Origin: Scatophagus argus
Lineage: Eukaryota > Chordata > Actinopteri > Scatophagidae
DNA: 64,000 nucleotides
NCBI RefSeq assembly: GCF_020382885.2
Contig: NC_058515.1
Span: forward strand, 9,097,223 to 9,161,222
Reading direction: 5' to 3'
Below, one piece after another: positions 1 through 64,000 of this stretch. The first letter of the stretch is position 1; every line of letters begins with the position of its first letter. The notes under the pieces were generated by a model, which was not told the DNA's origin, made no database searches, and saw nothing but the letters and a program-made list of their open reading frames with translations. The translations under genes were made by a program, and so were the position numbers.

Positions 1-439
1 CAAAGCAAAGACAAGACGTTTGACAATTTGACAAGACACAAGACAATAATAATATATAATAAAATAAATGGCTGGAATGGAAAAGGGTCTTGCCACAAAA
101 CTGTTGCCATCAAAGTTAGCTTACATTGTAACTAAAATAATGTTGTGGTTGCTGCTTCTGCTGTGTGATAGCATGTTAGATCTATCCATATGGAGAAAAA
201 AAATTCAAAGTTCATGATAGTCTAGGCCACAAATTTTATTAAGATGATGCATCAAGGTTGTTTTCTTGCATAGATCTATCTACAGTGCGTCACTTCATGC
301 ATTTTTCAAACTGAATATGTGTGGTAAATGCAGACTGAGAGGCATGGACACAAGTATGCAAGAAATGTAAAACAAACGGTTGTAGGCGTAAGGTTTCTGG
401 ACACATATAATAGGATGCAAACATCTTGTCTTTGCTTTG
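1..439. repeat. possible MITE-like segment with inverted ends
   Basis: The first 22 bases (1-22) and bases 418-439 are inverted copies of each other with one mismatch. Between them lies about 395 bases of AT-rich sequence with no coding signal. This fits a short non-autonomous DNA transposon, but the left flank is outside the window, so neither a target-site duplication nor the true end can be checked. It could also be a chance local palindrome. Confidence 0.35.
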
Positions 440-714
440 TTATTATATGATTTCTGCATGGATAACCACTTGTCACCAGGAGCTGGATTTTTTTGAAGGC
501 CACTGGTTTGTGAGTCTCATTACATTGCAACATTTGTCCCCTTACACGTCTAACTTGACATGTATAGACCAAATGATGTCAGACATCTTTTCAAGAAAAA
601 TCCACAACATTCTTGTGACACACCCAAAAAAGAAAACCTCTGATGGATTACTTACTCACATTAATCTCTCAAGTCTTGAATTTAGCAAACAGCCCTGTAA
701 TTAGTAACCTTTAG
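440..714. other. non-coding, no feature seen
   Basis: AT-rich sequence with only short chance ORFs and no splice-compatible coding signal. I see no gene, RNA or repeat here. Confidence 0.5.

Positions 715-788
<74 letters not shown>
715..788. repeat. (TAGA)n microsatellite
   Basis: An uninterrupted run of about 18 TAGA/GATA tetranucleotides. It directly abuts a motif typical of the 3' end of fish non-LTR elements (789-860), so it is probably the tail of that element read from the other strand. Confidence 0.95.
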
Positions 789-860
789 CTTTATTGATCC
801 CGAGGGAAATTCAAGCACCAGTAGCCCATTACAGCAGTGTAGGTTAGTCAAAAGTAAGCA
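789..860 (-). mobile_element. 3' end of a fish non-LTR retroelement
   Basis: The stretch after the GATA run reads CTTTATTGATCCCGAGGGAA. In reverse this is the GGGATCAATAAAG-(TATC)n terminus common on fish retroelement tails. Only the tail is recognised; how far the element runs to the right (perhaps to about 1060) cannot be set by eye. Confidence 0.5.
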
Positions 861-2129
861 AACAAACAACCAAGGCCTAACTGTTAGTGGAAAAATAGAA
901 ACATACTACAACATACTAAATAAACTAAACAAACTAACATATGCTACATAAAGTACAATAGAGTGCAGAGAAAGCAGGTCGACCACATTGACTGTGTGTG
1001 TAAAACCAGAGACTAAAGAGCCACAGTGTAAACATATGTCAACGGATTGCTACTCAGAAAATGAGTTATAAAGTGCAGGTTAATTGTGCGAAACAATATA
1101 AGGTAAGGTGCATAGTAAAATGGTGATACAGCAGCTGTTTTTCATTCTCAATTTCATTAGTGTTATTTCAGCACATGGTAAGTAATTGACAATTTAATAG
1201 TTTATAGTGATTATATACTTTGTTGAGTGTCTGTTCGCATAGGTAAAAAAAACATGACAGATAGAAAAATAAATTAAAATGATTTTGTGTAATTACAAAT
1301 TTGATCAAGTTGCTGCTATTGCTTATAATGAAGCCTTTTTGTGCAAAATTAAGTATAACCTTCTTCCGTTTTCATTCACACAGCTGCCAGTCCAACTTCT
1401 CTTGATGGTCACAGCCTTTACAGGCACCAAAAGCATGGACAGTGCCAACATGAATCCCAGAACTAATGGAGAAAATAAATGGAAAGTGAAAAGTCTAAAT
1501 AAAGCCACTGCTAATGAAGGAAGCATTGTATCATACAGTAGACTTGTGTCAGCACTCAATGAACCTGCCCAAACTGGTCAATCATTTGATATGAACATAA
1601 GCCAACCAGTTCCACAATAATCAGTACTAAACACTTTTCTTTTATTTTCTTACAAATGGGCATGAAAATTCATCTTTTGAAAGCTCTGGTAGAATGGTGC
1701 ATAATGTGTCACGACTGATGAATCCATCAACAGGAACAGTGACTGCACCACAGATTCATACTGACTCCACACAAACTCTTCCAGCCTCTTTTCCAACCCA
1801 GCCCAGCGAATCTCACTCTTACCACATTCAACTGTGGAACACAGTGTCATCGAGTGAAGCGGTTTCAACATCAGTACATGAAAATCTCACATCTACAACC
1901 CTGGAACATGCACAGGTTGTTGAGACACTCAGACACACGTCTGTGACTGTCATGCCAGCCACACCTAAGGTCTCGACGTCAGGTTGGTGATACAGCTCAC
2001 CAACCAGCATTCCGCATTTATCAGAGACTGATCTTATGTTAAAAGGAACATCTACATGCAGATTCCAGAAAAAAACACAGACAGAGGATTTTTTTTTATG
2101 AACAAATGTTTTAGTTTAGTTTGAACATG

Positions 2130-2312
2130 TGAAAATAATACAAAAAAAGAAAAAAGACTATCTTACTTAGCACGATGAAAAGGAGTAGGAATAAGCATAA
2201 GTTTATTTAATCCTACCCCTTGTCCACAACTCAGTAATTAAGAAACTCCTTCACATTATTATTATCCACAATTTCTACATATAATGTAGTTAGATGTTAA
2301 TACCCACATATA

Positions 2313-2355
<43 letters not shown>

Positions 2356-2480
2356 AGAACAGAAAATAAACAACATGAATAAACAATTTTAACCTTCAAC
2401 AAACCTAGCAACAAATCTGACAAATCTAAGTCACATTAATAAATTTATCAGCTCTGATTGTAACAGAATCAACACTTAAT
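2130..2480. mobile_element. interspersed-repeat fragment with TA run
   Basis: The segment with GGAGTAGGAATAAGCATAAG followed by TTTATTTAATCCTACCCCTT resembles a common fish interspersed repeat. It ends in a (TA)n run. It interrupts the Ser/Thr-rich remnant on either side, as an insertion would. The family was not identified. Confidence 0.4.
2315..2353. repeat. (TA)n microsatellite
   Basis: About 19 consecutive TA dinucleotides. Confidence 0.95.
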
Positions 2481-3029
2481 CATAACATAATGTCTTTAAT
2501 AAGGGACCCCAGTAACAACACAGTTCACCAACATTCACAACACCTGGTCACACTATCCCATCTACAACAAGGCACACTACAACACCAAATCAAACCAAAG
2601 CGTCCTTCGCAGCAACATCCTCAGTCATGCCTATGCAATCCATAACATTTACACCTGTAACAACACACTCAGCTCCACCATAGAACATCTGCAATAGCAC
2701 CATCAAATATGTTACTAAAGCATATTCCAGCATCTGTCACAAGTGTCACCCAAAGCAACAAGACAAGAGTTCAAACAGAAATATCAAGTACATTGTATCT
2801 GCCAAGAAAGAAAGAACCCACACCACTAACCACTATAACATCTGTATCATGACAAAGTGCTGCATAATCCATGTCGATGTGCTCACAAAAAAGTGCATTA
2901 GTGGCATCTGTGTCTGCCAGTACTGATACAAAGCACCATATGTACTGTATAACAAATGAACTCGATGCACTTTTGGCAAAGGGCACAGAATCTCCATACA
3001 TCCATCCATTCATCCATTATCTATCATCA

Positions 3030-4290
3030 CTCGCTGGAATACATGTGGTCTGGCCATGTTTTTAGTTTTTATAACTAATACATGCACAAAATCAGACAGG
3101 TTGATGATTTACATCTTTCTCTTTCAATTACTCAGATTACCACAGTGTCACCAAAAATGTGAATTAGACACGGAAGGAAATCATGACTTAAAGCCTGAGC
3201 GATGATCACCTAAACCCACCTTAGAGATAAAAAAGCAAGCAAATCAAAAGCTCACAGAACTTAGAAGTCACATGTTCAACCCTCAGCTAGTTGCCATCCC
3301 AAAATAAGTTGCTTTACTGTTTGTGACATCACTGATAAACCTGAGTTTAGATTTTTCAGTTTAGCTGTCCATTGATAATGTGCAGTGGGCGGACAAGTGT
3401 AGCCTAAACTGTAGCCACGAAGGATAGATAGTGCACAGCCACAAATAGATGTACCACTCAGCCACCAACGTCATGGACATTTAGAACAAGCACTGTTAAG
3501 TAAGACACTGAATGACAGCCACAGAGGTGCTTCCTGCATGGTTGTGGGATGATTAGGTCAGTTACACCCACCCTGTTTGTCATTCTCTTTGTGTCCTTGC
3601 CAGTTTTACCTAAAATAACATTCTACATGCCACTAACAAGCCTTTTACATGATTGAAGGTGAAAGAGTATTTTTTTCAATTTTCTTTATCCGATTCATTT
3701 CTTTACAGTTCCCATGGGAATATCTTCTCTGTATCTGAAATGATATTCATAGCCCTAATTCTTTTTTCAACCTTGTCCTGTTAATAAAAGCAACCTGGAA
3801 AAAAAAAACATACAACAGCAAGACATATAAATAATACTTACAATACATATCCAATATAAACAAACAACTGCACTTTGTCTTAGCGCTAATTAGTAACTGT
3901 ACTTTAATTAAACTGATTAATCATGTCTATGTATGCCCGATCAAGCCTTGTTTTTCTTTTCTTTCTTTCTATTTGTGTGGAGTTTGTATTCAGGCTGGGA
4001 AAGCATGCATAAAGCAGCCTAGGTTTCTTCCTGTATGAATTTATAGTACCAGTTCAGTGCCAGTGATCTCCCATAGAAAGTCAGTGGATCATTTAAGAAA
4101 GGAAACAGCTTAATGACATGCTCACAAGTATTCCACACCACTACATGCCCAAGAGATAAGATTCTGACATCCAGTTAGTTTACTTCTGTGGTATGCAAAT
4201 GGTAACAAAGAATCTGAAGTTGTTTGGGGATCATATTTCTTTTGTTTTCATTGTTTCTTCAGCCATGTCACAACACGTCACTCAGTTATC
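3030..4290. other. upstream intergenic region of gene A
   Basis: No open coding structure, RNA gene or clear repeat was found in this 1.26 kb. It lies between the psi-1 remnant and the TATA element of gene A, so it should contain that gene's proximal regulatory DNA, but no specific site stands out. Confidence 0.5.
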
Positions 4291-4297
4291 AGCAACA

Positions 4298-4313
4298 TAT
4301 ATATGTATTTAAG
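4298..4313 (+). promoter_or_regulatory. TATA-type core promoter of gene A
   Basis: TATATATGTATTTAAG contains two overlapping TATA-like elements. It lies upstream of a transcribed-looking stretch ending in a GGG|GTAAGT donor at 4444/4445. The sequence after that donor resembles the sequence after the 5'-UTR donor of gene B (18370/18371), which supports the shared gene structure. Transcription would start near 4335. Confidence 0.5.
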
Positions 4314-4334
4314 ACCCAGACAAACAGCTGGTAT

Positions 4335-4444
4335 CATACAAGCTGTGCACAAGGGCAGGGGCAGGAGGAATAAGGATCCTCAGAATCAGCTTTTAAATTA
4401 GTGCAAAAAATTTAAAAATCATAATTCATAAATTGTTGCCTGGG
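4335..4444 (+). other. putative 5'-UTR exon 1 of gene A
   Basis: The stretch between the TATA element and a good donor (GTAAGT at 4445) has no ATG leading to a long frame. It would be spliced to the acceptor at 5313, giving exon 2 that begins 17 bases before the start codon at 5331. The start (about 4335) is guessed from TATA spacing. Confidence 0.45.
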
Positions 4445-5330
4445 GTAAGTACATTTTTGTGCCTATATTCTAAATAGAGGGTTTTTTTAATCAGATTGTT
4501 TCACTAAACACTTCTGTTTCATACGTATTTTGATAATATATATTATTCTTTTAGAATAAAATCATGTTTTATTATGCAGCTGTACAATTTTACAATTTAT
4601 TTTTCTTATTTTGATTTAATCTTTTCTAAAGCTAGGATGAAAAAATGTATTGGCTCTTGGGAGGACTTCATTTTGCTTGTCTTTTTCTATCGTGAGATCC
4701 AAGTCTGCTGGTCACAGCTGTAGCTTGATTTAATAATAATAAAACTGATCGATTGCGTAATGGTTAAAGGGTATTCTTCCCAGTGAGTATAGCTTTGTCC
4801 TTCAGATAATAATAATGTGCTGCTTTTGTGCATTTAAATACTTAATGAAACAAATGGATGTATTACCAGAGTTCTGTTTCAGCAAATATAAATCATTAAC
4901 ACACCTGCGTTATCGTGCAATGTAAAATGTTTTAACATACTGAGATTACTTTTAAGCTTAAATAATGTCATCATGTCTGAAAGGATGCATTATGACACAC
5001 ATTTCTGATTCTTGCTTTTTTTTTTCTTCTTTCCTTTTTTGGAGTGTGGAGATAGTGGACATCATGTCAGATCATTTAGGTGGAAAGACAACAACAAATC
5101 AAATATAAACTACCAGAAAAAACAAAAGCAGATTTACTGGATATACCGTAATTGTGTTTACAACACCACAATTACCATTAATTTAACTTTTATATCTTCT
5201 CCCTTAGGTTTCTTAAAAAAAAAGATAATTAAAAAACAATCAATAAACATATTAAAATATTCACTGTTCATAACATTTTTTTTTCTAAGCTACCTTCCTG
5301 TCACATTTTCCAGGTTTAAGAGAGGACACA

Positions 5331-8300
5331 ATGGGTACTGGACCCTTTCTTTCAATTTTACTTATAATTACAGGTAAGTTAGTGATTACTGTTGTACAAT
5401 AATAAATGTAAAGATGATTACTGTGCTTAAAAAATGTTATTTTAAGCAAATTGATCCTTCTGTTATTTACATGTAGTGGCTATTGAGTTTGCTACCACAC
5501 CAGCTGCTGCACAAAGCACTACTGAAGTGCCCACAACAACAGATGTTGGATCAACTACATTTGGAGAATCAACAACAGCAGATACACCAATTACCGTATC
5601 AACTACAAGTGATGGATCTACAGCGACTGATGCAGCATCAACAACTGGAGGCTCAACAGCAACTGATGGATCCAGTGCAACTGGCGGGTCTACAGCAACT
5701 GATGCAGCATCAACAACTGGAGGCTCAACAGCAACTGATGGATCCACTGCAACTGGCGGGTCTACAGCGACTGATGCAGCATCAACAACTGGAGGCTCAA
5801 CAGCAACTGATGGATCCACTGCAACTGGCGGGTCTACAGCGACTGATGCAGCATCAACAACTGGAGGCTCAACAGCAACTGATGGATCCACTGCAACTGG
5901 CGGGTCTACAGCGACTGATGCAGCATCAACAACTGGAGGGTCAACAGCAACTGATGGATCCACTGCAACTGGCGGGTCTACAGCGACTGATGCAGCATCA
6001 ACAACTGGAGGCTCAACAGCAACTGATGGATCCACTGCAACTGGCGGGTCTACAGCGACTGATGCAGCATCAACAACTGGAGGCTCAACAGCAACTGATG
6101 GATCCACTGCAACTGGCGGGTCTACAGCGACTGATGCAGCATCAACAACTGGTGGTTCAACAGCAACTGGGTCTTCTACTACAATTGGAGGATCACCAAC
6201 TACAAATGGTCCATCAACAACAGTTGCAGGGTCTTCCACAGCTGGTGAAACAACAACTGGTGGATCAATTCCAGCTGAAGGTTCAATAACAAGTGGTGGG
6301 TCAACGACTACTGGAGGTTCAACAACAGCAACAGGAGGATCCACAGCATCTGGTGCATCAGCACCAATTGGAAGTTCAACAGCTGGAAGATCAACAACAG
6401 AAACTGGCACATCAACTGTTCCGGGGTCTGCAATGAATGGAGCATCAGCAACACCCAGCGCACCTTCGATGACATCACCTGGACATTCACCAACAATTAG
6501 TGCAACACCAACAATAATCAGCGCATCAACAACACCTGGTGCATCAATTAGCCAATTAGCTGGAGGATCAACAACAATTGCAGGGCCTACAGTAAGTGGT
6601 GGGTCAACAACAACTGCAGGGTCTTTAACAAATGTAACTTCAGCAACCATCGGAGCAGCTACAATTAGTGGGTCAACAGCAACATCACCTGTAGGTGCAA
6701 CAACACCTGGGAATTCAACAATACCTGTAAGACCGGCATCCCCCAGCATGCCAACAACTCCAGCCATGACAAGCAATGGTGGATCAAGTATAACTGATGG
6801 AACAAGCAGCAGAACTACACCAGCAGCAACAACAATAACGACAAGTACTGGGTCAGCAACTATAAACGGTGAAACTGCAGCAGCAATAACAACGACAACA
6901 GCAAATACTACTACTACTACAGCTACTACGACGACTACTACTACTACTACTACTACCACCACTGCGGCTCCCCAACGAGTTGTGGTTGTTGCAGCAACCT
7001 TGGTAGAACCATTTGTCCCAGCACTGAATGATAGAGCCAGCCCACAATTTAAGGCACTTGAAGCAAGAGTCACAGTAGTGGTGAGTATACGTTTTTCTGG
7101 ATGTATTAAGTGCGTTTGAATTTTTTAATTTTGTTTTAGAATACTGTACTGTATTGTAATACTATACTGTTTTTTTCTATTTGCTTCCTCTTTACAGTAT
7201 GATATCATCTACAGGGCAAGATATGGCAGGTTCTTCCTCCGAAGTTTTATCATAGCATTTAGGTAACATTTTAAATTTCAGGAGTCTGACTGACGTTGTT
7301 TTACGGTCTTGGCTGTGGTCATCAGTAATATACTTTTATGTTAATAGTGACAAAATTAATTTAACAATTACACGTGTGCAAAAGTTATCAATGTTGATAA
7401 GATATGTGTATTTTGATACAGAGCAGCAGTGGCCATTACTCGAGTGGATAATACTGAAGCAGAGGTGGGGGTTCAGTTCAGCAGTAACGCAACAGCAGAT
7501 CAAGTTCCCCAGGCCAGTGATGTTGCACAGACCTTAGTAGAAGCCGTGTCTAACCCCAACAATACCTTCAACCTTTCTGTTAACGTTGACTCCATCAAAG
7601 CAGTTGGTAAGTAAGCAGTAGCCCTCCACTTCACCCCAGTAGCTCTTAGAGTAAGGAAATACACCCACCATTATTCATTTATCTATCACTGTCTGTCTCA
7701 TGAGTGTTTGTGTGGGTATGATTTTTTTGTTCTTTTAGTTTTAGTGTCAGTGAACCAAACAGCTGTGTTGTCTCAATTAGCAATACATTGGAGTTAGTAT
7801 AAATTGTTTTTGCCCATATTTCACATTGTTCCATATTTGCTTTTACAGTTTTAAATGATTCAACAACTTCAAATACAACTACAAGTGCTCCAACTACAAC
7901 TACACTTACCACTACAACTACACCTACAACTACAACTACAACTACAACTACAACTACAACTACACCTACAACTACAACCACAATGTCTACAACAGCTGAG
8001 GCAGTCACAACAAGGCGACTGACTTTCCGATCTGCTGGAGAGACATTCACAAGTGACTTACTGAATCAACAATCTACAGCATTTTCAAATCGAGCCTCAC
8101 TGATAAGGACAACAGTAAGTCTTTGTCTTAGACTAAAGTTCAAAATGCATCCTAATTCTCAGTGTTTCACAAAATATCTATGATATCACAGTATTGCTGC
8201 AGTATGCCATCTTATCCTTTAAATCACACCTAGATCCTTTATATGTTTCAAACGCATTTATGATTTTCTAATTTGCCAATAATAAATATCCCATCGGAGT

Positions 8301-8880
8301 ATGATGGAGTTAATTCAATTCACTTATTGTTAGTTATAATCCTACACATTTCAAAATTCCTGTATTCACAGTTTTTTTGCTTGTGTTTCTGCAGCTTCAA
8401 CCTTACTACCAAAGAGCATTTGCTTCATTCCGCTCCTTGACAGTGGTTTCATTCAGGTAATAATTTTGTTGAAGTTACATTAAAAGAATCTGGTCATAAA
8501 TTTATATGTATATAACCATATTTTTTGGTTACTCCTTTTGCAGCAATGGGTCAATCATCAACAACATGGACCTCGGATTCGCATCCACGTCTGTTCCCAA
8601 CAACACTCAGATTGCAGATACTTTGATCAGTGCTGCTTCAAACATCTCAGCCTTCAACATTGACACTGCTTCCATTTTTGTGGATGGCACACGTAAGCAA
8701 TATTAAATGCTACTTCATCAAAAATCTACCCTATTTCATAACTGTTTGTTAAAAATGGTCTCCCACTGTTTCCTTTTCTGAACATTTACAGAAGTCTCAA
8801 GTGGAGTAAGCCACAAGATCAGTCTCATCACTGCATCCTTCTTTGTGCTGCTGTCATGGCTGCTGTCGAGCCAGCAATAG
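5331..8880 (+). CDS. GPI-anchored SEA-domain mucin-like protein (gene A)
   Basis: Eight coding exons: 5331-5373, 5477-7080, 7198-7262, 7422-7606, 7849-8114, 8395-8456, 8544-8692 and 8792-8880. Together they give 2,463 nt (820 aa plus stop) with matching phases and GT-AG introns. Exon 1 encodes a hydrophobic leader (MGTGPFLSILLIIT), taken as a signal peptide. Exon 2 is a Thr/Ser/Gly/Ala-rich domain of about 500 residues holding a 72-nt tandem array, suited to dense O-glycosylation. Its last 36 codons with exons 3-4 form a first SEA domain (type A, core YRARYG). Exon 5 has a short (ACAACT)n Thr linker and starts a second SEA domain (type B, RLTFRS...), completed by exons 6-7 with FR|SNGSII. Exon 8 encodes VSSGVSHK followed by about 20 hydrophobic residues ending SSQQ-stop, with no cytoplasmic tail, as in a GPI-attachment signal. 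A secreted form or tail-anchored reading is less likely. No characterised orthologue was recognised. Confidence 0.82.
5614..6170 (+). repeat. 72-nt tandem repeat in gene A exon 2
   Basis: GGATCC landmarks recur at 5668, 5740, 5812, 5884, 5956, 6028 and 6100, exactly 72 nt apart. That makes nearly eight near-identical units of 24 residues each, built from DGSTATGGSTAT and DAASTTGGSTAT. Unit length is a multiple of three, so copy-number change keeps the frame. The near identity suggests recent expansion or homogenisation. Confidence 0.95.
6973..7606 (+). other. SEA domain, type A, of gene A (three exons)
   Basis: Coding segments 6973-7080, 7198-7262 and 7422-7606 encode a strand (QRVVVVAATLVEPF), a helix with SPQFKALEARV, the YRARYGRFF segment, and a final VGVQFSS...ALVEAV-like half. 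This alternation fits the SEA fold. The same three-exon layout (65-nt middle exon) recurs in gene B at 41708-42452. The GS(V/I) self-cleavage motif expected before the third strand is absent. Confidence 0.7.
8013..8692 (+). other. SEA domain, type B, of gene A (three exons)
   Basis: Coding segments 8013-8114, 8395-8456 and 8544-8692. The order is RLTFRSAGETFTSDLL, a helix with SNRASLIRTT, then LQPYYQRAF...VVSFR, then NGSIINNMDLGF and a closing helix/strand. The NGSII turn sits where SEA domains have their G|SVVV autoproteolysis site. Two N-glycosylation sequons (NNT, NIS) are visible. It is followed directly by the GPI-signal exon. Confidence 0.75.
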
Positions 8881-9141
8881 CATCCATACTGATATTCATG
8901 TGAAACCCCATTAGAAAGTGATGGCTATGACTGGTATGAAAAAGGACACTGTTCCCACTGAAAATCCAAGGAAGACTTCTGAGGATTGCAACTGTTATAC
9001 AGCCTGGAAAGAATTTCCAGATATTAAATTCAAAGTTAGATTGACCACACCCATTGATAACAAACGTTAACTGCAACAATGTTGTAATGGCTTACAACTG
9101 AGACCTTATATATAACCTTATATATAACACCACACATTAAA
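8881..9141 (+). other. probable 3' UTR of gene A
   Basis: Sequence after the stop codon with two ATTAAA hexamers (9024-9029 and 9136-9141) that could direct polyadenylation. No canonical AATAAA lies close by. The true end is not fixed. Confidence 0.4.
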
Positions 9142-9980
9142 CTTTCACTATGCACAAATACAGCCTTAACCTACTGTGCTATAATAGCACATTTAGAATC
9201 AATTATATTTAAATTGAACATGTAACTAAGTCCTTTGCAATGAATATAATCCAAGATTATTTACGTTTAATTTTGTTTAGTCCATGTAATTGCTGTCCAG
9301 GCAAGATGAAAAAAATGTATTAATTGGTAATCACACACAGACAAAGGCTGTGGCCAACCCACAGTGCGACAACTATGCAACTGTGTTCTATAGACTCTTG
9401 TGCAATCAATTCAGATTTTCTTCATTTTCAGGCTGGATTTGTGGATTTTGATGTAGTCATGGTGAAATGCTTCACCCGGGGCGTATAATAATGAGGTAGA
9501 AAGGAGGTATATGTTTCTTTATTATTTGTTAAATCAATCATTAACTAGCACTTCTATGCTATGCTAGTTGAAGAAGGCATACTGATGTATAAACTAATGT
9601 ATAAACATGCTGCTTTTGCATTTTTAATTAAGTTATTGTAACAGTGAATTAAAACCTACCATGCTTTACAGAAACAGTGTCTCTCCTTAAAGGAAAATTC
9701 CACTATCATTAAACCTGGGTAGTAATAGACCGTTTTTGTTTAATTTTTTTTTTTTTTTTTTTTTTTTTGTTAAACCAGAATGCTGGCCTTGCCAAATCTT
9801 TTTTACTGTGTTGCTGTAGCAAAGGGTCAATTTCAGGTGGGGAAAAAAAAAAACATTCAGCCTATACTGTGCTTTTGTTCCTAACCCTGATCCAGAGGGT
9901 CAGAGGTATGCTGAATGACATTCATGAACTACGTAATGTCATAAGAACGTCCTACATGATTATTGAGTCACTTTTATATT
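9142..9980. other. intergenic, no gene seen
   Basis: AT-rich, with a 25-base T run at 9744-9768. Short ORFs here have no support. Confidence 0.5.
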
Positions 9981-10019
9981 ACATTATAATTTTATTCTTC
10001 ATTTTATTATTATTATTGC

Positions 10020-10135
10020 TATTTTGTATTTTGTATGGTGCACAGGACAGAGAAAAATCCGGAGTCAAATTCCTTGTATGGTCACACATACTTGGCAAAT
10101 AAAGCTGATTCTGATTCTGATTCTGATTCTGATAA
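10020..10135 (+). mobile_element. retroelement tail with (CTGATT)n
   Basis: A segment ending GGCAAATAAAGCTGATTCTG and running into about five CTGATT units (10105-10132) matches the usual 3' terminus of a fish non-LTR element. Only the terminal part is recognised. Confidence 0.55.
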
Positions 10136-10284
10136 TACTTTTTGTTTATACTATCACATGTATGTGCATTCTGTATGCTTATCTGCATGGTTTTTCAATT
10201 TGTCCAATTTTTCGGTTGTAACAATGATCAGTACACAACAATTCAAAAATTAAAAGTTTCCTTTTTTGTATGTTGTCTAAACTT

Positions 10285-11235
10285 TTACAGCAGTCAGCCG
10301 CAACATAAAAACCACCTGCGTAATATTTTCTATATCCCTCTTGTGCTGCTAAAACAGCTCTGGCCTTTCAGGGGAAAAAATACAGGACCTCTGGGGGCAT
10401 TTGGTGTTCACTGGCATTGGAATGTTGGGTCCTTTGAGTCCTGTCCATCGAGGGTGGGGCCTCCAGGTTGATGGCGTTATCGCCACAGACAGGAGAAGTG
10501 AATCACATTGATTACGTTGTTAAAATGGCATCTAGCAGTAGGTATGACATATTAGGCAGGATTTGGGTTACTTTGGGCCAAGGGCCAACTTGTGATTGCT
10601 AGACAACGAGGACAGAGCATCTCCCAAACTGCATCCTGTAGGATTTTCCCAGACTGCAGTGGTCAGGATCTAACAGAAGTGGTAGAGGAAAACTAAAGGA
10701 AGTAAAACTGAAAAGGCAACAGGATCATGGGCAGCCAAGGCTCACTCATGCATGTGGGGATGGCCTGTGCTGTCCATTCCAATAGAATAGTTACTGTAAC
10801 TCAAACTGCTGAAAAAGTTGATGCTGGTTCCAACAGAAAGGTGTCAGAACACACAGTGCATCAAGGTTTGTTGTACAAGGGGCTGCATAGCTGCAGACCA
10901 GTCTGGGTGCCCATGATGACCCATGTTCTCCCCCAAATGTGCCTACAATAGGTATGCGAGCATTAGAATTGGACCATGGAGCAATGGAAGAAGGTGGCCT
11001 GGGCTTATGAATCAGATCTCAGAACTCAACTGATCCAACTGAGCATCTGTGGGTTGCAGTGGAAAAACAATTGGGATCCATGCAGGCCCCACCTCACAAT
11101 TTACAAGACTTAAAGCATCTGCTACTGATGGCTTAGTGCTAGATACCACAACATACCTTCAGAGGTCTAGTGGAGTCCGTGCCTTGATGGGTCAGGGCTA
11201 TTCAGGGACCTACTCAATACTAGGCAGATGGTCCT
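10285..11235 (+). mobile_element. decayed Tc1/mariner-type transposon
   Basis: The left end (10285-10390) and right end (about 11150-11232) carry degraded inverted ends around CCACCTGCGTAATATT and AATACTAGGCAGATGGTC. Between them are broken pieces of a DDE transposase, including HSASRF, LDHGAMEEGGL and DPTEHLW...LGSMQAPPHNLQDLK. The last corresponds to the 'P(I/T)EHLW' block near the C-terminus of Tc1-like transposases. Stops, frameshifts and an internal deletion (the element is well under the usual 1.3-1.6 kb) make it non-functional. Confidence 0.78.
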
Positions 11236-11375
11236 CTGTGAGGTCAAGTTTGTTCATGAAAAAAATAGCAGCACAGTTTCCATTAAGAAGACTGCTCTAT
11301 ACTGAAGATTTCTTTTGGCAACTTGTTCTGTGGGTTAACAACAGTAACATTTTTTTTTTTTTTAAGTTTTTATTC

Positions 11376-11668
11376 GGTTCGCAGCCGAGTGCGAAGCAGC
11401 TGGGATGAGAATCGGCACCTCTAAATCGGAGGCCATGGTTCTCGACCGGAAAAAGGTGGTCTGTCCCCTTCAGGTTGGAGGAGAGTTCCTGCCTCAAGTG
11501 GAGGAGTTTAAGTATCTCGGGGTCTTGTTCACGAGTGAGGGAAGATGGGAGCGTGAGATTGACAGGCGGATTGGTGCAGCGACAGCAGTAATGCGGTCGT
11601 TGTACCGGCCCGTCGTGGTGAAGACAGCTCTCAATTTACTCAATTTACTCTCATTTACTTTACAGCTT
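11376..11668 (+). mobile_element. LINE reverse-transcriptase 3' fragment
   Basis: A reading frame with GTSKSEAMVLDRKK, EEFKYLGVLFTSEGRWE and REIDRRIGAATAVMRSLYR is the conserved block just after the catalytic motif of fish Rex/RTE-like reverse transcriptases. The frame is cut off on both sides and is followed by an AAG/AAC-rich stretch. It is a dead fragment, related to the one at 54,680-56,040 on the other strand. Confidence 0.8.
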
Positions 11669-13204
11669 ATCCAGAAGAAGAAGAACAACAACAACAACAA
11701 GAATGTTGATGAAAATTGTTTCTATTAAAGGTATTAAACAAGTACAAACCATCGAACCTTGTGTCATAGTTACTTAAATTTAACTTTATATAAATAATAT
11801 ATATAAATTATATAAATTCTCATCCACAGTTAATTATAAATCAGTAGTTTCTGCCTTCCAAATGTGAATATTTGCTGGTGGGTTTGGACTGTTGGCCAAA
11901 CAAAACAAGAAAGTATAAGTAATCATCTAGAGAAAAAATGAGTCTGATTAATCAGCAATGAAAACATCTGGTCGATGCAGCTATATTGAACAGCATTCTG
12001 AGTGCATTAACACCTGTTGGGAAGGCCACTGATTGTTGTGCTACCCTCCTGTGGTGAAGTGCACAACTGCTGTTGTGCACATGGAGCTGCACGGCATTTA
12101 TGACAAGTATGACAAGTGACAACAGAGTGTATCCAAGTGGTGAGAGTTGTGTGTGTCTCTTGTAAACTTGTAAACATTAAGTCCGTTTTACAGATGCTGA
12201 GCTAATGTCACTATGTGGTTTTGCTGATGCTAATTTAGCTGCTCATTTCTGGTTTTGTTAGTAGTTGCATGTATTTTGGTTTGTAATGGTCATTTAAATA
12301 ATAATATTTTGCTTGATTTTTAAAAATAATAATAATGATGATGGTGATAATGATGCATACACTCAAACACCACCTGTGACCCAAGGGAAGTGTTTGGCGG
12401 TAACCCACACCCATTTCTCTGACTGTCTTCTTGTTATTTTGCTGTGTTCAGGAAATTTGGACATTGGAGTAAGAATGGTGATTGTTGAGTCTCAATCCCA
12501 GGTCATCCAGTGCCAAATGCTGGTACTGGACCACCTGGGAGTCAGATTCAACAATCAACTTTCATTCGGCAAACGTCTTTTTTACTCACTGCACCTTTGA
12601 ATAATGTGTTTAGAAACAGCCACTGACAAATCCTGTGCATTGTGCCTTTAAAGGAGTGATCAATATTACTTCTTGCACCGAGTACATATGCACCTGGAAT
12701 GTGATTGTAAAGTTGCCCAGAAGTTACTGTGGCTTGTGACATAACGCGAAATAAACCAGTATGTTCACCTGCAGCAGTAAGCAGGTAAAAAGCAAAAAAC
12801 AGCAGCTCTTTTAACAACACTGATGTGTGTACATGTAAATGCAGATTTCTGGATATAAATCTCTCTTCTTTGTTCTCTCAAAAGAATTTGAAATGTACAT
12901 CAGATCTCTTTTTACCTCTTGTGTAAATCAACATCAATCAATAGGTCAACAATATTCCTCAGTTACTTTACATACAAATTTAATTCATTCACTGTCACGA
13001 CTGTTTGTTTTGCTTTTTCATATGTCTTCATATTTTTTTTACAATCCTTTGTATTCTTTGACATTTCCAACTAAAGTGAAATAATACAACATTAGTGACT
13101 TCCACTTTAAGCTATCCTGTAAATGTCTAGCGCTAAAACTGACTTTTAACAAAAGTAAGTAGACAGACTTCAGCAGATATGAGCTATCTTTGGAAAAATA
13201 CAAC

Positions 13205-13207
<3 letters not shown>

Positions 13208-13244
<37 letters not shown>
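13208..13244. repeat. (TA)n microsatellite
   Basis: About 18 consecutive TA units followed by broken TA-rich sequence to about 13260. Confidence 0.95.
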
Positions 13245-13253
<9 letters not shown>

Positions 13254-13289
13254 TATATTTTCTTAAATATTTTTTCTCTTATTTTTCTG

Positions 13290-13600
13290 CATCATTGTTG
13301 TGCTTATATTTATGAGTCATATTGTCATTGCCTGTCATGCCGGGGCAAAAAAGCTTGCAATATGCTGACTCACAATTTAACCTTTAAGCAAGGGAGTAGC
13401 AACCCTTAAATTATATAAACATTTAGAGCTGCACCATTGTCCCTTGTGTTGTTTGTTCTTACTGTAGGTTTAAACATACAAGTCTAAACCGCCTTGAATG
13501 AAAATGTGAGTCACAGGATTATTGACAATGTGAGTGATAGATGATGACAAGGAAGTACAAAGCAAAAACAACACTAGGGTTGACCACATGGCCAAAGACG
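13290..13600 (+). repeat. diverged intergenic duplicate, copy 1
   Basis: Blocks such as TATTTATGAGTCATATTGTC and GGAAGTACAAAGCAAAAACA are shared, in the same order and orientation, with 16965-17310 (TATTTATGAGTGATATGG and GGAAGTACAATGCAAAAACA). The order of blocks suggests this is the upstream flank of the lost gene whose tail survives at 15,231-16,410. Confidence 0.5.
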
Positions 13601-15230
13601 TCACTGAAACTAAAAAAAGTTGTGCATTCTGATAACAAACACCTAAAAATAGAAGAGCAAGATACATTTTTACTGCATATCAATTTTACTGACTTAAGAC
13701 ACCTGAGAATAAACTTTTTAGTTAAACGAGATAAACCTGATCTTAAAATTAAACATTAATTTTCAGCCTGATATTGCTCCACTGGTAATGAATAGAATAA
13801 CTGCATCAAAATCAATCAGCATGACATCCAAATCACTGGCCAAAATCCTTATGAACCTTACGTTCAAGAAACAGCAGTACAGAATATATGTAGGTCTTGA
13901 AAAGTCAGTCATCATAAAAATCAGCTCAATGCAACATGTACTATTGTACTTGTACTTCTATTAAGATCAATACTGTAACAGTAAATTCTTTCAATTGTTT
14001 TTATTCTTCAGTGCCCAGTAAGAAAGTACGTTTAGGCAAAGAACATGTACCACACAGTAGTGGTCTCGCTAGAGCATTTTGTCTGATTGTTGTCTGTTTG
14101 CTTCCAGGGACACTTAAGTCTCCCTTCAGTTTTTCTTTTTTTATTTAAGACATTGTAGACATCCTCATATATTAATGGCTGCTGTCCATTTTCCATACTA
14201 TGACCCAAAGGGTACAGGTCACAATAATTGTTAACTTGTAATTAAATATATTCTGCATAATGATGCTCATTTATTTTGTTATTTTTTTTAACATAAATAA
14301 ACAAATGCTTAATAAGTTTAATTAAAATGTTGAATATGTGGTAACATGGACATTATCATTGCAAAAAATTGTGTGCATTTAATTTTCTCTGCTGTGTGAA
14401 TACAGCATATGCATCAAGTATGTTGACTGGATTCTTCTTCTTCTTCAAGTTGCTTTAGAACGGTTAAAAGAGAGGGAAGCAATTGGCCTGAGCAGAACAT
14501 GGCTGTAATGTATATTAGGTCCCATTACACAACTGTTTTGTAAACAGGCAGCAATACTTTATACTTGCCTAGTTGCAGCTAGGCAACACAGCACAGGCTT
14601 CATTTTGCTTTCTATTTCTCCTGCCTCTCTATTCCTAGGTTATTTCAGGGGTTTTCCACTTTTTTAAATAATTTCTTAAACACAAATTACACCAATATTT
14701 CTGTTCCCCAGGCCAATTTCCAGGTTTAGCTTAAGTTATTGCTAGCATCAGCCACCATTATTTCCAGACCACTTTGTATAATATTTTTTAAAAATAATTG
14801 TTTTATGCAAGATTGCAATGAGATGTTCTTTACAGGCTTACAGAGGTTATAATGAGATTACATAGACACTATTTTACTACCATAGACAGTGTTTCACAAA
14901 CTACACAGTTTACCTTCCATAGCTCACATGCCCATAGACAGTTGTACCTTTTTAATACAACTGTACCTTGCTTTTCTTTCATCATAATCAGAACATAATC
15001 AAAACACAACATGACTATTTCATGTTGTTCTAAGCATTGCATACTACAACTTTAACTCATCACAACTTACTTAGAAACTATACCACAATATTTACCTCAG
15101 TGATGGAGGTTATGTTTTTGTCTTTTCGGTCGGATTGTTTTAGGCTGAGGTAACTCACTGCCTGTCAAAGCATGGATAACCCACAATTATTTGTGTGGAA
15201 GTATTTTAAACAGAGACTCAATAAGTACTT

Positions 15231-16410
15231 ATGCCATGCTTAATATTGAGTGGTACTTGATCAAAAATTTCAGTAGTTGCATATCTATTTGTGAAACTTA
15301 TGTTTTCTCTCCTTTTTTTTTTTTTTTCTTTTTTCAAGGGGAGTAAGCCAGAAAATCAGTCTCATCACCGCATCCTGCCTGGTACTGTTGTCATGGTTAC
15401 TGTTAAGCTAGCAATAATATCAGAGCTGATTTCCATTTCATCTGCGAACAGAACATAACTGGTATGAAATAGGACTTTGTTGACAGTAAAATCCAAGATT
15501 CACGACTGTCTCAAGCTGATACAAGATTCAACTTCACAGTGACTTAACACATTGATGACAGTGGATTAGGTGTGTCTGCTTCTTTGAGGAGATGAAGATC
15601 CTGCATCCTGGGCCAGACTGAATGACACAGCCAATTTTAACCACTGAATCATAACTAAAATGGGAAGTCAGAAAACAATTACACTATTACGGTATACATT
15701 AGAAAAACTATACATCTTCCTTCATCTTGAGAACTGTGCCATAACAATATTTAACCTAATTTACTAATGCTGTCTTTTCTTTTGTCTTGTTAACCCAACA
15801 AGTAAAACCAGCCACACTGGAAACAGTAAAATCACTCCCTTCATTGCCTGAAAGCAGTTCTAGCATTATTTTGAAACATGTCAATTGAAAAACATTGTAG
15901 TTTTAAAATGAATGTAAAATTCCAGTTTAGGTTTTACTTTACAGAGATCATATTGTAACTTGTGTTAAATTAACTGAACAAATGCAGCACCCATCCATCC
16001 ATTTTCTATACCGCTTATCCGTCAGGGTCGAGGGGGAGCTGGAGCCTATCCCAGCTGACTACGGGCGAGAGGCGGGGTTCACCCTGGACTGGTCGCCAGT
16101 CAATCGCACGGCTGACACACAACCACACACGCACACACTCATACCCAGGGGCAATGTAGAGTAGCCAATTAACTTAGCGTGTATGTTTTTGGTATTGTGG
16201 GAGGAAGCCGGAGTACCCGGAGAAAAATAGAGTCAAAATAGTAAACTGTCAATTTTCTTATTTATACAAAGTGTATTTATGTTATCATGTACAGATGTAT
16301 TCTGTTATATTTCTTGTTTGTACAGTTTCTGTCAGAAATGTTGCAATGATCACAATACAAAATCTTTGAAGAATTCAAATGGTCTCTTGTGTGATGTTGA
16401 CGATGACTGT
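15231..16410 (+). pseudogene. decayed mucin-like gene, tail end (psi-2)
   Basis: The last intron, GPI-signal exon and 3' UTR of a gene B relative survive. The part at 15231-15335 matches the last intron of gene B. Bases 15338-15411 encode GVSQKISLITAS...LLSWLLLS, like the tails of genes A and B, but the acceptor region and the first codons are disrupted and the stop comes two codons early. Sequence at about 15412-15640 and 16228-16410 matches the 3' UTR of gene B (about 44365-45240). A SINE/LINE tail (15991-16226) is inserted within it. No SEA or PTS exon was found upstream, so most of the gene has been deleted. Confidence 0.75.
15991..16226 (-). mobile_element. SINE 3' half inserted in psi-2
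   Basis: Starts with CCATCCATCCATTTTCTATA and runs through GGGATAGGCTCC-type and GGCGACCAG-type blocks in reverse orientation. It is the same family as the fuller copy at 43109-43455. Only the body and tail are present; the tRNA-like head is missing. Confidence 0.8.
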
Positions 16411-18170
16411 ATAAATATTTATCATGCACCTCCACTTCATCTCACTGGACTGAAAGGAAGCAAAAATATCCCAAATACATGCGGTACCAGCTTGCATTGG
16501 TGATATAATTTGGAGCCAGAGTCACCAGTGTTGTGGATCAAATTCTGCTCACCAGCTCAATCACAAGCAAGACCCAGCTGTCAATCATGACATGACACCC
16601 CTTTTTTAAAAGTGACACTTTTTTTGATTTGACTCTTTTTTAATTTTCAAATAAAAAAAACCCCTCTGGTGTACTCATTGTTCTATTTATAATAAACAAC
16701 AAAATCTGTATCAAATACCCATGTTCATCCACAGGGGGGAGCTAACACACCTTTGAAATGTGCTGCTTCATGACACACAGTTCCCTTTCTCCTCCATCAG
16801 TATAATTTCAAGTTGTAAGTATAAATTCAGTATAAACTGAGTTGGTGAAATGTGAAAATAACAATTCATGGGCCATGTTAGCCTTTCAAGCAAGTTCAGA
16901 GCAAGGATTGATGTTCAGAACTACACGAAACAGAATGCAATCGTTTTATAAGGTCAAATTTCAAATTTCCTGCATTGTTGCTGTGGTAATATTTATGAGT
17001 GATATGGTTATTGTCAGCCATATCTGAATTATGACAATCAGAAATGCAATATACAATACAATACAATATAACTTTTAACCGAGGGAGGATCAAATACATA
17101 TATGTATCACGTAACATTTTTCAGCTATATCACTGTCAGCTCCTACAGAAAATTATTGTTATTTTATAGCAGGTTCAAGAATAGTCAACAAGACAAAACT
17201 AATTTGCTGATGTTTGTGATTGACAGAATCACTCACAATGTTTGACCGACAGGTCTCTGGGAAGTACAATGCAAAAACAACACAGGGCTTGGCTACATAG
17301 CTGAGAGGTAGAAAATACACCACCCAACCCACTTGTGATTATTGGTTATTGTGGTTATTCTGTACTGGTTATGTGATTCCATGTTAATGTAATTAATTAA
17401 TTAAGGAAGAATAATTATATTGCTGGGAAGTACCAAAAAAATGTGATGTAAAAACAAATAATTTTAGGCCACATGGTTCCTACTGGTTGTAAATCATGCA
17501 TTTATACACAGGTATTAAATTGAATATGAAATAAAAATGTATCACAGAAACCAATACATTATGGATTTGTACTTTGTCTATTGTTAGGTACTTTAACCAT
17601 ACTGTTTCATTCAATTAAATTTAATTCAGCTTCATTTATAAAGTGATTTAAAAACAACACTGTCGGCCAAAGTGCTGTATACACGTTTAAAAACAAAACA
17701 AAACAAAAAAACAGTTAAAAAACATGACAGAAATAAAAATTAATTAAAAGGCAATAAAAGAGAGAGAAGAAGATATAAAAACAATTAAAACAATTAAACA
17801 ATAAAAAAAAAAAACTATAGGGAAACAATAAAAGCAAACATGTCACTCTGAGTTAAAAGCCAAAGCCTAATCATGTTTCATGTATTTACAGGCTTTTTCC
17901 TACAACTCCACATATCCTTTTCAGCAGTTATTTAATATGTCTGAATATACACTTCAACAATTAAATACTTTTCCTGCTTTACAATTTCATTAAAACACTA
18001 TTTGCTTGTCCCAACCTTTCACACAGGTGGAATTTATTTCAACATTCACACGGTTGGAATGCTGCAGCAACTTGTTTCACAGGAGAGACGGGTGTATAAT
18101 ACCAGTTAAATTTCATAATGCTGTCCTGTGATTGCTTAGCTGTGACAACCCTAAAAAATGTATCATGCAT
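16411..18170. other. upstream region of gene B
   Basis: No gene seen. It holds the second copy of the intergenic duplicate (16965-17310) and a fish interspersed repeat around 17615-17850 (a piece reading AGTGATTTAAAAACAACACT then A-rich). The last few hundred bases lead into the promoter of gene B. Confidence 0.5.
16965..17310 (+). repeat. diverged intergenic duplicate, copy 2
   Basis: Matches 13290-13600 in block order and orientation at roughly two-thirds identity by eye. Part of it (GGGAAGTAC...AAAAACAA) is echoed again near 17430-17480. It lies 1 kb upstream of the gene B promoter. Confidence 0.5.
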
Positions 18171-18173
18171 GAG

Positions 18174-18181
18174 TGACGTCA
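18174..18181 (+). promoter_or_regulatory. perfect CRE (TGACGTCA)
   Basis: The full palindromic cAMP-response element lies 22 bases upstream of the TATA element of gene B, a usual distance for CREB/ATF control. A chance match is possible, but the position is favourable. Confidence 0.5.
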
Positions 18182-18202
18182 TTAACCTTTATTCTGGTCC
18201 AA

Positions 18203-18208
18203 TATATA
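18203..18208 (+). promoter_or_regulatory. TATA box of gene B
   Basis: TATATA within CCAATATATAG. Start of transcription would be near 18233. The putative first exon runs to the donor GTAAGT at 18371, in a context similar to that of gene A. Confidence 0.45.
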
Positions 18209-18232
18209 GTGGCCCTAAAAAATATGGGCTGT

Positions 18233-18370
18233 CAGAAAAGGTGAAAGGTTTACAGCATCACAGATAAGTTAACTGGACTGACTTTAAAGATGGGTAAATA
18301 GTTTAAAACATTTAATGCAAATAGAAAGAGGGAATTTCTAACGTTTCATCTTATGTCTTTTTTATTTTGG
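18233..18370 (+). other. putative 5'-UTR exon 1 of gene B
   Basis: Lies between the TATA element and a donor (TTGG|GTAAGTATAT). The next exon would start at 19861 after TCTATTTTAG, 17 bases before the start codon at 19878. The same arrangement is seen in gene A. The 5' end is estimated only from TATA spacing. Confidence 0.42.
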
Positions 18371-19373
18371 GTAAGTATATTTTTAAGTCTATACATACAC
18401 TTTTGTGTGTTTATACACTGTGTAACTGATAGAGTGTGTGTTTGTTTAATCTTTATGTACTTTTTTTTAACCAGTTTTCAGCCACATTCAAGTTTACTCC
18501 AAATTCTTATTCTCATATATTCTCACATAGTTAAATGATTGTCAAGTTAACATTATGAATTAGTGATTCTTTAAGATTTTAAGATGTTGTGAAAACTTGC
18601 TTCAAGTCTTTCTCTTTAGCTGATATGAATTAAAAGCACTATTTATTTGTATCATGGTAAAATGCAATTGGAATCATATTATTACATTTAGATGCAAATA
18701 TGTATAATAATTAAGATATACATAAGAAGAACATGACAGTATTGGTTTTTCTAGGGATCTCTTTTTGCCTTTTTTGTGTACCTGTGAACATTGGTATAGA
18801 CTGAATGATTAGGGTGGTGAAAGAGCAGTTTCCCCACTGAATGCACCTGTCTGTTCAAATACTATGCTTGTTGATTTAGTGCAAGTAGACACGTATATTT
18901 CATCAACTTTAACCTGGACAAAGATCTAATAGAGAAACAGAGTCTAAATAAATTGGAAACTTAAAATAGAATATGAGAAGAATAACATTTGTTAGTGAGA
19001 AATTAAGAAACAGTTGGTTTTTTTGGGGGTTTTTTTTTACCACTCATTTCTGACAACTTGACATGATTTCTTTTTGCTGTTGCAATGTATTGGCCTTAGG
19101 ATACTGAAATGGGGGCTTGTGACTTGAAATAGACCTTTTCTTGCAAATTAAACAGCAAATCTCCACACTGACTTGGCTTTATAAAATTAGCAGAAATACT
19201 CCATCTATCTTTTTAAAAAAATGTTGCATGTATTTTAGTCCATAGTACATACACATTGTCTCTTTTTATCAGTTGAGTTACTGTACTGTATTTTGTTATA
19301 ACATCCTGCTTCACAGGAGTGAAATTCACATTTTATTATTGTTGGATTTTTTGGTTTCAGAGAGGACTCCAAT

Positions 19374-19600
19374 AAGCAGATGACAGACACAGGTAAATGG
19401 TTAATAAACTTTTAATGGAGATATTCAGTAAATACAAACAAAACACACAATAGAAATAGTTCACAAGAACGGGAAACAAACAGGCAGATAACCAGGCAGC
19501 AGATGAGTGCAAAAGTCTAATTCAGATGTCCAGAATGAAGAATCTGAAACACAAAGGCAAACTCCAAAAGCTGGGGGATACGTTGTTGGGGATATATGTT
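19374..19600. mobile_element. possible repeat element in gene B 5' intron
   Basis: The segment with GGACTCCAATAAGCAGATGA, AATAAACTTTTAATGGAG and repeated GGCAGATAACC/GGCAGCAG blocks looks like one end of a fish interspersed element. A segment resembling the opposite end is at about 27,085-27,470. Recognition is from general appearance only. Confidence 0.3.
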
Positions 19601-19877
19601 CATTTAAAATATCTCTTTGATTTAAAATACAATTGGACAGAAATACAAAGGGTGAAAGAATTCATATTAAATTTTGATTGTTGTAATTAGGATTTATCTT
19701 TTTAAGATAAATGATTTTTTAAAAAAAATATATTGTACACTCACATAACAACAGAAGAGAGAAAGTAAAAATTCTAATGTCTAGTAACCGTAGTGCAAAA
19801 TGTTTCAACATGTTGCTTGTGTGAATGAGTATCTATTGTCTATTGTATTATCTATTTTAGACTCAAAGGAGGAAAAG

Positions 19878-22800
19878 ATGGGTGTTGGATGGATCATAAT
19901 TTTCCTAATTCTAATAGGTAAGCTGAGTGATATTGTTTTTAGAGTGTCTTCATGGAACAAGTGTACGATATGACAAATATATATGATATGACAAAAATTT
20001 GAAAAGAGTATTTCCTAAAGATATGCCATAATGACTTTTCAACAACATCTGTTCCAACAACAACAGCTGCAGAAACAACAACAACAACTGCAGACACAAC
20101 AACACCAGCACCCTCAATGACAGCTACAGAAACATCTGATCCAACAACAACAGCTGCAGAAACAACCCTTGTTCCAACAACAACAGCCGCAGGAGCAGCA
20201 ACACCTTCTGGAACAACTACAGCTGCAGAAACAACAACAAATGCTCTGACATCAACAGCCACAGAAACACCTGCTCCAACAACAATGGCAGAGACACCAA
20301 CGCCTTCTGTAACAACAGCTGCAGAAACAACAACATCTGTTCTAACAACACTAGCAGAAACAACAACACCTGCTTCAACAACAACAACAGAAACACCAAC
20401 ACCTTCTGTAACAACACTGGCAGAAACAACAACAACATCTGTACCAACAACTACAGCCACAGAAACAACAACATCTGTTCCAACAACTACAGCTGCAGAA
20501 ACAACAACACCTGTTCCAACAACAACAGCTGCAGAAACAACAATAACATCTGTTCCAACAACAACAGCCGCAGAAACAACAACACCTGTTCCAACAACAA
20601 CAGCCGCAGAAACAACAACACCTATTCCAACAACAACAGCTGCAGAAACAACAACACCTGTTCCAACAACAACAGCTGCAGAAACAACAATAACATCTGT
20701 TCCAACAACAACAGCTGCAGAAACAACAACATCTGTTCCAACAACTACAGCCACAGAAACAACAACACCTGTTCCAACAACAACAACTGCAGAAACAACA
20801 ATAACATCTGTTCCAACAACTACAGCAGCAGAAACAACAACACCTGTTCCAACAACTACAGCTGCAGAAACAACAACACCTGTTCCAACAACAACAACTG
20901 CAGAAACAACAATAACATCTGTTCCAACAACTACAGCTGCAGAAACAACAACACCTGTTCCAACAACTACAGCTGCCGAAACAACAACACCTGTTCCAAC
21001 AACAACAACTGCAGAAACAACAATAACATCTGTTCCAACAACTACAGCTGCAGAAACAACAACACCTGTTCCAACAACTACAGCTGCAGAAACAACAACA
21101 TCTGTTCCAACAACAACAACTGCAGAAACAACAGTAACATCTGTTCCAACAACAACAGCTGCCGAAACAACAACACCTGTTCCAACAACTACAGCCACAG
21201 AAACAACAACACCTGTTCCAACAACAACAGCTGCAGAAACAACAATAACATCTGTTCCAACAACTACAGCCACAGAAACAACAACACCTGTTCCAACAAC
21301 TACAGCCGCAGAAATAACACCTGTTCCAACAACAACAGCTGCAGAAATAACAACATCTGTTCCAACAACTACAGCTGCAGAAACAACAACACCTGTTCCA
21401 ACAACAACAGCTGCCGAAACAACAACACCTGTTCCAACAACTACAGCCACAGAAACAACAACACCTGTTCCAACAACAACAGCTGCAGAAACAACAATAA
21501 CATCTGTTCCAACAACTACAGCCACAGAAACAACAACACCTGTTCCAACAACTACAGCCGCAGAAACAACAACACCTGTTCCAACAACAACAGCTGCCGA
21601 AACAACAACACCTGTTCCAACAACTACAGCCACAGAAACAACAACACCTGTTCCAACAACAACAGCTGCAGAAACAACAATAACATCTGTTCCAACAACT
21701 ACAGCCACAGAAACAACAACACCTGTTCCAACAACTACAGCCGCAGAAACAACAACACCTGTTCCAACAACAACAGCTGCCGAAACAACAACACCTGTTC
21801 CAACAACTACAGCCACAGAAACAACAACACCTGTTCCAACAACAACAGCTGCAGAAACAACAATAACATCTGTTCCAACAACTACAGCCACAGAAACAAC
21901 AACACCTGTTCCAACAACTACAGCCGCAGAAACAACAACATCTGTTCCAACAACAACAGCTGCAGAAACAACAACACCTGTTCCAACAACAACAGCTGCC
22001 GAAACAACAACACCTGTTCCAACAACAACAGCTGCAGAAACAACAATAACATCTGTTCCAACAACTACAGCTGCAGAAACAACACCTGTTCCAACAACAA
22101 CAGCTGCAGAAACAACAATAACATCTGTTCCAACAACAACAGCCGCAGAAACAACAACACCTGTTCCAACAACAACAGCCGCAGAAACAACAACACCTAT
22201 TCCAACAACAACAGCTGCAGAAACAACAACACCTGTTCCAACAACAACAACTGCAGAAACAACAATAACATCTGTTCCAACAACTACAGCTGCAGAAACA
22301 ACAACACCTGTTCCAACAACTACAGCTGCAGAAACAACAACACCTGTTCCAACAACAACAGCTGCAGAAACAACAATAACATCTGTTCCAACAACTACAG
22401 CCACAGAAACAACAACACCTGTTCCAACAACTACAGCCGCAGAAACAACAACACCTGTTCCAACAACAACAGCTGCAGAAACAACAATAACATCTGTTCC
22501 AACAACTACAGCCGCAGAAACAACAACATCTGTTCCAACAACTACAGCTGCAGAAACAACACCTGTTCCAACAACAACAGCTGCAGAAACAACAACATCT
22601 GTTCCAACAACTACAGCCGCAGAAACAACAACACCTGTTCCAACAACAACAGCTGCCGAAACAACAACACCTGTTCCAACAACTACAGCCACAGAAACAA
22701 CAACACCTGTTCCAACAACAACAGCTGCAGAAACAACAATAACATCTGTTCCAACAACTACAGCCACAGAAACAACAACACCTGTTCCAACAACTACAGC

Positions 22801-25800
22801 CGCAGAAACAACACCTGTTCCAACAACAACAGCTGCAGAAACAACAACATCTGTTCCAACAACTACAGCTGCAGAAACAACAACACCTGTTCCAACAACA
22901 ACAGCTGCCGAAACAACAACACCTGTTCCAACAACAACAGCTGCAGAAACAACAATAACATCTGTTCCAACAACTACAGCCACAGAAACAACAACACCTG
23001 TTCCAACAACTACAGCCGCAGAAACAACACCTGTTCCAACAACAACAGCTGCAGAAACAACAACATCTGTTCCAACAACTACAGCTGCAGAAACAACAAC
23101 ACCTGTTCCAACAACAACAGCTGCCGAAACAACAACACCTGTTCCAACAACAACAGCTGCAGAAACAACAATAACATCTGTTCCAACAACTACAGCCGCA
23201 GAAACAACAACACCTGTTCCAACAACAACAGCTGCAGAAACAACAACATCTGTTCCAACAACAACAGCTGCAGAAACAACAACACCTGTTCCAACAACAA
23301 CAGCTGCAGAAACAACAATAACATCTGTTCCAACAACAACAGCTGCAGAAACAACAACATCTGTTCCAACAACTACAGCTGCAGAAACAACAACACCTGT
23401 TCCAACAACAACAGCTGCCGAAACAACAACACCTGTTCCAACAACAACAGCTGCAGAAACAACAATAACATCTGTTCCAACAACTACAGCTGCAGAAACA
23501 ACATCTGTTCCAACAACTACAGCCACAGAAACCACAACATCTGTTCCAACAACTACAGCTGCAGAAACAACAACACCTGTTCCAACAACAACAACTGCAG
23601 AAACAACAATAACATCTGTTCCAACAACTACAGCTGCAGAAACAACAACATCTGTTCCAACAACTACAGCTGCAGAAACAACAACATCTGTTCCAACAAC
23701 TACAGCTGCAGAAACAACAACACCTGTTCCAACAACAACAACTGCAGAAACAACAATAACATCTGTTCCAACAACAACAGCTGCAGAAACAACAACATCT
23801 GTTCCAACAACTACAGCTGCAGAAACAACAACACCTGTTCCAACAACAACAGCTGCCGAAACAACAACACCTGTTCCAACAACAACAGCTGCAGAAACAA
23901 CAATAACATCTGTTCCAACAACAACAGCTGCAGAAACAACATCTGTTCCAACAACTACAGCCACAGAAACCACAACATCTGTTCCAACAACTACAGCTGC
24001 AGAAACAACAACACCTGTTCCAACAACAACAGCTGCAGAAACAACAATAACATCTGTTCCAACAACTACAGCTGCAGAAACAACAACACCTGTTCCAACA
24101 ACTACAGCTGCAGAAACAACAACACCTGTTCCAACAACAACAGCTGCAGAAACAACAATAACATCTGTTCCAACAACTACAGCCACAGAAACAACAACAC
24201 CTGTTCCAACAACTACAGCCGCAGAAACAACAACACCTGTTCCAACAACAACAGCTGCAGAAACAACAATAACATCTGTTCCAACAACAACAGCTGCAGA
24301 AACAACAACACCTGTTCCAACAACAACAGCTGCAGAAACAACAATAACATCTGTTCCAACAACAACAGCTGCAGAAACAACAACATCTGTTCCAACAACT
24401 ACAGCTGCAGAAACAACAACACCTGTTCCAACAACAACAGCTGCCGAAACAACAACACCTGTTCCAACAACAACAGCTGCAGAAACAACAATAACATCTG
24501 TTCCAACAACAACAGCTGCAGAAACAACATCTGTTCCAACAACTACAGCCACAGAAACCACAACATCTGTTCCAACAACTACAGCTGCAGAAACAACAAC
24601 ACCTGTTCCAACAACAACAACTGCAGAAACAACAATAACATCTGTTCCAACAACAACAGCTGCAGAAACAACATCTGTTCCAACAACTACAGCCACAGAA
24701 ACCACAACATCTGTTCCAACAACTACAGCTGCAGAAACAACAACACCTGTTCCAACAACAACAACTGCAGAAACAACAATAACATCTGTTCCAACAACAA
24801 CAGCTGCAGAAACAACAACATCTGTTCCAACAACTACAGCTGCAGAAACAACAACACCTGTTCCAACAACAACAGCTGCCGAAACAACAACACCTGTTCC
24901 AACAACAACAGCTGCAGAAACAACAATAACATCTGTTCCAACAACAACAGCTGCAGAAACAACATCTGTTCCAACAACTACAGCCACAGAAACCACAACA
25001 TCTGTTCCAACAACTACAGCTGCAGAAACAACAACACCTGTTCCAACAACAACAACTGCAGAAACAACAATAACATCTGTTCCAACAACTACAGCTGCAG
25101 AAACAACAACACCTGTTCCAACAACTACAGCTGCAGAAACAACAACACCTGTTCCAACAACAACAGCTGCAGAAACAACAATAACATCTGTTCCAACAAC
25201 TACAGCCACAGAAACAACAACACCTGTTCCAACAACTACAGCCGCAGAAACAACAACACCTGTTCCAACAACTACAGCCGCAGAAACAACAACACCTGTT
25301 CCAACAACAACAGCTGCAGAAACAACAATAACATCTGTTCCAACAACTACAGCTGCAGAAACAACAACACCTGTTCCAACAACAACAGCTGCAGAAACAA
25401 CAATAACATCTGTTCCAACAACTACAGCCGCAGAAACAACAACATCTGTTCCAACAACTACAGCTGCAGAAACAACACCTGTTCCAACAACAACAGCTGC
25501 AGAAACAACAACATCTGTTCCAACAACTACAGCTGCAGAAACAACAACACCTGTTCCAACAACTACAGCTGCCGAAACAACAACACCTGTTCCAACAACA
25601 ACAGCTGCAGAAACAGCAACATCTGTTCCAACAACTACAGCTGCAGAAACAACAACACCTGTTCCAACAACAACAGCTGCAGAAACAACAATAACATCTG
25701 TTCCAACAACAACAGCTGCAGAAACAGCAACATCTGTTCCAACAACTACAGCTGCAGAAACAACAACACCTGTTCCAACAACAACAGCTGCCGAAACAAC

Positions 25801-28800
25801 AACACCTGTTCCAACAACTACAGCTGCAGAAACAACACCTGTTCCAACAACAACAACTGCAGAAACAACAATAACATCTGTTCCAACAACTACAGCTGCA
25901 GAAACAACAACACCTGTTCCAACAACTACAGCTGCAGAAACAACAACACCTGTTCCAACAACTACAGCTGCAGAAACAACAACACCTGTTCCAACAACAA
26001 CAGCTGCAGAAACAACAATAACATCTGTTCCAACAACTACAGCCACAGAAACAACAACACCTGTTCCAACAACTACAGCCGCAGAAACAACAACACCTGT
26101 TCCAACAACTACAGCCGCAGAAACAACAACACCTGTTCCAACAACAACAGCTGCAGAAACAACAATAACATCTGTTCCAACAACTACAGCCGCAGAAACA
26201 ACAACATCTGTTCCAACAACTACAGCTGCAGAAACAACACCTGTTCCAACAACAACAGCTGCAGAAACAACAGCAACATCTGTTCCAACAACAACAGCTG
26301 CAGAAACAACAACATCTGTTCCAACAACAACAGCTGCAGAAACAACAGCAACATCTGTTCCAACTACAGCTGTAGAAACAACAACATCTGTTCCAACAAC
26401 AACAGCCACAGAAACGACAACACCTGCTCCAACAACAACGGCAGAGACAACAACATCTGTTCCAACAACAACAGCTGCAGAAACAACATCTGTTCCAACA
26501 ACAAATGCGGCAACCACACCACTTGCTGTAACAATAACCCCTGCATCAACAACAGTAACACATGTGGCAACAACAACACCTGCTGCAACTGCAGTAACAA
26601 CAACAGCTGTGACAGTAACACCTTCCACAACAACAACTCAGGCAACAACAACACCTGCTGTGACCACACCTACCAATCTTGCAACTGCTGCACCAACAGC
26701 TGTGGCATTCACAACATTAAGGTTGACTTTCAGATCTCTTCGAAACACATTTACAAATGACTTGCGGGATTCATCATCGGCAGCTTTTAGAAATCTAGCT
26801 TCATTGATAAAGACACAGGTAAGTCTCACTTCCTGGAGTAAAATCTACTTCTAGTACAAAGACAGAATTATTTTATAGAAGCTCTAGCCTCTACACAAAT
26901 AATTGAAATGCTATGGTAACACTTAATAATTCACCCAGTGATTTACAGTGTATGGAGTGTAATTGTGCTGTATGAATTAGGTAACACTAAGATACTTACC
27001 TGTTCCTGCTGCTACTTAGCTATAAAGGGAAAAAAGCATGTCAGCACATTGCAATGAAGCCATTAGTTTTTCAGCACATTGATTTTGGACCCTGAGCAGA
27101 TCACACACACACACTGAGACAAAAGTAAACATTCAGAGTCAGCAGGAGAACAATGCAACAGAGTACAATCTGGCAAGTGACTTCAACCAAATTACCAGGT
27201 AGGGTACTGAATAATCTGGTGGAGTGTGGATAAATGAACCGGTCCTGAAGTAGTCTGGCAAAGGGTGGCATTGATGAGGAAAATAAGAAGCAGTTGTGCT
27301 GCAAGACTGGTGAAAGATTCAATCAGTAGACCACACCTAGCTCTGAATGGCATACACAATCAGAGACACATAGAGACAGCAGAAACGGAAAAATGGGGAT
27401 CAAAACATAAGGCAGGGGAAACAAATGAGAACACAAGGAAAACAAAGGGGGAAATGACAGAATAATGGCTGCAGCCTATCGAACCATTAATTATCTACAA
27501 ATGTTTAAAGTGTAGGAGTATTTTAAACAGACACCTAGTGACCCAACAAGGCCCAAAAACATGCCCCACACAGCAAAATATACACATATACATTAAATAC
27601 ATAAATAGGCCACTTACTCAAATTTCCAGAAGAAATAGATTGAGAAGAAAAATTGAGAAATAGATGTAAAAGGTGTTAAACACAAATTGTTTTCTGTTTC
27701 TGTAGCTTGAACCTCAGTTTCAAATGGCATTCCCTTCCTCGTTCAAGTCATTGGACATAGTGTCATTCAGGTAATGTTGGTAGACTCAGTACTTTAACAA
27801 TTTAAGAACAGTGTCCGCATTCTCAAATTTCATAATTTTTTTCAGAAATGGATCGATTATCACCGACATGAACCTCATTTTTGAAAGCACATCTGTGCCT
27901 AATGACACAAATATCACAAGTACATTGATCGATGCAGCATCAAACGTCACCAGCTTCGACGTTGAGAGCAGCTCCATCAATGTAAATGTCATAGGTAAGT
28001 ATACAAAATTGAGCGCTAATGGATCAAAAATTCAAAGACTGTACAACTATTTGTAAAATAAATGTTTTCTCAAAAACAGCAGCAACAACGACACCTATTG
28101 TAACAACAACAGCTGCAGAAACAACATCTGTTCCAACAACTACAGCTGCAGAAACAACAACACCTGCTTCAACAACAACGGCAGCAACACCAACACCTTC
28201 TGTAACAACACTGGCAGAAACAACAGCAACATCTGTTCCAACTACAGCTGCAGAAACAACAACATCTGTTCCAACAACTACAGCCACAGAAACAACAACA
28301 CCTGTTCCAACAACAACAGCTGCAGAAACAACAGCAACACCTGTTCCAACTACAGCTGCAGAAACAACATCTGTTCCAACAACTACAGCTGCAGAAACAA
28401 CAACATCTGTTCCAACAACTACAGCTGCAGAAACAACAACACCTGCTCCAACAACAACGGCAGAGACACCAACACCTTCTGTAACAACACTGGCAGAAAC
28501 AACAACACCTGTTCCAACAACAACAGCTGCAGAAACAACAGGAACATCTGTTCCAACTACAGCTGCAGAAACAACAACATCTGTTCCAACAACTACAGCC
28601 ACAGAAACAACAACACCTGTTCCAACAACAACAGCTGCAGAAACAACAGCAACACCTGTTCCAACTACAGCTGCAGAAACAACATCTGTTCCAACAACAA
28701 CAGCTGCAGAAACAACAACATCTGTTCCAACAACTACAGCTGCAGAAACAACAACACCTGCTCCAACAACAACGGCAGAGACACCAACATCTTCTGTAAC

Positions 28801-31800
28801 AACACTGGCAGCAACAACAACACCTGTTCCAACAACAACAGCTGCAGAAACAACAGCAACATCTGTTCCAACTACAGCTGCAGAAACAACAACATCTGTT
28901 CCAACAACTACAGCCACAGAAACAACAACACCTGTTCCAACAACAACAGCTGCAGAAACAACAGCAACACCTGTTCCAACTACAGCTGCAGAAACAACAT
29001 CTGTTCCAACAACTACAGCTGCAGAAACAACAACATCTGTTCCAACAACTACAGCTGCAGAAACAACAACACCTGCTCCAACAACAACGGCAGAGACACC
29101 AACACCTTCTGTAACAACACTGGCAGAAACAACAACACCTGTTCCAACAGAAGAAACAACAACCCCTGCTGCAACCACATCATCTGCTTCTACAACAACA
29201 GTAGCAGCAACATCAACAGCAGTTGCGGAAACAACAACACCTGTTCCAACAACAACAGCTGCAGAAACAACAACATCTGTTCCAACAACTACAGCTGCAG
29301 AAACAACAACATCTGTTCCAACAACCACAGCTGCAGGAACAACAACACCTGCTCCAACAACAACAGCTGCAGAGACATCAACACCTTCTGTAACAACACT
29401 GGCAGCAACAACAACACCTGCCCCAACAACAACAGCTGCAGAAACAACAGCTATTCCAACAACAACGGCCGCAGGAACAACAACATCTTCTGTAACAACA
29501 CTGGCAGCAACAACAACACCTGCCCCAACAACAACAGCTGCAGTAACAACACTTGTTCCAACAACAACAGCTGCAGAAACAACAACAACTGCTCCAACAA
29601 CAAGTACAGAGACATCAACACCTGTTGTAACAACACTGGCAGCAACAACACCTGTTCCAACAACAACAGCTGCAGAAACAACAACACCTGCTCCAACAAC
29701 AACAGCTGCAGAAACAACACCTGCCCCAACAACAACAGCCGCAGGAACAACAACACCTGCCCCAACAACAACAGCGGCAGAAACAACAGCAACACCTGTT
29801 CCAACTACAGCTGCAGAAACAACATCTGTTCCAACAACAACAGCTGCAGAAACAACAACATCTGTTCCAACAACTACAGTTGCAGAAACAACAACACCTG
29901 CTCCAACAACAACAGCTGCAGAAACAACATCTGTTCCAACAACAACAGCTGCAGAAACAACAGCAACACCTGTTCCAACTACAGCTGCAGAAACAACATC
30001 TGTTCCAACAACAACAGCTGCAGAAACAACAACATCTGTTCCAACAACTACAGTTGCAGAAACAACAACACCTGCTCCAACAACAACAGCTGCAGAAACA
30101 ACATCTGTTCCAACAACAACAGCTGCAGAAACAACAACATCTGTTCCAATAACAACAGCTGCAGAAACAACATCTATTCCAACAACCACAGCTGCAGGAA
30201 CAACAACACCTGCCCCAACAACAACAGCTGCAGGAACAAGAACACCTGTTCCAACAACAGCTGCAGAAACAACAACACCTGTTCCAACAACAACAGCTGG
30301 AGAAACAACACCTGTTCCAACAACAACGGACGCAGCAACAACAACAGCTGCCCCAACAACAACAGCTGCAGAAACAACAGCTATTCCAACAACAACGGCC
30401 GCAGGAACAACAACATCTTCTGTAACAACACTGGCAGAAACAACAACACCTGTTCCAACAACAACAGCTGCAGTAACAACACCTGTTCCAACAACAACAG
30501 CTGCAGAAACAACAACAGCTGCTCCAACAACAAGTACAGAGACATCAACACCTGTTGTAACAACACTGGCAGCAACAACACCTGTTCCAACAACAACAGC
30601 TGCAGAAACAACAACACCTGCTCCAACAACAACAGCTGCAGAAACAACACCTGCCCCAACAACAACAGCCGCAGGAACAACAACACCTGCCCCAATAACA
30701 ACAGCTGCAGTAACAACACCTATTCCAACAACAACAGCTGCAGAAACAACGACACCTGTTCCAACAACAGCTGGAGAAACAACAACACCTGTTCCAACAA
30801 CAACAGCTGCAGAAACAACAGCAACACCTGTTCCAACTACAGCTGCAGAAACAACATCTGTTCCAACAACAACAGCTGCAGAAACAACAACATCTGTACC
30901 AACAACTACAGCCACAGAAACAACAACATCTGCTCCAACAACAACGGCAGAGACACCAACACCTTCTGTAACAACACTGGCAGAAACAACAACACCTGTT
31001 CCAACAGAAGCAACAACAACCCCTGTTGCAACCACATCATCTGCTTCTACAACAACAGTAGCAGCAACATCAACAGCAGCTGTGGAAACAACAACAGCAG
31101 AGACAACAACACCTGTTTCAACAACAGCTGCAGAAACAACAGCAACATCTGTTCCAACAACAACAGCTGCAGAAACGACGACACCTGTTCCAACAACAAC
31201 AGCTGAAGAAACAACAACACCTGCTCCAACAACAACACTGGCAGCACCAACAACACCTGTTCCAACAACAACGGCCGCAGGAACAACACCACCTTCTGTA
31301 ACAACACTGGCAGCAACAACAACAGCTGCAGAAACAACACCTGCCCCAACAACAACAGCTGCAGTAACAACAACAGCTGCTCCAACAACAAATGCAGAGA
31401 CATCAACACCTTCTGTAACAACACTGGCAGCAACAACAACACCTGCTGTGACCACACCTACCAATCTTGCAACTGCTGCACCAACAGCTGTGGCACTAAC
31501 AACATTAAGGGTGACTTTCAGATCTCTTCGAAACACATTTACAAATGACTTGAGGGATTCATCATCGGCAGCTTTTAGAAATCTAGCTTCAGTGATAAAG
31601 ACACAGGTAAGTCTCACTTCCTGGAGTAAAATCTACTGCTAGTACAATGACAGAATTATTTTATAGAAGCTCTAGCCTCTACACAAATAATTGAAATGCT
31701 ATGGTAACACTTAATAATTCACCCAGTGATTTACAGTGTATGGAGTGTAATTGTGCTGTATGAATTAGGTAACACTAAGATACTTACCTGTTCCTGCTGC

Positions 31801-34800
31801 TACTTAAATGTAGGTACAAAGGAAGAAAGCTAGACTATGGCAAGCAATTGTTCGTTATCGAAGAAAAGAGTAATAAATTATCCTCAACACTTACCTTCAT
31901 CTATGCCTATATTACAAATGTACCGCTTACTCAAATTTCCAGAAGAAATAGATGGAAACATTGAGAAACAGATGTAAAAGGTGTTAAATACAAATTGTTT
32001 TCTGTTTCTGCAGCTTGAACCTCAGTTTCAAATGACATTCCCTTCCTTGTTCAAGTCATTGGAAATTGTATCATTCAGGTAATGTTTGAAGACTCCTTCA
32101 TTTTTTTAACTGTTTAATAGCAGTGTCCTCACTCTCAGATTTCAAACTGTTTGTTGTTTTTTCTTTGCAGAAACGGATCAGTCATCACTGAAATGAATGT
32201 CACCTTTGAAAGTGCATCTGTGCCAAACGACACACAAATTACAAGTGCGTTGATCAGTGCAGCTTCAAACGTCACCGACTTTGACATTGAAGGAAACTCC
32301 ATTACTGTGAATGTCATAGGTAAGTCAGCAAAACTGAATGCTAATTGGTCAAAATTCAATGACTGTGCAACTTTGTAAAACAAATGTTTTGGCCTAAACA
32401 GCAGCAACAACAACACCTTCTGTAACAATAACAGCAGCAACAACAACACCTGCTCCAACAACAATGGCAGAGACACCAACGTCTTCTGTAACGACAACAG
32501 CTGCAGAAACAACAACATCTGTTCCAATAACAACAGCTGCAGAAACAACATCTATTCCAACAACCACAGCTGCAGGAACAACAACACCTGCTCCAACAAC
32601 AACAGCTGCAGAGACAACAACAGCTGCAGAGACAACAACAGCTGCCCCAACAACAACAGCTGGAGAAACAACACCTGTTCCAACAACAGCTGCAGAAACA
32701 ACAACATCTGTAGAGACATCAACACCTGGTCTAACAACAACATCTGCAGCAACAACAACACCTGCCCCAACAACAACAGCTGCAGAAAGAACAACACCTG
32801 CTCCCACAACAACAGCTGCAGAAACAACACCTATTCCAACAACAACAGCTGCAGAAACAACACCTATTCCAACAACAACAGCTGCAGGAACAACAACATC
32901 TGCAGAGACATCAACACCTGTTCTAACAACAACAACAGCTGCAGGAACAACAACAGCTGCTCCAACAACAACAGCTGCAGAAACAACGACACCTGTTCCA
33001 ACAACAACAGCTGCAGAAACAACATCTATTCCAACAACCACAGCTGCAGGAACAACAACACCTGCTCCAACAACAACAGCTGCAGAGACATCAACACCTT
33101 CTGTAACAACACTGGCAGCAACAACAACACCTGCTCTGACAACAACAGCTGCAGAAACAACATCTATTCCAACAACCACAGCTGCAGAAACAACAACACC
33201 TGCTCCAACAACAACAGCTGCAGAAACAACACCTATTCCAACAACCACAGCTGCAGGAACAACAACAGCTGCTCCAACAACAACAGCTGCAGAAACAACA
33301 TCTATTCCAACAGCTACAGCTGCAGAGACATCAACACCTTCTGTAACAACACTGGCAGCAACAACAACACCTGCTCTGACAACAACAGCTGCAGAAACAA
33401 CATCTGTTCCAACAACTACAGCTGCAGAAACAACAACAACACCTGCTCCAACAACAACAGTTGCAGAGACATCAACACCTTCTGTAACAACACTGGCAGC
33501 AACAACAACAGCTGCCCCAACAACAACAGCTGCGGTAACAACACCTGTTCCAATAACAACAGCGGCAGAAACAACATCTATTCCAACAACCACAGCTGCA
33601 GGAACAACAACACCTGCTCCAACAACAACAGCTGCAGAGACATCAACACCTTCTGTAACAACACTGGCAGCAACAACAACAGCTGCCCCAACAACAACAG
33701 CTGCGGTAACAACACCTGTTCCAACAACAACAGCTGCAGAAACAACAACATCTGCAGAGACATCAACACCTGTTCTAACAACAACAACAGCTGCAGAAAC
33801 AACGACATCTGTTCCAACAACAACAGCTGCAGGAACAACATCTATTCCAACAACCACAGCTGCAGGAACAACAACACCTGCTCCAACAACAACAGCTGCA
33901 GAAACAACACCTATTCCAACAACAACAGCTGCAGGAACAACAACATCTGCAGAGACATCAACACCTGTTCTAACAACAACAGCTGAAGGAACAACAACAT
34001 CTGCAGAAACATCAACACCTGTTCCAACAACAACAGCTGCAGGAACAACATCTATTCCAACAACCACAGCTGCAGAAACAACAACACCTTCTGTAACAAC
34101 ACTGGCAGCAACAACAACACCTGCCCCAACAACAACAGCTGCAGAAACAACACCTATTCCAACAACAACAGCTGCAGGAACAACAACATCTGCAGAGACA
34201 TCAACACCTGTTCTAACAACAACAGCTGCTCCAACAACAACATCTGCAGAGACATCAACACCTGTTCTAACAGCAACAGCTGCAGGAACAACAACAGCTG
34301 CAGAAACAACGACACCTGTTCCAACAACAACAGCTGCAGAAACAACATCTATTCCAACAACCACAGCTGCAGGAACAACAACACCTGCTCCAACAACAAC
34401 AGTTGCAGACACATCAACACCTGTTCCAACAACAACAGCTGCAGAAACAACATCTATTCCAACAACCACAGCTGCAGGAACAACAACACCTGCTCCAACA
34501 ACAACAGTTGCAGAGACAACAACACCTGTTCCAATAACAACAGCTGCAGAAACAACATCTATTCCAACAACCACAGCTGCAGGAACAACAACACCTGCTC
34601 CAACAACAATAGCTGCAGAGACATCAACACCTTCTGTAACAACACTGGCAGCAACAACAACACCTGCCCCAACAACAACAGCTGCAGAAACAACAGCTAT
34701 TCCAACAACAACGGCCGCAGGAACAACAACATCTTCTGTAACAACACTGGCAGCAACAACAACACCTGCTGTGACCACACCTGCCAATCTTGCAACTGCT

Positions 34801-37800
34801 GCACCAACAGCTGTGGCACTAACAACATTAAGGGTGACTTTCAGATCTCTTCAAAACACATTTACAAATGACTTGAGGGATTCATCATCGGCAGCTTTTA
34901 GAAATCTAGCTTCAGTGATAAAGACACAGGTAAGTCTCACTTCCTGGAGTAAAATCTGCTGCTAGTACAATGACAGAACTATTTTATAGAAGCTCTAGCC
35001 TCTACACAAATAATTGAAATGCTATGCTAACGAATTAGGTAACACTAAGATACTTACCTGTTCCTGCTGCTACTTAAATGTAGGTACAAAGGAAGAAAGC
35101 TAGACTATGGCAAGCAATTGTTCGTTATCGAAGAAAAGAGTAATAAATTATCCTCAACACTTACCTTCATCTATGCCTATATTACAAATGTACCACTTAC
35201 TCAAATTTCCAGAAGAAATAGATGGAAACATTGAGAAACAGATGTAAAAGGTGTTAAATACAAATTGTTTTCTGTTTCTGCAGCTTGAACCTCAGTTTCA
35301 AATGACATTCCCTTCCTTGTTCAAGTCATTGGAAATTGTATCATTCAGGTAATGTTTGAAGACTCATTTTTTTTAACTGTTTAATAGCAGTGCCCAGTGT
35401 GATTTCAAACTGTTTATTGTTTTTTCTTTGCAGAAATGGATCAGTCATCACTGAAATGAATGTCACCTTTGAAAGTGCATCTGTGCCAAACGACACACAA
35501 ATTACAAGTGCGTTGATCAGTGCAGCTTCAAACGTCACCGGCTTTGACATTGAAGGAAGCTCCATTACTGTGAATGGCATAGGTAAGTCAGCAAAACTGA
35601 ATGCTAATTGGTCAAAATTCAATGACTGTGCAACTTTGTAAAACAAATGTTTTGGCCTAAACAGCAGCTGCTCTGACAACAACAGCTGCAGAAACAACAA
35701 CATCTGTCCCAATAACAACGGCTGCAGAAACAACAACACCTTCTGTAACAACACTGGCAGCAACAACAACACCTGCCCCAACAACAACAGCTGCAGAAAC
35801 AACACCTATTCCAACAACAACAGCTGCAGGAACAACAACATCTGCAGAGACATCAACACCTGTTCTAACAACAACAGCTGCAGGAACAACAACAGCTGCA
35901 GAAACAACACCTATTCCAACAACCACAGCTGAAGGAACAACAACATCTGCAGAGACATCAACACCTGTTCCAACAACAACAGCTGCAGGAACAACATCTA
36001 TTCCAACAACCACAGCTGCAGGAACAACAACACCTGCTCCAACAACGGCTGCAGAAACAACAACACCTTCTGTAACAACACTGGCAGCAACAACAACAGC
36101 TGCAGAAACAACACCTATTCCAACAACAACAGCTGCAGGAACAACAACATCTGCAGAGACATCAACACCTGTTCCAACAACAACAGCTGCAGGAACAACA
36201 TCTATTCCAACAACCACAGCTGCAGGAACAACAACACCTGCTCCAACAACAACGGCTGCAGAAACAACAACACCTTCTGTAACAACACTGGCAGCAACAA
36301 CAACACCTGCCCCAACAACAACAGCTGCAGAAACAACACCTATTCCAACAACAACAGCTGCAGGAACAACAACATCTGCAGAGACATCAACACCTGTTCT
36401 AACAACAACAGCTGCAGAAACAACAACACCTGCCCCAACAACAACAGCTGCAGAAACAACACCTATTCCAACAACAACAGCTGCAGGAACAACAACATCT
36501 GCAGAGACATCAACACCTGTTCTAACAACAACAGCTGCAGGAACAACAACAGCTGCAGAAACAACGACACCTGTTCCAACAACAACAGCTGCAGAAACAA
36601 CATCTATTCCAACAACCACAGCTGAAGGAACAACAACATCTGCAGAGACATCAACACCTGTTCTAACAACAACAGCTGCAGAAACAACAACACCTGCTCC
36701 AACAACAACAGCTGCAGAAACAACAACACCTGCCCCAACAACAACAGCTGCAGAAACAACACCTATTCCAACAACAACAGCTGCAGGAACAACAACATCT
36801 GCAGAGACAACAACACCTGTTCCAACAACAACAGCTGCAGAAACAACATCTATTCCAACAACCACAGCTGAAGGAACAACAACATCTGCAGAGACATCAA
36901 CATCTGTTCCAACAACAACAGCTGCAGGAACAACATCTATTCCAACAACCACAGCTGCAGGAACAACAACACCTGCTCCAACAACAACGGCTGCAGAAAC
37001 AACAACACCTTCTGTAACAACACTGGCAGCAACAACAACACCTGCCCCAACAACAACAGCTGCAGAAACAACACCTATTCCAACAACAACAGCTGCAGGA
37101 ACAACAACATCTGCAGAGACATCAACACCTGTTCTAACAACAACAGCTGCAGGAACAACAACAGCTGCAGAAACAACGACACCTGTTCCAACAACAACAG
37201 CTGCAGAAACAACATCTATTCCAACAACCACAGCTGCAGAAACAACAACACCTGCCCCAACAACAACAGCTGCAGAAACAACAACACCTGCCCCAACAAC
37301 AACAGCTGCAGAAACAACACCTATTCCAACAACAACAGCTGCAGGAACAACAACATCTGCAGAGACAACAACACCTGTTCCAACAACAACAGCTGCAGAA
37401 ACAACATCTATTCCAACAACCACAGCTGAAGGAACAACAACATCTGCAGAGACATCAACATCTGTTCCAACAACAACAGCTGCAGGAACAACATCTATTC
37501 CAACAACCACAGCTGCAGGAACAACAACACCTGCTCCAACAACAACGGCTGCAGAAACAACAACACCTTCTGTAACAACACTGGCAGCAACAACAACACC
37601 TGCCCCAACAACAACAGCTGCAGAAACAACACCTATTCCAACAACAACAGCTGCAGGAACAACAACATCTGCAGAGACATCAACACCTGTTCCAACAACA
37701 ACAGCTGCAGAAACAACACCTGTTCTAACAACAACAGCTGCAGAAACAACAACACCTGTTCTAACAACAACAGCTGCAGAAACAACAACACCTGTTCCAA

Positions 37801-40800
37801 CAACAACAGCTGCAGAAACAACAACACCTGCCCCAACAACAACAGCTGCAGGAACAACAACAGCTGCAGAAACAACGACACCTGTTCCAACAACAACAGC
37901 TGCAGAAACAACATCTATTCCAACAACCACAGCTGCAGAGACATCAACACCTGTTCTAACAACAACAGCTGCAGAAACAACAACACCTGTTCCAACAACA
38001 ACAGCTGCAGAAACAACAACACCTGCCCCAACAACCACAGCTGAAGGAACAACAACAGCTGCAGAAACAACAACACCTGTTCCAACAACAACAGCTGCAG
38101 AAACAACATCTATTCCAACAACCACAGCTGCAGAGACATCAACACCTGTTCTAACAACAACAGCTGCAGAAACAACAACACCTGTTCCAACAACAACAGC
38201 TGCAGAAACAACAACACCTGTTCCAACAACAACAGCTGCAGAAACAACATCTATTCCAACAACCACAGCTGAAGGAACAACAACATCTGCAGAGACATCA
38301 ACACCTGTTCCAACAACAACAGCTGCAGGAACAACATCTATTCCAACAACCACAGCTGCAGAAACAACAACACCTGCTCCAACAACAACGGCTGCAGAAA
38401 CAACAACACCTTCTGTAACAACACTGGCAGCAACAACAACACCTATTCCAACAACCACAGCTGAAGGAACAACAACATCTGCAGAGACAACAACACCTGC
38501 CCCAACAACAACAGCTGCAGTAACAACACCTGTTCCAACAACAACAGCTGCAGAAACAACAACATCTGCAGAGACATCAACACCTGTTCTAACTACAACA
38601 ACAGCTGCAGGAACAACAACAGCTGCTCCAACAACAACAGCTGCAGAAACAACGACACCTGTTCCAACAACAACAGCTGCAGAAACAACATCTATTCCAG
38701 CAACCACAGCTGCAGGAACAACAACACCTGCCCCAACAACAACAGCTGCAGAAACAACAACACCTGCTCCAACAACAGCTGCAGAAACAACACCTATTCC
38801 AACAACAACAGCTGCAGGAAGAACAACATCTGCAGAGACATCAACACCTGTTCTAACAACAACAACAGCTGCAGGAACAACAACAGCTGCAGGAACAACA
38901 ACAGCTGCTCCAACAACAACAGCTCCAGAAACAACAACACCTGTTCCAACAACAACAGCTGGAGAAACAACATCTGTTCCAACAACCACAGCTGCAGGAA
39001 CAACAACACCTGTTCCAACAACAACAGCTGGAGAAACAACATCTGTTCCAACAACCACAGCTGCAGGAACAACAACACCTGTTTCAACAACAACAGCTGC
39101 AGAGACATCAACACCTTCTGTAACAACACTGACAGCAACAACAACACCTGCTCTGACAACAACAGCTGCAGAAACAACAACATCTGTTCCAATAACAACA
39201 GCTGCAGAAACAACATCTATTCCAACAACAACAGCTGCAGGAACAACAACACCTACTCCAACAACACCAGCTACAGAGACATCAACACCTGTTCTAACAA
39301 CAACAACAGCTGCTCCAACAACCACAGCTGCAGAAACAACAACACCTGCTCCAACAACAACAGCTGCAGAAACAACATCTGTTCCAACAACAACAGCTGC
39401 AGGAACAACAACATCTGCAGAGACATCAACACCTGTTCTAACAACAACAACAGCTGCAGGAACAACAACAGCTGCAGAAACAACGACACCTGTTCCAACA
39501 ACAACAGCTGCAGAGACATCAACATCTTCTGTAACAACACTGGCAGCAACAACAACACCTGCTCTGACAACAACAGCTGCAGGATCAACAACATCTGCAG
39601 AAACAACGACACCTGTTTCAACAACAACAGCTGCAGAAACAACATCTATTCCAACAACCACAGCTGCAGGAACAACAACATCTGCTCCAACAACAACAGT
39701 TGCAGAGACAACAACACCTGTTCCAATAACAACAGCTGCAGAAACAACATCTATTCCAACAACCACAGCTGCAGGAACAACAACACCTGCTCCAACAACA
39801 ATAGCTGCAGAGACATCAACACCTTCTGTAACAACACTGGCAGCAACAACAACACCTGCCCCAACAACAACAGCTGCAGAAACAACAACATCTGTTCCAA
39901 TAACAACAGCTGCAGAAACAACATCTATTCCAACTACCACAGTTGCAGGAACAACAACATCTTCTGTCACAACACTGGCAGCAACAACAACACCTGCTGT
40001 GACCACACCTGCCAATCTTGCAACTGCTGCACCAACAGCTGTGGCACTAACAACATTAAGGGTGACTTTCAGATCTCTTCAAAACACATTTACAAATGAC
40101 TTGAGGGATTCATCATCGGCAGCTTTTAGAAATCTAGCTTCAGTGATAAAGACACAGGTAAGTCTCACTTCCTGGAGTAAAATCTACTGCTAGTACAATG
40201 ACAGAATTATTTTATAGAAGCTCTAGCCTCTACACAAATAATTGAAATGCTATGCTAACGAATTAGGTAACACTAAGATACTTACCTGTTCCTGCTGCTA
40301 CTTAAATGTAGGTACAAAGGAAGAAAGCTAGACTATGGCAAGCAATTGTTCGTTATCGAAGAAAAGAGTAATAAATTATCCTCAACACTTACCTTCATCT
40401 ATGCCTATATTACAAATGTACCACTTACTCAAATTTCCAGAAGAAATAGATGGAAACATTGAGAAACAGATGTAAAAGGTGTTAAATACAAATTGTTTTC
40501 TGTTTCTGCAGCTTGAACCTCAGTTTCAAATGACATTCCCTTCCTTGTTCAAGTCATTGGAAATTGTATCATTCAGGTAATGTTTGAAGACTCATTTTTT
40601 TTAACTGTTTAATAGCAGTGCCCAGTGTGATTTCAAACTGTTTATTGTTTTTTCTTTGCAGAAATGGATCAGTCATCACTGAAATGAATGTCACCTTTGA
40701 AAGTGCATCTGTGCCAAACAACACACAAATTACAAGTGTTTTGACCAGTGCAGCTTCAAACGTCACCGGCTTTGACATTGAAGGAAGCTCCATTACTGTG

Positions 40801-43800
40801 AATGGCATAGGTAAGTCAGCAAAACTGAATGCTAATTGGTCAAAATTCAATGACTGTGCAACTTTGTAAAACAAATGTTTTGGCCTAAACAGCTCTGACA
40901 ACCACAGCTGCAGAAACAACAACATCTGTCCCAATAACAACAGCTGCAGAAACAACATCTATTCCACCAACCACAGCTGCAGGAACAACAACACCTGCTC
41001 CAACAACAACAGCTGCGGAGACATCAACACCTTCTGTAACAACACTGGCTGCAACAACAACAGCTGCCCCAACAACAACAGCTGCAGTAACAACACCTGT
41101 TCCAACAACACCTGCAGAAACAACGACACCTGTTCCAACAACAACAGCTGGAGAAACAACAACACCTTCTGTAGCAGCTGCAGAAACAACAACATCTGTT
41201 CCAACAACATCTGCAGTAACAACAACACTTGCCTCAACAACAACAGCTGCAGGAACAACAACATCTGTTCCAACAACAACAGCTGCAGAAACAACAACAC
41301 CTGCCCCAACAACAACAGTTGCAGTAACAACACCTGTTCTAACAACAACAGCTGCAGGAACAACAACAGCTGCTCCAACAAATGCAGAGACATCAACACC
41401 TTCTGTAACAACACTGGCAGCAACAACAGCTGCAGGAACAACAACACCTGCTCCAACAACAACAGTTGCAGAAACAACACCTATTCTAACAACAACAGCC
41501 ACAGGAACAACAACACCTATTCCAACAACAACAGCTGCAGTGACAACACCTGCTTCAACAACAGCAACAACTGCTGCAACAACAGCACATTCTGTAACAA
41601 CAACAAAAGCAACAACATCAGGTCCTCCTGTAACAACAGCTGCAGCAAAAACACCTTCTCCAACTACAACACCTGTTGCAACAACAAGCACAGTTGTCTC
41701 TGAACCTGTCTATGTCGTATCAGCTGATTTGCCAGAAGAGCCTTTTTCAGAGGACCTCAGTAACCGCAGCAGCAGTCAATTCAAAAACCTTGAAAAACGT
41801 GTTGTCGACACAGTGAGTATTTTTTCTATTCAATTGGATAAACTTTCCTTTGAATGTGTCAAACTGAATGTGTTAATATTCAAAATTATAAAATTTTACA
41901 TTTCATCATTATGTTAATAATTATCTAAAATGAAAATCAATCAAGAATCAGTAAAATTAAAAATTGAATTTGAATTGAATTGAATAAAATGCCAAATTGT
42001 CAATTGTTTTTTTTTAATAAGGGCTTCAATGCTGCTCATGGTTTTTCATTGTCTTTAATGATTTATTTTTACAGTGTACTGTCATATACAGAGCAAGATT
42101 TGGTCGACAGTTTGTCCGCTGTTTTGTGAGAAGCTTCCGGTAAAAACATTTTTTGCAGAATTTTGGTCTTGGTATCTTCCAACGTTGATATTGTCACAGG
42201 TAAATTACATATGACACCTGCCAACAGTATTTGACATTTGTTCTATTTCTATTTTTTGATACAGCCGTGTTGAAGATCCACAAACACGAGTGGATGGGAC
42301 CCGAGCAGATATCGGAGTTGTGTTCAACCAGAGTACCCCTGCTGCAGATCTCCCACAGAATAATGTTGTTATTCAGGCCTTAGTTGAAGCTGTGAATAAT
42401 TCAAACAATAGCTTCAATGTGAGCATAAGTTTGTCTTCAGTCGAAATATTATGTAAGTATACCAAACAATATATTTCAATCTAATCAGTCTTTATAAGTC
42501 TGTGAAACTGGCACCAAATTCAATTTGACATCAAACCAGGATAGAGAAATCCCTTTCGTTTTCTGAAGCAAATTTATTTACATATTATTTTGAAAATGTT
42601 TTAACAGCAAGTCCAGTTACTATGAATGATGTTTCTACAACTGCTGCACCTACTACTGCCACACCTGCAACTACTGCGTCTACAACTGCAGCACCAACAA
42701 CTAGCTCAGCTGCAACTTCTACCCCTACAACTACCACAGCTCCAGCTGCCACAGCTACCACCACCACCACAACAGCACTTACAAGAGTGTCTTTCAGATC
42801 TGTTAAAAGCACATTTACAGTGGACTTACAGTTTTCATCATCTCAGCTTTTTAAAAGTCGGGCTTCAATGATTAGGTCACAGGTAAGTCTCACCCTTAAA
42901 TCTGCTGATACTCCTCCTGACTTATTTCATCAGAGCTCACCCCTCTCTTAACAAAGTGAAATGTCATTTTAACATTTTTTGCAGCAACCCACAATTTGTA
43001 GTGTAATTGTGTTGTATGAATTAGGCAATGATATTTACTGGTTCCTGCCACTACTTAAAGAAGACAGTAAGAAAAAGGGAATAAATAATATTCTATTGTT
43101 TGTTTTGTGGGCGGGATGGTGGTGCAGTGGTTAGCACTGTCGCCTCATAGCAAGAGGGCTCCAGGTTCGAATCCTGGTCTGGGCCCTTCTATGTGGAGTT
43201 TGCATGTTCTCCCTGTGCCTGCGTGGGTTTTCTCCCGGTACTTCCTCCCACAATACCAAAAACATGCTCATTAGGTTTATTGGCTGTTCTACATTGCCCC
43301 TAGGTGTGAGTGTGAGAGTGTGTGGTTGTCTGTCTTTGACTGGCGACCAGTCCAGGGTGAACCCCGCCTCTCGCCCATAGTCAGCTGGGATAGGCTCCAG
43401 CTCCCCCGCGACCCTGATAGATAAGCAGTATAGAAAATGGATGGATGGATGGATTTGCTTAGTTAATATTGCTTACCTTTGGGTGCAGTACTGGGTTACC
43501 TCAGTGGATTTCCGTAGAATATCAACGTTTTTTACACCTTTTCCCCCAAACTTTTGTTTTCCAGTGTAGAATTCCATAAGTAAATAGCGTTAGAAGTAAA
43601 AATTATATAATTTGTTATTCCCTTATTCCCTGTACTTCATTGGTACCAGATTCATGCAATAATATTACATTGTAAATCAAAGACTTTATTGGAAAGTAGC
43701 ACAAATTAAAAGAAAAATTGACAGACACATCCGGGGAAACATATCAGGGAAAACTGATATGGGAAACTACACCTTCATCCCACTGCACAGTTTTTTTCAT

Positions 43801-44364
43801 ATAAACACAGTAGTTTGGTGTTTTAAGGCAAATCTAGAAGTAAGAAGCGTTCCAGTACAATTTGTTTTTGACTCTGCAGATTGAACCAAGGTACCAAATG
43901 ACGTTCCCATCCTTCAGGTTCTTGGAAGTGGTGTCATTCAGGTAACTTGTCAAAATTGATCTTTTTTATCCTTTTTTATAGTGGCCTAAAGTTGATATTT
44001 CAAACAATGTTTTTGGTTTCTTCTTCTCCTGCAGAAATGGATCAGTCATCAACGACTTAAACCTTAGCTTTGAAAGCACATCTGTTCCTAATAACACTCA
44101 GATTGCGAGTGTTTTGATCAGTGCAGCTTCATCTGTCAGCGGCTTCGACATTGAAATCAGCTCCATCAGTGTGAATGGCACAGGTAAGAAGTGCTGAGTG
44201 CTACTTGATCAAAACTTTCAGAGGTTGCACAAATATTTGTGAAACTAATGTTTTCTTTAATTTTCTCCTCATTTACAGTTTCTAGTGGAGTAAGCCACAA
44301 AATCAGTGTCGTCACTGCATCCGCCCTGGCACTGTTGTCATGGTTACTATCAAACCAGCAATAG
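19878..44364 (+). CDS. giant GPI-anchored multi-SEA mucin (gene B)
   Basis: Twenty coding exons: 19878-19917, 20007-26818, 27706-27770, 27846-27994, 28080-31606, 32014-32078, 32171-32319, 32402-34929, 35284-35348, 35434-35582, 35665-40157, 40512-40576, 40662-40810, 40893-41812, 42075-42139, 42265-42452, 42608-42882, 43880-43941, 44035-44183 and 44279-44364. They sum to 20,001 nt, exactly 6,666 codons plus stop, all phases matching. Order: signal peptide (MGVGWIIIFLILI); four cassettes of PTS exon plus SEA-B domain; a PTS stretch; SEA-A; a short PTS; a final SEA-B; and a tail VSSGVSHKISVVTAS...LLSNQQ typical of a GPI signal. The protein should be a long, densely O-glycosylated cell-surface rod. 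Every junction has GT and AG. The only weak one is the acceptor at 20006, which has almost no pyrimidine tract, so the first junction may be wrong or the assembly altered there. No named orthologue was recognised; gene A is its closest visible relative. Confidence 0.78.
20042..26716 (+). repeat. PTS array 1 of gene B (36-nt units)
   Basis: Tandem 36-nt units encode TTTPVPTTTAAE, with 33-nt and 39-nt variants (TTPVPTTTAAE; TTITSVPTTTATE). By length this is roughly 180-190 units. The 39-nt variant marks a higher-order repeat; around 21,496-21,900 it recurs exactly every 183 nt (39 + 4 x 36). The last 250 bases are less regular. The coding strand is almost only A and C, with few T or G. Confidence 0.95.
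26717..27994 (+). other. SEA-B domain 1 of gene B
   Basis: Exonic parts 26717-26818, 27706-27770 and 27846-27994. Encodes LRLTFRSLRNTFTNDLRD, the helix FRNLASLIKTQ, then LEPQFQMAF...DIVSFR, then NGSIITDMNLIFESTSVPND and a closing helix. The NGSII turn matches the SEA cleavage-loop position. Sequons include NDT, NIT and NVT. Confidence 0.78.
27016..27610. mobile_element. insertion-like segment in the intron of cassette 1
   Basis: The other three copies of this intron share about 150 bases here that are replaced in cassette 1 by about 595 unrelated bases, including CACACACACA and GGAAAACAAAGGGGGAAATG. Homology to the other introns resumes at about 27611 (CTTACTCAAATTTCCAGAAG). This is best explained by a mobile-element insertion with local deletion. 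Confidence 0.5.
28082..31504 (+). repeat. PTS array 2 of gene B
   Basis: Irregular 33-39 nt units of the TTTPVPTTTAAE type mixed with TPSVTTLAETT, SASTTTVAAT and TTAAPTTSTET variants. Several internal blocks of a few hundred bases are repeated nearly exactly, for example a cycle of about 340 nt from about 28,200 to 29,150. It is less uniform than array 1. Confidence 0.93.
31505..32319 (+). other. SEA-B domain 2 of gene B
   Basis: Exonic parts 31505-31606, 32014-32078 and 32171-32319. Starts LRVTFRSLRNTFTNDL; third exon starts NGSVITEMNVTFESASVPND. The exon lengths 65 and 149 equal those of the other SEA-B domains in gene B's cassettes. Confidence 0.78.
32404..34827 (+). repeat. PTS array 3 of gene B
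   Basis: Mixed units such as TTSIPTTTAAGTTTPAPTTT, TSAETSTPVLTTT and TPSVTTLAATT. The vocabulary is closer to array 4 than to array 1. Confidence 0.93.
34828..35582 (+). other. SEA-B domain 3 of gene B
   Basis: Exonic parts 34828-34929, 35284-35348 and 35434-35582. Reads LRVTFRSLQNTFTNDL (Q instead of R, shared only with domain 4). Third exon starts NGSVITEMNVTFES and ends SSITVNGI. Confidence 0.78.
35667..40055 (+). repeat. PTS array 4 of gene B
   Basis: About 4.4 kb of mixed 33-39 nt Thr/Pro/Ala/Ser units, dominated by TTPIPTTTAAGTTTSAETS and TTSIPTTTAAG types, with longer blocks duplicated in tandem (compare about 36,900-37,260 with about 37,460-37,700). The frame is open through the whole exon but contains no ATG. 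Confidence 0.93.
40056..40810 (+). other. SEA-B domain 4 of gene B
   Basis: Exonic parts 40056-40157, 40512-40576 and 40662-40810. Almost identical to domain 3 in exons and introns; differences include NNTQITSVLTSAAS for NDTQITSALISAAS. Confidence 0.78.
40895..41707 (+). repeat. PTS array 5 of gene B
   Basis: A short Thr/Ala/Pro-rich domain of about 270 codons with irregular units, becoming non-repetitive towards its end (HSVTTTKATTSGPPVTTAAA). It leads directly into the SEA-A domain in the same exon. Confidence 0.9.
41708..42452 (+). other. SEA-A domain of gene B
   Basis: Exonic parts 41708-41812, 42075-42139 and 42265-42452. Begins VYVVSADLPEEPFSEDL, then CTVIYRARFGRQFVRCF, then RRVEDPQTRVDG and ADIGVVFNQ...ALVEAVNNSNNSF. 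It aligns by eye with the SEA-A of gene A (YRARYGRFF; VGVQFSS; LVEAVSNPNNTF). It has no GS(V/I)(V/I) turn. Confidence 0.72.
42610..42783 (+). repeat. PTS segment 6 of gene B (short linker)
   Basis: About 58 codons rich in Thr/Ala/Pro (TTAAPTTATPATTASTTA type). It matches in position the short Thr linker between the two SEA domains of gene A. Confidence 0.85.
42784..44183 (+). other. SEA-B domain 5 (membrane-proximal) of gene B
   Basis: Exonic parts 42784-42882, 43880-43941 and 44035-44183. Reads RVSFRSVKSTFTVDLQFSSS, IEPRYQMTF...VVSFR, NGSVINDLNLSFESTSVPNN. Its middle exon is 62 nt, as in gene A, not 65 as in the four cassettes. This makes it the direct counterpart of the single SEA-B of gene A. 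The first intron carries a SINE. Confidence 0.78.
43109..43455 (+). mobile_element. tRNA-derived SINE with (GGAT)n tail
   Basis: The head has a B-box-like GGTTCGAATCC (around 43164) and an A-box-like TGGTGCAGTGG. The body contains TGTGGAGTTTGCATGTTCTC and GACTGGCGACCAGTCCAGGG. The end is GGATAGGCTCC...ATAGAAAATGGATGGATGG. This is the structure of an abundant fish SINE with a LINE-like 3' part. It lies in the sense direction in a gene B intron. Confidence 0.85.
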
Positions 44365-45240
44365 TATCAAAGCTGATTTCCCTCTAAGTTGCCAACAGAA
44401 CATGACTGCCATCACTGGCATGAAATAGCACTTTGTCGACAGTAAAAATTCAAGATTCATTGACTTAAGTCTTCATATTAACTTCTATTTGATTTAACTT
44501 TTCACTGACTAGGCACATTGATGACAGTGGATTAGGAGCATGTGTTGAACTGAACATGTTTCTGTGAGGGAAGATCCAGAGAGCCACTGAATCATCACAT
44601 AAGCCAGACTGTACAACAACACTATTTATTAAGCTCCGGGGAGTCAGAAAATAATTGCACACTTGAACTATTAATGTATGAGATCAATGTAATTTGTATA
44701 AGCAAAAACTATTTAAAACGTACTTATTATTATTCTAAACTTATAATGATCTAAACTTTCTTGTATATCAAATGCATGTAAAATCAATCATGTATAGATT
44801 TCACTTTGACTGTTAGTTTTCTTATTTATTCAAAGTGTATTTATGTAATCATGCACATCTTTGTTGTCATTCTGTGAGATTTCTGCCTGAAACCAAGATC
44901 AGAATACAAGATCTTTGAAGGCTGTACAACAACACTATTTATTAAGCTCCGGGGAGTCAGAAAATAATTGCACACTTGAACTATTAATGTATGAGATCAA
45001 TGTAATTTGTGTAAGCAAAAACTATTTAAAACTTACTTATTATTATTATTCTAAACTTATAATGATAAATGTTCCTGTATATCAAATGCATGTAAAATCA
45101 ATCATGTATAGATTTCACTTTCACTGTTGGTTTTCTTATTTATTCAAAGGGTATTTATGTAATCACGCACATCTTTGTTGTCATTCTGTGAGATTTCTGT
45201 CCGAAACCAAGATCAGAATACAAGATCTTTGAAGCATTCA
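44365..45240 (+). other. 3' UTR of gene B
   Basis: Sequence after the stop is shared with the psi-2 remnant. Both end in an AGAATACAAGATCTTTGAAG-type block followed by a TGTCTCCTGT-like GT-rich stretch, a plausible poly(A) site with a variant AATACA signal. Transcript ends near 44,915 and near 45,230 are both possible because the block is duplicated. Confidence 0.5.
44609..45234 (+). repeat. 313-nt tandem duplication in the 3' UTR of gene B
   Basis: CTGTACAACAACACTATTTA occurs at 44609 and 44922, and the following sequence is nearly identical for the whole 313 nt up to about 45234. The few differences are small indels and base changes. The candidate poly(A) block is therefore present twice. 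Confidence 0.92.
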
Positions 45241-46480
45241 CATTGTCTCCTGTTTGATATCTTTTTTGGTAATAGTTTCTCACAATGAGCAGGCCTCAGC
45301 CTCCTGCTTGCCAGAATGGGGTTTCTTGAGAAAGTGTGAGAATTAATTTTGCTTATGAGAGATGTTTTGTTCTTAAATCATCCCAATTTCAGAATAATCA
45401 ACAGCATCGCAACTAGCAGTTAATTTTCCATATTAGCATTAAAAAACAAAAAACAGAAGCATTTCAATCAGTTCTTAGAAACCTGAACTTAAATTCACTG
45501 TGTGCTGTTTGATAAAGGCCTGGAAATAATAATAACATCCTCTATCATTTTACTTTAAATATCACAAAATGTTGCACAAGGTTTAAAGCCAATGATTAAC
45601 TGATTGGCCAAAGCAAACTTTTTTTAAAGGAAGAAAGCCAACATTGTTTTTCACGTCTTGCTTTGTCTCATAAGGTCGGAAAGTAAACATTTTGGGGTTT
45701 ACAGTTGAAAAACAATTCGCTTTATCCCATTTTAATCAATGATGAGAATAATCATTGCAGCCCTACTGTGATCTCATGTGGTTTACAAGATTCCAGCTTA
45801 AATCATTCATCTGAACACTTTGTCAAGATTTTATTTTCATATTACTGTTGTGTTGCTCATCTTGCTCTCACAGCCTCGCCTTCTGTTTCACTGATCTCTC
45901 AGTGAAGTCGAGGGCCCTGGTTCACAAACGGTTATTTTTATATCTGCTGATCAACGGAACCGGAAGAGGAAAACGCATGGATTAGTGTGTTTACAACTCA
46001 CATCATTCCTGGGTACACCCGGCATCATCCTGCTGTCCAAAACAGACCCATGCAGTTTGCATTTGCAGGTTGGTGCTGCACAGGACATAGCGTATCTTCT
46101 AATACAGCACCTATTATACTTTCGTAGTGAGGACTCAGGGTTGTTATTAAGAAGCGGCTGTGTGGTATCTGCCGCAGCGTCGAGCCACCCACCATCTGTG
46201 GAAGTGGGACAAGGGAACAGATGGCGCATCCAAGCCGGCCTGCAGGGCTGCTGACGCTGACTCTTAGGACAGCGCTGGAGATGAGTAGTAGTCATTAAAA
46301 TTAACAAAAAGGGCTGTCGTCGCCTGTTGTACGGCATATATTTGCAGACTTTACGATGTCAGAGTGACGTGGAAGAGAGCGTCTGACAGACAGCATCGCA
46401 AATCGACCAAATTGGTGCGCCACGACTCGACCACTGGCAACAACTTAATCCCCTTTGACTTGTCTCTGGCTCGATGAACA
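45240..46480 (+). other. intergenic and cldnd1 upstream region
   Basis: The first 700 bases are AT-rich with nothing recognisable. From about 45,980, and more strongly from 46,180, the sequence becomes GC-richer with several CpGs and no TATA box, suiting a housekeeping-type promoter and 5' UTR for cldnd1. The transcription start cannot be set. Confidence 0.45.
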
Positions 46481-49036
<2,556 letters not shown>

Positions 49037-49146
49037 ATGGAGATTCAGTTCCAGCTTCAGGAATGGGATGTGGGTTAATCTTTGTGTATTTTGCCCAACG
49101 ATGGATTAAAGTGCATGTACTCTATAGTAACGACCCTGTCTGCTGC

Positions 49147-49152
49147 ATTAAA
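49147..49152 (+). terminator. proximal poly(A) signal candidate of cldnd1
   Basis: ATTAAA 111 bases after the stop codon, with a T-rich stretch just downstream. Another ATTAAA lies near 49105. AATAAA hexamers further on (50621-50626 and 50980-50985) would give a 1.6-2 kb 3' UTR. Which is used is unknown. Confidence 0.4.
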
Positions 49153-49199
49153 AGATTTGATTTTTATCCCTCTAGTTCTGGGGTTATGAAATTGGTTTG

Positions 49200-50979
49200 A
49201 AAAAGATGTGTATAGTAAGACATATGCTTGGTTCTGAGTAACTTAACACCAAGCATAAAAGCGTTAGCTGTGTCTCAGTTTCATGTTACCCATTCACTGA
49301 CTGCAGGTTCTGAATATGAGGCGTATTCACACTGGAAAGGTGGGTCAATTAAAGGATAATTAATGGTATTCACTAGAGCTTCAATGATTAGTCGATTAAT
49401 CCATCGATAAGTATTTTCATCATCTGTTAATCGTTTCAATAATTTTTCAAGCACAAATGTCAAACATTTGCTGCTTCCAGCTTCTTAAATGGGAGGATTT
49501 GCTGCTTTGTTAGATTAAATTAAATAAAATTAGGGCAACCAAATAAATTATGGCTCAAACAAGTTCAGTTTTTAGGATAACGCAAAGCAGGGATTTCAGG
49601 TTACAACTTGGACTGTCGGAATGATTAATGGGACGTGGCTGTGTTATTTTGTTTGTGTCAAATGCAATGTTTTCATGATAGCAAAAGCGTAACTGTGCAC
49701 ACATTTTAAATCTTGGCTTGGTAGAATTTACCCAACCTGAAACACACCTTTCCAGATGACGTTTTTAAGTGATCACACAGAATAGCACAGTTTGGTGTGG
49801 CGACTTTCCCCCTTTTGTCTTCAGTTTTACGAACAGCCAACGGTATGTGAAGGTGTACAGGACGCACCCTGAGTGTCTTTCTGTGGAACTGCGGCAAGAC
49901 AAAAACCTTGACGAAAACAATCAGTTTTTTATTTTGACAAGAGGATTTCTGTTGTGTAAACAGTCTTTTACTGTAGCTGCTCCAAACAAAGCTGAGGAAT
50001 GTGGCAATGAATGCCAGAGAGACAATGGCTATTACTGTTTGTGTTTCCATTTTATTCTATTTCTGTCATCCACCCTTTTTTTTAAAATGGCAATGACATG
50101 TTTGTTTATGGCTATTATTAAGGCCAGATTTGTTCAGAATTTGTTAACCCAATGCTTTGTTTTCTTTGCTATTTTCAAGCACATTTTTAATGTTTCTATC
50201 TGATTTTATAGATTTTTTTAGAAAAAGATCAAAAAGTCAGAATTTCTTTAAATATAGTAGTTTTTTTTGGTTTGTTTTGTTTTGGGTTTTTTTGTTCTTG
50301 TTTTTTTTACCATTTTGTGCTTTTTTTCACCCCTACATGCTCTCATGTAAATTGGTTTTGTGAATTCAGTTGTGGTTGTTATTATTTATTTAATTTATAT
50401 TCATTCCTTTATTTTTTACTCATTTGTTACCACCATTTCAGTTCAACAGGATTTCTAGAGGAAGAGTGTTTCCCTTTTAGGCATTATGAATGTAATTTAA
50501 AGGCCATATTGCGGTAAGCTACAATATTCCTTTGCACTTAAATTATTGTTGAACATATCCTGAATATTGTTGTAGTGATCAATAGTGAATTTCTATTTTT
50601 GATTATGTAAATTTCCCAAAAATAAAAAAATGTAAAAAAAAAAAAAAATACCATTATTACCCCAAAAACCCATGCTGTGTGTGTCCAGGAAAATATCAAT
50701 TACTACCGGTTGTACAAATGATGCACTGTGTGATAGGTCTCATGATAAAGCAGATTGTATTTTGCCTATTCAGCCCTTTACTTCAGAAAAAAGTTATTCT
50801 GTCCCTTAATACACTGTAGTGTGAATATAACAGATGTATGACTGTGCTTTTGTGACCCTTCGATGAATGTGTTGTTCATTCTGCACTTGTGAGCTGAAAT
50901 GGTCAATAACTGTAGGCTACACTTCAATATTGTGTGAGTGTATGTAAGCATACACATTGCAAACACCTGCTGTCATTTC
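49200..50979 (+). other. cldnd1 3' flank / possible long 3' UTR
   Basis: AT-rich, with no coding signal. It contains an interspersed repeat (49372-49510), a T-rich stretch around 50,200-50,350 and a genomic A-run at about 50,633-50,648, which could cause internal priming in cDNA data. Confidence 0.45.
49372..49510 (+). repeat. fish interspersed repeat with ATTAGTCGATTAAT core
   Basis: TTCAATGATTAGTCGATTAA and ACATTTGCTGCTTCCAGCTT blocks mark a widespread fish repeat, probably a non-autonomous DNA element. Only its central part is recognisable here. Confidence 0.6.
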
Positions 50980-50985
50980 AATAAA
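50980..50985 (+). terminator. distal AATAAA for a + strand transcript
   Basis: Canonical AATAAA followed within 15 bases by TTGTTGTT. It would end a long cldnd1 transcript about 55 bases before the acy3 stop codon on the other strand, so the two transcripts would meet tail to tail. Confidence 0.45.
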
Positions 50986-51042
50986 AATAACATTGTTGTT
51001 AAGTTAATTACACAGTCTCCCAGGTCTTTTAAAAGTCCGTCA

Positions 51043-53050
51043 TCACTCATCTTCCTCTGATGCACATTCCTGTTCATTAGCCTGTTGCTCCTGCTCCGTC
51101 TGCACCCGGATTGCAGGTATCATCACACGCCTTTTCCTCGCCAGGGAAAGAGCGATGCTCTTCTCGTAATAAGCACACTCATTGATGAAGAAAGGATAAA
51201 GAGGTTCGGTGCCTTTGTACCTCAGCGTTTCACCTGAGAAAGTCTGAAACAGGGGGTCTTCAGGGTGGAGGAGGCAAAAGTCTCGGTCCTGTGGCGAAGG
51301 AGAACCAACAAGCTTGATTGCTAATGAACAACACGTGCAAGATTTTAAATTTGCAAGGTTGTCTTCACATATGTGAGTGAAAAGGGGTAATTTTGTGCTG
51401 CACTCATATAAAATTATGAGAAAATGTCAGTTTTGAGAAAAATAATTAGTTTAACTTTGTAATTTGAGGAAAAAAAAGAAAAAACTCTAATGTTTACACT
51501 CAGAACTAACCAAACTGATTTTATTCAACACTAAAAGAACATTAAGAACATTAAGATCCACAAACCTGCAACCCTAAAAATGATGACAGATCTGACACAG
51601 CATACATGTGTCTGTTACAACAGAACCTAGACTGAGAAACTCACAATTTTATCCTACAGGCTAAAGACCATCTACATTGTTAGCAGCGCAAAGTTCAAAA
51701 GTCAGCATCTGTGATGTTACTGGGTGTGTTAGTGCCCAAGATCTGAGTGCTTTTTCCACTGCTGTTCAAATCTAACAAGACGCAAATACCTTTCAGACTG
51801 TACCTGGAGTTGAGGATGAATGGCTGCTGTGATGTTGCGAGTCTCCCTGTCTCTTGGGTAGTCGATGTGGTTAATCATGGTGAACACGTCCACGGATCCT
51901 TCTTCAAAAATGGTACCTGAAAACAAAAGCCGGAGAAGAATAAAAAGTGGATTTTAAGCGAGACCAAAGGGGGTTTAAGAAAGATAAAAGACTTGTGACA
52001 GTTTGGAGTCACGTCGCAAAGCAAAAATACTCAATTGGTAACCTGTGCTTAACTGCACCTGAGTTGAAGAAATGGACCCAGTCAAGCATGTGCTGCACCC
52101 CACATTTCATTGCAGTATAGATGTTTGACCTCACTACACCGTGTGGTTGGGGGCCGATCTCCATGGCTGCAGAAAATGGATTGTAGATGACAAAGTTTCT
52201 CAGTATTTAAATACTTTTGAGAAACTGGAGCTACAGTAAAACTAAAATAAAAATAAATAAATAAAGCAACGTACCAAAGCCATGTTTTCCCACTGAATCA
52301 AGAGAATATGATTCTTTTTTGGAAACATCAAAATGGATGTACCTCATTGGTATATCTGGCATCTGCCTCTGAAAGTGATATGTCAAACTCAACTTAGATT
52401 TCGAGCATAACCAACCTCAATTCTTTGTTCCATTTAGCTGATTCTGGAAATTTTCTCAAACATGCAGGGTGAACCGATTTTCCTTGAGTGTGTTTTGTGC
52501 TTGCCTGCAGGTATCTGAATATGTGCATGCAGATCCAGTCATGGTCAGAGTAAGCAATGAGGCACAGGCCCATGTTGGCTGTTGTGTTGTGGAGGTCACA
52601 CACAAGATCCACCGCCTCAGGACTCCCTTTGGGACCCAGCATGGCATTCAGTTGTCGGGCTCTGGTTATCTCGTAGGGGGTCGTGTCTGATATGGGCCCA
52701 CTGTGAGACACATAAATAATCAGATCACAACTCATCATGGTCACAGCTGTCAACGTGCACACCGTCAACCTCTCGGCGCCACCTTACGTGAGGGTGGCGT
52801 GGGTGAAGCAGCGGTTCAGGTCAGTGTTGATGTATCTGCGGCACTGCAGCGTGGCCGTTGGGTTCGACAGCACCATCAGCACTGACATAGGCTTCTTCTC
52901 CTCCTCTTCCTTCCCCTTCTCAACCACTTTCTTCTTCGCCTTCAGCAGCTCTCTCACCAAGTACACCCCAGACAGTTCATTGCCATGGGTGCCGCCACAC
53001 ACAGCAACTCTAGACAACCTCGACAAGCACACCACCTTGTCTACATCCAT
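51043..53050 (-). CDS. acy3: N-acyl-aromatic-L-amino-acid amidohydrolase (aspartoacylase-2)
   Basis: Six coding exons in transcript order: 53050-52788, 52700-52505, 52368-52275, 52166-52059, 51916-51804 and 51288-51043. They sum to 1,020 nt, 339 aa plus stop. The family removes acyl groups from N-acyl amino acids; ACY3 prefers N-acetyl aromatic amino acids and mercapturates and acts in the cytosol. Zinc ligands are visible: H22 and E25 in GGTHGNELSG, and H125 in DLHNTTANMG. Substrate and catalytic residues R72, N79-R80 (DLNR) and E187 (EIGPQPHG) are kept. The motifs CRRY, ITRARQLN, DLHNTTANMG and ESYSLDSVGKHG favour ACY3 over ASPA. Exon lengths of 94 and 108 nt are those I recall for ASPA. 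Intron 2 has a GC donor (CAG|GCAAGC). The protein ends in an acidic tail (ASEEDE). The start ATG follows a splice-acceptor-like CTCTCAG, so a 5'-UTR intron is likely. Confidence 0.95.
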
Positions 53051-54679
53051 CTGAGAGCAGGAAGAGACACGGTGGGAAAAAAGGGCAAGTAATTTGAAAG
53101 CATATGCAACAACAAAATATATTTTTTTTCTGTCTTCCTGTGTTACTGTATATTATGCATCCAGCTCTGTGTTCAAACACAACTGGTATTTATATACTGA
53201 TATATTTTATTCAGCACTGAAACAGCTCGTGCTTGTTTCGTTCGGTGACAGGTGTCAGTTACCCCAGTGTTGATGTCACTGGATACACTGTAGACAACAC
53301 TGCAGCACAAAGGAGAGATATCAATTTGTGTAACCTTACCTTGTTTTTCTGAAAAACTGTAAAGGGGTAGTTCCGGCTTTTTAAACCCTAGCAATGTGCT
53401 GTGCCCTAAAAGCAGCACTGAGACTGAGAGACTGTTTAAAGTCTTCTACCCGAGGAGAGCTTGTAGTAAAACAGGACAAACTGTCAGCTCTGCTGTCACA
53501 AATGAGGGATGAAACAAATGACGAAGCATCATACTCCACATCTTACCCAAGCCGTTAGCTTTCTCTTCCCTGTCCCTCCTGCTGTTTACCCTCTTCCACC
53601 CTCTCCCAGGCTTTCATGCAGCTTTACTGATTCAGCATTCCCATCCCTCCCTCTGTACAGGCTGTAACATCCTGTTATGCAAACTCTCACCGTCTCTACC
53701 ACCTCTTGTCCACTGCTCTGCACAGTACTATACTGTATCATAGGCAGGGTGTGTCCTGAGTGCGGCGTGGTGTATTGGTTGCTTCCTTTGGTCCCAGCAG
53801 CTGTGAGGTCCAACTGCAAGCCCCTCCCCAACTTTTCCCCAACTCCCTGTTTCTCTCTGCCCCATGTATAGGATGGTAGGTTCCAGTCTGCCTTTCAGAA
53901 AATTGGTTGAAAATAGATCTGCTGGCATGACACAGCAGGAGAGGCGCCTGTGGTGTGTGCAGTGAAAGAAACGGCTTCTCTCACAGGGAAAAAAAACAAG
54001 AGAACCAGCTGGTGATTCAAAAAGAACACATTTAATTTTTAACTGTTAATACAAGGAGCATGACTGCTAAAGATTAAAAATTAAAATAGCAGGTTAAATA
54101 TTGGCTTAATGCCCATTTTTCTTTTATTGTCAAGTTACATCATTTCCATATTTAGTAGGTGTTATTTCTTTTATTAGAAGTTAACATTTACTTTTTTAAA
54201 ATTTCTCTAATGAGTTGTGTAATTGTTTGCTGCTTTTTACTGCCTGACCGATGTGTTTGCATGTTTATCAGCCTATATTTGTTTCTGTACCTATAAAAAA
54301 CATTTTGATAAAGATGCCTCAAATCTTTTATGTAGTGACCAAGATATTTACAGTTGAAGTCTACAGCCATGCTCACTGACAGCAGAATATTTAGCTATAT
54401 CAGCATAATAATATGTTTAAGTTAAACCTATATGTTCACCATAAGTTTAGTGCATTAACTAATCTATAAAATTAGTTTATCAGGCACTTTGTCATGAACC
54501 ATAGTAGTGAGCAAATTACAATTTTGAGCTGACTGATGATAATTGTAGGTAAAAATGTTAAGCTATCACAAAATTTATTACAATTGTGACATGAATGTCT
54601 GTCAAATTTCATGATAATGATAATTTCATGAAATAGTTATTTTAGTCTAAATATTTCAGTCTTCAGCTTCTTGCTATTT
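53051..54679. other. acy3 upstream / intergenic
   Basis: No coding exon recognised. The pyrimidine-rich run before the acy3 ATG suggests an upstream non-coding acy3 exon somewhere here. Bases 54,000-54,670 are AT-rich and empty. Confidence 0.45.
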
Positions 54680-56040
54680 TATCGATCAACACATGCCAAC
54701 ACCAATATATCTGGTACATTTTCCTGACTCTTTAAAGGCAACTCTCCTATGACCCAGCATGGGCAATCCACCCTTTTCCAGCTGAGAACCATGGCCTCAG
54801 ACTTACAGGTGCTTATCCTCATCCCAACCACTTCACACTCGGCTGCAAACTGCCCCAGTGCGAGCTGGAGGTCACTGTGCGATGACGTTAATAGGACCAC
54901 GTCATCTGCAAAAAGCAGAGATGTAATCCTAAGGACAACAGACCTGATGCCCTCCACCACTTGGCTGTGCCTAGAAAACAGGCCCTTCGATCGCCATATT
55001 CCTGGAGACCCCATATTCTTTGAGAACATCCCACTGGATACTTCAAGGGACGCAGTCCTTTTCCAGATTCACAAAACACATGTGGACTGGTTGGGCAAAT
55101 TAGCACAACCCCTCCAGCACCCTTGCAAAGCTGTAGAGGTGGTCCAGTGTTCTATGGCCAAAACGAAAACCGCATTGGTTCAACTAACGGATGGACTCTT
55201 CTTTCTCCCCAGTGTCTAGAACATATGGCCACAGATCCGCTGATACAACTACAAAATCAATCATTGATCTGAGAACTAGGGTGTCCCGGTACCAAGTGCA
55301 CTTATGGACACCCTTATAGTCGAGCCTGGTGTTAGTTATAGACAAACTAGCCCAAGAATCTAATAACTGAGCATCGCTCGGGTTCAGATCAGGCAGGTTG
55401 TTCCTGCCATGTCACACTGTCATTGCCCATGAGCATTGAAATCCCCCAGCAGAACGACGACAACAGGGGCATCTCCCAGCACCCGTACCAAAGAGGGTGG
55501 GTGCTCTGAACTGTCGTTTGGTGCATAAGCACAAACAACTGTTAGGACCCCATTCCCAACCAGGGAAGCAACTCTCTTGTTCACCGGGGTAAATTCTAAC
55601 ATACAGGCAGAGCTGGAGGGGCTACAAGTAACCCTACACCTGCCCTCCACCTCTCCGGAAAAAAAGGAGAGTCCAACCCCTCTCAAGGAGGATGGTTCCA
55701 GAGCTGCTTATAGAGATCACCCTGACTATATCTAGCCAGAATCTCTCAACCTCACGCACAGTCTCATGCTCTTTCCTCACCAGTGAGGTGACATTCCATG
55801 TCCCAAGATTCAATAATTTGGAATCGGACTGCGAGGGTCCATGCCGTTGTCTGCTGCCTGATCCACATTGCAATAGACCCTGTGATTCCTACTGCCAGTG
55901 GTGGGCTCAATGATGGGCGGACCCAAGTCCCTGCTGAACCCCATGGATGAAGGCCTGACCACCAGGTGTTCACCAACGGGCCCCTTCCCCAGGCCTGGCT
56001 CCAGGGCAGGGTCCTGATAACCCTTCGGGCAGAGTACACT
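54680..56040 (-). mobile_element. broken LINE (APE endonuclease + reverse transcriptase)
   Basis: Read on the minus strand from 56,040: an endonuclease start (LLNLGTWNVTSLVRKE, about 55,810-55,760), then AYAPNDSSEHPP and LLGDFNAHGQ (about 55,430-55,530), then YKGVHKCTWY-like and SMIDFVVVSADLWPYVL (about 55,220-55,340), and finally the reverse-transcriptase core LLFADDVVLLTSS with MRISTCKSEAMVL (about 54,790-54,920). The pieces are in several frames and much of the RT is deleted. It is a dead Rex/RTE-like element, the same family as the fragment at 11,376-11,668. Confidence 0.85.
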
Positions 56041-57648
56041 TGTCCTTGCTTTTCTTACTCAGAGGTTTTTGTGAACAGTACTGTCTCGTTTTTCACCCTT
56101 TTCTTTGGTTTTTATTATTTTATTTAATAACATTAATAAGACATTCAATCTGAAGCTCCTATTGAACATGAGGACAGAAATTCCCAAGTGATTTGGCAAT
56201 TCTTTAATTGTGTTACCTAATTAATAGTTATTGGTAGACTGAAGGACAGGATGAAAGGCTATTTGTGTGACATCACAGCATTTGTTTATTACAGATTCTT
56301 TTTCTTGTTAATACAAAATACTGAACAACATGATGTCTCCTCATTGAAGTGTGGAAACTCCCTCATTTTCTGAAAATCAAGACAGTCCTCTTCCAATAAT
56401 ATGAGGAACCAAAAATACAAGAAAAAAAAAAACTACCTTACAGTTTTCTGTACTATAATATGAATTTCTATACATTTATAAAATCATACTTATTTGCAAT
56501 GCTTCTTTATTTATTCTTCATTTTTAAGTACACTTACAAACAAAATTATGAAATTCACACACACACACACACATATTACATCCCATGTTTTTGGTTTCAA
56601 AATTTTCTTGCATATGTATGAACTCTTCAGCAGATACAAAGATGTGGCATTTATTATCATCACTGCATTTACATGTGTTTTCTTTACTCATTTGTCACAA
56701 AGAATCCCATACTTTTTAAAATAATTTTTGCTGCAAAGTAACTTAGTTACCATTCACTTTATCCACAAAATGGCTACACATTATTCCAATCCTGTGAAAT
56801 GGGGGCAACTCATTATTTGTTATTGAATAAAACTGCACTAATGTGAGGTTTTCTCAGCACTGGAACAAGCATTTTGCCATTTTGCAGCTCTGTAGTCTTC
56901 ATCCAGATATTTCTTCAAAGTTTTCAAGTTTGTACAAGAAGCCAGCCACTCTAAGTGTCAGCATCATATATACTCAGGTGTGATGTAAATATAAGTGAGA
57001 AATGAGCAGGGTGCTCATTTTTAAGGCGACGAAAAAGTGTGTCCAGGCCATGTAGCCACATCAAAATTTCCACCATTGCAATTTCAATCAGGCTTTTGTA
57101 GAGGGGGAAAAAAATCTCTTCTAACTCTAAGACATGACAGTGTGGAGGTTCAACCAGTATTTTGGACAATCTTTTTTTCTTTCTTTTTTTTCCTTTTTTA
57201 ACTGCAGTGGCAGTGTCGTAAAATGATGGAAGAGCAGATATGCAGTCACACACACACAAGCACACCAGAACCTTCACGTAATTACATTAAGACACTAAAT
57301 CAGAGAGAGAAACAAGAAATCCTCGCTAACGTCTTGAAGGCCACCAAGCAACATTTTAATGAAATTATTTTAATCATATTTATATATATATATGTAAATG
57401 TATATATTAACCAGGTCTTACCCCTTTTTTTTAGAGTTATTACCAAAGCTCACAATGCTGTGGGTGACAATAGGTACACGACATTATCTCACAGGGTGTT
57501 ATCAGCACAAATCCTCTTCCACTCTTGGTCTGAGAGACTGAACAGACTTGAGCAGAGAGACTAAAAGAATGATCTACTGTAGATTTGGAAGCACTGCCTA
57601 TTTCATTTTCTCCTTGTTGTGCTTGGCCTGACCTGCAGCACAAATATT
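56041..57648. other. intergenic or distal osbp2 3' UTR
   Basis: AT-rich, with short CA runs (about 56,556-56,573 and 57,247-57,258) and no coding signal. Part of it may be a long 3' UTR of osbp2. Confidence 0.45.
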
Positions 57649-57654
57649 TTTATT
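57649..57654 (-). terminator. poly(A) signal candidate of osbp2
   Basis: AATAAA on the minus strand, 266 bases beyond the osbp2 stop codon. It is the first canonical hexamer I noticed downstream. More distal signals may be used instead. Confidence 0.4.
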
Positions 57655-57919
57655 CCATTCCTCTATGATGTGTGACAGCAACAAGGAAACTCAAGGAGAC
57701 AGGAACCAAAATGAGGTAAGGGAGGCCAGAGGGAAAACCCCCACTCCCCCTCTGGTTCAGACAGCAGAGACGGTCTTGGAGATCTCTTAGAACAGAGAGT
57801 CACTGGAGGAAGGCAGCCGTCCAAGTGGTAGTGGGGGACAAGCCTTTCTTTGAGTAGCTGTCCACCAGGCGGCTTTGATGGATCAGTCTCTTCAGGGCAC
57901 TTTGCAGTCAATGCAGAGG

Positions 57920-60900
57920 TCAAAATATCTCTGGACAGCCCTCCCAGATGCCACGATCCTTGGCTTCCCAGTAGCCTCCCTTATAAATATGGACTAGCTC
58001 ACCTGTGATCCGGTCCTCACAGTGCTCAAACCAGCGTGCCTGGTAGTTCTCATGAGGTGCACCTGAAAGACAGAAGAATTGTGTAACCAACAATGACGAA
58101 AGGAAACAATCTAGACATAACACTAGATCAGAAAACAAAGCATGAGGAGGTGGAAGTAAAACAGACAAAAAAAAGAGGAATACTTGCTTTTTAGTGAGGG
58201 ATCAGTAAGAGAGTCCTCATCGACAGCTTTTGGAAGAGAAAAGGGGGAATCACAGAGATTTTTTTTCTACCCCTTGATTCCAATATCAGCCCCATGAAAG
58301 GTAGAGAGGAAAACAGAAAAAAGTGAAGCATTAACATGCTGGAAACTCACCTTCTTCTGACTGGCTGGAGGTGCGTTGGCTGGCAGCTTCCCTCTCTCTC
58401 TCCCGACGGACGCTGCGTTGCTTCTCCTCCAGCCGTTGCTTCTCAGCATTGGCCTCGTCCCAGCGGCCATCCTCCATAAGGCGCTGGTCAGGCCGGAGCC
58501 GGCTGTCGGTGGGCGCAATACCCTCCTCAGGCTCGTTTAGGGTGAGTGCCAAGGCAGTGAAGTAGTACATGGTCTCTGCTCCCTCACTGTGGCAGAGCAA
58601 AGAAACCAAACTTCTAACTACATTCCAAAAATGATTGTATTTGGTGACGATAGTTCCTGACTTAAAATTTGTGCATCAAAGAAGGCTGAAGAGAACTATA
58701 ATCACCGTGCACCAAGGAAACCTACTCACAACAACACGCATGCAGAGTAAAGGGAAGTGAGAATATTTTGCTAATGGGCCAAGGACTGAAAGAATGTAAA
58801 AACCATATTATTTATAGACTCAATTTTATGCATACAGTGAGCCGTGCAGCAATAGTACTTACGGCAATGGGTTCCTCCTCCACACCTCTCTGGCTTTGAG
58901 GGTTTGATAGACAGTCTTCTGTTTGCCCTCAGCGCCGTTCTCCCCTCCTCGGCTGCTCTGCATCACCCGGGAAAATTCCATCTTCTCATCCCACGTGCCT
59001 GACAGCACATAGTGGGCCTTTCCATCCTTGTCCATCACCACCCCTGTCACCTGAAGAAAGAAGAAAGACAGAGAGGTAGTTAGCCTAGGAGCAAACTCAG
59101 GAATAAAGCATTATGACCTGTGAAGTGAAAGAAAGTGGTTAGGGTGGAGGGCAGGTAACTGTAGCAGCAAAACTGTTGCTTAAATATATTAAAGACACAA
59201 TAATAAAGACATTAAAGGTACTAAACATGCAACAAAGAACACTACAAAGTCTTTCAAGTGATAATAGCAAAGGAAACCAGCAGCAGTAGAAAGAAGGATA
59301 AAATGAAATGCTATGCTGCTGAATCTTGGAGGCAGAAAGGTAGAGAAAAAGAAGAACTGAATTAGTCAAAGGTCTTTGCATTTTCCTCACCTTCCTGGCC
59401 ACATCTCTGGAGAAGTAGCTGTAAGGAGCAAACTTCAAGTGGCAGCGGTCTCCGGTGGTGTGGTTCACTACATCTATCTCTCCTGACTGGCAGACATAGA
59501 AAGAAGAAGTAGAAGGAGGTTTGAAGGTATCCCTGACACTGTGGGGACATTTTCATTTTAGAGGGACTAAAAGATTAAACTTCCACTTGGCATGCGAGTC
59601 AGGCAACGTTTTCAACTTTCACTCAGTTGCTTGCAACTGGCAATCTCATCTCCAAATGATACTAAATCATACACAACAGACCTTTTAAGTGTATCATTTT
59701 CCTCACCTGATCGATCCATAATTTTCCCACAATGATGTTGTGCACTGTGGTGGTAACTTTCTTCCATGTGTAATGATTGTTGCCCTTTTCAAAGATGGCA
59801 TGAATTGTGCCTGGAAGGAAAGCGGAAATGCATACAAAGGAGACAAATAACCTTAGCTGTTTGTAATAAATCTAAGGTGTGACTAATTCCTGAAGCTTTA
59901 CTCGCTGATTCTTTAGTACTTAGTTTGTGTGCTACTTTGAAACAATCAAAATATTCATGCCCTGAACCTGTCACTGCCAGACCAGTTAGTGAAGGAGCAG
60001 CCTCTTACCTAAAGGCATAATGGAGAGGTATTTGCCTCTGAATTTGCTGGCAACAGTGATTTCCTGCCTCAGAGTCCAGCCACGATCAGAGATCGCATGA
60101 TGCGCTGCTGCAGGGGGGTGGTGACTCACCTGCGACAGAGGTGAAGACCATGTGAAGCAAACACTTTCTTTTAAAATAAAAGTATAACTTGGGGGTGTCA
60201 AAATGTGGTCCTTAACCGCTATTTTTTTGCAGGTTTGGATCATCCCATATGTTAATGACTCACATTTAGTCTTATATAAGCACAGACACACCAACAGACG
60301 CATCAAGTATGAAAAAATACCCAGTTGTTAGACTGTAGTGCTTGAAATCCAATTACATTACTCATCTACAATAGGATTTAATAGCAACTCCCACATGCCC
60401 AATCTAACTGAAAGCCCTTGTCACCGAATTAAACCAGTCTATACATACAGGCTGCATATCTTGTTAAAAAAGCTCCGGATTTGTTGCCTGAAAGCACAGT
60501 TTATTGGATTATTTATTGGACTGGATATATTTATATAGAGCTTTCTGTTGTTCTCATTGTCCAGCATTAAGCCTCCATTCTGTGTCCTATGATCACCTCC
60601 ACAAATCCTTTCCTGTCTCCACTTTCAACGTCCTTTTCCCCCCTACGTGCACTACAAGAAATTGTTAGCTGCCTTTTCACCTTCCATGCCAAACTACGCA
60701 AAAAATGTAAAGTAATTCCAAGAGTAACACACATTCCACATGCATATATAAAACCAACCATCCTCTTACGCATAGTTCCATAACATGTACCCTTCCTGAT
60801 TTCTATTTGTGTTAACACTCGTGAATTCTGGTGCCCTGTAACTTGTGAATCCCTGAATACATCAAAAAAGGAAGCAAAATACTGTCAAAACACTGAGTCA

Positions 60901-63881
60901 TTTGGATTTTTCAAGTCATCCTTCCTGACATTCATTCGCTGTTCAGTTTCACTTCCTTGTTAGAAGTACTCTGTCTTATTGTGTTACCCCTCCCCTCACC
61001 TGCTCACAGAGGGAGCGGTAGCCGCTCTCTCTCCGGCGGTCCAGCTCGTACGTCTCTCCCAGCAGGGGGTTGAAGGGCTTGCCTGTGCGGTGGACGGTGG
61101 TAGAGTAGGAGGACACGGAGAAGGCGGCCACGTAGCACATTTGCTCCAGCGAACTCTGGCACTTGGAGGCCTTATCCAGCAGCTCGTGGTACTCGAGGTC
61201 CTCAGACAATCGTTGCAGCATGGAAATGGGCTCGTTGAAGTTCACCTGCAGACAGCAAATAATTTCGATGTGAAATCTTGGTTACTTGAATCTGGGTTTA
61301 GTGTTTATGTACCAGATTATTTACAATATAATACTAGGAATAGTAAAACATACAGATGCATATAGCTCAACATTCAACACACTGTGTTTTTGGCTCAGCA
61401 TCACTGCCTGTCATTAGGATTCCAAATTTAATGTATTAATGTAAAGAATTTGACCATAACTTATGTTAAATTATGTAATTCAATTTGACATTTCTTTAAT
61501 CTAAGCATTTGGCAGAACCACTACAACCTTCACGCCTCACTGGACTGGATTCTGGAGCCCACTGGTTTACAAAAGGTGCAGCCAGTTTGTTTGTTTAATA
61601 AAGTAATATTAGAGTGGCCAATTTACTGGTCCAGCTCTACGTTTAATCTCAGTAAAAAACACTGTTTATATAATGCACATATTGTATTTTTGTATTATGA
61701 TAACTGTACTATTAATAATATCAGATTTAATTTCAATAATGCGGCAGTAGCACCGCAGTCTCTGTTAGCATTTGCATATTAATAATTTCACTAATCTCAC
61801 TGTTCAGTGTTTTAATAAGCCTTATGCTTGTATTTGGGCATAACAACTCCTATCACGAGGTACTATGATTTGCTTTCGTTTTATATTTTTGTCTTTTTGG
61901 TTCGCACGCTAGGGCTGATTACTACGATAATAGAGAGATCACTCGCAATCAAAAAAACCTGAAGAAAAATGACAGATGTGTATCTTGGGTAAATAAACAA
62001 GTCAACCTGAGAACTGGTTTCTCTGTAGATAATATCAGTGGATCTATTTCACCCACAGATGACTCTTACAGAATGTTGTTCACCCAGTATTACAGACAAA
62101 GAGAACTGGTGTTTTGATTAAGGCAATCCCACAGAAATATGCTGGTATCATAAGTTTGCGATGTGCTGGCATGACCTTCACGGACAGTGATCAGCTTGTT
62201 AGACTATCTGTACACCAAAATTAGCTCATATTTGTGGGTTTCTTAAACACTGGTAAACCTAATCAAAGTTGCCATCCTTGCCTACTGTATGCATTTACCA
62301 CCAAAGACAAAAGTCAGATGTTAGAGGGTGATTTGTCCAGTGTGAAAGACATATTACACTGAAATTTTCTAGCATTCTCGCATTTTTGATGCAAGCACAC
62401 AAAGAGCAGTTTGCAGAAGAGGATGTGAAAACAGCCCAAGGCTTTTACTGGCCAGGCTCACTAACAAACTTCCAGTAAGTCACGCTGGGTCTCACTCACA
62501 GGCATCGGGATCTTGGACAGCTCTTTGCCAATGCAGTTCTTCATGATACTCCACAGATTGAGAGAATAGTTGGGTTTGTCCGGAATGCGTGTTCGCCTCT
62601 TCTTCAATGGCACCAACTCCTGAGAGGGAGATTCCTGGTTCATCGCTAGAGGCTCCTCATTAAGCTAAAGAGGGAGATTTATCATCACTGTAGCACGATC
62701 ACAGCTTTATTAGCAATACATCTACCATCCTGTCGCAGCTTTAAACTGCACATCCAATGATAATAAATGAGGGTAAACTACATTTTCATGGTGTTTTTAC
62801 TGACAGTGAATGAACCCTTTTAAACAGCCTTTCCGTAGGCCAGAATGAGACGTACCGACTGATCATCAGAACACATTTCGCTGTTGAAACCGCTGATGTT
62901 ACTGCTTGACCTTCTGTAAGACAAAGAGATTTTCTCAGTCTGATGAAATAAACAGCCAGTGTAAAATATAAGGAAAACAGATCACAGACTGAACAGACTA
63001 ATACTAACTGAATCAATTAGACGGGGCCTGCACAAATATGAAAACAATGAGATCAACCCACATGGAAATGGTTTAAATACATAAACTTGGAGCTTAAGGG
63101 AAATCACACTTTGAAAGGTATGTATGACTGCCTTTGTAGTAAACGTGTGAATTAGAGTGCACTGACTTGTGAAACTGTGGGTCTGCAGGTACAGTGATAA
63201 ACTCCGGCGCCTCCTCCATGGCATCAAAGAACTCATTGTCGTCGTCCTCATCACTGGCCTCACCTTTTCCGGGTCCAGCAGCACCTTAACAACCAAAACA
63301 AAAGAAAGAAAACAAACAAACTTTTCAATACTGGAGTCCTGAGGGATCCCTTTTACCATGGATGTGTTTTGTCACATTTTATGCTGATGATAAACTGTTC
63401 TAACAACTTTCTGGTGCTGCAAAACCCTGCTGTGACATGTACTGTAAAGCAACTAGCATATTCTCAAATCTATACACATGTTCCAAGATCAGCAAGCAAA
63501 AAATAACAGAATGGTATAATAGAAAGGGGTTGGAAAAATCAATTCTGATTATTCGGTGAAGTAAACATAATGGAGTAAAATAAAGGCAGACTTACCAGAG
63601 TGCAAGAGAGGAAGAGGAAAATGGAAAGTTCACGAGTTGGAAAACAACTGACTTAACATTAACTGTAACTTAGGAAGTGGTCAGCGCCAGATCTTACTTT
63701 TGTTGTCTGCAGTAGCATTAGCCTGTGCAGCCCCTCTGAATGCTCGCTCCAGGTGGTTGTGCTGCTTGGCAAGTTGTTCTAAAGTCTCCTCCAGCCTCAC
63801 TCGCTGGTCCCGTTCTGCTTGAAGGGCCTTCTGCCATCGCTTGCTGTGGGCCTGAGCCAGCGCAAGGAAGTCTCTGCACGC
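57920..63881 (-). CDS. osbp2: oxysterol-binding protein 2 (ORP4), 3' part
   Basis: Eleven exons in transcript order: 63881-63698, 63284-63167, 62913-62856, 62664-62500, 61245-61000, 60129-60009, 59810-59707, 59486-59391, 59050-58863, 58586-58351 and 58062-57920. They give 1,659 nt, 552 codons plus stop, all in phase. The product is a sterol/phosphoinositide lipid-binding and transfer protein working at ER contact sites. Visible in order: a coiled coil ([16 protein letters not shown]), the FFAT motif EFFDAME at residues 79-85 of the visible part (VAP binding), [10 protein letters not shown], the linker [18 protein letters not shown], and the ORD with the family fingerprint EQVSHHPP (residues 256-263). 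The C-terminus ends [33 protein letters not shown] and YKGGYWEAK agree with OSBP2 rather than OSBP. The N-terminal part, including the PH domain, lies beyond 64,000. Confidence 0.93.
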
Positions 63882-64000
63882 CTGAGGGGCACAACATCAA
63901 ACAGGGTCAACAAGGAGCAGTTAAACCAACAATCCAGTTAATGTGAGAAATTGTGATCTGTTGGTTTGGCCTGCACAGAGTAAAGGCTGCAAGGAGTATA

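Follow-up and report, generated by a model that had tools for sequence, protein, structure and literature searches.

A giant six-SEA mucin gene with a predicted GPI-type anchor in Scatophagus argus

Results

Structure of the Giant Mucin Gene

Rebuilt exon by exon, the giant mucin gene comprises 20 exons on the + strand, at 19878..44364 of the window (the whole 64,000-nt stretch of Scatophagus argus DNA that was analyzed). All 19 introns are GT-AG, phase is continuous at every junction, and the spliced frame of 19,941 nt (6,646 aa) has its sole stop at the very end. The original prediction gave a 20,001-nt open frame with matching phases; the phases held, and the rebuilt frame is 60 nt shorter, a gap that fits an exon 2 acceptor at 20007 rather than 20067. 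Neither acceptor is a good one, and the repeat contains other AGs compatible with the frame, which makes the precise beginning of exon 2 uncertain. The encoded domains run in the order signal peptide, four PTS/SEA-B cassettes, one PTS/SEA-A cassette, one further PTS/SEA-B cassette and a hydrophobic tail. At the level of sequence, the analysis confirms a real gene for a multi-SEA membrane mucin without a cytoplasmic tail, and all 20 exons are predicted to belong to a single transcript.

Exon boundaries below follow the rebuilt model, with Pfam SEA matches for the short SEA exons and hydropathy for the two ends. Exon 1 (19878..19917) carries the start codon and signal peptide (MGVGWIIIFLILI-), with a hydrophobic core averaging 3.86 across 9 residues. 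Exon 2 (20067..26818, with 20007 also a frame-compatible start) encodes PTS block 1, of about 2,216 aa, and the first part of SEA-B1, which continues through exon 3 (27706..27770, 65 nt) and exon 4 (27846..27994, 149 nt, with RNG-SIIT). PTS blocks 2, 3 and 4, each with the start of the following SEA domain, lie in exons 5 (28080..31606), 8 (32402..34929) and 11 (35665..40157). SEA-B2, SEA-B3 and SEA-B4 are then completed by 65-nt exons 6 (32014..32078), 9 (35284..35348) and 12 (40512..40576), and by 149-nt exons 7 (32171..32319), 10 (35434..35582) and 13 (40662..40810), each of these last three with RNG-SVIT. PTS block 5 and the start of SEA-A occupy exon 14 (40893..41812). SEA-A continues in exon 15 (42075..42139, 65 nt), which encodes the only two cysteines among the 6,646 predicted residues, and exon 16 (42265..42452, 188 nt), which by alignment has an extra loop, and no Gly-Ser, at the cleavage turn. 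Exon 17 (42608..42882) holds the short PTS block 6 and the start of SEA-B5, completed by exon 18 (43880..43941, 62 nt) and exon 19 (44035..44183, 149 nt, with RNG-SVIN). Exon 20 (44279..44364) encodes the GPI-type tail VSSGVSHKISVVTASALALLSWLLSNQQ and the stop codon.

PTS Blocks and Evidence for Coding

Serine and threonine make up 3276 of the 6646 residues. Each of the six PTS blocks is 50-54% S+T and 11-13% P, and the blocks between SEA domains measure about 57-2,216 aa. Mucins have been defined by a PTS domain together with a SEA or VWD domain (PMC1552070); here the PTS component was recognized by composition rather than by that paper's PTS predictor, and SEA was found in 6/6 units.

Openness alone was not taken as evidence for coding, because the PTS exons are open on the minus strand and in other frames as well. 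All 164 GTTCCAAC motifs of exon 2 lie in the same phase, and in four other PTS exons the motifs are always spaced by multiples of three (42/42, 23/23, 46/46 and 4/4). Across 109 aligned 12-aa units, minority bases at codon positions 1/2/3 number 73/1/101. Motif phase and codon-position bias are support rather than proof, as the units arose by copying from each other and slippage by triplets would likewise preserve phase. Among the SEA exons, dN/dS is 0.28, 0.30 and 0.35 for B1 against B2, B3 and B4, and 0.38-0.50 for B5 against B1-B4; values of about 0.9-1.2 among B2-B4 are uninformative owing to very few changes. Together, motif phase, codon-position bias and SEA-exon dN/dS counter the idea that the open frame is a by-product of a stop-poor repeat.

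SEA Domains and the Cleavage Turn

A SEA profile search had been set beforehand as a test of the proposed five SEA-B domains and one SEA-A domain, and every unit passed it: B1 (40.2 bits), B2 (43.3), B3 (44.8), B4 (44.9), A (41.4) and B5 (28.9) all exceed the Pfam SEA cut-off of 26.4 bits. By alignment, Gly-Ser occupies the cleavage turn between strands 2 and 3 in all five SEA-B domains of the giant, as GSIIT (B1), GSVIT (B2-B4) and GSVIN (B5), and in the SEA-B of a small paralogue upstream (GSIIN); it occurs in neither SEA-A (0/2, giant and paralogue). Cleavage is tied in the literature to the motif GSxxV, where x is V or I (PMC9478142). The full motif was found in none of the giant's five SEA-B domains, nor in the paralogue's, the fifth residue being T or N. 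SEA-B self-cleavage is thus only predicted, given that this residue is not the canonical V.

The closest solved relative by sequence is the SEA domain of ADGRF1 (E 2.1e-8), and the solved chain 8hc0_B terminates exactly at FRNG, as expected of a cleaved fragment. In ADGRF1/ADGRF5, GSVVV or GSIVA is reported to lead to autoproteolysis, and cleaved SEA domains to remain associated until pulled apart (PMC6954182). As in ADGRF1, the N of NGS at the SEA-B turn lies in an N-glycosylation sequon; 24 of the giant's 25 sequons fall in the twelve short SEA exons.

C-Terminal Tail

Hydropathy bore out the claim that the protein ends in a short hydrophobic stretch with no cytoplasmic tail. The hydrophobic stretch of VSSGVSHKISVVTASALALLSWLLSNQQ stops four residues before the stop codon, and no K/R follows it in the giant, the paralogue, a second multi-SEA gene described below or a relic copy in the window. 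Outside the signal peptide, no 19-residue Kyte-Doolittle window of the giant exceeds 1.6; between its two ends the protein lacks any strongly hydrophobic segment, and hydropathy revealed no membrane-spanning segment with a cytoplasmic tail, the mark of a transmembrane mucin. GPI signals combine a C-terminal small-residue site, a spacer and a hydrophobic end without stop-transfer charge. By eye and hydropathy VSSGVSHKISVVTASALALLSWLLSNQQ fits these rules, with the small-residue run VSSG upstream of the hydrophobic stretch fitting an omega site, and the giant is predicted to be GPI-anchored. The tail is only moderately hydrophobic and ends in polar SNQQ, which we count against this reading.

Neighboring Copies and Gene Unity

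The giant is not the only gene of its kind, a point absent from the original prediction. The small upstream paralogue (5331..8880, + strand; 8 exons, 820 aa) encodes signal peptide, PTS, SEA-A, PTS, SEA-B and a GPI-type tail; its SEA-B scores 33.9 bits against Pfam SEA, and its SEA-A scores 19.3, below the cut-off. A relic of a third copy (15247..15570, + strand) retains intron 19, exon 20 and 3' flank, with 77.0% identity over 343 columns to 44195-44536. The giant and the paralogue may share a non-coding first exon, for which a 25-nt match (84%, E 0.005) is a mere hint.

A plus-strand search with PTS blocks masked (E up to 1e-4) matched the terminal exon only near 8.79, 15.34 and 44.28 kb of the window. 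The start ATGGGT[GA], which the two window genes share, does not occur in 20001-44000. This is a narrow test for internal signal exons, and the similarity search left even the pair of known signal exons unmatched with one another. A separate gene for each cassette is disfavored by these two results.

Cassette Duplication

The extra cassettes of the giant are symmetric, phase 1-1 units. B3 and B4 are 99.3% identical over 883 bp, introns included. B2 matches them at 97-98% in SEA codons and at 99-100% in the first and third introns where aligned, but its first intron differs in length by 53 bases and its second shows 91.8% identity. B1 and B5 stand further from the other SEA-B units (introns 47-84%, SEA codons 74-87% nucleotide identity), and PTS exons 5, 8 and 11 are unequal in length (3,527, 2,528 and 4,493 nt). 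In the gene as assembled, sequence comparison shows cassette duplication to be recent; the length of the array depends on the assembly of near-identical repeats.

In a SEA tree built without mammalian mucin SEA domains, B5 groups with the paralogue's SEA-B (support 95/98), which we count in favor of our preferred explanation. Counting against it, the unit closest to the other SEA domains is B1, rather than B5 or the paralogue (97/97). A single B1-B4 group derived from a B5-like domain was not recovered, yet was not rejected (p-AU 0.227). As the outgroup is distant, the tree does not fix the order in which the giant and the small gene arose.

A Second Multi-SEA Mucin Gene

On another contig (C2, about 16745923-16755047), a second gene encodes five PTS/SEA cassettes and a GPI-type tail. 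It resembles the giant in its cassette plan, its 65/149-nt SEA exons (146 nt in the last) and its Gly-Ser in 5/5 SEA domains, whereas its PTS blocks are short, its repeats differ and its SEA domains share 31-36% identity with SEA-B3. The turn motifs are GSVVV (two), GSVVA (two) and GSVRV (one), so that strict GSxxV is present in 2/5. Within the limited sensitivity of exon searches, the window locus and this gene were the only members of the SEA subfamily detected in the assembly.

Discussion

The usual description of a membrane mucin includes a single SEA domain close to the membrane and a cytoplasmic tail, with MUC16 as the multi-SEA case. MUC16 (CA125), like the giant, has many SEA domains linked by P/S/T-rich stretches: 19 repeats in a revised model (PMC10829539) and about 56 in an older one (PMC4456727). 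It was described in 2006 as the one mucin then known to carry more than one SEA domain (PMC1552070). Unlike the tail-less giant, it contains a transmembrane segment followed by a tail of 32 residues (PMC4456727). Its repeats are about 156 aa (PMC4456727), whereas the giant's SEA domains are set apart by the far more variable PTS blocks, and each MUC16 repeat is reported to carry two cysteines (PMC10829539), whereas the giant's SEA-B domains have none and all have Gly-Ser. MUC1/MUC13/MUC17-type membrane mucins share the order of PTS followed by a membrane-proximal SEA, but are described with one SEA, a transmembrane segment and a cytoplasmic tail (PMC4456727; PMC9080433). IMPG1 and IMPG2 recall the small paralogue in having two SEA domains, dense glycosylation and a cleavage motif in SEA-2 and not SEA-1; they differ from the giant in having just two SEA domains, IMPG1 being secreted and IMPG2 transmembrane (PMC9478142). 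ADGRF1 (GPR110), the closest solved SEA by sequence profile, has FRNGS in common with the giant but is an adhesion GPCR rather than a mucin. Among fish, I-Muc (imuc) of gilthead sea bream is an incomplete membrane mucin described as lacking a clear mammalian orthologue. Compared by description, it resembles the giant in its SEA domain and long upstream PTS stretches, and differs in its transmembrane domain, its cytoplasmic tail and, according to a later report, an EGF domain; three sea bream membrane mucins, I-Muc included, have cytoplasmic tails of 26-52 aa (PMC3680472; PMC11035888). No GPI-anchored multi-SEA mucin is named in the titles and abstract openings of the literature matches listed, which include few subscription papers.

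The explanation that we consider probable is a GPI-anchored surface mucin with breakable SEA-B joints, grown by cassette duplication. A fish membrane mucin of about 6,650 residues, half of them Ser/Thr, would be exported via its signal peptide, and a GPI anchor attached near VSSG would keep it on the outside of the cell. Its Thr-rich blocks would be densely O-glycosylated and extended as glycocalyx. The SEA-B domains may self-cleave at Gly-Ser while folding, their halves remaining held together non-covalently, such that the chain would form a string of PTS segments with up to five breakable joints, in which SEA-A serves as a spacer that does not cleave. Shear would open the weakest joint, freeing the distal pieces and leaving an anchored stump. 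Cassette number would change by in-frame (phase 1-1) duplication of the PTS/SEA-B unit; the simplest route would be growth from a two-SEA gene resembling the neighbor, a direction not seen in the tree.

Several alternatives bear on parts of this explanation. The SEA-B domains may instead be non-cleaving, folded, N-glycosylated spacers within a single covalent rod, a possibility that we take seriously while leaning against it. The missing GSxxV and the concentration of sequons in the SEA exons favor such a rod, and the last two SEA domains of MUC16 are reported uncleaved despite a DSVLV site (PMC4456727); against it, Gly-Ser is retained in every SEA-B though adjacent residues vary, and GSIVA of the ADGRF1 type, with a fifth residue other than V, is reported to cleave (PMC6954182). 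We regard it as improbable that the anchor is a short transmembrane helix that leaves four residues in the cytoplasm. Such a helix would account for the polar SNQQ/SSQQ after the hydrophobic stretch, but not for the low hydropathy, the VSSG run or the missing K/R stop-transfer residues, which the second gene lacks likewise.

The cassette array invites two further readings. That cassettes vary in number through splicing or copy-number variants, the six-SEA protein being one of several forms, is somewhat less likely than not in our judgment: each cassette could be skipped in frame, and B3 and B4 are nearly identical through their introns. The same near-identity, with B2 also close, could reflect one cassette multiplied by assembly error, which we find very unlikely given the distinctness of B1 and B5, the intron differences that set B2 apart and the unequal PTS exons. 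Of all the cassettes, B3 and B4 are the two most open to this suspicion.

Beyond the preferred GPI-anchored mucin, we put forward tentatively, and as a rather doubtful extension, a serial breakaway mucin, in which five self-cleaved, non-covalently held SEA joints in a GPI-anchored chain would give graded shedding under shear, and the number of joints could be tuned as cassettes are gained or skipped in frame. Cuts at all five SEA-B domains would yield pieces of 2288, 1247, 914, 1569, 553 and 75 residues, the first including the signal and the last the anchor signal. If this were true, release under shear would be stepwise, and not all at the membrane at once.

Two genes of one fish that join many Gly-Ser SEA domains to a tail-less, GPI-type end would show that SEA domains and a cytoplasmic tail are separable features. 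They would also be a warning that fish mucin inventories requiring a transmembrane segment can miss genes of this kind. Multi-SEA mucins would also offer a natural system for the mechanics of several SEA joints in series, with the neighboring two-SEA copy as a comparison gene at the same locus.

Gene Structure and Coding Potential

As rebuilt, the giant mucin gene (window 19878..44364, plus strand; the window being C23:9097223-9161222 in an assembly of 570.7 Mb and 48 contigs) has 20 exons, 19 of 19 introns are GT-AG, and phases are consistent at all junctions. The original prediction of a single frame with matching phases was upheld; its length of 20,001 nt became 19,941 nt (6,646 aa, with the sole stop at the end), a difference explained if exon 2 starts at 20007. 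Both acceptors of this exon, 20007 and 20067, are poor, and we preferred 20067 because the upstream AG lies within 'tttgaaaag'. Four cassettes, each a Ser/Thr-rich mucin (PTS) block followed by a SEA-B domain (B1-B4), precede a PTS block with SEA-A, a short PTS block with the last SEA-B (B5), and a hydrophobic tail. Three stretches of sequence encode each SEA: the 3' part of a PTS exon, then exons of 65 nt (62 in B5) and 149 nt (188 in SEA-A). All six units score above the Pfam SEA cut-off of 26.4 bits (28.9-44.9 bits), in agreement with the predicted plan of five SEA-B and one SEA-A. Ser and Thr make up half of the product (3276 of 6646 residues), and the shortest PTS block has 57 aa, the longest about 2,216. 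The only two Cys fall within SEA-A, and 24 of 25 N-glycosylation sequons lie inside the twelve short SEA exons.

On the plus strand of the window, with PTS blocks masked and hits accepted up to E 1e-4, terminal-exon matches were found near 8.79, 15.34 and 44.28 kb only, with none between cassettes, and the start motif ATGGGT[GA] was absent from 20001-44000, a narrow test. These sequence searches favor a single gene.

In the PTS exons either strand offers more than one open frame; therefore, an open frame alone is little proof of coding. In exon 2, one motif occurs in a common phase in 164 of 164 copies (spacings 33, 36, 39, 69, 72, 306), and 109 units of 12 aa show 73, 1 and 101 minority bases at codon positions 1, 2 and 3, position 2 being near-invariant. 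For SEA exons, dN/dS was 0.28-0.35 (B1 against B2-B4), 0.38-0.50 (B5 against B1-B4), and 0.40-0.59 between the SEA-B of a small two-SEA neighbor gene, the paralogue, and other SEA-B. Values among B2, B3 and B4 (0.9-1.2) rest on a handful of changes, and that for the SEA-A pair of giant and paralogue (0.16) is saturated, since dS exceeds 3.

Intron 17 contains an insert (43110-43450) with a tRNA-like head, ggtggtgcagtggttagcactg...ggttcgaatcc, presumably a candidate SINE. In the 3' flank (44606-45234), a segment of about 314 bp is present twice in tandem (94.7% identity). Further along lie a CLDND1-like gene (46481-49036, plus strand; by eye, two exons without a Pfam match at 0.001), an aspartoacylase family gene (51040-53060, minus strand; Pfam, both exons submitted) and an oxysterol-binding protein gene (57940-64000, minus strand; Pfam, one of two exons submitted). 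These neighboring exons are consistent with a vertebrate, presumably a fish.

Related Copies and Proposed Cassette Growth

The paralogue (5331-8880, plus strand; 8 exons, 820 aa) has a signal exon similar to that of the giant, then PTS, SEA-A, PTS, SEA-B and tail. Its SEA-B passes the Pfam cut-off (33.9 bits); its SEA-A, at 19.3, falls under it. Within its PTS, at 5617-6169, lies a coding tandem repeat with a unit of 72 bp (7.7 copies, 98% matches), which differs from the giant's 36-bp unit. A relic at 15247-15570 comprises last intron, exon and 3' flank, with 77.0% identity to 44195-44536. At 1120-1980, a signal-like exon, MVIQQLFFILNFISVISAH (by eye), precedes a partly open Ser/Thr-rich stretch, possibly another mucin-like gene or what is left of one.

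A tree of 13 SEA domains, weak in 5 of 10 inner branches and with a long outgroup branch (1.2 changes per column), grouped B5 with the paralogue SEA-B (95/98) and the two SEA-A domains together (100/99). B1 was closest to the remaining SEA domains (97/97), and thus B1-B4 did not form one group; constraining them as one was not rejected (p-AU 0.227). The simplest story would be a two-SEA gene like the paralogue that gained four cassettes; the placement of B1 counts against it. Cassettes begin and finish in phase 1, so in-frame duplication or skipping is possible. B3 and B4 share 99.3% identity across 883 bp, introns included. B2 matches both at about 92% counting gaps; most of the shortfall comes from a first intron that differs in length by 53 bases, and the SEA codons agree at 97-98%. 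Toward its 3' exons and introns B1 is about 80% identical to other cassettes, whereas its 5' end reaches 95-98%, which suggests that gene conversion may have shaped that end.

Four SEA exons, each used alone as a query against the assembly (E up to 10), matched the copies in the window and a single further locus, on C2 near 16.75 Mb; sensitivity was limited, a C2 query recovering 4 of 5 C2 domains. The Pfam SEA family search missed both multi-SEA genes; its only matches were two other single SEA exons above cut-off, one on C18 and one on C5. The C2 gene (C2:16745923-16755047) is a multi-SEA mucin with five SEA units, all above the Pfam cut-off (44.5-58.5 bits), SEA exons of 65/149 nt as in the giant (146 in the last), and a C-terminal end, STSTSDSPPRTTVASLAFFTLILLAVAQILIDLSAP, of GPI type. 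Its model is partial because PTS exons were only partly resolved. Its cassettes 1 and 2 are near copies of each other.

Probable Cleavage, Predicted Anchoring and Known Mucins

All five giant SEA-B domains carry FRNG-S at the turn (residues 2288, 3535, 4449, 6018, 6571). Gly-Ser also occurs there in the paralogue SEA-B (SNG-S) and all five C2 gene SEA domains, and is absent from both SEA-A domains of giant and paralogue. Profile comparison places the ADGRF1 SEA domain closest among solved relatives (E 2.1e-8); FRNGS is common to both, and the deposited chain 8hc0_B (57 residues) terminates at FRNG. Earlier reports state that ADGRF1/ADGRF5 bear GSVVV or GSIVA and are cleaved, the halves of a cleaved SEA holding together until parted by force (PMC6954182), and give the site as G-S[V/I]VV (PMC10687090) or GSxxV (PMC9478142). 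Self-cleavage of giant SEA-B is likely; against it, the fifth motif position is T, T, T, T and N (V in none of five) and a related MUC16 site stayed uncleaved (PMC4456727).

Hydropathy of the giant (Kyte-Doolittle, 19-residue windows) rises above 1.6 nowhere but in the signal, and no Lys/Arg lies beyond the tail's hydrophobic stretch in giant, paralogue, relic or C2 gene. These features suit a predicted GPI signal more than they suit a membrane-spanning segment followed by a cytoplasmic tail.

In 2006, according to PMC1552070, MUC16 was the only mucin then known with multiple SEA domains. Sea bream I-Muc, a fish mucin known only in part, is described with SEA, transmembrane and EGF parts (PMC3680472, PMC11035888). 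No GPI-anchored multi-SEA mucin appeared among the literature matches listed. The giant would be a variant among membrane mucins; in annotated fish genomes such a gene may already carry an automatic name.
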